Assembly: GCA_017535865.1 (NCBI GenBank)
Contig: JAFXTM010000079.1
Span: 1 to 50,517, forward strand
DNA from: Oscillospiraceae bacterium
Lineage (GTDB): Bacteria; Bacillota; Clostridia; Oscillospirales; Oscillospiraceae
DNA: 50,517 nucleotides
Direction of reading: 5' to 3'
The position numbers were made by a program, and so were the translations under genes. Shown one piece after another: positions 1-50,517 of the stretch (the first letter of the stretch is position 1; each line of letters opens with the position of its first letter). The notes beneath the pieces were generated by a model that saw only the letters and a list, made by a program, of their open reading frames with translations, did not search any database and was not told the origin of the DNA.

Positions 1-222
1 CACAACGTCACTAACCGACGTGTCCTGGTTTTCCGACGGCAGATCTGTAACTGGAGTGCTTTCCGACACTTTAGGCTCTGCTTGATCAGGAAATGCGGGT
101 TTATCCTGATCTGTCGAACAGCCTGCAAGAAAGATTGCAGGTATGAGTATTAAAACAAAGAATAAAAAGACCTTTGCAACTATGGCCTTTCTGTTTCGCG
201 TTTTTACCAAGCAGGGCTCCAA
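1..222 (-). CDS. Lipoprotein, N-terminal part (runs off window)
   Basis: This is the first 74 codons of a minus-strand gene that continues past the window start. I chose a TTG start because a GGAGGT ribosome binding site sits 7 bases upstream and no ATG fits. The product has a short basic N-terminus, a hydrophobic stretch and a lipobox ending FLAGC, so it should be exported and lipid-anchored. After the cysteine comes a Ser/Thr/Pro/Asp-rich linker typical of clostridial surface lipoproteins. The functional domain lies outside the window, so no role can be given. It is the first gene after integrase-tail repeat copy A, whose terminator and putative promoter lie directly upstream. Confidence 0.7.
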   Translation of the reverse strand, partial: MEPCLVKTRNRKAIVAKVFLFFVLILIPAIFLAGCSTDQDKPAFPDQAEPKVSESTPVTDLPSENQDTSVSDVV

Positions 223-254
223 GGTATTACCTCCACAAATAAAGTATCTCGAAT

Positions 255-284
255 ATAGTACACCATCACCACGGATATTTCCAC
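255..284 (-). promoter_or_regulatory. Putative promoter in repeat copy A
   Basis: On the minus strand a -35-like GTGGAA and a -10-like TACTAT are separated by 18 bases. The same arrangement, with better boxes, occurs in repeat copy B. It would drive the lipoprotein that starts at 222. Confidence 0.4.
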
Positions 285-345
285 TATAAAAAACGGCACT
301 CTGCTACGGCAGAGTGCCATGCGGGTTTTAGGATCAAACAGCTTT
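257..345 (-). repeat. Integrase-tail/terminator repeat, copy A
   Basis: This segment repeats at 2172-2275 and, more diverged, at 5395-5480. In minus-strand order each copy holds the last bases of an integrase gene, a hairpin terminator with a T run, and, in copies A and B, the shared string GGTGATGGTGTA around a promoter. Confidence 0.7.
286..318 (-). terminator. Hairpin terminator, repeat copy A
   Basis: A perfect 10-bp stem (GGCACTCTGC with GCAGAGTGCC, loop TACG) is followed on the minus strand by a T-rich run. It lies downstream of the integrase-tail fragment and is nearly identical to the hairpin at 2212-2235. Confidence 0.75.
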
Positions 346-420
346 GAATAGTTTCTGCGCATCCTTCGCCTTGTCCGCGAGCTTTTCCTGCTCCCGGCGG
401 GCATTCTCGGCTGTATTCGA
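334..420 (-). pseudogene. Tyrosine integrase C-terminal fragment (copy A)
   Basis: The minus-strand frame ending at this TGA encodes NTAENARREQEKLADKAKD and then AQKLFKAV. It matches the end of the holin-integrase chimera at 5460 (ARREQEKLAGK, then QKMFKAV). No start codon or catalytic domain precedes it, so it is only the last ~28 codons of an integrase left beside the next gene. It marks the boundary of one cassette in the 1-6 kb array. Confidence 0.65.
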
Positions 421-442
421 GGCAACGAATACACGATCCTTG

Positions 443-1351
443 TCAGTCTACGCGATCAAGCTCATAATACTCCAGGAGATACATCTCTCTTCCGCTGCTT
501 TGCCAATAGATAGGTGAGCAGACGGCGGTTCCTGTGTGCACGGCTGTGATTGACCCCTGGGCAGCGTACTGAGCGGCTTCATAGGGGTTCAACCGATAAT
601 ACTTGGACGGGATGCCCAACTCATCAAAATAGATGTCCAGATCCAGCTCATAGATGGTGAAGCGGAAACGATAGGTCCCGTCATTGATCCGATATGCCTC
701 ATCCACCACCGTGAAACGATTGTAGCTCTCCCCGTCGCCCGCTGGGTAGTAGAAGCGGCCGTTTTCATACCAACAGTGGTTCCAGTCAAACGTGCCGATA
801 CCGAGCGCGGCAGAATAGTCCTCCCCTTCGATGGGCTGAAGATCCTCCGGATAGGCGATCCGAGGGCCGATGATCTCAAAGAACGTCTCGCGGGTCATGG
901 TTTCATACCCGTCTCTGTACTCCATCTCCGTCGGCCGGTTGATCTTGCTCCAAAGATGAGCGAAGGAGAACAACTGCGCGATGCTCGTATCAGCGGGATC
1001 GTAGTGATCAAAAGTCCCAATCTCACAGAACCATTGCTCGGAGAAATTGCTCAGCGAGAGGTTGGCCGCATACTGCTGCGCAGCCGAAAGGGGAAACGGA
1101 TCACCTGTTTCGGTGGGATTTGCTGTAAGCGTTTCTTCCTGTTCATCTTGCGGGGAGGTGTTCTCAAACGGATGAATCTCCTCCGCAGACGCTGCTGCGG
1201 GCCTGGACCCGGCTTCTGTTTCGTCAACAAGGACTTCCGCAGAAACCGGCGCAGCCGTCTCAGCCTTTCCACAGGCGGCCATCGAAAGTGGCGTAAGCAT
1301 GATAAGGAGTACAGCTATTATCTTCAACATTTTTTGCATGTCTCTATTCAT
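443..1351 (-). CDS. Surface lipoprotein of unknown function
   Basis: This 302-residue protein has a type II signal peptide: MNRDMQKMLK, a hydrophobic core and lipobox LSMAAC, with the cysteine at about residue 27. A Thr/Glu/Pro-rich linker (to about residue 85) leads into a globular part rich in Trp, Tyr and Phe (about 95-300) that I do not recognise. It is exported and membrane-anchored. It follows the GNAT gene with an approximately 200-base gap and ends just before integrase-tail copy A, so the two genes look like the cargo of one cassette. No catalytic motif is visible. The reading frame is intact. Confidence 0.8.
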   Translation of the reverse strand: MNRDMQKMLKIIAVLLIMLTPLSMAACGKAETAAPVSAEVLVDETEAGSRPAAASAEEIHPFENTSPQDEQEETLTANPTETGDPFPLSAAQQYAANLSLSNFSEQWFCEIGTFDHYDPADTSIAQLFSFAHLWSKINRPTEMEYRDGYETMTRETFFEIIGPRIAYPEDLQPIEGEDYSAALGIGTFDWNHCWYENGRFYYPAGDGESYNRFTVVDEAYRINDGTYRFRFTIYELDLDIYFDELGIPSKYYRLNPYEAAQYAAQGSITAVHTGTAVCSPIYWQSSGREMYLLEYYELDRVD

Positions 1352-1354
1352 AAT

Positions 1355-1540
1355 TCATATCCCGTTTATTGTGATTCTTCTGCACCATAGGACTTGCCAA
1401 CGTATGTTGATTCTCTGTGACTCTGTCACGGAAAAGGCAAAATACGGCAAGTCAAAGCCGTCAATGGCAGTCAAATGGTAGTAAAACTGAGGGGTTCTTA
1501 CTACCGTCGAGTGAAGGGGATGAAAGGTGATAAACTGTAA
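1355..1540 (-). other. Intergenic stretch with an open frame lacking a start
   Basis: Between the GNAT gene and the lipoprotein one minus-strand frame stays open for about 60 codons and includes HLTAIDGFDLPYFAFSVTES. It has no ATG/GTG with a ribosome binding site. It may be the remnant of another gene or mobile element. I cannot assign it. Confidence 0.3.
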
Positions 1541-1548
1541 TCTGAAGA

Positions 1549-2100
1549 TTACAACAGTTTCAGCATCATGTACTCATTTACATAAGTACCATCTTTCATT
1601 CGTATCGCATCTGGTTTTACACCTGTAATACGAAAGCCCATTTTCTCATATAGATGCCTTGCCCTGCTATTGCCTTCGATAAAATCAAGTTCGATCTGAC
1701 GAACTCCATTGCGTTCTCTGGCGATTTGGAACATCTCCTTGAACATTTTTGTCCCAATTCCGAGGTTCCAGAACTCTTGAAGAAGCGCAATCGCAACGGA
1801 AGCTCTATGTCGGTCTTTCATTCCGGTGCGAAAAGAGATCTGACAGTTTCCGGCTATCTTCCCGTCTACAATGCAGGAAATCATCATTCCATTTTGATTG
1901 AAGTAGTCATCATTAATAAAGGCTTTTTCCTGTTCAAGGCTGAACTCAGCCCATTCCTCTGGATATTTCATCAGAAAGTCTGTCTCACCAGATGCTTTTA
2001 TGATGAATTGGAGCATTTCCTCTGCATCATCTTCGTGAGGACTGCGAAGCAGTGCAACTCGTCCATCTTTTAATTTGAATTCAGTTTCTTTAAAAACCAC
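1549..2100 (-). CDS. GNAT family N-acetyltransferase
   Basis: This cytoplasmic acetyl-CoA-dependent N-acetyltransferase has the usual GNAT order: beta strands with acidic residues at the N-terminus, the acetyl-CoA loop around LGIGTKMF and the C-terminal IEGNSRARHLYEKMGF motif that typifies RimJ/RimL-like members. I start it at the GTG at 2100 because GAGGTGA lies 5 bases upstream; the GTG nine bases earlier is inside that ribosome binding site. Length (183 residues) is normal. The acceptor is unknown. Upstream, repeat copy B supplies a terminator and then a promoter (TTGGAA-18-TATAAT). Base composition is visibly lower in GC than the main locus from 6.5 kb on. Confidence 0.85.
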   Translation of the reverse strand: MVFKETEFKLKDGRVALLRSPHEDDAEEMLQFIIKASGETDFLMKYPEEWAEFSLEQEKAFINDDYFNQNGMMISCIVDGKIAGNCQISFRTGMKDRHRASVAIALLQEFWNLGIGTKMFKEMFQIARERNGVRQIELDFIEGNSRARHLYEKMGFRITGVKPDAIRMKDGTYVNEYMMLKLL

Positions 2101-2171
2101 TACCGTCACCTCACAAACAGAAATCCGACTTGCAGAAATCTTCCCGTTACACCCACAAAATTAAGTAGTTT

Positions 2172-2201
2172 ATTATACACCATCACCACGAATTTTTCCA
2201 A
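2172..2201 (-). promoter_or_regulatory. Promoter for the GNAT gene
   Basis: On the minus strand TTGGAA and TATAAT are separated by 18 bases. The pair lies inside repeat copy B, just downstream of its terminator, and faces the GNAT gene. Confidence 0.65.
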
Positions 2202-2202
2202 T

Positions 2203-2235
2203 ATAAAAAACGGCACTCTGCTGCGGCAGAGTGCC
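2203..2235 (-). terminator. Hairpin terminator, repeat copy B
   Basis: A 10-bp stem (GGCACTCTGC with GCAGAGTGCC, loop TGCG) is followed on the minus strand by GTTTTTTAT. It ends transcription coming from the PerR/superoxide reductase operon. Confidence 0.75.
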
Positions 2236-2351
2236 TTGCTGTTTGGTGCTGTTTTCAATCCGCCTGACAGGATCGCAGTTGAAGATGCGGAGCGGAATAC
2301 GAACCTGACGCTGTCCGGCTTGTTTGTTCAGCGGGACAGGCATTCATTGAT

Positions 2352-2726
2352 TCAGGCTTTCCAGAGAGAATGCAGATTGCAGTATGCATATACGGCTTTG
2401 ACCTCATCGCCGTCGCAGAGGGAAAAACAGGCTTTCGGCTCGTCGCCGGGAGACAGCTGTTTACGCTGGTTGCCTAATTTCGTCTGTATTGCGACCCATT
2501 CGATATAATGCTCGGGAAGCATCGGGTGTGCTGCAGACCCGACACTCACATGGACCGTGTTTCCCTCAACGGTAAAAACAGGCACATGTTTTTCAAGAGA
2601 AGCGTCCGTTGTGCCCGGGATCACTTCAGCCATAGGTTCTCCGCAGCAGATCACGGGGACGCCCGTTCCTTTTACGATCGCGATGATCTGTCCGCAGTGG
2701 GAGCAGCGATAGAACTTCATTTCCAT
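2352..2726 (-). CDS. Desulfoferrodoxin (superoxide reductase)
   Basis: This cytoplasmic superoxide reductase converts superoxide to hydrogen peroxide without making oxygen. Residues 1-30 form a desulforedoxin-type iron site (Cys8, Cys11, Cys27, Cys28). The rest is the SOR domain with the catalytic iron ligands His47, His67, His73, Cys116 and His119. At 124 residues it is a complete two-iron enzyme. It is the last gene of a minus-strand operon after PerR and the glutamate-synthase-like/rubrerythrin gene. Rubrerythrin would remove the peroxide it makes, and PerR very likely controls it. The exact start (first or third codon) is uncertain. Confidence 0.93.
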   Translation of the reverse strand: MEMKFYRCSHCGQIIAIVKGTGVPVICCGEPMAEVIPGTTDASLEKHVPVFTVEGNTVHVSVGSAAHPMLPEHYIEWVAIQTKLGNQRKQLSPGDEPKACFSLCDGDEVKAVYAYCNLHSLWKA

Positions 2727-2761
2727 TTTTTGTCCTCTCTTTCATGGTTATCTGTATGGCT

Positions 2762-4855
2762 TTAATAATTCTCTGCGTTGATCTCAAAGTATGCCTGGGG
2801 ATGGGCGCAGACAGGGCAGATCTCCGGTGCGGCTTCGCCTACCACGATATGCCCGCAGTTGCGGCATTCCCAAACCCTGACACCGCTCTTTCTGAAGACT
2901 TCCTGCATTTCAACGTTATGCAGAAGAGCGCGGTACCGCTCCTCGTGGTGCTTCTCGATGGCAGCCACGCCGCGGAATTTTTCAGCCAGCTCCGGGAAAC
3001 CTTCCTCTTCGGCGGTCCTGGCAAAGCCTTCATACATGTCTGTCCATTCATAGTTTTCGCCGTCAGCGGCGGCAGCCAGATTCTCCGCTGTGGAGCCGAT
3101 GCCGTTCAGTTCCTTGAACCAGAGTTTGGCATGTTCCTTTTCATTGTCGGCAGTTTTCAGGAAGAGTGCAGCGATCTGCTCAAAGCCCTCTTTTTTGGCC
3201 TTGGAAGCAAAATAGGTGTATTTGTTTCTGGCCTGGGACTCCCCCGCAAAGGCGGCTTCCAGATTCTTTTCAGTCCGGGTTCCGGCGTAGGGGTTTTTCT
3301 TAACAGGCACCGGCTCCATTACACCGAGCTGTTTGCACTGAGGGCACTGTTCCGGTGCGGCCTCGCCCTCATAGACATAGCCGCAGATTTTGCATACGAA
3401 TTTCATGTTTTTTCCTCCTTCATTGGTTTTCTTTCGGATTCTCTCCCCGATTACGGCAGGGGAAGCGCCAGCAAATGGGATATCTGTGTACGTTGCTATA
3501 TCTCGATCCAGCGTCACGAGATCCGTTACGCTCAAATCGTGGACAGAGGTGTGCCCGGTAATCCGGGCAAAGGTCTTTATTTCCTTCAAGGAGACGCTCA
3601 GGAAGTTTGATACTCGCTGCGCCGCCTTATCCACATCCAACCGGGCGCGAAGCTCTGGCTTCTGTGTGGCGATTCCCATCGGACAGTTTCCCGTGCCGCA
3701 GATCCGATACTGCTGGCATGCGGCGGCAATCAAGGCTGCGCTGGCAATGGCCACGGCATCTGCACCCATAGCCAACGCCTTGGCGAAGTCAGACGATACA
3801 CGCAACCCACCTGTGATGACCAGAGAAATATCGGACTGCACAGCGTCAAGATACTTTCGTGCACGACTCAAAGCATAGATTGTCGGAACGGAAGTGGACT
3901 CCCGGAGCAGGAGCGGGCTGGAGCCTGTAGCGCCTCCGCGGCCATCAATGGTGATAAAGTCAGGATCTGCATATATGCAGTGTTCCAGGTCCTGCTCGAT
4001 ATGCCCAGCAGCGATCTTGATGCCAATCGGGCGGCCATTCGAGCGCTCCCGGAGCATCGTGACCATGGCCTTCAAGTCCTCTTTGGAACAGATTTCCGAG
4101 AAGCGGCTGGGGCTCTGGATATCCTCTCCTGGCTTTTTACCCCGCAGCGCAGCAATCTCTGCCGTGACTTTTTCTCCGGGCAGATGCCCGCCCATGCCGG
4201 GCTTTGTGCCCTGCCCGATCTTGATCTCAATGGCGTCCGCACTGCGCAGATTGTCGTCCGTGACACTGTACTTGTTGGGGATATACTCAAAGATGTATTT
4301 ATAGGCGGCTGCTTTCTCCTCGGGGAGAATGCCGCCCTCGCCGCTGCACATGGCTGTTTTCGCCATGGCGCTGCCTCTCGAAAGAGCAATCTTTGCCTCC
4401 CGTGAAAGGGCACCGAAAGACATATGGGAGATGTAAATCGGGCTTTCCAACACCATCGGCTTACTGGCATGTTTGCCGATGACGGTCCGAGTTTCCACCG
4501 GGTCATGATCCAGCAGTGGCGGCGGATTCAACTGCGCCCCCAGCAGAAGAATATCGTCCCAACTGGGCAAGGGCATGCGCGTTCCCATGGAACTGTCGAG
4601 ACTCTTACCGGATACCGCCATTTCATGGATCTCCTTCATGAAGCGGCTGTTCTTATCCTGGCGTTCATACTGCGGATCATAGGCCAGTGACCCTTCCGGC
4701 TTTACCGCCGCCTCCGGGTGTTCGTAGCCGTCAATTCGCTCAAATTTGGATATCGGCTGTTTGCATACGGGGCATTCCGTCAACTCTGCCAGCTTTCGTC
4801 CTTCCTTCTCTTCGTCAAAGATCGCGCCGCAGATCGAGCATTGATAGATAGCCAC
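2762..4855 (-). CDS. Rubredoxin / glutamate-synthase-like / rubrerythrin fusion
   Basis: One 697-residue frame joins proteins that are usually separate. Residues 1-35 form a rubredoxin-like CxxC...CxxC site. About 70-465 is an FMN-binding glutamate-synthase-type domain with the cysteine motif [13 protein letters not shown]. From about 484 come a second rubredoxin-like domain (CKICGY...CPQC), a rubrerythrin diiron domain ([18 protein letters not shown], later EKEHAKLW and EKHHEERY) and a C-terminal rubredoxin (CRNCGH...CPVC). Start is GTG after AAGGAGG. At the join a perfect ribosome binding site precedes an in-frame ATG at 3406, so a free 214-residue rubrerythrin is probably also made. Peroxide reduction is the expected role of the C-terminal half; the FMN half may supply electrons, which is inference. 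Confidence 0.88.
3413..3420 (-). promoter_or_regulatory. Internal ribosome binding site for rubrerythrin
   Basis: Minus-strand AAGGAGGA lies 6 bases before ATG AAA TTC (start 3406), which begins a normal rubrerythrin sequence ([10 protein letters not shown]). The same bases encode the linker NEGGKN of the fused frame. A stop codon appears to have been lost between two formerly separate genes. Confidence 0.7.
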
Positions 4856-4871
4856 GGATTATCCTCCTTTC

Positions 4872-5243
4872 TTATACCTTCTCCGCTTTGCTTCGGCAGG
4901 AAGGGCAGATATAATTCACTTTCAAATCATAGGAGAGTATCTCCTCCGGGATCTGCGCCTGCAGTTGGGCTGTGAGATCGGAGAGAAGGAGATCGGAGAG
5001 CGCTCCGCATTTTTTACATACCAGATGATCGTGCTTGATGATCTTATCGTAACGGTCAGGATAGCCTTCCACGGAAACCTTTCGGATCTTATCCTGTTCG
5101 TATAGCAGATTGAGATTATTATATACCGTGGCAAGAACGACTTTAGAGTTCGAGGCTTTAAGGCGTAGATAGATCTGCTCAGCAGTCAGATGATCCGAAG
5201 ATGTATTTATGATATCGAGTATCTGTTGTGCGTACTTTGTCAT
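4872..5243 (-). CDS. perR: Fur-family peroxide repressor (PerR-like)
   Basis: This 123-residue Fur-family protein has an N-terminal winged helix (HLTAEQIYLRLKASNSKVVLATVYNNLN) and a C-terminal dimer domain with His-rich metal ligands (KIIKHDHLVC) and two CxxC zinc pairs (CKKC, CPSC). I start it at the ATG at 5243 because GGAGAAGG precedes it, rather than at an upstream TTG. It heads the operon with the rubrerythrin fusion and superoxide reductase. A 7-1-7 palindrome that fits the PerR box lies between its promoter and start, so it probably represses itself and the operon until peroxide oxidises it. A Fur or Zur role cannot be excluded, but the neighbours favour PerR. Confidence 0.88.
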   Translation of the reverse strand: MTKYAQQILDIINTSSDHLTAEQIYLRLKASNSKVVLATVYNNLNLLYEQDKIRKVSVEGYPDRYDKIIKHDHLVCKKCGALSDLLLSDLTAQLQAQIPEEILSYDLKVNYICPSCRSKAEKV

Positions 5244-5256
5244 GGCCTTCTCCAAA

Positions 5257-5271
5257 TTAGAATTATTCTAA
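5257..5271. promoter_or_regulatory. PerR box
   Basis: The perfect palindrome TTAGAAT-T-ATTCTAA has the 7-1-7 layout of the Bacillus PerR box (TTATAATnATTATAA). It lies just downstream of the -10 box of the perR promoter and overlaps the expected start of transcription. Confidence 0.8.
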
Positions 5272-5275
5272 ATCC

Positions 5276-5304
5276 ATTTTATCTTGAAATACAAATGATG
5301 TCAA
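5276..5304 (-). promoter_or_regulatory. Promoter of the perR operon
   Basis: On the minus strand a consensus TTGACA and TAAAAT are separated by exactly 17 bases. It drives perR, the rubrerythrin fusion and superoxide reductase. Confidence 0.85.
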
Positions 5305-5394
5305 GACAGAAACCGGAAAATTTTTAGGTGGCAGTTGTTCATATTAATACTTACCCCACTTATAAGAATATAATAAGAGAAGGCTATCGGTGGA

Positions 5395-5480
5395 TTTTTC
5401 CACTATAAAAAATCGGCGCTCCGCAGTTTGCAGAGCGCCTTGCTGGTTTTATGCTGTTTTCAGACCGCCTTGAACATTTT
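5395..5480 (-). repeat. Integrase-tail/terminator repeat, copy C
   Basis: Here the integrase 3' end is still attached to a gene. The order is stop codon, AAACAGCA, the hairpin, then TATAGTGGAAA, as in copies A and B. Together with copy B it brackets the oxidative-stress operon. Confidence 0.6.
5404..5439 (-). terminator. Hairpin terminator, repeat copy C
   Basis: GGCGCTC pairs with GAGCGCC, with an extra GCA/TGC pairing inside the loop, followed on the minus strand by ATTTTTTAT. It follows the stop codon of the holin-integrase chimera. Confidence 0.75.
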
Positions 5481-6053
5481 CTGCGAAGGCGGCACCTTGC
5501 CTGCGAGCTTTTCCTGCTCCCGGCGGGCTGCTTCGGCTTCCTCCATGCGGCGAAGTTCCTCGGCGGCGTCTTTCAGCCCCAGGTGGGTATAAGTGTTAAG
5601 CGTGACGCCGATATCGCTGTGGCCCATCAGGTACTGGAGCGTCTTCGGGTTCATGCCAGCCTTGGCCTGATTGCTGCAGTAGGTATGGCGGCAGACGTGC
5701 GGGGTGATGTTGGGCATCTGGACCCGGTAGATATCGTTGTAGCGCTTGACCATATGGTTAAAACGGTGCTCCCAGTGCATCGCCACTTCCGGCAGGCAGT
5801 CCTTGTCCAGAAACAGAAAACCGCTGCGCCCGTCGACCATGCGCTCGAGCCTGGGGGTCGGCCGGTCCTCGATGATGGCGCGGAAGCATTGCTCGACGTC
5901 GGCCGTCATCGCGGCCATTACACCGGTCGCATAATCGAGAACCACGAATGCCAGCAGCGTGTACAGGAGACCATCACAGCCCCCGAGAAAGTACCCAAGC
6001 CAGCCGCCCACTGCGGAAAAGATAAGCTGAATTACAGTCCAAAATTGCTTCAT
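5460..6053 (-). pseudogene. Holin-integrase chimera (deletion remnant)
   Basis: This 197-residue open frame is two unrelated pieces. Residues 1-49 are the start of a phage holin of the toxin-secretion/lysis type (LIFSAVGGWLGYFLGGCDG, then LDYATGVMAAM), two membrane segments. From about residue 50 it is the C-terminal third of a Tn916/Tn1549-like tyrosine recombinase, with HVCRH, MGHSDIGVTLNTYTH and the catalytic tyrosine. The N-terminal DNA-binding domain and the first catalytic arginine are missing, so it cannot recombine DNA. A strong ribosome binding site (GAGGAGGTT) and terminator surround it. I infer a deletion that joined the two genes near 5905, leaving the end of an integrated element. 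Confidence 0.8.
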
Positions 6054-6071
6054 CTTTCAAATAACCTCCTC

Positions 6072-6100
6072 ATAAAAAATAGAGCCGCTGCAGCGACTCT
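6072..6100 (-). terminator. Small hairpin terminator before the holin gene
   Basis: Minus-strand AGAGTCGCTG and CAGCGGCTCT pair with one G-U wobble and are followed by ATTTTTTATG. It separates the 6107-6313 frame from the chimera. Confidence 0.5.
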
Positions 6101-6106
6101 CCGTGA

Positions 6107-6313
6107 TTAGTTATTCCCGTCGATCAGGTCAACGAGATGGAATACATAGGTTTTCAGATTTGCCGTCCCGGCGTTGTCCTTGGAGATGGTGATGAAACCA
6201 TCAGACTCTGGTGTGAATATAACATAGGCATACGGGACTGGATTGCTGATGTTAATAACGGTTTTGCCGGTTACTTTTTCTGTCGCTACGGACGTATCCT
6301 GAGCAGAAAACAT
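6107..6313 (-). CDS. Hypothetical protein, probable phage-gene fragment
   Basis: This 68-residue frame has a protein-like composition (TGKTVINISNPVPYAYVIF, then TPESDGFITISKDN) and ends LVDLIDGNN just before the holin gene. Position and strand suggest it is the tail of a structural gene of the decayed phage-like element. The ATG has no good ribosome binding site, so an upstream portion may be lost. I do not recognise the family. Confidence 0.35.
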   Translation of the reverse strand: MFSAQDTSVATEKVTGKTVINISNPVPYAYVIFTPESDGFITISKDNAGTANLKTYVFHLVDLIDGNN

Positions 6314-6521
6314 TGCATTGTCTTTGTATGGGCAGCATGTATGGAGCGTGCGTATTTTTCCGTGTACATTATCTGCGGTTTAAAACTCGGCCGCACGATC
6401 CGGGCTCTCCGGCATGATAATCCGTACTTATTAAAAATTATAAAAAGCGCTTTTCAGAGTATCCGGCGGAGCAGCCTGCCGTCGGATGATCCTCGTCCGC
6501 ACCTATTCCTGTGAGCAGGCG

Positions 6522-6555
6522 TGTGACATTTCTGTGCCGGTCCATGTGATATCCT
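6522..6555 (+). promoter_or_regulatory. Class T operator-promoter (site 1)
   Basis: Direct repeats TGTGACA (6522) and TGTGCCG (6533) are 11 bp apart. Ten bases after the second comes an extended -10, TGA-TATCCT. The -10 box ends 35 bases before the start of the SH3-like GG peptide. The layout is identical at six other promoters of this locus. There is no good -35 box, as expected for activator-dependent SARP promoters. Confidence 0.8.
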
Positions 6556-6590
6556 GCGGCTGCAAACAAAAAAACAGGAGGATGAATAAA

Positions 6591-6878
6591 ATGGCAGAAA
6601 TCAAGAAACAGTCCAATCAGGAACTTGAGCAGGTCGTCGGCGGCGTCAGCTATGACGGCTGGGCCGTTGTCAGCGGACTTGAGTCCGGCTACCTCGCTCT
6701 CCGCGACAGACCGGGCTACGATTACGATAACGAGATCCGGGGCAGCGAGAGCTATAACGGCGACAAGCTGCAGATCACGGGCAGTTATGTCGTCGGCTTT
6801 GACGGCAAGGTGTATGTCTGGGTCTATAATCCCCGGAGCTGCCGGGCGGGATGGGTCAACGCGAGCTTTCTGCGCTGA
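6591..6878 (+). CDS. Double-glycine leader protein with SH3-like core
   Basis: This 95-residue protein starts at the ATG 9 bases after AGGAGG. Residues 1-18 are a double-glycine leader (NQELEQVVGG). The 77-residue mature part (VSYDGWAVVSGLESGYLALRDRPGYD, ending CRAGWVNASFLR) has the pattern of a bacterial SH3 domain: LALRDRP at the start, several G-D turns and a final GWVNASFL. Bacterial SH3 domains often bind cell wall or peptides. The C39 exporter at 10625 should cut after Gly18 and secrete it. A single cysteine is present, so no disulfide bond forms within one chain. It is monocistronic, with a class T promoter and a terminator. Confidence 0.8.
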   Translation: MAEIKKQSNQELEQVVGGVSYDGWAVVSGLESGYLALRDRPGYDYDNEIRGSESYNGDKLQITGSYVVGFDGKVYVWVYNPRSCRAGWVNASFLR

Positions 6879-6935
6879 GCGTCCGCCCGCACCGGGCGGA
6901 AAGAACACAAAAAACACATCCGACAGCATCGGGAA

Positions 6936-6980
6936 CGGATCCTTCTCCCCGCCGGGGCAGCGGAGAAGGATCCGTTTATT
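6936..6980 (+). terminator. Rho-independent terminator
   Basis: A perfect 13-bp stem (CGGATCCTTCTCC with GGAGAAGGATCCG, loop 13) is followed by TTTATT. It ends the SH3-like gene. Confidence 0.8.
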
Positions 6981-6985
6981 CCGTA

Positions 6986-7013
6986 TTGCGCCTGCGCGTT
7001 CCTGTGCTATAAT
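6986..7013 (+). promoter_or_regulatory. Promoter for the kinase operon
   Basis: A consensus TATAAT is preceded at 16 bases by a weak TTGCGC. No TGTGAC or TGGACA repeats are present, so kinase and first regulator look constitutively expressed. Confidence 0.6.
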
Positions 7014-7050
7014 ACAGGCAGGCTTATATGTGCAGGGAGGAGTGTATGCC

Positions 7051-8301
7051 ATGTTTACAACCCAATATGTGCTGCTCATGCCTCTCGCGCTGCTGCTTGT
7101 CGGCCTCACGCTCGCAGTGCTGACAGATCCCTATATCCGGCCGGAGCACCGGGGGGTCATGCTGTTCATCAATGCCCTGTGCCTTGTCCTGATTGCGCAG
7201 AATCTGCTGGAGTATCGTCTGGCTGTCGGGACGCCGCATATTCTCTGGCGTACCGCCGTATCTGTCTGCGGGTATTCCGTGCGGCCGGTGATCCTGATCC
7301 TGTTCCTTTATATCGTCCAGCCGGAAGGAAAGCGACGGCCGCTGTGGGTACTCGCGGGGATCAATGCGGCCATATATCTCTCGGCGTTTCTTTCTCCTGT
7401 CAGCTTCTGGATCGACGAGTACAATTGTTATCATGCCGGTCCGGCCGCGCCTTCCTGCCTCCTGGTCAGTCTGTTCCTGCTGGCCGACCTTTTCCGGAAC
7501 ACCGTCAAAAATCGCCGCATCATCGGGAAGCGGGGCCTGTGGATCCCGAGCTTTGTCCTGCTGATGATCCTCTTCTCCATCTATTTGGACTACAACATAA
7601 AGGAAGGACAGGTGTCGATCTCCTGTCTGACCATTGCCATTACCGTCGGCAGCGTGTTTTATTACATCTGGCTGCATCAGCAGTTTGTTCAGAAGCATGA
7701 GCAGGATATGATGGCGGCGCAGCGCATCCGGATCATGATGTCGCAGATCCAGCCGCATTTTCTCTACAACACCATCGCCACTTTCAAGGCGCTTGCCGGA
7801 AAGAATCCGGAAAAAGCGGAGGAAGTCGCGGAGAAGTTCAGCGTCTATCTGCGGCAGAATCTGGATTCTCTCAGCATAGACGGATGCATCCCCTTTGAAA
7901 AGGAGCTGGAGCACACCAGAACCTATGCGGAGATCGAAATGGTACGCTTTGAAAACGTCCGGGTCGAGTTTGATCTGCAGGATCTGGATTTTGGTGTTCC
8001 GCCGCTGTCCCTTCAGCCGCTTGTGGAAAACGCCATCCGTCACGGCGTCCGCATCCGCGAGGAAGGGATCGTCCGGGTAAGCACGCGGCGGACGGCGGAC
8101 GGTCACGAGATCGTCGTCGCAGACAACGGAGAGGGCTTCGACATAAGGGTGATCGAAGAAGCGGCCGGAAAGCACATCGGTATCCGGAATGTTCGGGAGC
8201 GGATAGAAACAATGTGCGGCGGCACGCTGCAAATCGACAGCAAATGCGGGGAAGGTACGACGGTCACGATCCGTATTCCGGCGAAGGAGGCGGCGGCATG
8301 A
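7051..8301 (+). CDS. LytS-type sensor histidine kinase
   Basis: This 416-residue membrane kinase starts at the ATG 8 bases after GGGAGGAG. About six hydrophobic segments fill residues 1-205. The His_kinase domain begins SQIQPHFLYNTIATF, with phospho-acceptor His236. The ATPase part follows, with the N box PLVENAIRHG and the glycine loops DNGEGFD and IGIRNV. This is the family of LytS, AgrC-like and YesM kinases, which often sense wall state or peptides. Its stop codon overlaps the ATG of the response regulator (ATGA), so the two form a cognate pair. The signal is unknown, but all outputs nearby concern the cell surface. Confidence 0.9.
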   Translation: MFTTQYVLLMPLALLLVGLTLAVLTDPYIRPEHRGVMLFINALCLVLIAQNLLEYRLAVGTPHILWRTAVSVCGYSVRPVILILFLYIVQPEGKRRPLWVLAGINAAIYLSAFLSPVSFWIDEYNCYHAGPAAPSCLLVSLFLLADLFRNTVKNRRIIGKRGLWIPSFVLLMILFSIYLDYNIKEGQVSISCLTIAITVGSVFYYIWLHQQFVQKHEQDMMAAQRIRIMMSQIQPHFLYNTIATFKALAGKNPEKAEEVAEKFSVYLRQNLDSLSIDGCIPFEKELEHTRTYAEIEMVRFENVRVEFDLQDLDFGVPPLSLQPLVENAIRHGVRIREEGIVRVSTRRTADGHEIVVADNGEGFDIRVIEEAAGKHIGIRNVRERIETMCGGTLQIDSKCGEGTTVTIRIPAKEAAA

Positions 8302-9116
8302 GAGCGATCTGCGTGGACGATGAACGGATCATCATGGAGGACACGGTCTCGCGGTGCCTGGAGCTGCCGCAGATCGACGAGGCCAAGGGCTTCATCCGCG
8401 CGGCGGACGCGCTGCTCTGGCTGGAGGACAACGACGCCGATCTCGCGCTGCTGGACATCGACATGCCGGGAATGAACGGGATCGAGCTGGCCGTGGCGAT
8501 CAAGAAGAAGCGGCCGGATACGGCGATCATCTTTCTGACCGGGTATTCCGAGTATGCCGTGGAGGCTTTCGCTGTGCGCGCGACCGGCTATCTGATGAAG
8601 CCGGTCACGGGGAAAAGGCTGGCAGACGAGGTTGAATACGTCTGTTCCAGAAAACGGAGCTCCCTACCGGCCACGGAGAGAAAGAAGCAGATCGTGATGA
8701 GGACCTTCGGCAATTTTGACTGTATTGTCGACGGCGAAACGATCAGCTTCCGACAGGCCAGGTGCAAGGAGCTGCTCGCCTATCTGGTGGACAGGCGCGG
8801 CGGGAGCGTAAGCAGAGCGGATGCCTTTGCCATTCTGTGGGAGGACCGGCAATATGACCGCCCCATGCAAAAGCAGCTTGACGCGATCATCCGGAGCCTG
8901 CGCGCGACGCTGCAGGAGCACGGCGCCGCCGAGATCCTTGAGATAAAAAGCGGGAATCTGAGGATCCGGCCCGAGCTCATCGAGTGTGATCTGTACCGCT
9001 TTTGCCGCGGGGATGCCGACGCACTCAACTCCTATTGGGGAGAATACATGAACGGCTACGCCTGGGCGGAGTTGACCGAGGGATACATGACGCGGAAAGC
9101 GGAGGGCGTTCGCTAG
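8298..9116 (+). CDS. Response regulator with SARP-like output domain (RR1)
   Basis: This 272-residue protein is of the SAPR type (REC, winged helix, short BTAD-like end). The receiver has Asp7/Asp8, phospho-acceptor Asp53 (LLDIDMPG) and Lys101 (LMKP), so it should be phosphorylated. The output domain starts at about residue 135 with RTFGNFDCIVDGE, and the recognition helix is probably KQLDAIIRSLRATL. It is translationally coupled to the LytS-type kinase. It and RR2 share nearly identical recognition helices. SARP proteins bind direct repeats spaced 11 bp beside the -10 box, exactly the layout found at ten promoters in this window. It is the prime candidate activator of one of the two site classes. 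Confidence 0.9.
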   Translation: MRAICVDDERIIMEDTVSRCLELPQIDEAKGFIRAADALLWLEDNDADLALLDIDMPGMNGIELAVAIKKKRPDTAIIFLTGYSEYAVEAFAVRATGYLMKPVTGKRLADEVEYVCSRKRSSLPATERKKQIVMRTFGNFDCIVDGETISFRQARCKELLAYLVDRRGGSVSRADAFAILWEDRQYDRPMQKQLDAIIRSLRATLQEHGAAEILEIKSGNLRIRPELIECDLYRFCRGDADALNSYWGEYMNGYAWAELTEGYMTRKAEGVR

Positions 9117-9212
9117 CGCACCGGAGACGCCCGCGATCAAATGCATATGAAAGAAAGTGCCTTGTTTCGGAGGAAAAGCTTCGAAGCCGGGCGCTTTTTG
9201 TCGGCTGCTTAC

Positions 9213-9243
9213 TGGACATTTGTTGGACAGTCCATGGTAATGT
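9213..9243 (+). promoter_or_regulatory. Class G operator-promoter (site 1)
   Basis: Direct repeats TGGACA (9213) and TGGACA (9224) are 11 bp apart, and 8 bases after the second comes TAATGT as a -10 with TG one base upstream. It drives RR2 and the export genes. Two more sites with the same layout lie at 18552 and 25027. Confidence 0.75.
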
Positions 9244-9294
9244 GACGCAGGGAATCAGGGTGGATCAGGCCAAGACCGCATCGGGAGACAACAG

Positions 9295-10179
9295 ATGAGA
9301 GTCCTATGTGTCGACAACGAGAAACACTCCCTCCGGCGTATGCTTTCCCTGTGCAGGGAGATGCCCCTTATCACGGAGGCGGAAGGCTTTACCGACCCTT
9401 GCGAGGCTCTTTCCCGGATGAAGGAGCGGCCGGCGGAGCTTGTGCTGCTGGATGCCGATATATCCGGGACGGACGGGATCGCGCCGGCTCGGAGGATCCG
9501 GGAGCGGTATCCGCATACGGCGATCATTGTTTTAAGCGCAGACCCGCGGCATGCGGTGGAGGCATGGGAACTCCATGCGACCGGGTATCTCCTGAAGCCC
9601 TTCACCCGGGAGCAGCTGCATGACGAGCTGAGCTATGCGCTGACGTGGAGAAGGTCGAACGTGAGCGACAGCGCTGTTCCGCATATCGCGGCGCGCAGCT
9701 TTGGGAGCTTCGATTTGATCGTGGACGGGAAAAAGCTGGACTTTCCCCGCGCCAAATCCAAGGAGCTGCTGGCCTTTCTCATCGACAGGAAAGGGATCTG
9801 GGTCTCGAGAGCCAACGCGTTTCACACCTTGTGGCCCGATACGGAGTACGGACGCCCGCAGCAGAAGCAGCTGGATGTGATCATCCGCAGCCTCCGCGCG
9901 ACGCTGAGGGAGCACGGGATCGACGAACTGCTGGTGCTCGAGCACGGCATGCTTCGGATCGAGCCGCAGGCTCTGGACTGCGACATGTATCGTCTTTTCG
10001 CGGGAGACAAGCAATACGAAGCCGAGTACCAGGGGGAATACATGACCTCCTATTCCTGGGCGAATCTGACCGAAGGCCACATCGATTCCGAGCTTCGGCG
10101 GAGGCGGAGCCGGGCAGGAGAAGACAGCGAAGCGGCCGGGCAGCCCCCGCCGCATGCGCGGGAACACACACATTTTTGA
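9295..10179 (+). CDS. Response regulator with SARP-like output domain (RR2)
   Basis: This 294-residue paralogue of RR1 has receiver residues Asp7-Asn8-Glu9 and Asp53 (LLDADISG), Lys in LLKPF, then a winged-helix output with KQLDVIIRSLRATL, almost the RR1 helix. A hydrophilic tail (RRRRSRAGEDSEAAGQ) follows. One of the two N-terminal acidic residues is Asn, which may weaken phosphorylation. It is the first gene of the export operon and has its own class G operator, so it may regulate itself and the exporter. No kinase is next to it; it probably shares the LytS-type kinase or responds to another signal. Confidence 0.88.
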   Translation: MRVLCVDNEKHSLRRMLSLCREMPLITEAEGFTDPCEALSRMKERPAELVLLDADISGTDGIAPARRIRERYPHTAIIVLSADPRHAVEAWELHATGYLLKPFTREQLHDELSYALTWRRSNVSDSAVPHIAARSFGSFDLIVDGKKLDFPRAKSKELLAFLIDRKGIWVSRANAFHTLWPDTEYGRPQQKQLDVIIRSLRATLREHGIDELLVLEHGMLRIEPQALDCDMYRLFAGDKQYEAEYQGEYMTSYSWANLTEGHIDSELRRRRSRAGEDSEAAGQPPPHAREHTHF

Positions 10180-10197
10180 GGCGGGCAGAGGAGAGCT

Positions 10198-10614
10198 ATG
10201 GAAGAATCGATATTCAGAAAGAAGAGCCTGGAGAGGATCAGCTCTCCCGAGGCACTCAGCGACTATCTGCGCGTGACCAGCCCCAGCGTCTGGCTGATCC
10301 TCGCGGCCGTTATCCTGCTGCTTGCGGGCATGCTGATCTGGAGCTCCACGGCCAGTATCGACAGCTTTGCCGTCGGCACCGCGCAGGTGGAAAAGGGCGA
10401 AATGCGCATTCGCTTTGACGACGAGCAGATCGCCCGCAACGTGCAGAGCGGGATGAGCGTAGTCGTGGGAGAGACCGAGAGCAGGATCGGAAGCGTCGGG
10501 ACGGACGCCGAGGGTCGGCTTTTCGCTTCCGCGCCGACGACGCTGGCGGACGGGACCTACTCCGCCAGGGTCATCTTCCGGCAGACGCAGGTGCTGCGGC
10601 TGCTTTTCAATTGA
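10198..10614 (+). CDS. Minimal HlyD-like NHLM secretion protein
   Basis: This 138-residue protein begins with a cytoplasmic segment SLERISSPEALSDYLRVTSPS, followed by one membrane helix at about 31-50 and an extracytoplasmic beta-rich part with a lipoyl/barrel-sandwich look (SFAVGTAQVEKGEMRI). The opening motif is typical of the NHLM bacteriocin-system secretion protein. It is much shorter than HlyD adaptors and has no coiled-coil hairpin. It lies directly ahead of the two transporters with tight spacing, so it is expected to be an accessory subunit that couples the exporters to the wall side. The reduced size is unusual but the frame is intact. Confidence 0.75.
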   Translation: MEESIFRKKSLERISSPEALSDYLRVTSPSVWLILAAVILLLAGMLIWSSTASIDSFAVGTAQVEKGEMRIRFDDEQIARNVQSGMSVVVGETESRIGSVGTDAEGRLFASAPTTLADGTYSARVIFRQTQVLRLLFN

Positions 10615-10624
10615 GGGAAGACCG

Positions 10625-12805
10625 ATGGCGAAGAAAAAGCTTCGCAGCCCGGTGAGGAAGGGACGCGCCCGTGTTCCGGTCATCATGCAGATGGAAGCCC
10701 TGGAATGCGGCGCGGCTTCGCTTGCCATGGTGATGGCCTATTACGGAAAATGGGTCCCGCTTGAGCAGGTGCGTCTGGACTGCGGTGTGTCCCGGGACGG
10801 CTCGAACGCGAAAAACATGCTCGTGGCAGCGAGGAACTACGGCTTTGAGGCGCAGGGTTTTCGCTGCGAGCCGGACGCGCTCCGGGAGAACATCGCACTG
10901 CCCTGCATCATCCACTGGAACTTCAATCATTTTGTGGTCCTGAACGGGTTCCGGGGCGGCCACGCCTGGATCAACGACCCTGCAAGGGGCGAGATCAAGG
11001 TCCCGCTCGAGGACTTCGACCGCGCTTTTACCGGGATCTGTCTCCAGCTGATCCCCGGGCCGGATTTTCATCCGTCCGGGAAAAAGAAAAGCACGTTTGC
11101 CTTTGCACGGAGCCGCCTGAAGGGCGCGGGGGCAGCCGTCGCCTTTGTGCTGCTGTCCACCGTGATCGGCTATCTCTTCGGCATCATCAACCCCGCTTTT
11201 TCCCGCTTCTTCATGGACCGTCTTCTGACGGGAGAAAACCGGAATCTGCTCTACCCCTTCCTGGGACTGATGATCCTGATGGGTCTGGCCCAGGTGGTCG
11301 TGGCCTGGATACAGGCCGTTTATTCTCTGAAGATAAACGGGAAAATGGCCATCGTCGGCAGCAGCGAGTATATGTGGAGGATCCTGCGTCTGCCGATGGA
11401 GTTCTTCTCCCAGCGCATGGCGGGGGATATCCTGCAGCGCCAGGGCACGAACGCCTCCATCGCGGCCACGCTGGTGAACACTCTCACGCCGCTGCTCCTG
11501 AACACGCTAATGATGCTCGTCTATCTCATCGTGATGCTCCGCTACAGCGTGATCCTGACGGCGATCGGCATAGTGACGATCGTGCTGAACCTCCTGGTCT
11601 CTCAGTATATCTCCGCAAAGCGTGTGAACATCTCCCGCGTTCAGATGCGCGATGCGGGCAAGCTCGCCGCGGCGACGGTCTCCGGGATCCAGATGGTGGA
11701 GACCATCAAGGCCAGCGGCGCGGAAAACGGCTATTTCCAGAAGTGGGCCGGGTATCAGGCCTCCGTCAATGCGCAGAACGTCCGTTTCGCCCGCCTCAAT
11801 CAGATCCTCGGCATCATCCCCGCGGCCCTCTCCGCCATCGCGGACGCGCTGGTGTTGATCCTGGGCGTGCTGCTGGCGATGCGGGGGGAGTTTACTCTCG
11901 GCATGATCCTGCTCTTCCAGGGCTTTCTGAATTCCTTCATGTCGCCGGCCATGACGATCATCTCCGCCGGGCAAAGCCTGCAGGAGATGCGCACAGAGAT
12001 GGAGCGCGTGGAGGACGTCATGCAGTATCCGACGGACCCGAGCTTCTCCGACGCACCACTGGCCGAGGACGCCGATTATTCCAAGCTCTCCGGCGACGTG
12101 GAGCTCAAAGCCGTGTCTTTCGGCTATTCCCGGCTGGGCACGCCTCTGATCCGGGACTTCTCCATGCACGTCCGGCCCGGAAGCCGCGTCGCCTTTGTCG
12201 GGCCCTCCGGCTGCGGCAAATCCACGCTCTCCAAGCTGATCTCCGGGCTTTACCAGCCCTGGAGCGGCGAGATCCTCTTTGACGGAAAGCCGATCTCCGG
12301 GATCGACCGGAGCGTGTTTACCGGTTCTGTGGCCGTTGTCGATCAGGACATCGTGCTGTTTGAGGGCAGCATCGCCGACAACATCAAGATGTGGGACGAG
12401 TCGATCGAGGATTTCGAAATGATCCTCGCCGCGCGGGACGCCCAGATCTATGACGATATCATGGCCCGCGAGGGCGGCTTCAACGGAAAGCTCACCGAGG
12501 GCGGGAAAGATCTCTCCGGCGGCCAGCGGCAGCGTCTGGAGATCGCGCGTGTGCTGGCGCAGGATCCCTCCGTCATCATCATGGACGAGGCGACCTCGGC
12601 GCTGGATGCCAAGACGGAGTATGAGCTGGTAAAGGCCGTGAAGGACCGCGGCATCACCTGTATCGTCATCGCCCACCGCCTCTCTACGATCCGCGACTGC
12701 GACGAGATCATCGTCCTCGATCACGGACAGGTGGTGGAGCGCGGTACCCACGATGAGCTCATGGCCCTCGGCGGCGCCTATACCGAGCTCATCGCCAGCG
12801 ACTGA
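10625..12805 (+). CDS. NHLM-type peptidase/ABC exporter (C39, permease, ATPase)
   Basis: This 726-residue transporter cleaves double-glycine leaders and exports the mature part. Residues 16-140 are a C39 cysteine protease with Gln22 and Cys28 (QMEALECGAASL), His102 (NHFVVLNG) and Asp118 (NDPARG). A six-helix ABC membrane domain follows to about 460. The ATPase has Walker A GPSGCGKST (about 526), signature LSGGQRQRLEIARV (about 629), Walker B IIMDEAT and the switch histidine IAHRLS (about 682). All catalytic residues are present. It follows the HlyD-like gene by 10 bases and precedes the second transporter. The eight GG-leader proteins in this window are its likely substrates. Confidence 0.95.
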   Translation: MAKKKLRSPVRKGRARVPVIMQMEALECGAASLAMVMAYYGKWVPLEQVRLDCGVSRDGSNAKNMLVAARNYGFEAQGFRCEPDALRENIALPCIIHWNFNHFVVLNGFRGGHAWINDPARGEIKVPLEDFDRAFTGICLQLIPGPDFHPSGKKKSTFAFARSRLKGAGAAVAFVLLSTVIGYLFGIINPAFSRFFMDRLLTGENRNLLYPFLGLMILMGLAQVVVAWIQAVYSLKINGKMAIVGSSEYMWRILRLPMEFFSQRMAGDILQRQGTNASIAATLVNTLTPLLLNTLMMLVYLIVMLRYSVILTAIGIVTIVLNLLVSQYISAKRVNISRVQMRDAGKLAAATVSGIQMVETIKASGAENGYFQKWAGYQASVNAQNVRFARLNQILGIIPAALSAIADALVLILGVLLAMRGEFTLGMILLFQGFLNSFMSPAMTIISAGQSLQEMRTEMERVEDVMQYPTDPSFSDAPLAEDADYSKLSGDVELKAVSFGYSRLGTPLIRDFSMHVRPGSRVAFVGPSGCGKSTLSKLISGLYQPWSGEILFDGKPISGIDRSVFTGSVAVVDQDIVLFEGSIADNIKMWDESIEDFEMILAARDAQIYDDIMAREGGFNGKLTEGGKDLSGGQRQRLEIARVLAQDPSVIIMDEATSALDAKTEYELVKAVKDRGITCIVIAHRLSTIRDCDEIIVLDHGQVVERGTHDELMALGGAYTELIASD

Positions 12806-12818
12806 GGGGGTGTGGACG

Positions 12819-15002
12819 ATGGGATGGTTTGATGAACAGATCCGCCAGCGCAAGCTCTCGGATCAGGAGCTCTTTGAGGACTCCCTTTTCCGCATGGCCT
12901 CGGCCGTATTGGGCAGACAGCGTGCCGGGCTTCTGGATGACGAGCGCATCGTCACCAAAGCGGCGATCGACGAGATCCTGAAATACTATCACTGCAAGCC
13001 CGCGGAGATCCCGGACAGCATCCGGGATCTGGACGAGCAGCTGGAATTCTGCCTGCGTCCCTACGGCCTGATGCGGCGCAGCGTCAAGCTGGAGAAGGGC
13101 TGGTTCAGGGACGCCTTCGGTCCGATGCTGACCTTCCGCAAGGAGGACGGCACGGCGGTCGCCCTGCTGCCGAAGCCCTTCCTCGGTTATTACTTCCGCG
13201 ATCCCGTGAGCGGAGAGCGGTTCGATCTCGACAGCAGAACGGCCGCGCAGTTCGTCGAGGACGCGATCTGCTTCTACCGCCCTCTGCCGCTGAAAAAGCT
13301 CGGCATCCCCGACCTGATCGTCTATCTGAAGGACTGTCTGAGCGTGGGCGACTATGTCTTTCTCATTGCCATCACCTTCGCGGCGACGTTGTTTGGCCTG
13401 TTGATGACGAATATCACGCGCGCGCTGACCGGCTTTGTCCTGGAGAGCGGGAACCGATCCCTGCTGCTCGGGACGGCGCTCTTCATGGTCTCCGTCATCC
13501 TCTCCACCCAGATCCTCGGCGCGGCGCGGGAGCTGATGATGAACCGCATCGAGGGCAAGACCTCTCTCGCGGTGGAAGCCGCCATGATGATGCGCGTCAT
13601 GAACCTGCCCGCGAATTTCTTCCGGAAATATGCCTCGGGCGAGCTCTCCAGCCGCTACAACGCGGTCAATCAGCTCTGTGAGCTGCTGCTGGGGAACGTT
13701 TTTTCCTCCGGCCTTGGCGCGCTGATGTCTCTGCTTTACATCACGCAGATCTTCCACTACGCGCCCGCTCTGGTGGCGCCCGCCCTGCTGATCCTCCTGG
13801 CCAGCCTCGTGATCAGCGTGCTCTCCAGCCTGACGCAGATGAGGATCAGTCGGCAGATCATGGAGAAGGGCGCGAAAGAAAACGGACTGAGCTATGCCCT
13901 GATCACGGGCGTGCAGAAAATCAAGCTCGCCGGGGCGGAGAAGCGCGCCTTTGCCAAATGGGGGCGCGCCTATGCCGAGGTCTCGCAGCACAGCTACAAT
14001 CCGCCCGTCCTGATTCGCGCAAACACGGCCATTACCAGCGCGGTCTCCCTCATCGGCACGATCGTGCTGTATTATCTGGCGGTGACGACTGCGGTCACGC
14101 CCTCGGAATACATCGCTTTCAACACGGCCTTCGGCGCAGTGTCGGCCTCCTTCGCCTCTCTCACCGGCGTGGCTCTGTCTGTGGCCCGCATCAAGCCCAT
14201 TCTGGAGATGGCGGAGCCCATCTTGAAAACCGAGCCGGAGTCGGCCGAAAACAAGAGCATGGTCACAAAGCTCAGCGGGAATATCGAGCTGTCCAACGTG
14301 TATTTCCGCTACACCCCGAACATGCCCTACGTCGTCAACGGGATGAGCCTGAAGATCCGCTCCGGAGAGTATATCGCCATCGTCGGCCCCACCGGCTGCG
14401 GGAAAAGCACGCTGGTGCGGCTTCTGCTCGGCTTCGAGACCCCCGAGAGAGGGGCCGTCTACTACGACGGGAAGGATCTCGCCGGGCTCGATCTGCGCTC
14501 CCTGCGCCGCCGGATCGGCACAGTCACCCAGGACGGGAGCCTTTTCCAGGGCGACATCTATTCCAACATCGTGATCTCCGCCCCGCAGCTTTCTCTCGAT
14601 GAGGCATGGGCGGCGGCGGAGCTGGCCGGCATCGCCGACGATATCCGCGCCATGCCCATGGGGATGCAGACCCTGATCTCCGAGGGACAGGGCGGCATCT
14701 CCGGCGGGCAGAAGCAGCGGCTGATGATCGCGCGCGCCGTAGCGCCCAGACCGAAGATCCTGATCTTTGACGAGGCCACCTCCGCTCTGGACAACAAAAC
14801 GCAGAAGCAGGTGTCCGAGGCGCTGGATCAGCTCAAGTGCACGCGCATCGTGATCGCGCACCGTCTCTCGACGATCAAGAACTGCGACCGGATCCTGGTG
14901 CTGGACAAGGGGCAGATCCTCGAGGACGGCAGCTATGACGAGCTGATCGCCCGAAACGGGCTCTTCGCGGAGTTGGTCGCCAGGCAGCGGCTGGATGTGT
15001 GA
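12819..15002 (+). CDS. NHLM-type ABC transporter, second subunit (permease/ATPase)
   Basis: This 727-residue ABC half-transporter starts at the ATG in GACGATGGGATGG. It has the N-terminal MGWFDEQIRQRKLSDQELFED that marks the second transporter of NHLM export systems, an extra cytoplasmic domain of about 170 residues with no peptidase residues, six membrane helices and an ATPase with Walker A GPTGCGKST (about 522), signature ISGGQKQRLMIARA and IAHRLSTI. It most likely pairs with the C39 transporter as a heterodimer or works at a second step; which one is not settled by sequence. The last codons overlap the first repeat of class T site 2, so the next operon starts at once. Confidence 0.93.
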   Translation: MGWFDEQIRQRKLSDQELFEDSLFRMASAVLGRQRAGLLDDERIVTKAAIDEILKYYHCKPAEIPDSIRDLDEQLEFCLRPYGLMRRSVKLEKGWFRDAFGPMLTFRKEDGTAVALLPKPFLGYYFRDPVSGERFDLDSRTAAQFVEDAICFYRPLPLKKLGIPDLIVYLKDCLSVGDYVFLIAITFAATLFGLLMTNITRALTGFVLESGNRSLLLGTALFMVSVILSTQILGAARELMMNRIEGKTSLAVEAAMMMRVMNLPANFFRKYASGELSSRYNAVNQLCELLLGNVFSSGLGALMSLLYITQIFHYAPALVAPALLILLASLVISVLSSLTQMRISRQIMEKGAKENGLSYALITGVQKIKLAGAEKRAFAKWGRAYAEVSQHSYNPPVLIRANTAITSAVSLIGTIVLYYLAVTTAVTPSEYIAFNTAFGAVSASFASLTGVALSVARIKPILEMAEPILKTEPESAENKSMVTKLSGNIELSNVYFRYTPNMPYVVNGMSLKIRSGEYIAIVGPTGCGKSTLVRLLLGFETPERGAVYYDGKDLAGLDLRSLRRRIGTVTQDGSLFQGDIYSNIVISAPQLSLDEAWAAAELAGIADDIRAMPMGMQTLISEGQGGISGGQKQRLMIARAVAPRPKILIFDEATSALDNKTQKQVSEALDQLKCTRIVIAHRLSTIKNCDRILVLDKGQILEDGSYDELIARNGLFAELVARQRLDV

Positions 15003-15031
15003 CGCTTCTGTGACAGGCGCCGCGCTATTCT
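14998..15031 (+). promoter_or_regulatory. Class T operator-promoter (site 2)
   Basis: TGTGACG (14998) and TGTGACA (15009) are 11 bp apart, and TATTCT follows after 10 bases. This copy lacks the TG of an extended -10. It overlaps the end of the transporter gene and drives the beta-rich GG protein, with 33 bases between the -10 and the ATG. Confidence 0.8.
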
Positions 15032-15064
15032 GATCGCGAGATCAAGCGTACAGGAGGAATCAAC

Positions 15065-15517
15065 ATGAATACGAACGAAAACAAAACCCTGCGTGCGGAG
15101 GACCTCTCCGACGAGAATCTGGCCGGTGTTGCCGGCGGTTACAGCGGCGAGGCCGTCGCTTCCGGCAGCTTCGCTTCCCAGACGGGCACGGGCCTGAACC
15201 TGCTGGTGAACTGGTCCGCCGTATCGGACGCTTTCGGCGGGAAGACCCTGAACGTGACCGTCTCGGCCACCTCCTACAGCCTGTATTCCGGCGCGCTGGC
15301 CAACTCCGTGGAGCTGCGGGTGAACGGGATGGTGTATACCGCGACCCCGAACGCCATCAACTACAGCGGCAGCGCGCTGGCCTCCAACGTGCTGGCGGGC
15401 TTCTCCATCCCCAACGCAACGGGGCCGGCAAGCATCACGGCGTCCTGGCGCTTCAACGGAAGCTACAGCGGCGTCGCGCTGAACACGATCACCGCTTCGG
15501 GCGTGGCCTCCTTCTGA
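15065..15517 (+). CDS. Double-glycine leader protein, beta-rich 125-residue core
   Basis: This 150-residue protein has a leader of 25 residues (AEDLSDENLAGVAGG). The mature part is rich in Ser, Ala, Gly, Asn and Thr with alternating hydrophobic residues (LNVTVSATSYSLYSGALANS, VELRVNGMVYTATPNA) and no Cys. It reads like an Ig-like or jelly-roll beta sandwich. It is far larger than a normal GG-leader bacteriocin and has no recognised family. As the first gene after the exporter operon, under a class T promoter, it should be a main substrate. It could form a surface layer or fibre, which is only inference. Confidence 0.75.
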   Translation: MNTNENKTLRAEDLSDENLAGVAGGYSGEAVASGSFASQTGTGLNLLVNWSAVSDAFGGKTLNVTVSATSYSLYSGALANSVELRVNGMVYTATPNAINYSGSALASNVLAGFSIPNATGPASITASWRFNGSYSGVALNTITASGVASF

Positions 15518-15521
15518 CACC

Positions 15522-16031
15522 ATGGCACATCCGCTGATCGACAGGGCCTTTTACGAGGCCATTCTCCGCTTTGATGAGAGCGAGGAAGCGCAGGAAACCT
15601 ACTACCGGATCATGGATACCGCCGTGGAGCGAAACGGAAAGACGTATACGGTACGCGGGCAGATCCTGCGCGCCTACGCCATGCTGTTTTGCGACGATAT
15701 CGGCGCGGTGGCAGGGCAGCTCGCCTCCCCCGAGGATGTGGAGGCGACCGCCGACCGCCTGTACGTGGGGGAGATGGGCTTCGACCCGAAGCACTGGTAC
15801 CGGATGCAGCATCACTTCCCCGTGATCGACGAGGACAACTATGACCGTTTCGCCGCGCTGGTGATCGCGGATCTCAGCGCCGGGCCCCTGCACGAGACCG
15901 CTGCGGACGGGACGGGGATGCTTCTTGTCGGGGAGATGAATCCCCTGACGATGAGCGAGGAGGAGAGACGGCGGCAGCATCTGCGAACAGTGTCTGCCGG
16001 GGACCTGACGGGCGGAGGAGAAAAGCCATGA
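15522..16031 (+). CDS. Unknown 169-residue protein coupled to RR3
   Basis: I do not recognise this protein. It is soluble, acidic and probably helical (AFYEAILRFDESEEAQETYY, then a segment with DDIGAVAGQLASPEDVEATA). It has no signal peptide, metal motif or membrane segment. Residues 60-110 have a helical look (RLYVGEMGFDPKHWYRMQHHF). It starts 4 bases after the beta-rich GG protein without its own clear ribosome binding site, and its stop overlaps the ATG of RR3, so it is translated with both. It might be a chaperone or modification partner for the GG protein or a modulator of RR3; neither is shown by sequence. Confidence 0.8.
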   Translation: MAHPLIDRAFYEAILRFDESEEAQETYYRIMDTAVERNGKTYTVRGQILRAYAMLFCDDIGAVAGQLASPEDVEATADRLYVGEMGFDPKHWYRMQHHFPVIDEDNYDRFAALVIADLSAGPLHETAADGTGMLLVGEMNPLTMSEEERRRQHLRTVSAGDLTGGGEKP

Positions 16032-16837
16032 CGATCCTTGCCGTGCTGGAAAACGAACGGGAGATCCCGCCGCTTACGCAGATGCTGGTCCGACTCGCGC
16101 CGGACGCGGAACTGCTCTGCTTCGGCAACGGTCTGCCCGCACTGGCGGCGGCCAGAAAGAAAGAGATCGATATCGCCCTGCTTGATGTCCGTCTGCCGGA
16201 GCTGAACGGGCTGGATCTCGGGCAGTATCTGCAGGAGCTGTATCCCTTCGTCAATCTGATCTATTTCTCGGAAGGGCCGGAGAGCGCGTATGACGCGCTG
16301 CTGCAACATGCCAGCGGCTATCTGCTCAAGCCGGCGGAGGAGAAAAGCATACAGCGGGAGCTGAACGAGCTCCGCCATCCGGCCGTGCAGAAAAACCAGA
16401 AGCGGCTCTTTGTCCAGACCTTCGGGAACTTCGAGCTCTTTGTCGACGGGAAGCCCGTCGCTTTCAAGTACACGCGGACGAAGGAGATCGTCGCCCTGCT
16501 CGTCAACAACCGCGGCGCACAGACCACCAACGGCGAGATCATCGCCACGCTCTGGGAGGACGACGGGGACCCGGAGAAAAAGGCCTCCTACCTCTCCAAT
16601 CTGCGGCAGGACCTGCAGAACACCTTCGCGAAGCTGAAGCTGAACGGGGTCATCCTCAAGCAGCGGGGCAGCCTCGCAATCGCGGCGGACCGGATCGAAT
16701 GCGATCTCTATGACTGGCTGGAGAAGAGACAGGACTCCCGCTATCATTATCTCGGCGACTACATGAATCAATACAGTTGGCCGGAGACGATGCATGCGGA
16801 GCTGGATGAGATCAGCTGGTCCTTCGACGAAACATAA
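16028..16837 (+). CDS. Response regulator with SARP-like output domain (RR3)
   Basis: This 269-residue regulator has the same order as RR1 and RR2, but the receiver is altered. The N-terminal acidic pair is replaced by LEN (Glu8-Asn9), while Asp53 (LLDVRLPE) and Lys in LLKPA remain. The output domain (TFGNFELFVDGKPVAFKYTR) has a different recognition helix, ASYLSNLRQDLQNTF, so it should bind a different site from RR1/RR2. No kinase adjoins it. It may act without phosphorylation. It shares an operon with the beta-rich GG protein, the unknown 169-residue protein, a LysM peptide and a YdcF protein. Confidence 0.85.
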   Translation: MTILAVLENEREIPPLTQMLVRLAPDAELLCFGNGLPALAAARKKEIDIALLDVRLPELNGLDLGQYLQELYPFVNLIYFSEGPESAYDALLQHASGYLLKPAEEKSIQRELNELRHPAVQKNQKRLFVQTFGNFELFVDGKPVAFKYTRTKEIVALLVNNRGAQTTNGEIIATLWEDDGDPEKKASYLSNLRQDLQNTFAKLKLNGVILKQRGSLAIAADRIECDLYDWLEKRQDSRYHYLGDYMNQYSWPETMHAELDEISWSFDET

Positions 16838-16850
16838 AAGGAGAAACGAC

Positions 16851-17072
16851 ATGTCAGACCAAATCACGGCGCTGGACGAGCGCGAGCTCGAGCAGGCCGC
16901 CGGCGGCCGGTTTCTGGGCCCCACCTTCGTCTATGTTCTCCAGGAGGGGGACAGCCTCTCCCTGCTGGCACAACGCTTCGGCACGACGGTCCGGGTCCTT
17001 CGGGAGCTCAACGATATATCCGAACCGAATGCGATCCGCCCCAGCACGCGGCTTCTGATCCCGCAGCGTTGA
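16851..17072 (+). CDS. Double-glycine leader LysM peptide (1)
   Basis: This 73-residue protein starts at the ATG 8 bases after AAGGAG. The leader is residues 1-19 (LDERELEQAAGG). The 54-residue mature part is essentially one LysM domain: VYVLQEGDSLSLLAQRFGTT, then the conserved Asn-rich strand and RPSTRLLIP. LysM binds N-acetylglucosamine in peptidoglycan. It is cotranscribed with RR3 upstream and the YdcF membrane protein one base downstream. Export through the C39 transporter is inferred from the leader. Confidence 0.85.
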   Translation: MSDQITALDERELEQAAGGRFLGPTFVYVLQEGDSLSLLAQRFGTTVRVLRELNDISEPNAIRPSTRLLIPQR

Positions 17073-17073
17073 G

Positions 17074-18516
17074 ATGAGAAGGATCCTGCTTCGGCTTGTC
17101 GTTGCCCTCGCGGTATGGATCGGGGTCTTCGCGCTCTGTCTGACGCTGAGCGGCGGAGGACTTACCCTGTTTTTCGAAGTGCCCCCCGAGGCCTCGGGTA
17201 TGTCCTTCCGCTTTGAACCGGAGGGAGTCGTGCGCCTCGCGGGGAGCGAGGTCTCGGCAGACGGCAGCGAGCTCGCGGCGCACTTTGAGGCGGATAGCCG
17301 CGGCGTGACGGAGGCTGTGCTCACCTGGGGCGATCTCGAAGAGGACAGCCTTTACGCCCGGGAGATCCGCATGCAGATGCGCTCGCTCCCCTTCGGTATC
17401 CTGACCGACAGCGTCACCTGGAACTTTACGGGCTGGGGCTATCTGACGGCCTGTCTGTCCCTGTTTCTGCTGTCCGCCGCGGCGATCTTCTTTGCCGCGT
17501 CCCGGCGGGAGAGGGAACGGGCCTGCTTTTCATACCGCGCGACGGCGGAACTCGGCCTTGCGATCTTTCTGCTGCTGACCGGCTTCTTTCGGATCGACAT
17601 GATCCTGCCCTTCCTGCGCGGGGAGAACGCCGGGACGGTCTGGTCGCTGCTTGTCGGCGTCATCGTCTCCGCGCAGACCTTCATGCGCTGGACCGCCGTT
17701 GTTCTGGCTGCCTTCTCCCTGCTGGCCGCCGCCAGCAATCTGGTGCTGATCCGGCATGAGGGCTTCCGGCCCTCCAACATGCTGGGGATCGCAGCGGCGC
17801 TGCTGCTCGTCGGCGGCGCGGGTTTCGGCATCTGGATGTCCTATTCGATGCTGACCTTCCCGCTGCGCAACGTCCTCCTCAACGTGTACGCTGGAGTATT
17901 CGTCTATCTGGAGTGTCTGCTCACGGCGACGGTCATCCACGCGGTGAAGGCCGGGCGCCACGAACCGACATACGACCTGGATTATGTGATCGTCCTCGGC
18001 TGCAAGGTCCGGCCGGACGGCACCCTGTACCCGCTGATCCGCGGCCGGGTAGACCGTGCGCTCGCCTTCCGGAAGGCGCAGCTCGCCGCCTCGGGCAGAG
18101 CACCGGTGCTGGTCCCCAGCGGCGGGAAGGGTGCGGACGAACCGGAGGCTGAGGCCGCGGCCATGGCGCGCTATATGCGGGAACAGGGTGTCCCTGCCGG
18201 GGAGATCCTGATCGAGGACCGTTCCCGGACCACGCAGGAGAATCTCCGCTTTTCGCGGGAGCTGATCGAGGCCCGGGGCGGCGCGGCCAGGGCAGCCTTT
18301 TCCACTTCCAGCTATCACGTCTATCGGGGAGGGATCCTCGCCGCAGAGAGCGGCTGGAACATCGATGGGATGGGCAGCCGCACCAAATGGTATTTCTGGC
18401 CGAACGCTTTTCTGCGGGAATTCATCGGTCTGCTCGCGGCACGCCGCTTCCAGCAGATGACGGCGCTCATCCTGATCGCGCTCCTGAGCGCGGGGCTGAC
18501 CGCGCTGGCGATGTGA
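17074..18516 (+). CDS. YdcF/SanA-family (DUF218) membrane protein
   Basis: This 480-residue protein has an N-terminal helix, an extracytoplasmic beta-rich domain (about 30-130), several membrane helices (about 130-300) and a DUF218 domain (about 305-455) with VIVLGCKVRPDGTLYPLIRGR, then VPSGGKGADEPEAEA, TTQENLRFS and the STSSYHVYRG motif. Relatives such as ElyC and SanA take part in envelope maintenance. It starts one base after the LysM stop codon, so the two are coupled. The wall-related family fits the theme of the locus. A second DUF218 protein, a lipoprotein, is at 39047. Confidence 0.88.
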   Translation: MRRILLRLVVALAVWIGVFALCLTLSGGGLTLFFEVPPEASGMSFRFEPEGVVRLAGSEVSADGSELAAHFEADSRGVTEAVLTWGDLEEDSLYAREIRMQMRSLPFGILTDSVTWNFTGWGYLTACLSLFLLSAAAIFFAASRRERERACFSYRATAELGLAIFLLLTGFFRIDMILPFLRGENAGTVWSLLVGVIVSAQTFMRWTAVVLAAFSLLAAASNLVLIRHEGFRPSNMLGIAAALLLVGGAGFGIWMSYSMLTFPLRNVLLNVYAGVFVYLECLLTATVIHAVKAGRHEPTYDLDYVIVLGCKVRPDGTLYPLIRGRVDRALAFRKAQLAASGRAPVLVPSGGKGADEPEAEAAAMARYMREQGVPAGEILIEDRSRTTQENLRFSRELIEARGGAARAAFSTSSYHVYRGGILAAESGWNIDGMGSRTKWYFWPNAFLREFIGLLAARRFQQMTALILIALLSAGLTALAM

Positions 18517-18551
18517 AGCGAACGGATGGGTCGAAAAAAGACGCGGGCTAC

Positions 18552-18582
18552 TGGACATCTGTTGGACAGCGCATGATATAAA
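18552..18582 (+). promoter_or_regulatory. Class G operator-promoter (site 2)
   Basis: TGGACA (18552) and TGGACA (18563) are 11 bp apart; 8 bases later comes TGA-TATAAA, an extended -10. It is the first of three stacked promoters ahead of a LysM peptide gene. Confidence 0.75.
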
Positions 18583-18585
18583 CTG

Positions 18586-18619
18586 TGTGATACTTGTGTG
18601 ACAAAGCCTGTGATACACT
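18586..18619 (+). promoter_or_regulatory. Class T operator-promoter (site 3)
   Basis: TGTGATA (18586) and TGTGACA (18597) are 11 bp apart, then TGA-TACACT after 10 bases. It is a near copy of site 4, which begins 92 bases further on. A GCCGCC/GGCGGC hairpin lies between the two copies. Confidence 0.8.
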
Positions 18620-18677
18620 GAAAGCGCAATCAGGAAACGAAAAGCCGCCGACAGGCGGCCGGGTCTGAAAAAAAGTG

Positions 18678-18711
18678 TGTGACGCTTGTGTGACAGAGCC
18701 CGTGATACACT
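18678..18711 (+). promoter_or_regulatory. Class T operator-promoter (site 4)
   Basis: TGTGACG (18678) and TGTGACA (18689) are 11 bp apart, then TGA-TACACT after 10 bases. It is the promoter nearest the LysM peptide gene at 18785. Confidence 0.8.
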
Positions 18712-18784
18712 GAAAACGTAAACAAGAGATGCGAAGCCGCATATCGGCAGCAAAGCTCTTGAAAATAAAAAGGAGGATATTATC

Positions 18785-19048
18785 ATGGCAGACGAAGTGA
18801 AAGTCAACGACAGCGAACTCGAGGAAGTGTCCGGCGGCGCCGGCTCCTGGCAGAAGTATGCGAAGGGCACCTATGAGAACTACGGCAACTATGTCGTGTA
18901 CCATGTCGTCAGCGGCGACGTGCTGAGCGGCATCGCCATTCGGTTCGGTGTGACGGTCGCTCAGATCCAGCAGTGGAACAACATCAAGAACGCCAACGTC
19001 ATCAGCGTCGGTCAGAAACTCACCATCTATCCCACCATCATCCGCTGA
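18785..19048 (+). CDS. Double-glycine leader LysM peptide (2)
   Basis: This 87-residue protein has a leader of 18 residues ([11 protein letters not shown]). The mature part starts [18 protein letters not shown] and continues with a LysM domain ([20 protein letters not shown], then [15 protein letters not shown] and VGQKLTIYP). The Tyr-rich start is shared with the paralogue at 21581 (AGGWQQQAKGSY). It has the most elaborate control in the locus, three stacked operator-promoters, and is followed by a terminator, so it is probably expressed at high level. Confidence 0.87.
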
Positions 19049-19067
19049 GCTTCCGAAAAAAAGAAAA

Positions 19068-19097
19068 AGCCTCAGCCGCATGCCGGCTGAGGCTTTT
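19068..19097 (+). terminator. Rho-independent terminator
   Basis: A 10-bp stem AGCCTCAGCC/GGCTGAGGCT is followed by TTTT. It separates the LysM gene from the proline-rich protein gene, whose ribosome binding site follows at once. Partial read-through could therefore set the ratio of the two products. Confidence 0.75.
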
Positions 19098-19115
19098 GCA
19101 AAGGAGAGAATTACG

Positions 19116-21098
19116 ATGAAGAAAAAGGTTTTCAGCTTTCTGCTCATTCTTGCGATGCTGCTCTCTGCCGCAGTTTGCGGCGTGACCGCGCAGGCGGACG
19201 AGCCCGCTGCCGTTTTGGCCGACAGTTACGATGTCGACGCGCAGCTCAGCATGATCTTCTTTCAGCTTGAAAAGCTGATGCAGACGGACGGCGAGAACAC
19301 CTGGTACTATACCGTCACGGATCTCGACCACGACGGGAACCTGGAATTCGTCGCCGCATCCCAGCACCCGCAGGACCGCTCCACCAATCTGAAGCTGTGG
19401 GAAGTCAGCGCGGACCGGACCGCGCTCACGGAGTGCAGCCTTAACAAGGACGCGGACGAGTCCTTCCCTGACATGATGACGGACTGCGCCGACACTTACC
19501 ACGATACGCAGACCGACACCTGGTTCTATCTGTGCTATGACAATATCGTCATCTCGAACAGCGAGGTATATACGATCAAGAGCGCCGTCAGCCTGAAGGA
19601 TGGCGTCATCGGCTACGACGCCTTCGCCGTGCAGCATACGCTTGTCGAAAACAATATGTTTGCCGTCAGCTACACAGACCTCAACGGCATGACGATCTCG
19701 CAGGAGCAGTATAACGCGGCCGGCGTGAACGCTTTCGCCGGCACGGAGAGAAGCAGCACCAGCTTTGAGTGGCTCACCGGGACGGACGTGAAGAGCCTCG
19801 CCCGCCTGATCGACAGCTATTCCGTGTTCGCGGGCGTGAAAGCTCCGACGGAGGTCTTCCCGGTCCCGAAGCCTGCCGCCCTGCAGGCCATGGAGCCCAG
19901 CGCCACGCCGGCGCCCGTGCCCACCGCCGCACCGTCCGGCAGCACGAGCCCCAGCTATCTTATGATCACCAAGAACCCGACCAACGAGAGCCGGAAGACC
20001 GGCGATACCGCGTTGTTCGTGGCTTGTGCCAACGCCTATGATTCCCTGACCTGGACGCTGGTGGCGCCCAACGGCGGCGAGTTCTCCGTCCAGCAGTTCC
20101 GCAGCGTCTTCCCCAAGGCGGGCGTGTCCGGCGAATACAGCACCACGCTTTCCATCGGCAACATTGAGCGGGACATGAACAAATGGGGCGCTTACTGCAC
20201 CTTCTATTACAAGGGACAGTCTGCCCGCACCAGCACGGCCTACATCTCCGTGAAGCAGGAGAAACCAACCCCGACGGCCCCCATCGGTGAAACGGGCGAC
20301 TACGTCGGCACCGTTATCGCCACCTCTTTCAGCACGGTCACAGTCGATTGCCCGGGTGTGGATCTCTTTGAGATCCCGCTGAGCATCTGCACGATCACCG
20401 ATACGCTCGACATCGGAGCGGACGCCACGGTCTACTGGGTCAAGGTCGCAGGGTCCCGAGGCGTCACGGTCACCTCCTGCACCATCCGGGGCACCAAGCC
20501 CGCGCCGCAGCCTGTCTACGGCTCCATGAGCGGCACGGCGTATCACGACACCGCTTTCACCGTGTACGTCGTTCTCCAGAACGGCAGCGGCCTGCACCTC
20601 AACGGCAATCTCGTCAACATCATCGGCGGAAACGATATCGACGGAGCCAGCTGCATCGTCTACTACACGGACTATCCGAGCGAAGCTACGATCTACAAGG
20701 TAGATATCTACGGCAAGGACCCGACGCCCGCGCCGCAGCCCGAGCCGGAGCCCACGCCGCAGCCCGAGCCGGAGCCCACGCCGCAGCCCGAGCCGGAGCC
20801 CGCGCCGCAGCCTGAACCGGAGCCTGCGCCGCAGCCCGAACCGGAGCCTGCGCCGGAGCCGAGCTATGGCGTCATTACCGGCAGGGCCTTCCGCAGCATT
20901 TCCGACAGCAACAAGCTGGAGCTCTTCCTGGACAACGGAGACTCGGTGATTGTCGACAGCTATTCCCATGACGGCTATACATGCACGCTGAATGCCGAGG
21001 TCGGAGCCGCCGGCGGCGGCAACCCGTGTGAAGTCTTCTATGTCGACTATCCGAGCGCGGCAAACATCTATAAAGTCGTCGTCTCGGCGGCCGATTAA
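19116..21098 (+). CDS. Large secreted protein with proline-rich spacer
   Basis: This 660-residue protein starts at the ATG after AAGGAGAG. It has a Sec signal peptide ([20 protein letters not shown], cut near AQA-DE). Residues about 35-240 form a domain with [19 protein letters not shown], a pattern seen in clostridial surface proteins. A beta-rich middle ([20 protein letters not shown]) resembles an Ig-like domain. Two short related beta modules ([19 protein letters not shown] and [20 protein letters not shown]) flank a PQPEPEP-type spacer. No enzyme motif is seen. It has no promoter of its own and depends on read-through from the LysM gene. It is probably a wall-spanning or surface protein. 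Confidence 0.82.
20733..20852 (+). repeat. 24-bp tandem repeat coding for PQPEPEP(T/A)
   Basis: Five consecutive 24-bp units, the first two identical, encode the proline-rich spacer of the secreted protein. Such repeats change copy number readily and set the length of wall-spanning stalks. Confidence 0.85.
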
Positions 21099-21115
21099 AA
21101 CCGGGATCCGCCTCA

Positions 21116-21149
21116 TGTGACAGTTCTGTGACAAATACTGTGATATTCT
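21116..21149 (+). promoter_or_regulatory. Class T operator-promoter (site 5)
   Basis: TGTGACA (21116) and TGTGACA (21127) are identical and 11 bp apart, then TGA-TATTCT after 10 bases. This is the cleanest example of the class. The -10 ends 39 bases before the LysM peptide start. Confidence 0.85.
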
Positions 21150-21188
21150 GTACCTGCAAACAAAGAATACAGAACGGAGGTTATCAAC

Positions 21189-21395
21189 ATGGAAAAAAAC
21201 AAAATCGCAATGAATGACGAACTGATGGATCAGGTCACCGGGGGTTCCATTCTTCCCTACCGCGTGCAGCCGGGCGACACGCTCGGGGCGATCGCCAAAA
21301 AGTACCATGTCACGCTGGAACAGCTGATGGCGTGGAACAACATCAAGGATCCCAATTACCTGGTCGTCGGCCAGCAGCTGAAGATCAAGTTCTGA
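21189..21395 (+). CDS. Double-glycine leader LysM peptide (3)
   Basis: This 68-residue protein, the smallest of the LysM group, has a leader of 19 residues (NDELMDQVTGG). The 49-residue mature part is a bare LysM domain: YRVQPGDTLGAIAKKYHVTL, then EQLMAWNNIKDPNYLVVGQQL and KIKF. It has its own class T promoter and two strong terminators behind it, so it is a single-gene unit. The leader and the exporter context make secretion to the wall the likely fate. Confidence 0.87.
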   Translation: MEKNKIAMNDELMDQVTGGSILPYRVQPGDTLGAIAKKYHVTLEQLMAWNNIKDPNYLVVGQQLKIKF

Positions 21396-21411
21396 TTCGT
21401 TCGACGAGAAC

Positions 21412-21463
21412 GGGCGTGATGCTTCGGGGGCGCAGCTCTCCGGGCCTCACGCCCTGTTTTTTT
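21412..21463 (+). terminator. Rho-independent terminator (first of two)
   Basis: GGGCGTGA pairs with TCACGCCC across a 27-base loop that can fold further, followed by TGTTTTTTT. Confidence 0.7.
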
Positions 21464-21502
21464 GCCGGGCTTCCTCCAAAGGGAGGGGCCCGGCGTTTTT
21501 TT
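21464..21502 (+). terminator. Rho-independent terminator (second of two)
   Basis: GCCGGGC/GCCCGGC with an inner TTCCTCC/GGGAGGG pairing and an AAA loop is followed by GTTTTTTT. With the first terminator it isolates the next class T promoter. Confidence 0.8.
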
Positions 21503-21509
21503 CCGCCTG

Positions 21510-21543
21510 TGTGACAGTTCTGTGCCAGAAGCTGTGTTACCAT
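21510..21543 (+). promoter_or_regulatory. Class T operator-promoter (site 6)
   Basis: TGTGACA (21510) and TGTGCCA (21521) are 11 bp apart, then TGT-TACCAT after 10 bases. The -10 ends 37 bases before the LysM peptide start. Confidence 0.8.
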
Positions 21544-21580
21544 GGCCGCGAAGACAGAAAACAGAAAGGAGTGAATACGC

Positions 21581-21844
21581 ATGGCAAAGATCACCAAGCT
21601 CGACGAGCGAGAACTGGAGAACGCGGCCGGCGGCGCGGGCGGCTGGCAGCAGCAGGCGAAGGGCAGCTACAGAAGCTGCGGAGGCTTCATCGTCTATACG
21701 GTCGCCAACGGCGATTCGATCGGCGGGATCGCCGCACGCTTCAGCGTGACGGTACCGCAGATTCAGCAGTGGAACGGCCTCGGGCCCCAGGAAGGGGTCC
21801 GCCCCGGCCAGCAGCTCACGATCTACCCCGTCTCCCTCCGCTGA
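21581..21844 (+). CDS. Double-glycine leader LysM peptide (4)
   Basis: This 87-residue paralogue of the peptide at 18785 has a leader LDERELENAAGG (residues 7-18) that is nearly the same as that of the peptide at 16851. The mature part starts AGGWQQQAKGSYRSCGGF and has a LysM domain (VYTVANGDSIGGIAARFSVT, then PQIQQWNGLGPQEGVRPGQQ and LTIYP). It shares a transcript with the secreted M16 protease downstream, about 107 bases away. One cysteine is present in the linker. Confidence 0.87.
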   Translation: MAKITKLDERELENAAGGAGGWQQQAKGSYRSCGGFIVYTVANGDSIGGIAARFSVTVPQIQQWNGLGPQEGVRPGQQLTIYPVSLR

Positions 21845-21951
21845 ATTGGGGCTGCAGTCCTCGAGGCCGCAGTCCGGGGCGGCGCTTCCAGGCGCAAAAC
21901 ACGGCGGGGTGCCGCCCAGAATTTTGAAAATGCAAGGAGATCCTCTCCCTT

Positions 21952-24951
21952 ATGAAAAAAATCCTTTCCTTTCTCTTGACCTTTGCGCTCCTCGCCGGCC
22001 TCTGCGCAGTTGCTGCGGCGGAGCCGGCGCCCGCTCTGCCCCAAGTGGGCGAGAGCGTGTACGGCTTTACCCTGAAGGAGTCGCGCGCCTTCCCTCTGGT
22101 CGGCGCGCAGATGCTGGTTTTCGAGCACGAAAAGAGCGGCGCGAAGCTGACCTATATTGCCAACAACGATACGAACCGGGTCTTTGATCTGACCTTCTTC
22201 ACGCGGGCCGAGGACGAGACCGGCCTGCCCCACGTTCTGGAGCACGCGGTCCTGAAGGGCTCGGAGAAATACCCCTCCTCGAGCCTGTTTTTCAATCTCC
22301 TCTACCAGACCTACAACACCTACATGAACGCAGAGACGGGTCCAAACTACACGAGCTTCCCGGTGTCCAGCCTCTCCGAGGCGCAGCTCCTGCTCTACGC
22401 GGATTTCTACACGGACAGCTGTCTGCACCCGCGTGTGCTGGAGGACGAGAGCATTTTCCGGGAAGAGGCCTGGCGGTATCGCCTCGAGGACACGGACGCG
22501 CCGCTGCGCATTGAGGGGACGGTCTATTCTGAGATGCAGGCCGCGGCGAACCTGTACCAGAGCTCCTATTACAACATGATGAAGACCGCCTTTCCCGGCT
22601 CTGTATCCGGGAACCTCGCGGGCGGAGAGCCCTCGGACATCCCGCAGCTGAGCTGGGAAGCGCTGAAGGATTACCATACGCGTTATTATCTCCCCTCAAA
22701 CTGCATGGTCTGGCTCTACGGGAAGTTTGATGACTACGGCGCTTTTCTGAAGCTGCTGGACGAAGCCTTCTCTCCCTATGGCAGAGAGGCGTCGGTCTTT
22801 GCGGACACGGCCTATGCTCCGCTCGGCGAGAGCGCGGAGGCCTCTTTCCGCTTCCCGGCGGAGACGGGGACGGACACGGAATACGCCGCGGATCTCTACT
22901 ACGTCTTCCTCTGCCCGGGGCTGAAGGAGAACGCGCAGGAGGAGCTCTATCTCAACACCCTGACGGATCTGATGGCGGCGGAGGCCTCACCGGTGAGCCG
23001 AAAGCTGCAGGAATCGCTGCCGACAGCCTTCCTCGGGACCTGGATCTCCCTCGGGACCCCGGAGGCCGCGATTGTATTCAACGTGTCCGGGATCGACGCG
23101 GAGGATGCGCAGACCGCGCGGGACGCGATCGACGCGGGCCTGCGGGAGATCGCGGAAAGCGGCTTTGCGCAGGAGCTTGTGGACGCTCTGTCCTCCGGTC
23201 TGAACATGAATATGCGGCTGATCCGGGAGAACACCGCGCTCGGCATCAGCCTTCTCGCCGGACAGATGATCCCGTTCTACGCGGAGACCGGCCGGATCTT
23301 CGACTGCCTCGACTATATGGAGGGGCTCCGCCAACTCGACGCGTGGAATCAGGCGGGGGTCTACAGCCGCGTCGTCTCCGACTGGCTCCTCGCCTGTGAG
23401 ACCAGGGTGCTCACCGTCACCAGCCCGGAACCGGGGCTGCGCGAGGAGCTGGACGCGGCGGAGACAGAGCGCCTCGCGGCGGTGAAAGCGACCATGAGCG
23501 AAGAAGATCTGCTTGCTCTCGTCGCGCAGACGAACGCCGCAGAGGAAGAGGAGGACGCCTCGGCCGCGGTCGCGCAGCTGCGGGCGGTCACGGTACAGTC
23601 CCTGCCGGAGGAAGTCCCGCAGTATGAGGTTCGGGAGGCGCGCGGGGAGAACGGCCTGCGCTGGCTGTCCGCAGCGGCGGACGTGGACGACGTCGGCATG
23701 CCCGTGGTCCTGTTGGACGCCGCAGGCGTCCCGCAGGAGGACCTGCACTGGTTCGTGCTCTATCTGTCCCTCCTCGGGCAGCTCGACACCGCCTCTCACA
23801 CGCAGGAAGAGCTGGAGCCCCTGCTCTCCCGCTATCTGTACGGTGCGGAGTTCCGCCAGTCGCTGATGGATCAGTACGGGACGAAGGACTACCACCCCTA
23901 TCTCCGCGCTGGCTGGATCAGCGACGGCGCGGATCTGGAGATGGGCTATGCGCTTTTGTACGAAGTGCTTTTCGAGACGCGCTTTGACGACGCCGAGGCA
24001 CTCGGCGGCCTGATCGAGCGAAACCTGAGCGGGCTCAGAAGTCTCCTCGGCTACAGCGCCTACAACACCATGATGTACCGCGCTCTTGGCGCCGAGACAC
24101 CGCTCTACGCCTACTACAGCTGGTGCAACGGTCTGGATTACTTTGCCTTTCTGGGTGAAACCGCGCAGCGGATGAGCGAGGAGCCCGAGGCGGTCGTGCG
24201 GAAGCTGGAGGAGATCCAGCGCCGCTTCTGCAACAGCACGAACGCCGTCTCTCTCTTTGCGGGCTCGCAGGACATGATCGCGGAAAACCGCAGCCTGTCC
24301 GGGCACTTCTTCTCCAGGCTGAACGCCGAGCCGGTCGAGGCCGTGGACTACGTCTTCGAAACTCCGGCCATGCGCGAGGCGCTCGTGGTGGACGAGACCG
24401 TGCAGTACAACGGCCTGGTCGGAAGCTATGAGGCGATGGGCCTCGCGGCCTACACGGCGGATCTGGACGCGGTTTCGGCGCTGGTGACGGATCTCTGCCT
24501 GCTCCCGATGCTCCGCGAGACTTATGGCGTGTATACCCCGATGCACTATTACGACAGCTTTGCCGGGGCCTATTTGATCTCCTACCGGGACCCGAACATC
24601 GAGGAAACCTTCGCGGTCTATGAGGCGCTCCCCGCCCTCCTGGAGGAGGCGGAGATCGATCAGGAGCAGCTCGACGGCTATATCCTCTCCTGCTACGCCG
24701 CCTACGCCATGCCGCAGGGAGAACTGAGCGGAGCTCTCGCCGCTGTCACGTCCCGTCTCTGCGGTGAGCCGGAGGATCTGAAACGGCAGCAGATGGAGGC
24801 GCTGAAAGCCCTGAGCCCGGAGACGCTGCGGGAATACGCCGAGGCCTACCGGGAGCTGGTACAGAACGGCAGGCGCTTCACAGTCGGCAGCGAGAGCGTC
24901 ATCAGCGAGCACGCGGAGCTGTACGATGTGATCCTCCGCCCCTTCTCGTGA
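21952..24951 (+). CDS. Secreted M16C-family zinc metalloprotease
   Basis: This 999-residue protein has a signal peptide (MKKILSFLLTFALLAGLCAV, cut near AAA-EP) and an insulinase/PreP-type fold. The inverted zinc motif is HVLEH at residues 94-98, with the third ligand Glu194 (TVYSEM). Length fits the one-chain M16C group of four homologous domains, which degrade peptides inside a closed chamber. Most bacterial relatives are cytoplasmic; this one should act outside the membrane. It lies downstream of a LysM peptide under the same class T promoter. It may trim or clear exported peptides and leaders, which is inference. Confidence 0.9.
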   Translation: MKKILSFLLTFALLAGLCAVAAAEPAPALPQVGESVYGFTLKESRAFPLVGAQMLVFEHEKSGAKLTYIANNDTNRVFDLTFFTRAEDETGLPHVLEHAVLKGSEKYPSSSLFFNLLYQTYNTYMNAETGPNYTSFPVSSLSEAQLLLYADFYTDSCLHPRVLEDESIFREEAWRYRLEDTDAPLRIEGTVYSEMQAAANLYQSSYYNMMKTAFPGSVSGNLAGGEPSDIPQLSWEALKDYHTRYYLPSNCMVWLYGKFDDYGAFLKLLDEAFSPYGREASVFADTAYAPLGESAEASFRFPAETGTDTEYAADLYYVFLCPGLKENAQEELYLNTLTDLMAAEASPVSRKLQESLPTAFLGTWISLGTPEAAIVFNVSGIDAEDAQTARDAIDAGLREIAESGFAQELVDALSSGLNMNMRLIRENTALGISLLAGQMIPFYAETGRIFDCLDYMEGLRQLDAWNQAGVYSRVVSDWLLACETRVLTVTSPEPGLREELDAAETERLAAVKATMSEEDLLALVAQTNAAEEEEDASAAVAQLRAVTVQSLPEEVPQYEVREARGENGLRWLSAAADVDDVGMPVVLLDAAGVPQEDLHWFVLYLSLLGQLDTASHTQEELEPLLSRYLYGAEFRQSLMDQYGTKDYHPYLRAGWISDGADLEMGYALLYEVLFETRFDDAEALGGLIERNLSGLRSLLGYSAYNTMMYRALGAETPLYAYYSWCNGLDYFAFLGETAQRMSEEPEAVVRKLEEIQRRFCNSTNAVSLFAGSQDMIAENRSLSGHFFSRLNAEPVEAVDYVFETPAMREALVVDETVQYNGLVGSYEAMGLAAYTADLDAVSALVTDLCLLPMLRETYGVYTPMHYYDSFAGAYLISYRDPNIEETFAVYEALPALLEEAEIDQEQLDGYILSCYAAYAMPQGELSGALAAVTSRLCGEPEDLKRQQMEALKALSPETLREYAEAYRELVQNGRRFTVGSESVISEHAELYDVILRPFS

Positions 24952-25017
24952 GCGGGAGCCCCGGGGCTCCCGCCGGGGCATACCATTTCCCGCCCGGCTT
25001 TTTCACATCGGGCGGGA
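24952..25017. repeat. Two strong inverted repeats after the protease gene
   Basis: A perfect 22-base palindrome (GCGGGAGCCCC and its complement, 24952-24973) and a second stem CCCGCCCG/CGGGCGGG (24990-25017) follow the stop codon. Neither has a T run on the plus strand, so they may stabilise the mRNA 3' end more than terminate. Confidence 0.5.
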
Positions 25018-25026
25018 GAGCCTTAC

Positions 25027-25057
25027 TGGACATTTGTTGGACCTCCCGTTATAGAAT
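25027..25057 (+). promoter_or_regulatory. Class G operator-promoter (site 3)
   Basis: TGGACA (25027) and TGGACC (25038) are 11 bp apart, with TAGAAT 8 bases later. The block TACTGGACATTTGTTGGAC matches site 1 exactly. It drives the LURP-one gene. Confidence 0.75.
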
Positions 25058-25140
25058 CAATAAAATGGAATATTAGGGTCTTTTTAAAAAACCGGCGCGG
25101 AGACGACGGCGCCGGGAGGAGACAAAGGAAAGGAGAAAAC

Positions 25141-25716
25141 ATGGGATTCTTTTCAAAGCTCAACGGCTTCCACGCAGCGGGCGAGGGCCCGAGCGCGAGC
25201 TGTCTGGAAAAATACGGCGCGCCGAAGCGCTCGCTCTTTACCGAACTTGATCCAGGTGACCTGCATCAGAAGATCGAGGTCAAGGATGAGCAGGGACAGA
25301 CCTTGTACCGGACGAAGTCCTCGGTCATCGCCGTTCGCGGCAAGACCGACCTGTTTGACGCAGACGGCGCGCTGGTCGCGCATCTCGAAAAAAAGCCGAT
25401 CAGCCTGCACGAGGAGCACTATATCGCCATGGCGGACGGGCGGAAGATCACGCTCTCGAACGAGCTGTTCCATGTCTTTAAGGACGTCACCAACATCCGG
25501 GGTCTTGACTGGCAGCTCCAGGGCAATGTGCTGGGTCTGAACTTCACGCTCTTCGACCAGAACGGCGAGCCGATCGCGGCGATCGGCCAGAAAATGGTAT
25601 CCATGCATGACCGTTACAGCATCGATCTCTACCAGCCGCAGCACGAGAAAACCGTGGTGGCGATCGTGATCCAGCTTCAGAAAATGCTCACCGCCCGGCG
25701 AGAAAACAGAGAATAA
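25141..25716 (+). CDS. LURP-one-related (DUF567/Tubby-like) protein
   Basis: This 191-residue protein, with no signal peptide, has the LURP-one fold pattern: repeated strands in which a ligand phrase is followed by its inverse (YRTKSSVIAVRGKTDLFDAD, then VAHLEKKPISLHEEHYIAMA and WQLQGNVLGLNFTLFDQNGE). Bacterial members are thought to bind lipid or act as scramblase-like or scaffold proteins, but the role is not established. It has its own class G promoter, the only target of that class outside the regulator/exporter and LysM genes. It may sit at the membrane. Confidence 0.8.
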   Translation: MGFFSKLNGFHAAGEGPSASCLEKYGAPKRSLFTELDPGDLHQKIEVKDEQGQTLYRTKSSVIAVRGKTDLFDADGALVAHLEKKPISLHEEHYIAMADGRKITLSNELFHVFKDVTNIRGLDWQLQGNVLGLNFTLFDQNGEPIAAIGQKMVSMHDRYSIDLYQPQHEKTVVAIVIQLQKMLTARRENRE

Positions 25717-25757
25717 AGCGCGGCGGCGGTGTTAAGAAAGGAGCGAAGGATGCAGCA

Positions 25758-26929
25758 ATGATTACGGATGGATTCACCTATGTAGCCGTGCTGCTGTTCA
25801 TGGCGGACGTGTTGGTCGCCATGGAGAACACAGCCAAGGGAGCGTTGAAAGCATTTTTTAGTATGTCCCCGCTGTCGTGCTGTGCTATCTGATCGCGATG
25901 TTCTTATGCACGCTGAAAGTATGGGACCTGGACGAGACGAAGGCAGCCTGCGGCGCGTTGAAGAACAATCTGACTTACGCGATGATCTTTGCGATGCTGC
26001 TGCGCTGTGACATCCGCAAGGTGCTGCGCCTGGGGCCGCGGATGCTGCTGGGCTTCTTCTCCGCGACTGTGACCATCATGGCGGGCTTCATCGTGGCCTT
26101 TCTTGTAATGAAGCGGTTCATCGGCAGTGATGCCTGGATGGGCCTCGGCGCGCTGTGCGGCTCGTGGATCGGCGGCAGCGGCAACATGGTGGCGGTGCAG
26201 GCGGCGCTGAACATCTCCGAGGCAGACATGGGCTACGCGCTGGTGATCGATTCCATCGACTATTCGCTGTGGGTGATGTTCCTGCTCTGGGCCGTCCATC
26301 TGGCCCCTCGCTTCAATCAATGGACCAGGGCCGATACCAGTCGGCTGGACAAGGTTTCTGTCCGGTTGGAGGACGAGGCAAAGCTGAACACGAAGCCCGC
26401 CACACTGCAGAGCCTGCTGCTGTTGATCGGCTGCGCGTTCCTGGTCAGCGCGATCGCTACGAAGGTGGGCGCAAAGCTCTACGCCTGGACGGGCTTTTCC
26501 GACAAGGCGACATGGACGGTGTTGTTTGTCACTGCAGTCGCGTTGTTCTGCGCCCTCACCCCTCTTGGCAAGGTCGCCGGCTCCCATGAGTTATCCAACC
26601 TGCTGCTGTACGCGGTGATCGGGCTGCTGGCTTCCCGCGCCGGTTTATTGGAGCTGGGCAATGCCCCGGCCTGGATCCTCACCGGCTTCGTCGTGCTGGC
26701 GATTCATACCGCGCTCAGGCTGCTGATCTGCAGGCTGCTGAAGCTCGACCTGTTCACCGCCGGCGTCGCGTCGCTTGCCAACATCGGGGGAACGGCCTCC
26801 GCGCCGGTACTGGCCGGTTCCTACGCCGGGTCGCTGGTGCCCGTGGGCATCCTGATGGCGCTGATGGGCTATGTGGTGGGTACGCCGCTGGCCACGCTCT
26901 GCGCGAATATTATGAGAATGCTCGCGTGA
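25758..26929 (+). pseudogene. DUF819 membrane protein, frameshifted
   Basis: DUF819 proteins are 8-10-helix membrane proteins resembling sodium/solute transporters. The first frame (MITDGFTYVAVLLFMADVLV, then AMENTAKGALKAFF) stops at 25892. The rest continues in another frame as YVPAVVLCYLIAMFLCTLKV through to the end, with the conserved GSWIGGSGNMVAVQ and IGGTASAPVLAGSY motifs. The break lies at TTTTTTAGTATG (about 25854-25865). One extra A would give KAFFKYVPAVV, the normal family sequence. So one base was lost, in the genome or in the assembly. A restart at the ATG at 25877 would yield a protein lacking the first helix. Function otherwise unknown. Confidence 0.8.
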
Positions 26930-26934
26930 CCGGG

Positions 26935-26968
26935 TGTGATACTTGTGTGAGAAAGGCTGTGCTACGCT
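26935..26968 (+). promoter_or_regulatory. Class T operator-promoter (site 7)
   Basis: TGTGATA (26935) and TGTGAGA (26946) are 11 bp apart, then TGC-TACGCT after 10 bases. It drives the VanY lipoprotein and, with no terminator seen, probably the L,D-transpeptidase, the GG zinc-ribbon and the DUF3089 fusion genes. Confidence 0.75.
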
Positions 26969-27070
26969 GATCACAGCAAAAGACAAGGCGAGTATGGAAG
27001 CCATCTTTTCGCGCTTTATGCTCGTGCTGGATTAAATGCAGCAGAAAAAACAATCAGGAGGAAAAATGTA

Positions 27071-29062
27071 ATGAAGAGACTTGTCTGTATTGTGATTTGC
27101 GCCGTTATGCTGTTCGCGCTGTGTGCGTGCGGCGCACAGCCTGCAGCTTCCGCACAGGAGACTCCCGCCGCCCCGGATCCGGCAGCGGAATGGACGCGCG
27201 AGGGCTTTTTTGCGGACGAAAACGAGAACATGCTCTCCGTCACATGGATGGACGACATCGACGAGCCCGGCTGGTATGTCGGCTGCATGCTGGGCGAAGA
27301 CTTTATCGAGGATTCCTGGGGCGGCACCCTTGCACAGGAGGGAAGCACGCTGCGCGGTACGCTCCTTTCTTCCGGCAGCAAGGCTGATCTCACTGTCACC
27401 GTTTCGGAAGAGGGCGAGGATGGCCTTCTTCTCGTGGTCGAAGGAGGAGAAACATACCACTTCACCTCCATGGGAGATATGACGGCCAGCATTATTGTGA
27501 CAGTCAACACGGAAGGTTGGGGCATGATTGGCTATGAGGAGGGCGAGACCGTACCGGAGCTCGATCCCGAGTGGCCCTATCAGTCAGCGCAGGTCAATCT
27601 GGGCGAGCCTGCGACCTACACCTTCGCCGCCGCGCCCGAGTCGGGCAATCTTTTCGTGAAGTGGACGAAGAACGGCGAGGACTTCTCCACAGAGCCGGTC
27701 ATCACCGTGCTGCTGGACGAGAGCGCGGACTATGTCGCCGTATTCGAGGCGGATGCCGACTGGCAGAATCCTGTTATGAACTTCATCGGCGAATATCAGA
27801 GCGGCCGGGCCCACGCCCTGGTTGCGTGCTCCGGGAACGAGGACGCATGGATCACCATCGAGTGGGGCAGCAGCGCCTGGGAACTGGCCCGCTGGGACAT
27901 CATAGGGCGCCTGGACACCGAGACCTTGACTGTTGCATATTCCGGTGTCACCAAGTCTATTGTCACCTATGATGACAACGGGGAGATCGTGAGCCAGGAG
28001 CCGGAATATGAGGACGGCACCGGCACCATCACCTTCCACGACGACGGGACCTTCACCTGGCACGAGGATCAGTCCGCATACGGGGAGGACATGCTGTTCG
28101 AGTGGCTGCCGGTGACGGCGGGGATCGACTATCTCGTGCTCGTCAACAAGCTCAACCCCCTGCCCGACGGCTGGGAGGACGCGCTGGAGACCGTGACGAT
28201 CACCAACTCCGTGGGCGACGAGGTCGAGGTGGAGGCGAAAGCTTACGCGGCCTACGAGATGCTGAAGGCCGATCTGGAGGAGAACGACGGTATTTATCTC
28301 GAGCTTGACTCCGCCCGACGCAGCGTGGCCGCGCAGCAGGACATCATGGACCGCTTCATTGAGAAATACGGGGCGGATTACGCGGCCAAGACGGTCGCGC
28401 AGCCCGGTTACTCCGAGCACCATACCGGCCTTGCACTGGATCTTTACTTCAAGACCTTGAACAAAGACGGCAGCTTTACCGACGTCTATTACAACGAGGA
28501 CATGGAGAAAGACGAGTACAAGGACGTCTGGGAGACAATCCATTCCAAACTCGCGGATTACGGCTTCATCCTGCGCTATCTCGAGGGCGAAGAGCACATC
28601 ACCGGCTACCGTTATGAGCCCTGGCACATCCGTTATGTGGACAGCGCGGAGATTGCGCGGGAGATCATGTCCCGGCCCGGTCTGACGCTGGAGGAGTATC
28701 TGGCGGGGCAGGATGCGCCGGAGCCCGTCATCGATCTGAGCGGTTCCGCTCTCTACACGGAAGAGGAACTGCTTGACGCCATGCTCGCCGTCAAGTGCAG
28801 CTTCGCCTCCTTTGCGGGCTGCGAGCTGCACGCCGTCCGCTACGCCGGGGACGAAGCCGGCAATGAAGAGAATCTCGCCTGGCTCAATTCGCTGAACGAG
28901 GGCGCGAACTACACGCAGGCGGCCGAGCTCCTGACGGACTTCCATTCTCCGGTCGAGGGCGGGCCTTATGCCTGGGAGCCGGATACGGAGTACATCGACT
29001 ACCAGTGGTGGCTGGCCCGCAGCGAGGGCGGCGGCTGGGAGATCGTGAGCCGGGGCTATTGA
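27071..29062 (+). CDS. Lipoprotein with VanY-type D,D-carboxypeptidase domain
   Basis: This 663-residue surface lipoprotein (lipobox ALCAC, Cys about residue 20) has an N-terminal half of beta-rich repeats, one resembling a bacterial InlB-B repeat (PATYTFAAAPESGNLFVKWT). At about 365-535 is an M15B carboxypeptidase with SEHHTGLALD (His450, Asp near 457) and EPWHIRYV (Glu516, His519), the zinc and catalytic residues of VanY. It should remove terminal D-Ala from wall peptides. The last ~105 residues, ending WWLARSEGGGWEIVSRGY, are nearly identical to the end of the next gene's product. Under a class T promoter it belongs to the regulon. Confidence 0.9.
   Translation: MKRLVCIVICAVMLFALCACGAQPAASAQETPAAPDPAAEWTREGFFADENENMLSVTWMDDIDEPGWYVGCMLGEDFIEDSWGGTLAQEGSTLRGTLLSSGSKADLTVTVSEEGEDGLLLVVEGGETYHFTSMGDMTASIIVTVNTEGWGMIGYEEGETVPELDPEWPYQSAQVNLGEPATYTFAAAPESGNLFVKWTKNGEDFSTEPVITVLLDESADYVAVFEADADWQNPVMNFIGEYQSGRAHALVACSGNEDAWITIEWGSSAWELARWDIIGRLDTETLTVAYSGVTKSIVTYDDNGEIVSQEPEYEDGTGTITFHDDGTFTWHEDQSAYGEDMLFEWLPVTAGIDYLVLVNKLNPLPDGWEDALETVTITNSVGDEVEVEAKAYAAYEMLKADLEENDGIYLELDSARRSVAAQQDIMDRFIEKYGADYAAKTVAQPGYSEHHTGLALDLYFKTLNKDGSFTDVYYNEDMEKDEYKDVWETIHSKLADYGFILRYLEGEEHITGYRYEPWHIRYVDSAEIAREIMSRPGLTLEEYLAGQDAPEPVIDLSGSALYTEEELLDAMLAVKCSFASFAGCELHAVRYAGDEAGNEENLAWLNSLNEGANYTQAAELLTDFHSPVEGGPYAWEPDTEYIDYQWWLARSEGGGWEIVSRGY
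28750..29062 (+). repeat. Shared C-terminal module, copy 1 (VanY)
   Basis: The last ~105 codons match 29900-30212 closely at DNA level (for example RYAGDEAGNEENLAWLNSLN against RYAGDEANNEENLAWLNSLN), so one gene copied its tail to the other recently. Confidence 0.85.
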
Positions 29063-29117
29063 GCGGGAAGGCAATCCGCAGAATAACAGAGGAAAAAACG
29101 ACGAAGGAGGAACTTAC

Positions 29118-30212
29118 ATGAAATCCAGACTCACATGCTTACTCATCTTCGTACTGGCGGCGGCGCTCCTTATGGCGCCTGCGGCCTATGCCGCGGAGGA
29201 CGGCCTGTTCTCCTCCGGGCAGGAGGAGCAGGCCTCTCCCGCCTGGGTGAGGATCATCCCGGAGGCGCTCGATCCGGACGTCACGCAGCTTTTCGTCGTC
29301 GCCGGTCTCGGCATGGACAAGACCACCGCCACGATCTCCCTGCACGAACGGGATGAAAACGGCGCCTGGAAGCAGCTTTTCTCCACGCCCGGCTTTGTCG
29401 GGAAATACGGTCTGGTGCTCGACAGCGAACGCAGAGAGGGCTGCGGCCGGACGCCTGTTGGTACGTACCGTTTCAACAAGGCCTTCGGTATCGCCGAGGA
29501 TCCCGGCTGTGCTATCCCGTACATCCAGGTGGATGAGAATACTTACTGGTCCGGAGATCCGGACCGGCAGTATAATCAGATGGTCGATATCCGTGAGGTG
29601 CCGGATCTGGTCCTGGATGACAGCGAGCATATCGTGGATTATCAGTTTGAATATCAGTACTGCCTCAACATCAGCTTCAACGAGGACGGGACTCCGGGCC
29701 GCGGTTCCGCGATCTTCCTGCATTGTTTCGGCGTCGTGAAGCCCTATACCGGCGGCTGCGTCGCTCTGCCGGAAAACATCATGAAGCTCGTTATGCAGCG
29801 AGTGCGGCCTGACTGTGTCGTCGTGATCGACACGCTGGAGCATCTGAGCGGCGGCGCGTACATCGGCTCGGGCTTTACGGTCGATGCCGGCGAGTCAGCT
29901 CTCTATTCCGAGCGGGATCTGGACGAGGCGGTGGCAGCCGTCTGGACTGAGTTCAGAGGCTGGCAGGGCTGTGAGCTTCACACCGTCCGCTACGCCGGGG
30001 ACGAGGCCAACAACGAAGAGAATCTCGCCTGGCTCAATTCGCTGAACGAGGGTGCAGATTACACGCAGGCGGTCGAGCTCCTGACGGACTTTCATTCCCC
30101 GGTCGAGGACGGTCCCTATGCCTGGGACCCGGATACGGAGTATACCGACTTTCAGTGGTGGCTGGCCCGCAGTGAGGGCGGCGGCTGGGAGCTCGTGAGC
30201 TGGGGTTATTGA
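29118..30212 (+). CDS. L,D-transpeptidase (YkuD family), secreted
   Basis: This 364-residue protein has a signal peptide (cut near AYA-AE). The YkuD domain (about 45-240) includes GYLVLDS-like strands, GRTPVGTYRFN, and the active site HCFGVVKPYTGGCVALP with His202 and catalytic Cys214. It should form 3-3 peptidoglycan cross-links or attach proteins to the wall. Its substrate, the tetrapeptide, is what a D,D-carboxypeptidase such as the VanY-type neighbour makes. The C-terminal ~105 residues duplicate the end of that neighbour. The two genes are 55 bases apart and surely cotranscribed. Confidence 0.9.
   Translation: MKSRLTCLLIFVLAAALLMAPAAYAAEDGLFSSGQEEQASPAWVRIIPEALDPDVTQLFVVAGLGMDKTTATISLHERDENGAWKQLFSTPGFVGKYGLVLDSERREGCGRTPVGTYRFNKAFGIAEDPGCAIPYIQVDENTYWSGDPDRQYNQMVDIREVPDLVLDDSEHIVDYQFEYQYCLNISFNEDGTPGRGSAIFLHCFGVVKPYTGGCVALPENIMKLVMQRVRPDCVVVIDTLEHLSGGAYIGSGFTVDAGESALYSERDLDEAVAAVWTEFRGWQGCELHTVRYAGDEANNEENLAWLNSLNEGADYTQAVELLTDFHSPVEDGPYAWDPDTEYTDFQWWLARSEGGGWELVSWGY
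29900..30212 (+). repeat. Shared C-terminal module, copy 2 (L,D-transpeptidase)
   Basis: Second copy of the module at 28750-29062. It is a compact domain rich in Trp and Tyr with no catalytic residues visible, probably for binding or for protein contact on the surface. Confidence 0.85.
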
Positions 30213-30275
30213 GGGAGGAGCCGACTCGTCGGGCGCGGCCCGGCGAACCAAGCGTGTGAAACGGAGGGAACAGCC

Positions 30276-30524
30276 ATGAACGGCAAGAGAACGGAGCGGG
30301 TGCTCCGGGCCATAGACCCCGACGAGCTGGCCGGGGCAGTGGGCGGCAAGGCCATCACCGCCGAAGAGCTGCGGGTGGCGGCGTGTCCGGCGCACCACGC
30401 CAACGCCTCACCCACCGGCCGGGAGCGGGAGGCCTCTTTCCTTCTCTTCTGGCACCGCCGGCAGCGGGAGTACCGCTGCCCGGACTGCGGCTTCGTTTGG
30501 TGGAGAGACGAGAACGGAACGTGA
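30276..30524 (+). CDS. Double-glycine leader protein with zinc-ribbon-like core
   Basis: This 82-residue protein has a leader-like start ending IDPDELAGAVGG (Gly-Gly at 23-24), in line with the other leaders here. The mature part has Cys-Pro-Ala-His-His (AACPAHHANAS) and a C-terminal YRCPDCGFVWWRDENG, which could bind one zinc ion. It lies between the L,D-transpeptidase and the DUF3089 fusion gene in the same direction, with an AGGGA ribosome binding site. If exported it would be a secreted zinc-binding microprotein. Alternatively it is a cytosolic protein whose GG is coincidental, which I think less likely. Confidence 0.65.
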   Translation: MNGKRTERVLRAIDPDELAGAVGGKAITAEELRVAACPAHHANASPTGREREASFLLFWHRRQREYRCPDCGFVWWRDENGT

Positions 30525-30540
30525 ATGACAAGAGGAGTGG

Positions 30541-32271
30541 ATGACCGATGAAAAAAACCGGCTTCGGAGCTTTCTGATCTGTGTCGCCGTGCTGCTCGCG
30601 GCCCTGGTCTTTGTCGGGGCGGCGGAAGGGGACGCGCGGCTCCCGGACTACAGCCGGACAGAGGATTGGGCCTGGTTCGCGCTCGGCGAGGAAAAAGCGG
30701 CCGACCTGTTTCTGATCTGCCCCACCGTGGACACGCGGGATGAGACCAACATGTCCATGGACGATGCGAAGACAAAGGCCAACTTCCTCGGCGCGCTGAA
30801 CATGGAGCGCGGCATCTATGAGGAGAGCGCAAGGCTGTACGCGCCGTATTACCGCCAGGCGGCCATGAAAGTCTACAGTATGAGTCCGGAAGAACAGGAA
30901 ACCTGGCTGGAGCTGGCTTATCGGGATATTTCCGCGGCCTTCTCCTGGTATCTGGAGCACGAGAACCAGGGCCGTCCGATCATTCTGGCCGGCTTTTCCC
31001 AGGGGGCGGACATGTGCTATTGGCTGCTGCAGGAGTACTTCGGAGACGAGGAGCTCTATGCGCAGCTTGTCGCCGTTTATGCCATCGGCTGGCCGTGTAC
31101 GCGGGAGATGACGGAGCAATACCCGCAGATCCGCCCGGCTGAGACGGAAGACGATATCGGCGTGGTCGTCAGCTTCGACTGCGAGGCGCCGGAGCTCGAA
31201 GAGACCTTTATTACCCCGGCCGGCACAAAAGCCTGTACCATCAATCCGCTGAACTGGCGGACGGACGCGGCGCCGGCGGACAGGAGCGAGAATCCGGGGT
31301 CCTGCTTTACCGATTACAGCGGCGGGATCATCAATGAGGAAGCGGGTCTCTGCGGCTGCTATATCGACATGGACCGCGGCATTCTGAAGGTCACGGATCT
31401 CGACAGCGCGAATTACCCGGCGTTCGTCCCGGGATTGCCGGAGGGTGCGTATCATATCTACGACTATCAGTTTTTCTTCCGCGCGCTGCAGCGGAACGTG
31501 CAGCTGCGCACAGAAAAATACGGCGCGCAGAGCGCGCTGGACACGATCCTCTCGCGCGGTGTCCTGCGCGTCGGGACGGCGGGGGACTATCAGCCCATGT
31601 CCTTCTTCGACCCGGCGACAGGCACGTATGTCGGCTTTGACGCCGAGCTCGCGGAGGATCTGGCGGCGTACCTCGGTGTGCGCCTCGAATATGTGGAGAC
31701 CTCGTGGCCTACGCTCATGGAGGATACCCTCGCCGGAAATTTCGATCTGGCGATCTGCGGCATCACGATCACCGAGGCAAGGCAGGAGCAGGCGCTGATG
31801 TCCGTCGGCTATCTCGGCAACGGCAAGACCGTGCTGTGCCGAGCAGAGGACGCGGACAAGTATACCAGTCTGGATGCCATCAACCGCCCGGAGGTCCGGG
31901 TGATGGAGAACCCCGGCGGTCTGAACGAGAAGTTTGCCCGTGAAAACCTGCCGGACGCAACGCTCATCATCCACGATGTCAATCAGGAGATCCCCGGGCT
32001 CGTCGCCGCCGGAGAGGCGGACGTGATGATCACGGAGATCCTGGAGGCGGGGTTTTACGTGGGGCAGGACAGCCGCCTGGCCGCGCCGCTGATCTATGAG
32101 CCCTTTACGCACGGGCAGCTCGGCGTGCTGATGCCGAAAGGCAGCGAGGACCTCCTGGCGCTTGTCAATGCCTTTCTTGCCGAGGAGCTGGAGAGCGGCC
32201 GCATCGACGAACTGGCGGATGAGTACATCTACCGCCATATCACGGAGGGGCAGTTCGACGAAGCGGCGTGA
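30541..32271 (+). CDS. Fusion of DUF3089 hydrolase and cyclohexadienyl-dehydratase-like binding domain
   Basis: This 576-residue protein has an N-terminal membrane anchor or signal (LRSFLICVAVLLAALVFVGA). Residues about 35-300 are a DUF3089 alpha/beta-hydrolase-like domain: ADLFLICPTVDTRDETN, a nucleophile elbow GFSQGA and a late YHIYDYQFFF. From about 335 it becomes a solute-binding protein of family 3 (VLRVGTAGDYQPMSFFDPAT, then YVGFDAELAEDL, NPGGLNEKFARENLP) very close to periplasmic cyclohexadienyl/arogenate dehydratase PheC. I know no standard protein with both. It should act outside the membrane. Substrate, and whether the dehydratase is active, are unknown. The start is uncertain because the AGGAG is only 3 bases away. 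Confidence 0.82.
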   Translation: MTDEKNRLRSFLICVAVLLAALVFVGAAEGDARLPDYSRTEDWAWFALGEEKAADLFLICPTVDTRDETNMSMDDAKTKANFLGALNMERGIYEESARLYAPYYRQAAMKVYSMSPEEQETWLELAYRDISAAFSWYLEHENQGRPIILAGFSQGADMCYWLLQEYFGDEELYAQLVAVYAIGWPCTREMTEQYPQIRPAETEDDIGVVVSFDCEAPELEETFITPAGTKACTINPLNWRTDAAPADRSENPGSCFTDYSGGIINEEAGLCGCYIDMDRGILKVTDLDSANYPAFVPGLPEGAYHIYDYQFFFRALQRNVQLRTEKYGAQSALDTILSRGVLRVGTAGDYQPMSFFDPATGTYVGFDAELAEDLAAYLGVRLEYVETSWPTLMEDTLAGNFDLAICGITITEARQEQALMSVGYLGNGKTVLCRAEDADKYTSLDAINRPEVRVMENPGGLNEKFARENLPDATLIIHDVNQEIPGLVAAGEADVMITEILEAGFYVGQDSRLAAPLIYEPFTHGQLGVLMPKGSEDLLALVNAFLAEELESGRIDELADEYIYRHITEGQFDEAA

Positions 32272-32281
32272 AGCGGTCAAA

Positions 32282-32406
32282 TTATCAAAAATGCAGAAAC
32301 GCCCGGATTTCCAATTGAAAAAATGTTGGTTCGGGCGTATGCTTAAATTGGTTTGATAAATGAGGGCGAAACGTCGAAAGCGTTTCGCCGATCCGCTTTG
32401 CGGATC
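32282..32406 (+). repeat. AT-rich nested hairpin plus two stem-loops
   Basis: TTATCAAA (32282) pairs with TTTGATAA (32352), inside that ACGCCCG with CGGGCGT, and inside that CCAA with TTGG. This gives a 78-base nested hairpin, clearly richer in AT than its flanks. Two more stems follow: GGCGAAACG/CGTTTCGCC (32365-32389) and GATCCGC/GCGGATC (32390-32406). It may be a terminator region, a leader RNA for the STAS operon or a small MITE-like insertion. Confidence 0.45.
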
Positions 32407-32464
32407 GAGCTGATCTGCGGGCTCCCATAAAAGCAAAGAAAGAATACATCAGGAGGAAAGCACC

Positions 32465-32764
32465 ATGTTGACCATCAGCAAAAGCATCGAAAACGGAAAA
32501 GCCACTTTCGCACTGGAGGGACGGCTGGATACGATCACGGCGCCGGAATTGGAGGAAGAGTTGAACGCTTCTCTGCATGACGTGAGCGAGCTGACGCTGG
32601 ATTTCTCCGGACTGGAGTATATCTCTTCCGTCGGCCTGCGGCTGCTGCTGACCGCCCAGAAGACCATGAACCGCCAAGGCAGCATGAAGGTCGTAAACGT
32701 GAACGAGACCATTATGGAGATATTTGAGGTCACCGGCTTTTTGGATTTTCTGACCATCGAATAA
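32465..32764 (+). CDS. STAS-domain anti-sigma-factor antagonist (1)
   Basis: This 99-residue single-domain STAS protein is of the SpoIIAA/RsbV type. The conserved loop DFSGLEYISSVGLR holds the phosphorylatable Ser54/Ser55. In partner switching the unphosphorylated form binds an RsbW-like kinase; a SpoIIE-type phosphatase (here at 35027) resets it. It has a strong ribosome binding site and heads a run of related genes. The copy at 33328 is about 70% identical by eye, so the pair arose by duplication. Confidence 0.9.
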   Translation: MLTISKSIENGKATFALEGRLDTITAPELEEELNASLHDVSELTLDFSGLEYISSVGLRLLLTAQKTMNRQGSMKVVNVNETIMEIFEVTGFLDFLTIE

Positions 32765-32785
32765 GAAAAAACGGGAAGGAAAAAC

Positions 32786-33310
32786 ATGAAATCTGACGTC
32801 ATCACCATCGACAACCGCAGCAACGGCTTCCGGGACGCCTTGGATCAGACGGCCAAAGCGGCGCAGTTCAGAGGCTTGAGTCACAAGGAGGAGCTGCAGC
32901 TCCGGATCTGCGCGGAGGAAATGCTGAGTCTCGTCCGCAGCGTGACCGGAGAGCTGCAGGCTTGCTTTTGGCTGGAGAGCGAGGGAAAGAAATTTGACCT
33001 GCATCTGTCCGCAAAAACCGTCATGGACAGGGAAAAGCGAGACAATCTGATCGCCTCCGCGACCTCCCGCAGGAACGAGGCGGCAAACAGCTTTCTCGGA
33101 AAGCTCCGCGATGCCTTTGAGGCCGCCATGATCTCGGAGCCGGACTACAGCATTCCGGAGGATGCCCTGGACGATCTGGCAAACCATCCGATCGAAGTTC
33201 AGGAATGGGACGAATTTGAGCAGTCGATCCTGCGCAGCGTAGCTGACAACGTGAAGATCTCCATTCGCGGCGGTGTCGTCGATATGACAGTAAGCAAAAG
33301 CTTTGAATGA
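32786..33310 (+). CDS. Divergent ATPase-like partner between two STAS genes
   Basis: This 174-residue cytoplasmic protein lies between two STAS genes. Its start (TIDNRSNGFRDALDQTAKAA) and the helix LSHKEELQLRICAEEMLSLV resemble the N-terminus and N box of RsbW-like ATPases. The usual Glu-x-x-x-Asn is EEMLS, and clear glycine-rich ATP motifs are absent. The second half (about 100-174) is helical and then beta-rich. It may be a degenerate anti-sigma-type protein that binds STAS partners without ATP hydrolysis. The assignment rests mainly on context. Confidence 0.6.
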   Translation: MKSDVITIDNRSNGFRDALDQTAKAAQFRGLSHKEELQLRICAEEMLSLVRSVTGELQACFWLESEGKKFDLHLSAKTVMDREKRDNLIASATSRRNEAANSFLGKLRDAFEAAMISEPDYSIPEDALDDLANHPIEVQEWDEFEQSILRSVADNVKISIRGGVVDMTVSKSFE

Positions 33311-33327
33311 CACAGGAGGAAACGATC

Positions 33328-33627
33328 ATGCTGAACATCGAAAAAACCATCGAAAACGGCGCTGCGGTGTTTGCGCTCGGCGGTCGGCTGGATACCACGA
33401 CCGCGCCGGAGCTGGAAAAGGAACTGAAAGAGAGCCTTCCCGGCTTGACGGAGCTTGTTTTGGATTTCGACAAGCTGGAGTATATCTCCTCCACCGGGCT
33501 GCGCGTGCTGCTCGCGGCGCAGAAAGTCATGAACGAGCAGGGCGTGATGAAGCTTGTCCATGTGAACGAGACCATTATGGAGATCTTTGAGGTCACCGGC
33601 TTTTCGGAAATCCTGACCATCGAATAA
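33328..33627 (+). CDS. STAS-domain anti-sigma-factor antagonist (2)
   Basis: This 99-residue paralogue of the protein at 32465 has the same ending (HVNETIMEIFEVTGF) and loop DFDKLEYISSTGLR with Ser54/Ser55. I chose the ATG after CAGGAGGAAACGATC. The intervening ATPase-like gene and both STAS genes are closely spaced and form one operon. Two nearly equal antagonists suggest separate inputs to the same or paralogous partners. Confidence 0.9.
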   Translation: MLNIEKTIENGAAVFALGGRLDTTTAPELEKELKESLPGLTELVLDFDKLEYISSTGLRVLLAAQKVMNEQGVMKLVHVNETIMEIFEVTGFSEILTIE

Positions 33628-33642
33628 GAGGCGGAGAAACGC

Positions 33643-34923
33643 ATGAAAAAGCTCACCGCAATTCTTTTGGCAGCGCTGATGTTTCTGACGCTCATCCCGT
33701 GCGGATCGGGCAGCGCGGACAGTCTCAGTGTCTCCGGAGACAGCATCACCATCGGCGACCTGGCTCTCCGGCCCGACGGCCAGGCCGGACGGCTCTATGA
33801 AAACGACGGGCTGAAGCTGTTGGTCCCCCTCGAGTATGACGAGCTCCTGCTGGTCGACCGGATCGAGGACGCAGAGGACGGAACGCTTTTCTACGTCGCG
33901 GAGAAGGCGTCTGTCGAGGCTGCGAAGGAGCAGGGCGGCGACTACCGGGGGGCGGGCTTTCTTTTCGCCATTGCCCGCGTTTCCGAGGAGGAGCTGAACA
34001 TCCGCCGCTGCGGCTATATGACCGGTCAGGAAGTCATCGCCCGCGGCCCTGACGGCAGCTGCTATATATGCTATACCCCCACAGACGTGCGCTTTGTGCG
34101 CGAGAGCTACGAGGGCATCGCCGACGGGAGCAACGAGGACTGGAAGCAGTGGACGACGCTCAATCAGTGGGCGAACACCACGATGCGCGAGAGTTTTATC
34201 GCCGAGAACGACGGGTTCGTTCCCCTCCGCTACGGCAACAGCGACGTCGAAATATATCTCGCCCGCGCGGCCTATGACCCGGATGCGGACTACACGCTCA
34301 GCACGACGGAGTTCGGTCCGCTGGAGCCGGGCGGCGTGGATGCGGCCCCCTTTGTCGAACGGCTGACGCGCGATGTGACGGTCGAGTACGCCCGCGAGGA
34401 CGAGGCGCCGGACGGAGAGTATGCGGTCCTGTATTTTCCCGGGGACAAGATCCGTTTTGATTTCTTCTTCGCCGAGGGCGGGGAAAACTACATCCGCGAG
34501 GTCCGGGACGACGGCTCGGAAATGCTCTACAAGGCGAGCAGTGAGAAAGACGGATTCCTGGCGAGCGCCGTCATGCGGGCCTGGTACGACGCGCTGGCCG
34601 AGAGCAGGGAGCCCTCCGCACTCGGTGCGGCGCTCGGCGGCTGGGCGCTGCCGGAGGACATCGCGCTCACGGACGAAGCGCGGGATGCCTTTGACAAGGC
34701 GATGGACGGTCTCGTCGGCGTGAACTACACGCCGCTGGCTCTGCTGGGGGCCCAGCTCGTCTCGGGAACGAACTATTGCCTCCTCTGTGAGGCGTCGGCA
34801 GTCTACCCCGGCGCGCAGCCCTATTACGCTCTCGTGTACGTCTATGCGGACCTGCAGGGCGGGACCGAGATTCTGAACATCACGCCGCTGGACATCGCGG
34901 AACTGGCGAAGCGCGCCGGATGA
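33643..34923 (+). CDS. Secreted protein of unknown function
   Basis: This 426-residue protein has a signal sequence (MKKLTAILLAALMFLTLIP); the following Cys-Gly could make it a lipoprotein, but IPC is a weak lipobox. The mature part is acidic and beta-rich (DLALRPDGQAGRLYENDGLK, LLVPLEYDELLLVDRI), with no family I recognise. It follows the second STAS gene by 15 bases, so it is probably in the operon. It could be the output or an extracellular sensor of the module; nothing in the sequence decides this. Confidence 0.75.
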   Translation: MKKLTAILLAALMFLTLIPCGSGSADSLSVSGDSITIGDLALRPDGQAGRLYENDGLKLLVPLEYDELLLVDRIEDAEDGTLFYVAEKASVEAAKEQGGDYRGAGFLFAIARVSEEELNIRRCGYMTGQEVIARGPDGSCYICYTPTDVRFVRESYEGIADGSNEDWKQWTTLNQWANTTMRESFIAENDGFVPLRYGNSDVEIYLARAAYDPDADYTLSTTEFGPLEPGGVDAAPFVERLTRDVTVEYAREDEAPDGEYAVLYFPGDKIRFDFFFAEGGENYIREVRDDGSEMLYKASSEKDGFLASAVMRAWYDALAESREPSALGAALGGWALPEDIALTDEARDAFDKAMDGLVGVNYTPLALLGAQLVSGTNYCLLCEASAVYPGAQPYYALVYVYADLQGGTEILNITPLDIAELAKRAG

Positions 34924-35026
34924 TCCGATCATAATCATCCCGAGGCGAACAGGCGAGAATTCAAGCGCGTTGATCTGCGGACAAAGAGCCGGTTGCGCGA
35001 TACCCCCAAGAGGATGGAGTTGACTT

Positions 35027-36679
35027 ATGAAAACAGGGATGAGCATAAAAGCGAAAGTTGCGATCCATGCGATCATCTATATGGGCATCCTGACGGCCGT
35101 TATCGCTGTTTTCGGATATAAGCTCTATTATGACAGTGACATGGAAAGCTACGCGATCTATGCGGACACGGTTTTGGAATACGCCTACCGCAAGGCGGAG
35201 GACGCCGGTCTCGGTGATATGATCGCGGCGCGTGATATGCCGGAAGGCTATGAACCGTTTCGTTCCGAGCTCAACCAGATCAAGGACTCTTCTCACATCG
35301 AGTATCTGTACGCGATCTATTTTGAAGATATCGATGACATTTACAGTCTACATTACGCGATCAATGCAAAAACACAGGCAGAGTTATCCACAGACGTTCC
35401 GCTGTCGGAGCTCTACAGCTACATGGGCAAGCCCTGCGAGAAAGGCGCGTTTTCGGAGGATACCCTGCTCATTCTGCAGGAAGCTGTCAAAAGCGGCAGG
35501 CACGGGAGCGGAACACTGACCGGTTACTCGGACGAGTACGGGCATATGCTGAACGGATACCGCGTTCTCTATGACAGCGAGGGCAACGCGGTCGGCCTGA
35601 TCTGTGTGGAGATCGATATCAACCGTATCAACATCGGCCTGCGCCGCTACGTAAGGACGATCGTTCTGATTGCGGCCGGCTTGACCGCTCTGATCGTTCT
35701 TTTGTATATGTTCAACACCAAGCGTTATCTGATCGGACCGATCGAGCGGATCGCGAACAGCAGCGACGCGTTTATCCGGAAAATGCAGGACAACGCCCCG
35801 CCGGAGGAACTTGTCTTTGAAGACGTGCATGTCCGGTCCGGCGTCGAACTGAGGATGCTTTCAGATAACGTAAAGAGCCTCGCTGACAGTGTGGCTGTGT
35901 ATATGACCAACCTGCAGGCTGCGACGGCGGAAAAGGAGCGCATCGGTACGGAGCTGTCCCTGGCCGCCAGGATCCAGGCCTCCATGCTGCCGAGTGTGTT
36001 CCCGGCCTTTCCGGATCGGACGGAGTTTGATATCTACGCCTCCATGGATCCTGCCAAGGAAGTCGGCGGCGATTTTTACGACTTCTTTCTGGTGGACGAC
36101 GATCACCTGTGCATGGTCATGGCGGACGTGTCCGGCAAAGGGGTGCCGGCGTCGCTGTTCATGATGGCGTCGAAGATCATTCTCCAGAGCGTCGCGATGC
36201 TGGGCAGATCTCCGGCCGAGATCCTGACCAAGACCAACGAGGCGATCTGCTCGAAAAACGAAGCCCAAATGTTCATCACCGTCTGGCTGGGGATCCTGGA
36301 GATCTCCACCGGCAGGCTCACGGCGGCCAACGCCGGGCACGAATATCCGGTCTTCAAAAAACCCGACGGACGGTTTGAGCTGTTCAAGGACAAGCACGGT
36401 TTTATCCTCGGCGGCATGGACGGTATGGTTTATCGCGAGTATGAACTGCAGCTTGAGCCGGGCAGCAAGCTTTTCCTTTACACCGACGGCGTACCGGAAG
36501 CGACCGGCGCGGGGAACGTGCTCTTCGGCAAGGAACGGATGCTCGCGGCGCTCAACGAGGAACCGGACGGAACGCCCGAGCAGCTGCTGAAAAATGTCCG
36601 CCGCAGCGTAGACGCTTTTGTTAAGGATGCGGAACAGTTCGACGATCTGACGATGCTCTGTCTGGAGTACAGGGGATAA
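35027..36679 (+). CDS. Membrane SpoIIE-type (PP2C) phosphatase with extracellular sensor
   Basis: This 550-residue protein has a membrane helix (about 7-28), an extracytoplasmic sensor domain of about 170 residues with a Cache/PAS look (IDDIYSLHYAINAKTQ, VGLICVEIDI), a second helix (about 210-230), a HAMP-like linker with coiled coil, and a PP2C/SpoIIE domain with AKEVGGDFYDFF, VMADVSGKGVPASLFM, NAGHEYPV, LYTDGVPEA and the terminal DDLTMLCLEY. All metal-binding Asp residues are present. It should dephosphorylate STAS partners in response to an outside signal. STAS genes lie upstream and an RsbW-like gene downstream. Confidence 0.92.
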   Translation: MKTGMSIKAKVAIHAIIYMGILTAVIAVFGYKLYYDSDMESYAIYADTVLEYAYRKAEDAGLGDMIAARDMPEGYEPFRSELNQIKDSSHIEYLYAIYFEDIDDIYSLHYAINAKTQAELSTDVPLSELYSYMGKPCEKGAFSEDTLLILQEAVKSGRHGSGTLTGYSDEYGHMLNGYRVLYDSEGNAVGLICVEIDINRINIGLRRYVRTIVLIAAGLTALIVLLYMFNTKRYLIGPIERIANSSDAFIRKMQDNAPPEELVFEDVHVRSGVELRMLSDNVKSLADSVAVYMTNLQAATAEKERIGTELSLAARIQASMLPSVFPAFPDRTEFDIYASMDPAKEVGGDFYDFFLVDDDHLCMVMADVSGKGVPASLFMMASKIILQSVAMLGRSPAEILTKTNEAICSKNEAQMFITVWLGILEISTGRLTAANAGHEYPVFKKPDGRFELFKDKHGFILGGMDGMVYREYELQLEPGSKLFLYTDGVPEATGAGNVLFGKERMLAALNEEPDGTPEQLLKNVRRSVDAFVKDAEQFDDLTMLCLEYRG

Positions 36680-36778
36680 ACCCTGAGCACGCGCAGAAGA
36701 AGCGGCTTTTTTACGGTCTGCCGAACATCCATTGCGACCGCGGCGGATAAAACGAAAAGACAAAAGGAGACGATCATC

Positions 36779-36955
36779 ATGAGCGAAGAAAAGAAGAACA
36801 ACGGACAGGAAGTCGAGCAGGTGGCAGAAGAGCGGCTTGGTGAGGTCGCGGGCGGAACGCTCCACCCGATCTTCCGCTGCAAGAAATGTGATCGTTTGAT
36901 CACGGCGAAGATCTCGCTGGCCAACGACGGCTATTGCGACGCCTGCAAGCCGTAA
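36779..36955 (+). CDS. Double-glycine leader zinc-ribbon microprotein
   Basis: This short gene (58 residues) starts at the ATG 8 bases after AGGAGA. The leader ends EERLGEVAGG (Gly-Gly at 25-26), matching the leaders near the exporter. The 32-residue mature part (TLHPIFRCKKCDRLITAKIS, then LANDGYCDACKP) has two CxxC pairs 18 residues apart and should bind one zinc ion or form disulfides. It lies between the SpoIIE-type phosphatase and the RsbW-like gene, far from the exporter, so the C39 transporter may serve distant substrates too. Confidence 0.72.
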   Translation: MSEEKKNNGQEVEQVAEERLGEVAGGTLHPIFRCKKCDRLITAKISLANDGYCDACKP

Positions 36956-37168
36956 AGAGTTGCCTGCACAGCGCTTTCCGTATCGGCGGGAAAGCCACAA
37001 GAGCAGGAGGAACACCCTGTTTCCCTGCCTGTCGGCGACGAGAGCGTGGTCTGCTCCCGGAGACGGGAGTACGGTTACGGCACATATCAGCTCAATGCCC
37101 AGGATGACGAGCGGGAAAACCAGATCATCCGGAAAGCAGAAGATGTGCAGGAAAAAGAACAGCGTATC
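36956..37168 (+). other. Open frame continuing after the microprotein stop
   Basis: The frame of the microprotein stays open for 70 codons after its stop and ends at a TAA at 37166-37168. The hydrophilic sequence (SAGKPQEQEEHPVSLPVGDE, then REYGYGTYQLNAQDDERENQ) looks protein-like. It has only internal GTG codons and no ribosome binding site. It is either a decayed gene or, less likely, a read-through extension. Confidence 0.3.
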
Positions 37169-37200
37169 GGAGAATAACCCGAGGGATGAGGAGATCGCCC

Positions 37201-37623
37201 ATGTCAACACCTGTCGTAAATGAATGGAGCGGTGCGGCTGTGCTCAGCAATCTTGAAGCTGTGCAGAGCTTCGTAGAAGAACGCCTGGAGGCCGCCGGAT
37301 GCCCAATGAAAACGAAGATAAAGATCGCAGTGGCCGTGGAGGAGATCTTTGTCAACATCGCAAGCTACGCTTACGCCCCGGAGACGGGCTCGGCCACGGT
37401 ACGCACAGAGCTCTCGGAGGACCCCGCCGCCGTGACGATAAGCTTTGCGGATCACGGCGTGCCCTTCGATCCGCTGGCAAGAGAAGACCCCGACATCCAT
37501 CTGCCTGCCAATGAGCGCGGTGTGGGCGGTCTGGGCGTGCTGATGACGAAAAGGATCATGGATGAGCTGCGCTATGAATACCGGGATGGCCAAAACATCC
37601 TGACAATGAAAAAGAATCTGTAA
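37201..37623 (+). CDS. RsbW-like serine kinase/anti-sigma ATPase
   Basis: This 140-residue GHKL ATPase starts at the ATG 7 bases after GAGGAG. It has the N box VEEIFVNIASYAY and the nucleotide loops FADHGVPFDP and RGVGGLGVLMTKRIMDEL, as in RsbW/SpoIIAB. It should phosphorylate STAS proteins on serine. It completes, with STAS proteins and the SpoIIE-type phosphatase, a partner-switching set. No sigma factor gene is in the window, so its target may be elsewhere or not be a sigma factor. Confidence 0.9.
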   Translation: MSTPVVNEWSGAAVLSNLEAVQSFVEERLEAAGCPMKTKIKIAVAVEEIFVNIASYAYAPETGSATVRTELSEDPAAVTISFADHGVPFDPLAREDPDIHLPANERGVGGLGVLMTKRIMDELRYEYRDGQNILTMKKNL

Positions 37624-37687
37624 GAGAGCCGCATCCCGGACAAGGGCGCGGTAATTCAAAAAGGCGCTGCACAGGGAGGACGTCGTG

Positions 37688-39028
37688 ATGAAGCAAGGCG
37701 CGGAAAAAACGGATAAAACGCGGGCTCTGTTTTCCCTGGAGGGAAACCCCGGGCTTGGAAAAGTCCTGCCGTACTCGATTCAGCAGATCCTCGCCATGTT
37801 CGTCACGAACATGGTCCCGATCGGGATCATCGGCGCGGCCTGCGTGCCTGCTTTGACGCAGGCGGAGATCCTCGCGCTGATGCAGAGCGCCATGATCGCC
37901 GCCGGCCTGGCGACCTTCATCCAGGCAACGCCGATCTGGAAGCTGGGTTCCGGACTGCCGATCTTCATGGGCGTCAGCTTCACCTTTGTTATCCCCCTTT
38001 CGACCATCGCCGCAAAATACGGATACGGCGCGGTGACGGGGACCGTGCTGGTCGGCGGACTGTTCGAGGGTGTCCTCGGCCTGACGGTGAAATACTGGAA
38101 AAAGATCATGGCGCCGATCGTTTCCGCTGTCGTGGTGACGGGTATCGGGCTGTCTCTGCTGAGCACCGCAGCCCGCTCCTTCGGAGGCGGCTATGCCGAG
38201 GATTTCGGATCCGTTCCCAACATCATCACCGGTACGGTCACGCTGCTGTGCTGTCTGTTGTGGATGGTCCTCGTCAAGGGCTCGAAGAAGCAGCTCTCCA
38301 TCCTGATCGGTCTTGCCGCGGGATACCTGACGGCGCTGCTGTTCGGACATGTGGATTTCAGCGCCCTGAAAGAGGGCAGCTTCTTTTCTCTTCCGAGGCT
38401 CCTGCCCTTCACGCCGGTCTTTCGATTTGACGCGATCCTGTCGGTCGGCGTCATCTACCTCGTCTCCGCCACGGAAACGCTGGGTGACGCCTCGGCCATC
38501 GCGGGCGGCGTCCTGCGTCGAACGCTGACGCAGCAGGAGACCACCGGCGTGCTGACGATCGACGGCCTGGGTTCGGTATTCAGCGGGCTCCTCGGCGGAA
38601 CGCCGGTCACGTCCTATTCGGAAAACGTGGGCCTTACGATCATGACCGGCGTCGTCAACCGCAATGTGGCCAGAGTGGGCGGCGCGATCATGATCCTGGC
38701 TGGCCTTTTCCCGCCTGTCAGCCACTTTATGGGGACGATCCCCAAGCCAGTGATCGGGGGCGTCCTGCTTATCGTGCTCGGCCAGATCCTGGTATCGGGC
38801 TTTGAAATGATCGGGAAGGCAGGCTTTACGACGCGCAACAAGCTTATTGCGGCGATCTCGCTGTCCGTCGGCATCGGCTTTACCGCTTCCACAGAGGCCG
38901 GGATCTGGAGCAATTTCCCCGTGGCCATCCAGTCGATCTTTGCCCAGAATGTGGTCTCGGTCGTCTTTGTGCTTGCCCTTGTGCTGAATCTGGTCCTGCC
39001 GCAGGACATGGATGAAAAGAGAGCATGA
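37688..39028 (+). CDS. NCS2-family xanthine/uracil permease
   Basis: This 446-residue integral membrane transporter of the nucleobase-cation symport-2 family has about 12-14 helices. Family features include GSGLPIFMGVSFTFVIPL near the first re-entrant segment, ATETLGDASAIAGG and GTPVTSYSENVGLTIMTGV in the substrate region. The ATETLGDA pattern fits xanthine/urate more than uracil, but the choice is not certain. I start at the ATG 8 bases after GGGAGG; a GTG lies one codon earlier. Its 63-base leader is too short for a purine riboswitch. The PreA-like gene at 41990 is also nucleobase-related. Confidence 0.9.
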   Translation: MKQGAEKTDKTRALFSLEGNPGLGKVLPYSIQQILAMFVTNMVPIGIIGAACVPALTQAEILALMQSAMIAAGLATFIQATPIWKLGSGLPIFMGVSFTFVIPLSTIAAKYGYGAVTGTVLVGGLFEGVLGLTVKYWKKIMAPIVSAVVVTGIGLSLLSTAARSFGGGYAEDFGSVPNIITGTVTLLCCLLWMVLVKGSKKQLSILIGLAAGYLTALLFGHVDFSALKEGSFFSLPRLLPFTPVFRFDAILSVGVIYLVSATETLGDASAIAGGVLRRTLTQQETTGVLTIDGLGSVFSGLLGGTPVTSYSENVGLTIMTGVVNRNVARVGGAIMILAGLFPPVSHFMGTIPKPVIGGVLLIVLGQILVSGFEMIGKAGFTTRNKLIAAISLSVGIGFTASTEAGIWSNFPVAIQSIFAQNVVSVVFVLALVLNLVLPQDMDEKRA

Positions 39029-39046
39029 TCCCCGGGAGGACGAAAC

Positions 39047-39904
39047 ATGAAAAAGACGTTTACCCTGCTGCTCATAATGAGCTTACTGCTCCTGTGCATC
39101 GGCTGCGGCAGGCAGGCAGAAAAACGGAGCGTCCGGGAGATCATTGAGGAGATGGTCGTTGATTACGGCAGCTACGGCGATGAGGCGAATGAACATATCT
39201 GCGCCCTTCTGAAAGAACTGGGGACGGTGGATAAGAATGCCGCCGCGCGCTGGGAGAGCATTATGGCCCTCTGGAAGTCCTCCAATGAGGCACTGACCGT
39301 CAACTATGACGCGCCGGCGGACGGGCTCCCCGATACGGACGAGCTGTGCTTTGTTGTGCTTGGCTTTCAGCTCGCACCGGATGGCAGCATGCGCGATGAG
39401 CTGATCCAGCGGCTCTCTGTCGCGCTGCGCTGTGCGGAGCGGTATCCCAACGCCCTTATCGTCTGCACCGGCGGCGGCACGGCTTCGGAAGACCCCACGG
39501 CCACGGAGGCCGGGCGCATGGCGGCCTGGCTGATCGAGAACGGCATTACCGCGGAGCGGGTGATCGCGGAGGACAAGTCCCTCACCACCGCGCAGAATGC
39601 GATCTACACCTTTGACATCCTTGAATCGCGTTACCCCCGGGTGAAGGAGCTGGTCATCGTCTCCAGCGACTACCACATCGCCACCGGGAATCTTCTTTTC
39701 GGTGCCGAGGCGATCCTGCGTGCGGAGAAGGCGGGCGCCGAGACGGTGAAGGTAGTCTCCAACGCCGCCTGGAAGGCCCCCTCCGGGACCCTCTCGACCA
39801 TGTTCCAGGCCGGAGCGCTGATCGAGCTCTCCGGTGACACGGACACGGCTTTTGCTATTTATTATGATACCTACGACATCCATGAACTGCCGCCCTTAAA
39901 GTGA
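39047..39904 (+). CDS. YdcF-family (DUF218) lipoprotein
   Basis: This 285-residue lipoprotein (lipobox LCIGC, Cys about residue 20) has a helical part and then a DUF218 domain from about 105: LCFVVLGFQLAPDGSMRDEL, VCTGGGTASEDPTATEAG, EDKSLTTAQNAIYTF and IVSSDYHIATGN. It is outside the membrane, unlike the multi-helix relative at 17074. It is followed 3 bases later by a VanX-type dipeptidase, so both may act on wall precursors or fragments. Confidence 0.88.
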   Translation: MKKTFTLLLIMSLLLLCIGCGRQAEKRSVREIIEEMVVDYGSYGDEANEHICALLKELGTVDKNAAARWESIMALWKSSNEALTVNYDAPADGLPDTDELCFVVLGFQLAPDGSMRDELIQRLSVALRCAERYPNALIVCTGGGTASEDPTATEAGRMAAWLIENGITAERVIAEDKSLTTAQNAIYTFDILESRYPRVKELVIVSSDYHIATGNLLFGAEAILRAEKAGAETVKVVSNAAWKAPSGTLSTMFQAGALIELSGDTDTAFAIYYDTYDIHELPPLK

Positions 39905-39907
39905 GAA

Positions 39908-40576
39908 ATGGAGAAAATGAAGACCGCATACAAAAACGACATCACCATGGATTCCTCCGGCTTCGTGCTGCTGGCGGACTATGTGCCGCATATCGTGCAG
40001 GAAATCCGCTACTACTCCACCTATAATTTCATCGGCGAACGCATCGACGGCTATGAGGAGCCCTGCGCGCTCCTGACGAAGGAGGCGGCGCGGGCGCTGA
40101 AAGCCGTCAGCGCCGAGCTGTTCGTGCAGGGCTATCGTCTCAAGATCTTCGACGCCTACCGTCCGGCCTGCGCAGTGAAGCAGTTCGTCCTCTGGGGCAT
40201 CGAGGATCAGGACGTCCGCATGAAGCCCTACTTCTATCCGGAGCTTGAAAAACAGGAGTTGTTCGTCAAAGGCTATATCGCCAGGCAGTCCAGCCACAGC
40301 CGGGGCAGCGCCGTCGATCTGACGCTGCTGGATATGAAAACCGGGAAGGAACTGGATATGGGTAGCCCCTTTGATCTGTTCAGCGAGGTCTCTCATCCGG
40401 ATTACCGCGATATCACGAAGGAGCAGTACGAAAACCGGATGCTCCTGCAGCGGGTGATGGTCCGCAACGGCTTCCAGCCCATTGACTGCGAGTGGTGGCA
40501 CTTCTCCCTGAAGAATGAGCCGTACCCCGACACCTATTTTGCCTTTCCGGTTTCTTCAGCGTATCTGCGGCGCTGA
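39908..40576 (+). CDS. D-Ala-D-Ala dipeptidase (VanX/DdpX family)
   Basis: This 222-residue enzyme, with no signal peptide, should hydrolyse D-Ala-D-Ala in the cytoplasm. Visible motifs are the zinc site SSHSRGSAVDLTL (His130, Asp137), IFDAYRP with the catalytic arginine, and CEWWHF (Glu195, His198). Length fits VanX. Outside vancomycin resistance clusters such enzymes recycle D-Ala from wall turnover. No vanH/vanA ligase is seen, so I do not call resistance. It follows the YdcF lipoprotein by 3 bases. Confidence 0.92.
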   Translation: MEKMKTAYKNDITMDSSGFVLLADYVPHIVQEIRYYSTYNFIGERIDGYEEPCALLTKEAARALKAVSAELFVQGYRLKIFDAYRPACAVKQFVLWGIEDQDVRMKPYFYPELEKQELFVKGYIARQSSHSRGSAVDLTLLDMKTGKELDMGSPFDLFSEVSHPDYRDITKEQYENRMLLQRVMVRNGFQPIDCEWWHFSLKNEPYPDTYFAFPVSSAYLRR

Positions 40577-40594
40577 GCCGCGGCGGAAAGAGAC

Positions 40595-40702
40595 ATGAAA
40601 AAGCCGGTCAATGTGCTGCCGAAGAACGGGCCTCTGGTCGTCCGCGCTGTGGACGAGGGCCGGGGATTCGAACGGCCAACGCTGATGGATAGATGGATAT
40701 GA
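40595..40702 (+). CDS. Possible 35-residue peptide
   Basis: ATG after GGCGGAAAGAGAC opens a short frame (MKKPVNVLPKNGPLVVRAVD, ending TLMDRWI). It is not recognised. A CAGGCC/GGCCTG hairpin follows at 40703-40718. It may be a real small protein or simply the leader of the STAS-kinase gene. Confidence 0.3.
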   Translation: MKKPVNVLPKNGPLVVRAVDEGRGFERPTLMDRWI

Positions 40703-40741
40703 CAGGCCGTGCGGCCTGTTGGCAGGTGGAGGAGACAGAAA

Positions 40742-41944
40742 ATGAAGACGGCAACGGAGAACGGCGGCGTCGTGCTTTTTTTCGAAGGCAGGATCGATTC
40801 AAGCAACGCGGAGACATGGGAACGCGCGATCCGGACTGCCCTGGAAGCGCACCCGGGCTGCACGCCCATCCTCGATTTCGGCGGGCTGGATTACATCTCC
40901 AGCGCGGGGCTCCGGGTCCTGATGAAGCTGTCCAAACAGGCGGGAGAGAAACTCACTGTGCGGGAGGTCTCGCCCGAAGTCTATGAGATTCTGGACATGA
41001 CCGGCTTCACAGTCCTCCTGGATGTCCGGAAGCGGCTGCGCAAGATCGATGTGGAAGGCTGCGAAGTCATCGGGCGCGGAGCTTACGGTACGGTCTACAG
41101 GATCGATGCGGATACGATCGTCAAGGTCTATGAGACACCCAACGCCGTGAATATGATCCGAAACGAGCAGAAGATGGCCAAGTATGCCTTTCTCAAGGGG
41201 ATCCCGACGGCTATCTCCTACGATATCGTGCGCGTGGGAGAGCATTACGGCTCTGTTTTTGAGTTGGTAAAGGCCCGGACCTTTAACGATCTGCTCGTCC
41301 GGGAGCCGGAGCGGGCCGACACGCTGATGCGGCAATACGCCGAGGTCATCCGCCGGGTGCATGCCGTCACCGCCGAAGCGGGAGAGCTGCGCGACGCCAG
41401 GAGGATGTTCCTGCAATACCTGGACGAAGTCGTCTCCGTGCTGCCGGAGGCGGAAGCGGCAAAGCTTCGGGCACTGCTGGCGGCCATGCCGGAAAACCTG
41501 CACCTGATCCACGGGGACATCCACATGAAAAACGTTATGCTGTCGGACGGCGAACCCCTGCTGATCGACATGGATACGCTGAGCGTCGGCGATCCCGTGT
41601 TTGATTTTGCGGGGCTGATCAACGCTTATGAGCTGTTCGAGGAGGACGAGCCTGGCAACACCATGCAATTCATGGGCATTCCCCCGGAGCTCGGCAGAAC
41701 GGTGTGGAGGAAAGTCCTGGAATACTATCTGGATTCGCCGGACGCGGCCGCGCTCCGGTCGGCCGAGGACAAGGTCAGGCTTGCCGGCAGCCTGCGTTTC
41801 CTGGATCTGGTATATGCCCAACGCGTGGGAGATCCGGCCCTGAGGAGCATACGGACGGAGCATACCGTCCGGAATATGACGGAACTGCTTGCCCGCGTCG
41901 ACGACCTGAGCCTCACGCCCCGGCGGGACGAAGCGGCCGTATAA
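40742..41944 (+). CDS. STAS domain fused to aminoglycoside-phosphotransferase-like kinase
   Basis: This 400-residue cytoplasmic fusion starts at the ATG after GGAGGAGACAGAAA. Residues 1-100 are a STAS domain with DFGGLDYISSAGLRVL (Ser53/Ser54). From about 110 comes a small-molecule kinase fold: VIGRGAYGTVYRID with the ATP loop, IVKVYE with the lysine, IHGDIHMKNVM with catalytic Asp259 and LLIDMDTLSVGDP for metal. The kinase half resembles APH/choline-kinase-like proteins (TIGR02172 type). Fusion suggests that the kinase acts on, or is controlled by, the partner-switching proteins upstream. It is unlikely to be an antibiotic resistance enzyme. Confidence 0.85.
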   Translation: MKTATENGGVVLFFEGRIDSSNAETWERAIRTALEAHPGCTPILDFGGLDYISSAGLRVLMKLSKQAGEKLTVREVSPEVYEILDMTGFTVLLDVRKRLRKIDVEGCEVIGRGAYGTVYRIDADTIVKVYETPNAVNMIRNEQKMAKYAFLKGIPTAISYDIVRVGEHYGSVFELVKARTFNDLLVREPERADTLMRQYAEVIRRVHAVTAEAGELRDARRMFLQYLDEVVSVLPEAEAAKLRALLAAMPENLHLIHGDIHMKNVMLSDGEPLLIDMDTLSVGDPVFDFAGLINAYELFEEDEPGNTMQFMGIPPELGRTVWRKVLEYYLDSPDAAALRSAEDKVRLAGSLRFLDLVYAQRVGDPALRSIRTEHTVRNMTELLARVDDLSLTPRRDEAAV

Positions 41945-41989
41945 GCTTCTGCTGTCCATGCAATCGACAGGAAAAACGGAGGAAATGAA

Positions 41990-43486
41990 ATGTTTGAAAG
42001 AAAGATGTTTCGACCGGATATGCTCCAATGCGTCCTGTGTGCCGATGCGCCCTGTACCGAGGCCTGCGGAAAGCTCGACTGCGCGGCGATGCTGCGCAGC
42101 ATCTGGTTTGACGATGAAAAGGCTGCTGGCTCCCGCTTCCCGGCATCCGATCCCTGTGCGGCCTGCGCCGCCCCCTGCGAGGCTGCCTGTGTCCGCGCGC
42201 ATGCGGTACCGATCCGCAGACTGATGATGCGGCTGCACGACGAGGTGAAGCCGGAACTGGAGATTCCTCTGCCGGAGGACGAAGATCGGCTGCGGACCGA
42301 ACTGTGCGGCGTGCCGCTGGAAAACCCCTTCCTGCTCTCTTCCTCGGTCGTAGCCAGCACCTACGACATGTGCGCCCGCGCCTTTGAGTCCGGCTGGGCG
42401 GGCGTCGCCTTCAAAACGATCTGCTCCTTTGAAATCCACGAGGCCTCGCCCCGTTTCTCCGCCATTACCGGCGACAACGGCAGCATCATCGGTTTCAAGA
42501 ACATCGAGCAGCTCTCCGACCACAGCGTGGCGGAGAACATGGAGATCTTCCGGCGGCTGAAGGAAAAGTATCCGACCAAGTTCATCCTGGCCTCCATCAT
42601 GGGACAGAACGAGGCGGAGTGGGAGGCGCTGGCGCGCGCCTGCGAGGAAAACGGCGCGGATGCGATCGAGCTGAACTTCTCCTGCCCGAACATGGCCGAC
42701 GGCGGTCTCGGTTCGGACATCGGCCAGGTGCCGGAGCTGGTGGAACGCTTCACCGCCGCGGCACGGCGCGGCGCAAGGATCCCCATCCTTGCAAAGCTCA
42801 CGCCGAACGTGGCGGTGATGAGCCCCGCGGCGGAGGCGGCCAAACGCGGCGGCGCGGACGGGATCGCGGCCATCAACACCATCAAGAGCATCATCGGGGT
42901 CAATCCCCACACCTACGTCTCCGCGCCCGCGGTCCACGGCATGTCCGCCGTGGGCGGCTACAGCGGCAACGCCGTCAAGCCCATCGCCCTGCGCTTCATC
43001 GCGGAACTCGGACAGAATCCGGCGCTCGCCGGGATGCATATCAGCGGCATGGGCGGTGTGGAGAACTGGTCCGACGCGCTCGAGTTCATTCTCCTCGGCG
43101 CAGGGAGCATACAGGTCACAACGGCGGTGATGCAGTACGGTTACCGCATCATCGACGATCTCAAAGCGGGACTGAACCTCTATCTCGCGGAGAAAGGCTT
43201 TGCCAGCGTGGACGAAGCGCGCGGCCTCGCGCTGGACTCCGTCAGCGCTACGACGGATGTGCTGGAGCGCGACACGGTCGTGTTTCCGAAATTCCGCCGG
43301 GAGAAGTGCATCGGCTGCGGGCGCTGCGCCGTCTCCTGCGCCGACGGCGGCCATCAGGCCATCCGGCTCGGTAAGGACCGCAAGCCCATCCTGGACGGAA
43401 AAAAGTGCGTCGGCTGCCACCTCTGTGTGCTGGTCTGCCCGGAACGGGCGATCGGCTCCGCCCGAAAGAGGATCACGCGGGAATAA
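41990..43486 (+). CDS. PreA-like NAD-dependent dihydropyrimidine dehydrogenase subunit
   Basis: This 498-residue protein has a Cys-rich N-terminus (about 14-70: CVLCADAPCTEACGK, CAACAAPCEAAC) like the iron-sulfur helical domain of PreT, then a dihydroorotate-dehydrogenase-like FMN barrel (about 95-400; NFSCPNMADGGLGSDIGQ holds the active-site cysteine) and two C-terminal [4Fe-4S] motifs (CIGCGRCAVSC, CVGCHLCVLVCPE). It should reduce or oxidise pyrimidines such as uracil and thymine. A separate PreT partner is not in the window. The NCS2 permease at 37688 could supply substrate. Confidence 0.88.
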   Translation: MFERKMFRPDMLQCVLCADAPCTEACGKLDCAAMLRSIWFDDEKAAGSRFPASDPCAACAAPCEAACVRAHAVPIRRLMMRLHDEVKPELEIPLPEDEDRLRTELCGVPLENPFLLSSSVVASTYDMCARAFESGWAGVAFKTICSFEIHEASPRFSAITGDNGSIIGFKNIEQLSDHSVAENMEIFRRLKEKYPTKFILASIMGQNEAEWEALARACEENGADAIELNFSCPNMADGGLGSDIGQVPELVERFTAAARRGARIPILAKLTPNVAVMSPAAEAAKRGGADGIAAINTIKSIIGVNPHTYVSAPAVHGMSAVGGYSGNAVKPIALRFIAELGQNPALAGMHISGMGGVENWSDALEFILLGAGSIQVTTAVMQYGYRIIDDLKAGLNLYLAEKGFASVDEARGLALDSVSATTDVLERDTVVFPKFRREKCIGCGRCAVSCADGGHQAIRLGKDRKPILDGKKCVGCHLCVLVCPERAIGSARKRITRE

Positions 43487-43634
43487 AGGTAAAAAATCAA
43501 ACCGATACCGGAGTCTGTTTTCGGCGTTTCCCGGCCTTCGGACAGACCGTGTGCCGGCATTCTTCGTATCGAAGGGGATAAGCTTCATCGTTTAGTTTGG
43601 CCATGTGTTTGCCGCAAAACGGCCGATTTCAAAA

Positions 43635-43680
43635 CACCCCGGCGGGAGGGCCCATCATGATGGACCCTCCCGCCGGGGTG
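43635..43680 (-). terminator. Strong terminator hairpin
   Basis: A perfect 16-bp stem (CACCCCGGCGGGAGGG with its complement, loop of 14) is followed on the minus strand by TTTT. It ends the XRE gene and may also stop transcription from the PreA side. The rest of the 43487-43746 gap shows nothing else. Confidence 0.75.
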
Positions 43681-43746
43681 CTTGTCATACCAAGGCTCGG
43701 TTTGGCAGCAGAACGGCAGCGGAAATCGGGGCGGCAGAGAGAGGAT

Positions 43747-44502
43747 CTATGCGTCCATATAGTACGTATGCACTTTCCATTCTCCCTCCTGCTTGACGAA
43801 CTCAATGGTCAGGTAAATAAAGGAATCCGGATAGTCCGGGTTTCTGAACTCAATGGAGATCACTTTTACGCCGTCGGCCTTCTCCGTGGAGATCGAATCG
43901 ACCCCTTTGACATAGTAGGCGCTGATTCCCTCCCATGGACTGACGCTCTTGGGATTGCCGGTAAAATCGGAGGAAAGAAACGCCCCGACCGCGTCAACAT
44001 CCCGAGCAAAATATGCCTCCGCAAATGCACACGATAATGCAAAGATTCTTTCCCGGTCTGCTTCTGTGGTAAAAACCTCATTCTCTTTTGAAGCAGCGTC
44101 CTCGACGAAGGAGTTTTCGACCGCGCCTTGATCCAAACCGACAGTTTCATCCGGTTTCTGTCTTTTCAGCACGATGAAGACAATACAGACAGCAACGATA
44201 AGGATTGCAGATACCAGAATCAAAATCTTTCGTTTCTTTTTTTTCTTACGCGGTCCTGCTGCTGTCCTCTCTTGTGAAAAGGCGTCTGCCTCCGCGGACG
44301 AATTCAAAGAGTCTGACATCAAATCGTCCAATGAAACATGCAGCTCTTCCGAGATGCGCAGCAGCATTTTTGCTTCGGGGAGGCAGATCCCCTGTTCCCA
44401 TTTTGATATTGCCTGCCTGCTGACATTTAACGCTTCCGCAAGCTTTTCTTGTGACAGGTACCTTTCTTTTCTTATTCTTTTCAGATTATCCGGCAAAGAC
44501 AT
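43747..44502 (-). CDS. XRE-family transcriptional regulator with membrane anchor
   Basis: This 251-residue protein has an N-terminal Cro/cI helix-turn-helix (LSQEKLAEALNVSRQAISKW, EQG), a Lys/Arg-rich linker, one membrane helix (about 93-112) and an extracytoplasmic domain (about 125-251) with an NTF2-like look (FAEAYFARDVDAVGAFLSSD). It can bind DNA while sensing outside the membrane. Targets are unknown. It has its own promoter and terminator. Codon use and AT-rich patches differ from the plus-strand locus. Confidence 0.87.
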   Translation of the reverse strand: MSLPDNLKRIRKERYLSQEKLAEALNVSRQAISKWEQGICLPEAKMLLRISEELHVSLDDLMSDSLNSSAEADAFSQERTAAGPRKKKKKRKILILVSAILIVAVCIVFIVLKRQKPDETVGLDQGAVENSFVEDAASKENEVFTTEADRERIFALSCAFAEAYFARDVDAVGAFLSSDFTGNPKSVSPWEGISAYYVKGVDSISTEKADGVKVISIEFRNPDYPDSFIYLTIEFVKQEGEWKVHTYYMDA

Positions 44503-44551
44503 GAGAACATCCCTCTTTCAAACAGATGGAAAAAGGATAACATCCCTCAAG

Positions 44552-44579
44552 ATAATAAGCCACCAACCTTCTTTCGCAA
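44552..44579 (-). promoter_or_regulatory. Promoter of the XRE regulator
   Basis: Minus-strand TTGCGA and TATTAT are 16 bases apart. An inverted repeat GCAAC-CGGAA-GTTGC lies just upstream and may be an operator. Confidence 0.6.
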
Positions 44580-44632
44580 TCACGCAACCGGAAGTTGCAA
44601 TGGGCATAATCTGATCGCTCACAAACCTGGTC

Positions 44633-45184
44633 CTATCGTTCGGATTTCAACCGGGCATACCAGCACGCGTCGCATATTCCCTGATTGTTTCTGTCGGAAC
44701 TGCGCATCGTGCCCTCGTATTTCATCCCGCATTTCTTCATGACCATGCCGGAATGCGGGTTTCTCGGGTCGTGTCGGCTCTCGATGCGATTGGCCCCCAC
44801 CTGATCAAAGAAGAACGCCATCACAGCCTTCAGCGCTTCGGACATGATCCCCCGATGCCACCAAGTTCTCCCAAGGCAATAGCCGATGTGTACCATGGAG
44901 ATATCGTCGTTCAGGTATACAGCCGAAATGTTTCCGATCGGTTCGCTTCCGTTTTCTTTCAGCACGATCGCCCACTGGTAGTAGTTCTCACGCGGGTAGA
45001 ATGAAATCCAGTCTTCCAGCACGGCTCTGCTGGTATCCGTGCTTGTATGAGCCGGCCAGGTCAGGTATTTCGTCACCTCGGGATCGGACGCCCAGTTTTC
45101 AAACATGGCTTCGGCGTCTTCGATCACGAATCTTCTCAGTACCAGTCTTTCTGTTTCCAGTCGCTGTGTTCCGCAGTGCCGCAT
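44633..45184 (-). CDS. GNAT family acetyltransferase (RimJ/RimL-like)
   Basis: This 183-residue acetyltransferase has the RimJ/RimL-type signature: LETERLVLRRFVIEDAEAMF at the start, YLTWPAHTS, IGYCLGRTWWHRGIMSEALK for acetyl-CoA binding and GMVMKKCGMKYEGTMR near the end. I start at the ATG 8 bases after GGAGG; the GTG three codons earlier overlaps the ribosome binding site. It is intracellular; the acceptor could be a protein N-terminus or a small amine. It follows the nitrilase with about 34 bases between and may share its transcript. Confidence 0.88.
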   Translation of the reverse strand: MRHCGTQRLETERLVLRRFVIEDAEAMFENWASDPEVTKYLTWPAHTSTDTSRAVLEDWISFYPRENYYQWAIVLKENGSEPIGNISAVYLNDDISMVHIGYCLGRTWWHRGIMSEALKAVMAFFFDQVGANRIESRHDPRNPHSGMVMKKCGMKYEGTMRSSDRNNQGICDACWYARLKSER

Positions 45185-45218
45185 GCGTCTCACCTCCGCA
45201 GGATTCGTCCCGCCTTCG

Positions 45219-46157
45219 TCACGGCGTTCCGGTATACGCCTCGTCCTTTACGAGCAGCTCGAGCACGTCCGGTCTCGCGTAATGCCCGATCGCATCGTGC
45301 TCCATCCGGCTGGCCGCCGCCATCTGCATGTCCAGTTCCGCGTAAATGATCGTCTCTTCCTCCCATACCGGCTCGGTCAGGTAGTGGCCGTACGGGTCCA
45401 CGATGCAGCTTCCGCCGCGGCACACCATATCCGGCAGCCCCGCGACGTCTTCCCAGGTCTCCAGATCCCTCGGATAGGAGGACTTCCGGACGAGCATGTC
45501 GCTGTTGAGGAAAAAGCACTTGCCCTCGATCGCGATATGGCGGATCGTCGCCTGCCACTCGGGATTGTCGTTCGTGTTCGGCGAGATGTACAGGGTGACG
45601 CCCTTGTTGTACAGCGCGACCCTGGCCAGGGGCATGTAGCTCTCCCAACAGATCAGGCTCCCGGCCGGACCCCAGGGCGTGTCCATCACGGGGAAATAAT
45701 CCCGGTTGGCGTCGCCCCACACCAGTCTTTCCGAGCCCGTGGGCTTCAGCTTGCGGTGGATCTGACAAGTCCCGTCGGGGCGGATCAGGGCGTTGCTGTT
45801 GTACAGGGTCCCGCTGACCGCATCCCGCTCGGAAAAGCCGACGCTGAGATAGACCTTTCTCTCCTTCGCCGCCGCAGCCAGGCTCTCCAGTTCCGGTCCT
45901 CCCGCGACGAGCGAGGCGTCGTAATAGCGCTTCCAGTCTCTCCGGCCCTTTTCGCTCCGCTTCCCCATACTGAACCCGAAATTCATGCCGATCGGATAGC
46001 CCGGTATGAAGAGCTCCGGAAAAACGATCAGCTCCGCGCCCGCGGAGGCCGCCTCTTCCAAATAACGCAGCGTTTTCCGCAGGCCCGCCGCCGCGTCGAA
46101 CATGACCGGCTCCGCCTGGACCAGGGCCACCCGGCAGGTATCCGCAATCTGTTTCAT
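45219..46157 (-). CDS. Nitrilase
   Basis: This 312-residue carbon-nitrogen hydrolase has the Glu-Lys-Cys triad: VFPELFIPGYP, HRKLKPTGSERLVWG and SLICWESYMPLAR. The sequence around the Lys (LKPTxxERxxWG) and Cys (CWE) is that of true nitrilases and cyanide hydratases and not of amidases, so it should convert nitriles to acids and ammonia. Length fits. It faces away from the gene at 46381, with separate promoters in the 223-base gap. A GNAT gene follows. Confidence 0.92.
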   Translation of the reverse strand: MKQIADTCRVALVQAEPVMFDAAAGLRKTLRYLEEAASAGAELIVFPELFIPGYPIGMNFGFSMGKRSEKGRRDWKRYYDASLVAGGPELESLAAAAKERKVYLSVGFSERDAVSGTLYNSNALIRPDGTCQIHRKLKPTGSERLVWGDANRDYFPVMDTPWGPAGSLICWESYMPLARVALYNKGVTLYISPNTNDNPEWQATIRHIAIEGKCFFLNSDMLVRKSSYPRDLETWEDVAGLPDMVCRGGSCIVDPYGHYLTEPVWEEETIIYAELDMQMAAASRMEHDAIGHYARPDVLELLVKDEAYTGTP

Positions 46158-46213
46158 TCCGCACGCTCCTTTTCCGTCCCGCCCGGTCCCGCTTTTGTCC
46201 GGACTGCGGAATC

Positions 46214-46242
46214 AGTATACAACAGCCGCCGTCGTTTTTCCA
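46214..46242 (-). promoter_or_regulatory. Promoter of the nitrilase gene
   Basis: Minus-strand TGGAAA and TATACT are separated by 17 bases. Confidence 0.6.
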
Positions 46243-46281
46243 GAACAAATAATCGGCGCCGCGCGGGCCGTATTCTGCGCC

Positions 46282-46310
46282 TTGATGAAACCGGAAACGT
46301 ATGGTATGAT
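46282..46310 (+). promoter_or_regulatory. Promoter of the 46381 gene
   Basis: TTGATG and TATGAT are separated by 17 bases, and TGG before the -10 makes it extended. Confidence 0.7.
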
Positions 46311-46380
46311 AAGAAAAACGGGGCAGCGTGAAACACTGTCTGCGGGGCGCCGCCCCGCCGCCACGACAAGGAGTGATTCG

Positions 46381-47424
46381 ATGAAAGCGACAAAAAAAGT
46401 GATCGCCCATCTGGAAAAATGCTATGCGGTCGGCACCTTCCGCTACGACGGGGCGGATCATCTCATCACCGCCGCCGAGAAAGCGGATCCGTGTTACGGC
46501 TTTGATCTGCAGGGCAGGCTGTGCGATACCTTCTGGGAAGCCCCGGGCGGCGTCATGACCGTGACGCAGGTCCCCGGCCAGCCCATCCTGATGGCGACGC
46601 AGCGCTTCTATTCGCCCGACGACTCCGCCTCGGCCAGGATCGTCTATTACCGGCGGATCGACGGCGTCTGGCAGTGCGAGCTGCTCTGCGAGCTGCCCTT
46701 TGTGCACCGCTTCGGCGTGCTCGAGCGCGCGGGCCGGTATTACCTGATCGCCTGCACGCTCAAATCCGCCCACGCATTCGAGCATGACTGGACCTGCCCC
46801 GGCCGCGTCTGGGTCGCGCCGTTTCCGGAGGACATCACCCGGTACAACGCGGAGAATCCGCTCCCGCTCACGCCGCTGCTCAGCGGTCTGTACAAAAACC
46901 ACGGCTTTGAGATCTGTCGCGAGGACGGGTACAGCTTTGCCGCGGTCGCCTGCGAGAACGGTGTTTACAAGATCGTGCCGCCCGAGACGCCGGAGGGCGC
47001 ATGGAGCTGGGAGCAGCTGCTGGACACCCCTGCCAGCGATGTCCTGTATCTGGACTTTGACGGCGACGGCGAGCGTGAGCTGCTGGTGCTCTCCCCCTTC
47101 CACGGCGATACGCTGACGATTTATAAAAAGCGCGACGGTCGCTTTACGGAGGTCTACCGCCACCCGAAGCCCCTGCCCTTCCTGCACGCCATCTGGGGCG
47201 CGGAGATCGGCGGCCGCACCTATGGTTTCATCGGCAACCGCGACGGAAGCCGCGATTTCTTCGCCATCTACTGGAACGGGACAGACTATGTCTTTGACAT
47301 GCTCGACCAGGGCGCCGGTGCGGCCAACGTCCTGCACTTTCGGGCGGACGGGAAAGACAAACTGCTGGCGGCCAACCGCGAGACGGACGAAGTCGCCGTC
47401 TATACGCTGGACGCGGAGGCCTGA
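46381..47424 (+). CDS. Beta-propeller-like protein of unknown function
   Basis: This 347-residue protein starts at the ATG after AAGGAGTGATTCG. It is made of repeated beta units with Trp and Gly-Asp turns; VLYLDFDGDGERELLVLSPF resembles an FG-GAP/VCBS calcium-binding repeat. No signal peptide, so it is cytoplasmic. I do not recognise a specific family or catalytic site. It is a single gene with its own promoter and a strong terminator. Confidence 0.8.
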   Translation: MKATKKVIAHLEKCYAVGTFRYDGADHLITAAEKADPCYGFDLQGRLCDTFWEAPGGVMTVTQVPGQPILMATQRFYSPDDSASARIVYYRRIDGVWQCELLCELPFVHRFGVLERAGRYYLIACTLKSAHAFEHDWTCPGRVWVAPFPEDITRYNAENPLPLTPLLSGLYKNHGFEICREDGYSFAAVACENGVYKIVPPETPEGAWSWEQLLDTPASDVLYLDFDGDGERELLVLSPFHGDTLTIYKKRDGRFTEVYRHPKPLPFLHAIWGAEIGGRTYGFIGNRDGSRDFFAIYWNGTDYVFDMLDQGAGAANVLHFRADGKDKLLAANRETDEVAVYTLDAEA

Positions 47425-47450
47425 GCAAAAGCGCACGTCCTCCGCCGTCA

Positions 47451-47498
47451 CCGACGAGAGCGGCCCCCGATGGGGGCCGCTCTCGTCGGTCTTTTTTT
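47451..47498 (+). terminator. Rho-independent terminator
   Basis: An 18-bp stem (47451-47468 with 47472-47489, loop GAT) is followed by TCTTTTTTT. Confidence 0.92.
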
Positions 47499-47511
47499 GT
47501 CGTACGAGCCG

Positions 47512-48741
47512 CTAACGCAGGAGCAGTACGGCGATGTCGTTCACGTTGGTCCCGGTGGGGCCGGTAACGATCAACCCGCCGCTCTCCGAGAGGGCACGGT
47601 AGGCGTCGTTCTCCGCGAGGATCGCGGGGATCGAGACGCCCTTCGAGGCGAGGAGCGCGCAGGTCCCGCCGTCGACATAGCCGCCGGCGGCGTCGGTGGG
47701 GCCGTCGGTCCCGTCGGAGCCGACGGAGATCAGCGCGGCGTTCTCGAGCCCGGCCAGGCCCTCGGCCGCGGCGAGCGCGAGCTCCTGATTCCGGCCGCCT
47801 TTCCCCTTCCCCGTCACATGCACGACCGTCTCGCCTCCGGCGAGATACGCCATGGGACGGCCCTCCGCCGCATGGGTCCGGGCGACCGCGGCGAGAAAGC
47901 GCCCCGCCTCCCGCGCCTCACAGGCGAGCTGATCGGTGAGCAGCACCGGCTCGTAACCGAGCTCCCGGCAGCGCGCCGCCGCCGCGCGGCAGAGCTCACG
48001 GACACTGCCGTTGATCTGCGCGCGGACATTCGGCAGGCTCTTGGGCGTCTCCTCCCGGAGGCAGGCCGCGGCCTGTTCGCTCAGGCGCAGGCGGTACTTC
48101 TCCGCGACGGCGAGGGCCTCGGCGCAGGTCGCGCTGTCCGGGCTGACCGGCCCGGAGGCGATCATATCCAGTGGGTCGCCCAGGATGTCGGAGAGGATCA
48201 CGGCCTCGATGCGCGCGGGCGTGCAGTGCAGGGCGAACTTCCCGCCCTTGACCGCCGAGAGCCGCTTGCGCACGGTGTTCATCTCCACGATGTCCGCGCC
48301 GCTCGCGAGGAGCTGATCGGTGACGTCCCGCAGTTCGCCGAGCGGGATGAGCGGCGCCTCAAAGAGCGCGCTGCCGCCGCCGGAGAGCAGGAAGAGCACC
48401 GTGTCGCTCTCCTCCAGCCCCTCGGTCAGCTCGAGCGCGGCCCGCGCCGCCCGGACGCTGTTCTCATCCGGGACGGGATGTCCGGCCTCGAAGCACGCAA
48501 GCCCCGGCAGGGCCGCCGGGATGTGGCCGTATTTGCTGATCACCACGCCGCCGTCGGGCTTCTGTTCGAGCGCTTCGAGCGCGGCCCTGGCCATGCGCCA
48601 GGCTGCCTTGCCCACGGCGACGAGATAGAGCCGCCCCGGAAAGCGGAGGCCGCTCAGCGCGCGGCGTACGGCCTGATCCGGGAGCACGGCTTCGATCGCG
48701 GAGAGGACGATGCTCTCCGCATCCTCACGCAGCGTCCCCAT
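47512..48741 (-). CDS. Glycerate 2-kinase (GckA/TtuD family)
   Basis: This 409-residue enzyme phosphorylates D-glycerate to 2-phosphoglycerate. The DUF4147 N-terminal domain has YLVAVGKAAWRMARAAL, FLLSGGGSALFEAP and MNTVRKRLSAVKGGK. The C-terminal MOFRL domain has GGETVVHVTGKGKGGRNQEL and VGSDGTDGPTDAAGG. Length fits. It is cotranscribed with the 2-hydroxyacid dehydrogenase upstream (one base between stop and start), which would make glycerate from hydroxypyruvate, so the pair feeds glycerate into glycolysis. Confidence 0.93.
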   Translation of the reverse strand: MGTLREDAESIVLSAIEAVLPDQAVRRALSGLRFPGRLYLVAVGKAAWRMARAALEALEQKPDGGVVISKYGHIPAALPGLACFEAGHPVPDENSVRAARAALELTEGLEESDTVLFLLSGGGSALFEAPLIPLGELRDVTDQLLASGADIVEMNTVRKRLSAVKGGKFALHCTPARIEAVILSDILGDPLDMIASGPVSPDSATCAEALAVAEKYRLRLSEQAAACLREETPKSLPNVRAQINGSVRELCRAAAARCRELGYEPVLLTDQLACEAREAGRFLAAVARTHAAEGRPMAYLAGGETVVHVTGKGKGGRNQELALAAAEGLAGLENAALISVGSDGTDGPTDAAGGYVDGGTCALLASKGVSIPAILAENDAYRALSESGGLIVTGPTGTNVNDIAVLLLR

Positions 48742-48742
48742 C

Positions 48743-49702
48743 TCAGTTCACTACATTGACCGGAGCTCCGGCCAGAAAGGCGCGGAGATTCCCGGCCGTA
48801 ATGCTCATGATCCGCTCGCGGCTCTCCTTCGGCGCCCAGGAGATATGCGGTGTGATGAAGCAGTTTTTGGCTTTCAGAAGCGGATTGTCGCCACGGATGG
48901 GCTCGGTGGAGACCACGTCCAGCCCGGCGGCGTAGACCTTGCCGCTGTTGAGCGCGTCGGCCAGATCCTGTTCGACGATGAGCGGGCCGCGGCTGTTGTT
49001 GATGAGGATGACGCCGTCCTTCATCTTCGCGATGGTCTCGCGGTTGATGATGCCCTGCGTGCTCGGGAAGAGCGGGCAGTGCAGCACCACGACGTCCGAG
49101 CGCGCGAGCAGCTCGTCGAGCGGTACATAGTCCGCGATCGCGCGGCCGGCCTCGGTCTCCCGGCTGCCGGACGCGAGGATCTTCATGCCCATCGCCTTCG
49201 CGATGCGGCCGGTGGTCTGGCCGATGCGGCCGAAGCCGATGATGCCCATGGTCTTACCGGCGAGCTCGATAAGCGGATAATCCCAGAAGCACCAGTCGGG
49301 ATTCGTCTCCCATCGGCCCTGGTACACCGCCTCCGAATGGTGGGCGACGTGATGACAGATCTCCAGCAACAGCGCGATCGCGAACTGCCCCACCGCCGCG
49401 GTCCCGTAGGTCGGGACGTTGGAGACAGGGATGCCCTTTTCGCGGGCGCAGCCCACGTCCACGATGTTGTAGCCCGTCGCGAGGACGGAGATATAGCGGA
49501 TGCTCGGGCAGGCGTCCAGCACCGCGCGGCGGATCGGGCACTTGTTGGTCAGCACGATCTCCGCGTCCCCGATGCGGCGGGCGATCTCCGCGTCGTCATA
49601 GGGCGTGCGGTCATAGACCGTCAGCTCCCCGAACCCCTCCAGTGCCTCCCAGCTCATATCGCCCGGGTTTTCGGTATAGCCGTCCAGGATCACGATCTTC
49701 AT
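48743..49702 (-). CDS. D-2-hydroxyacid dehydrogenase (hydroxypyruvate reductase-like)
   Basis: This 319-residue NAD(P)-dependent enzyme has the Rossmann motif MGIIGFGRIGQTTGRIAKAM and the catalytic set: Arg in NNSRGPLIVEQDLADAL, Glu in VVSTEPIRGDNPLL and His in ITPHISWAPKE. It is in the GyaR/HprA branch. With glycerate kinase in the same operon the likely reaction is hydroxypyruvate or glyoxylate reduction; other 2-oxoacids remain possible. A TATAAT promoter lies just upstream. Confidence 0.92.
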   Translation of the reverse strand: MKIVILDGYTENPGDMSWEALEGFGELTVYDRTPYDDAEIARRIGDAEIVLTNKCPIRRAVLDACPSIRYISVLATGYNIVDVGCAREKGIPVSNVPTYGTAAVGQFAIALLLEICHHVAHHSEAVYQGRWETNPDWCFWDYPLIELAGKTMGIIGFGRIGQTTGRIAKAMGMKILASGSRETEAGRAIADYVPLDELLARSDVVVLHCPLFPSTQGIINRETIAKMKDGVILINNSRGPLIVEQDLADALNSGKVYAAGLDVVSTEPIRGDNPLLKAKNCFITPHISWAPKESRERIMSITAGNLRAFLAGAPVNVVN

Positions 49703-49735
49703 GTGCGCATCCTCCTCGTTTCTGTCGGTGCCTCC

Positions 49736-49764
49736 ATTATACGGTATCGCCGGTCTGAATGCCA
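49736..49764 (-). promoter_or_regulatory. Promoter of the dehydrogenase-glycerate kinase operon
   Basis: Minus-strand TGGCAT and a consensus TATAAT are separated by 17 bases. Confidence 0.65.
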
Positions 49765-49790
49765 GCGCTTTTTCTGCGTGCAGAAAACAA

Positions 49791-49819
49791 AAAAGCCGTG
49801 ACGTTCGTCACGGCTTTTT
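49791..49819 (-). terminator. Terminator of the ClpB gene
   Basis: AAAAGCCGTGAC and its complement pair around GTTC-type loop bases, with T runs on both strands. It follows the ClpB stop codon on the minus strand by 8 bases and could work in both directions. Confidence 0.85.
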
Positions 49820-49826
49820 CGTATGA

Positions 49827-50517
<691 letters not shown>

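Follow-up and report, generated by a model that had tools for sequence, protein, structure and literature searches.

The locus and its small genes

The window analysed here, meaning the whole stretch of 50,517 nucleotides (contig JAFXTM010000079.1, assembly GCA_017535865.1) from an Oscillospiraceae bacterium, carries a C39 exporter and small genes with double-glycine (GG) leaders. Region counts refer to the 60 exporter regions searched in the genus.

6591..6878, + strand: GG-leader SH3b-like microprotein, 95 aa, with Gln as residue -12
7051..8301, + strand: histidine kinase PF06580 (Pfam 2e-19; scanned from 7045, start 7051 set by reading)
8298..9116, + strand: response regulator with a weak Trans_reg_C part (Pfam Response_reg 5.8e-21)
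9295..10179, + strand: response regulator with a Trans_reg_C part (Pfam 1.5e-17 and 4e-7)
10198..10614, + strand: short HlyD-like adaptor, 138 aa (TIGR03794 25.3 bits)
10625..12805, + strand: ABC1, C39 peptidase/permease/ATPase (TIGR03796 940.3 bits, cut-off 853.3)
12819..15002, + strand: ABC2, permease/ATPase without peptidase (TIGR03797 715.9 bits, cut-off 709.4)
15065..15517, + strand: GG-leader protein with a beta-sandwich domain, type F (leader; model pLDDT 79)
15522..16031, + strand: conserved gene between cargo genes (20/60 regions, usually beside a 16028-type regulator)
16028..16837, + strand: response regulator (Pfam 1.8e-10; 21/60 regions)
16851..17072, + strand: GG-leader LysM microprotein, type C (PF01476 3e-11)
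17074..18516, + strand: DUF218 (SanA/ElyC family) membrane protein (PF02698 1.7e-25; 31/60 regions)
18785..19048, + strand: GG-leader LysM microprotein, type A (PF01476 1.4e-15)
19080..21098, + strand: predicted large secreted protein with Pro-rich linkers (hydrophobic start; homologues in 23/60 regions)
21189..21395, + strand: GG-leader LysM microprotein, type B (PF01476 9.4e-20)
21581..21844, + strand: GG-leader LysM microprotein, type A (PF01476 4.2e-13)
30276..30524, + strand: GG-leader protein whose mature part has three Cys, possible zinc ribbon (leader)
36779..36955, + strand: GG-leader protein with two CxxC pairs (leader)

An earlier note had described small GG-leader proteins around a C39 exporter, and this description holds: the exporter passes the TIGR03796 and TIGR03797 models of the NHLM type, the latter barely, and eight small genes bear GG leaders. 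ABC1 retains the C39 catalytic residues Q22, C28, H102 and D118, which are found in 96, 95, 97 and 97 of 97 ABC1 sequences, respectively. ABC2 matches occur in 60/60 exporter regions, as do homologues of the adaptor at E 1e-4 (59/60 at 1e-5). The adaptor itself fails the TIGR03794 cut-off of 156.2 bits, its match being confined to the first 44 of 421 positions.

The mature parts of four of the small proteins are single LysM domains (PF01476, 43.5-70.7 bits against a gathering cut-off of 20.9) and that of 6591 has an SH3b-like fold, as the same note had proposed, whereas 15065 is a beta-sandwich for which searches gave no clear family. The 6591 protein of the window matches no Pfam SH3 model; its family shows weak SH3_3 matches in 5/16 members, weak GW matches in 5/16, and weak Bacteriocin_IIc matches in 9/16 (best 4e-4). 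This family's profile also gave matches at E 0.16-0.28, to ribosomal protein eL28 and to VirB11-like proteins, and these were taken as chance. In six regions, the type F domain also occurs in large Pro-rich secreted proteins, although the window copy, 19080, is not matched by the type F profile as these six relatives are. Protein 30276 has Pfam matches below cut-off only and 36779 has none, relatives of both are absent from the loci searched, and their belonging to the export system is uncertain. No wall-binding fold is known for these two Cys-containing proteins, nor for the RDSWF family.

Leaders and spread of the cargo

The leaders of the cargo lack a hydrophobic core. In the clustered leaders, hydrophobic residues precede GG at -4, -7 and -12 in 84/84 cases, and D/E stands at -10 in 84/84, the selection having used -4 and -7 while -12 and -10 played no part. 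Residue -12 is the start Met in 3/84, and 6591 of the window deviates with its Gln. Leader residues -4, -7 and -12 are those recognised by LahT, according to an excerpt of PMC6363468; thus, the unselected hydrophobic -12 matches LahT recognition and counts for reading these leaders as C39 substrates. The mature LysM parts are net positive in 40/46 (the leader and charge counts exclude L051 and L097, CW_7 frames whose starts are internal). No NHLP/Nif11-type precursor leader was matched among NCBIfam models at E 0.1 in the six cargo proteins from 6591 to 21581.

The genus set comprised 102 genomes; the host genus, gut bacteria of the Oscillospiraceae, is known mostly from ruminants and the genome names seen are of uncultured assemblies. 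At 1e-15, a leader-plus-LysM model matched 54/65 genomes with the exporter versus 2/37 without it, with Fisher values that ignore ancestry. This contrast depends on the threshold, because at 1e-4 the counts become 59/65 and 20/37. The genus also contains further wall-binding cargo in the form of tandem CW_7 repeats behind a GG leader (PF08230, 107.2 and 92.2 bits in two relatives, gathering cut-off 25). Short-frame CW_7 was found in 50/65 exporter genomes versus 2/37 others, a count that leaves out G004, G099 and G030, where CW_7 lies in frames of more than 300 aa. G025 and G040 were counted as exporter-positive although below the family cut-off, and seven exporter-positive genomes have neither LysM nor CW_7 cargo. 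CW_7 is absent from the window's own genome, which is about 80% complete. Elsewhere in the order, it occurs in 13/295 genomes, in frames of 242-594 aa except for one 28-aa piece. The SH3b family uses the same kind of leader as the LysM cargo in the genus, and no 6591-type gene was found in the 60 exporter regions searched; a second such copy matched in G054 was left out of the fetched set.

The architecture of GG leaders with LysM near C39 genes recurs within the genus. A wide spread was not found: among 400 family genomes, type A matches below 1e-20 are limited to this genus and two other genera, g80 and g84. In 398 phylum genomes, the short-frame matches starting at the leader, among those listed, all belong to the window's own genome.

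Pieces of wall enzymes with GG-like ends, arisen by chance or as relics, would look much like these genes. That they are not exported is nevertheless very improbable, considering their co-occurrence with the exporter, the conservation of unselected leader positions, the ribosome-site-like stretches upstream of the small GG genes, and the low dN/dS in complete short frames, which indicates purifying selection.

The exporter branch and its neighbours

A tree of ABC1 covers 97/98 regions (L206, with no usable ABC1 frame, is absent). Every exporter with LysM/CW_7 cargo nearby, 41 in number, falls on the same side of one starred branch, among 59 rows, and 0/38 beyond it. The wall-cargo label requires 10 changes along the tree, and such cargo is absent within the stretch fetched in 20/61 genus regions. 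LysM, CW_7 and type F profiles have no match in 37 control regions. The interpretation in the earlier note is partly sustained. Its central idea, that the cargo consists of wall-binding domains and not bacteriocins, is well supported as a comparison of sequences, by LysM, SH3b and CW_7 domains, co-occurrence and the grouping in the tree, and more broadly than first noticed since CW_7 and SH3b are included. Proteins 30276, 36779 and 15065 are no known binders.

The exported domains could also be weapons that bind competitors' peptidoglycan and either disturb growth or division, as a non-enzymatic bacteriocin, or block hydrolases. Bacteriocin export is the annotated function of the exporter family, LysM, SH3b and CW_7 are targeting domains in phage lysins and wall enzymes, and the genomes carry many paralogues each. 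This reading is nonetheless unlikely, as no catalytic or pore-forming part is seen in mature LysM or CW_7 proteins and their dN/dS is low rather than diversifying. Moreover, no recognised cargo-specific immunity gene was found. Gene 15522, which has no Pfam match and no assigned role, was not adopted as an immunity protein: its neighbours in L085 and L096 include a 16028-type regulator and no 15065- or 16851-type matches, which speaks against cargo-specific immunity. The claim that RiPP-modifying enzymes are missing is upheld as regards LanC-like domains: the window's genome, about 80% complete, has none, and 8/102 genomes in the genus are positive. In five genomes, a LanC-like gene next to another exporter paralogue is accompanied by a lanthipeptide-like precursor.

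The kinase and regulators adjoining the exporter would fit a role in capture or signalling, in which free domains bind shed muropeptides, either to withhold these from the host or from neighbours or to report the state of the wall to kinases. Among solved structures, Ecp6, a secreted chitin-scavenging LysM effector (PMC7337405, in excerpt), is closest to the LysM profile by sequence. Kinase matches, however, occur in only 6/60 regions and a receptor partner was not identified, so that this role is quite improbable.

Partner-switching proteins also recur near exporter loci. Together with the two-component genes, they could regulate matrix or aggregation proteins that cross-link cells, or by which cells adhere to plant fibre or to each other. 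A precedent is offered by EbfG, exported via PteB in Synechococcus and located at the cell surface as well as in the biofilm (PMC4997328, PMC9981879, both in excerpt), and several binding folds, with CW_7 in tandem, would suit such a function. Most LysM cargo is single-domain with no apparent second binding site, and a matrix role is accordingly judged unlikely.

Known systems and a possible wall coat

Among the closest known systems is the NHLM exporter of NHLP/Nif11 precursors (Haft et al. 2010, PMC2887384, in excerpt), which is similar in its ABC1/ABC2 scores over cut-offs, its GG site and its multiple precursors per exporter. Here, in contrast, the leader is short and acidic rather than Nif11- or nitrile-hydratase-like, the cargo is a folded wall-binding domain, and the HlyD partner is a 138-aa stub. 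EbfG1-4 and PteB of Synechococcus elongatus likewise combine small GG proteins, a C39 transporter and a surface or biofilm role other than antibiosis, but the excerpts cited above report EbfG1-4 as amyloid or matrix proteins and not LysM, CW_7 or SH3b domains. Class II bacteriocins share the leader type, whereas the mature parts here are folded wall-binding domains. By Pfam or fold, the same LysM, SH3b and CW_7 families occur in wall hydrolases and phage endolysins, where they sit in longer enzymes instead of standing alone behind a GG leader. Free secreted LysM proteins are known as fungal Mg1LysM and Ecp6, and the single-LysM Mg1LysM protects the fungus's own wall (PMC7337405, in excerpt), reportedly against digestion by chitinase. 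The comparison concerns function only, the present proteins being bacterial and predicted to be C39-exported, with peptidoglycan as the likely ligand. No report of GG-leader LysM export was found in the literature searched.

In the best explanation, a branch of NHLM-type C39 (PCAT) exporters would have been taken over in this genus for single-domain wall-binding microproteins, namely LysM types A-C, tandem CW_7, SH3b and probably the beta-sandwich. By homology, the C39 domain very probably reads the acidic leader via -4, -7 and mostly -12 and cuts after GG, and the domain leaves through ABC1/ABC2 with the short adaptor. Once outside, the mostly cationic domains may bind peptidoglycan and be retained by the producer's wall, forming a shielding or organising coat, a step evenly poised between right and wrong. 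Two-component regulators and nearby partner-switching proteins might set the timing of production.

Taken as a whole, export of unmodified wall-binding microproteins with retention on the own wall has an even chance of being correct. It draws on the exporter scores and conserved C39 residues, LysM, CW_7 and SH3b domains behind GG leaders without a hydrophobic core, leader positions -12 and -10, co-occurrence, the tree split, and control regions without matches. Purifying selection, the long frames of CW_7 elsewhere, type F in Pro-rich secreted proteins, DUF218 in about half of the regions and cationic LysM parts also count for it. Counted against it are the threshold dependence, the genomes and regions without cargo, the label changes, the Gln of 6591, SH3b genes outside the exporter regions, the marginal ABC2, the failing HlyD partner, and 30276, 36779 and the RDSWF family. 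The fuller picture falls somewhat short of even: a dedicated pathway by which a Gram-positive-type bacterium would paint its own wall with mixed single-domain lectin-like microproteins (LysM, CW_7, SH3b), through a captured bacteriocin/RiPP exporter under two-component and partner-switching control, as a counterpart of fungal LysM effectors.

C39/PCAT exporters are by default taken for machinery of bacteriocins, RiPPs or pheromones, and such loci would likely be filed as bacteriocin clusters by mining tools. If true, the proposed reading would reveal a surface-building route without a hydrophobic signal peptide, predict domain-sized cargo, of about 50-125 residues, for PCATs, and supply several small modules for binding walls. 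Own-wall protection by free LysM proteins, as reported for fungi, would also become testable in bacteria, with lysozyme and phage lysins among the hydrolases to be warded off.

The exporter and its cargo in the window

The window is one entire contig (C4) of a 2.48-Mb assembly of 118 contigs that is 80.5% complete. Strong-match relatives are mostly Oscillospiraceae, 'Ruminococcaceae' or Clostridiales assemblies, obtained, where a source is given, from the rumen, abomasum, omasum, reticulum or ileum of ruminants. The genes concerned are as follows.

10198..10614: short adaptor
10625..12805: ABC1 (C39 peptidase, permease, ATPase)
12819..15002: ABC2 (permease and ATPase without peptidase)
6591: cargo, mature part with an SH3b-like fold
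15065: cargo (type F), mature part a beta-sandwich
15522: conserved gene between cargo genes
16851: cargo, LysM C
18785 and 21581: cargo, LysM A
21189: cargo, LysM B
30276 and 36779: candidate cargo, mature parts with 3 and 4 Cys, respectively

ABC1, with its C39 domain, scores 940 bits against TIGR03796 (cut-off 853) and is the sole match over cut-off in its genome; ABC2 scores 716 bits against TIGR03797 (cut-off 709). The HlyD partner is shrunk to a 138-aa protein, whose match covers only the first 44 of 421 model positions. Judged by homology, this short form is no accident of one genome, since, at E 1e-4, all 60 exporter regions from the genus contain a homologue (59/60 at 1e-5).

The GG leaders that the earlier note placed on eight small genes are present on all eight, as [LM]xx[AV]xGG, and its four LysM and one SH3-like mature parts hold as well, with Pfam LysM (3e-11 to 9e-20) in the four and the SH3b-like fold at 6591. 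Its exact leader motif fits three of the eight genes and fails on the rest; the looser form fits 8/8. The leader regular expression returned nine frames in the real window, namely seven of the eight cargo genes (two caught from upstream starts, 21189 being missed) and two others, whereas triplet shuffling, repeated 20 times, yielded 0-2 frames per run. When the scan was tightened by a ribosome-site rule, it listed five of the eight cargo genes and one other frame. Elsewhere in the same genome (10 x 20 kb) it gave three frames, none of which, by reading, combines D/E at -10 with L/I/M/V at -12, counted back from the GG cleavage site. Contig C44 carries a fifth GG-LysM gene, and the remaining LysM matches of the genome sit in 434- and 545-aa frames.

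A hydrophobic groove of the LahT peptidase holds residues -4, -7 and -12, according to PMC6363468. Leaders were selected on -4 and -7, leaving -10 and -12 unselected. All 84 clustered leaders (clusters 0-3) carry L, I, M or V at -12 (the start Met in three) and D or E at -10, a position outside the selection rule; being related, they do not count as 84 separate events. The 6591 leader, outside the 84, is an exception with Gln at -12. The leaders lack a hydrophobic core, their highest 10-residue mean being 1.03 versus 2.6-3.4 at the starts of four secreted-type window proteins. As far as its residues indicate, the leader fits C39 recognition.

Elsewhere in the window, the single frame at 5460-6053 (-) resembles a prophage relic, its start being holin-like (Pfam 3.3e-8) and its end of phage-integrase type (1.8e-13); at 30541-32271, DUF3089 and a family 3 solute-binding protein domain are fused. 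At 2352-5255 (-), desulfoferrodoxin-like, glutamate-synthase/rubrerythrin-like and Fur/PerR-like frames (by reading) stand side by side, apparently as in an oxidative-stress block.

Wall-binding cargo across the genus

TIGR03796 matches 65 of 102 genus genomes, 63 over cut-off. A LysM model built from the window's four LysM proteins with their leaders matches 79/102 at E 1e-4, that is 59/65 exporter-positive versus 20/37 exporter-negative genomes (Fisher 4e-5, ancestry ignored). At 1e-15, the figures are 54/65 versus 2/37 (Fisher 2e-15, ancestry ignored), a threshold which alone is no proof of a leader, as plain LysM domains in long frames reached 7e-19 with another model. Nearly all listed matches at <=1e-15 start in the leader part, in frames no longer than 205 aa. 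As a control, CW_7 was found in 13/295 genomes of the order, in frames of 242-594 aa except one 28-aa fragment, and in 55/102 genus genomes, where listed frames span 59-234 aa except in three genomes (316-412 aa). Short-frame CW_7 occurs in 50/65 exporter-positive versus 2/37 exporter-negative genus genomes; the window's genome, 80.5% complete, has no CW_7. Seven exporter-positive genomes have neither LysM nor CW_7 cargo at these thresholds (LysM model 1e-15; short-frame CW_7).

Sixty ABC1 regions (L-numbers) were fetched from the genus, one per genome. Together with the window, their GG-leader frames clustered into LysM (46 proteins, 28 regions), CW_7 (23 proteins, 21 regions; Pfam 3e-31 and 2e-26 for two members), an RDSWF-like-motif family (10 proteins, 10 regions) and the 15065 type (7 proteins, 7 regions). 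A second pass by profile gave 63 LysM frames in 33/61 regions, of which 58 pass the leader rule; by reading, two of the five failures do have GG leaders (L059, where -7 is Ala, and L101), one is truncated at a contig end, and two are ordinary proteins, of which one starts with a hydrophobic stretch and the other has 605 aa. For CW_7, 37 of 40 frames (34 regions) pass, the others being one GG leader, one contig-end cut and one seemingly out of frame. The GG-LysM architecture near C39 genes, which the earlier note suggested seeking across Clostridia, recurs in the genus; in 20 order regions and 17 paralogue regions, the LysM, CW_7 and type F profiles have no match at all.

In the LysM precursors at L066:15898-16278 (-) and L087:12325-12702 (-), a second GG site stands about 35 residues from the first, which looks like two successive leaders ahead of one LysM. 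The RDSWF-like family, whose conserved motif is of [RH][DH]SWF type and in which two members scanned had no Pfam match, occurs in L057, L060, L066, L079, L087, L089, L091, L092, L096 and L101. A further class of GG cargo, whose mature parts are CxxC- or zinc-ribbon-like, is seen in L275:2352-6090, L104, L107, L206:62-3282 and window 30276 and 36779, forming long runs in L275 and L206.

The recurring gene order, with many partial versions and swaps, is [STAS/SpoIIE/RsbW]-kinase-regulators-short adaptor-ABC1-ABC2-type F-15522-regulator-LysM C-DUF218-LysM A-large Pro-rich secreted protein-LysM B-CW_7. Matches in the 60 regions number 31 for DUF218, 31 for STAS, 14 for SpoIIE, 15 for RsbW and 6 for the kinase. 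E. coli DUF218 proteins act in envelope and peptidoglycan synthesis (PMC12176290). The type F domain also lies inside large Pro-rich secreted proteins of six regions (L050, L090, L095, L098, L100, L103; E 6e-17 to 3e-14), the two read having lipoprotein-like starts; its profile has no match in the window's own large Pro-rich protein. VanY, YkuD, a second DUF218 gene and a D-Ala-D-Ala dipeptidase, putative members of the system, lie 5-18 kb past the last LysM gene of the window. SpoIIE/STAS/RsbW partner-switching genes stand near the exporter at window 32465-37623 and in L064, L090, L097, L098, L099 and L105; order regions L203 and L205 also hold STAS- or RsbW-like frames (by reading).

Exporter grouping and RiPP-type use

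A tree was built by a quick method, with support by SH-aLRT only, from 97 ABC1 sequences: the window's own, those of the 60 genus regions and of 19 among the 20 order regions, and 17 genus paralogues. Across them, the C39 catalytic Q is kept in 96, the C in 95, and both the H and the D in all 97. One starred branch has on one side 59 rows that hold all 41 exporters with GG-LysM or GG-CW_7 nearby, versus 0 of the 38 rows beyond it. Because rows lacking such cargo nearby also occur among the 59 (14 from genus regions, 3 from paralogues and 1 from an order region), and the label requires 10 changes, wall-cargo exporters cluster on this tree rather than form a clean single origin. Several cargo-less genus regions come from genomes with cargo elsewhere, and the long branches in the tree warning fall outside the 59 rows.

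By reading, the 20 order regions show either no GG frames or ones that encode Nif11-like, short or Cys-rich peptides. The claim that no RiPP enzyme is visible stands for LanC-like domains, of which the window's genome has none; 8/102 genus genomes have them. In G045, G049, G068, G071 and G074, the LanC-like match has, at a distance of about 6 kb, a second ABC1 with a lower score (813-828 bits), which is adjoined (L262-L266) by a long-leader precursor with a short Thr/Ser-rich core, with Cys in 4/5. On this gene content, these five genomes have a RiPP-type exporter separate from the wall-cargo exporter.

A putative wall coat

Beyond the observed genes, domains, leader residues, co-occurrence, exporter grouping and purifying selection (dN/dS 0.13-0.42, ten pairs), the C39 exporter would, by analogy with its known family, cleave the leader after GG and export the cargo, and the exported domains may bind the producer's own wall and remain there. 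Such a coat is favoured over a weapon because of the purifying selection, the several wall-binding folds sharing one kind of leader, the mostly cationic mature parts (net positive in 40/46 LysM), the surrounding envelope genes and the absence of recognised cargo-specific immunity. A working parallel is the fungal single-LysM protein Mg1LysM, which forms polymers with chitin and shields the fungal wall (PMC7337405). Among PCAT systems, EbfG/PteB offers a parallel for the proposed surface role, as its GG proteins function in biofilm and one of them, EbfG4, occurs on the cell surface (PMC4997328, PMC9981879).

A literature search, judged by title and opening lines and reaching few subscription papers and no bioRxiv preprints, found no report of GG-leader LysM, CW_7 or SH3b proteins. 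The one paper in which 'double-glycine', 'LysM' and 'C39' all occur (PMC3482391) deals with LysM and C39 in other contexts; by term search, 'LysM' is absent from the main text of a 2026 rumen bacteriocin survey (PMC13289728). For Pseudomonas savastanoi, secreted LysM proteins are already reported (PMC12327690). The exporter belongs to a known family, and its cargo class appears to be new.
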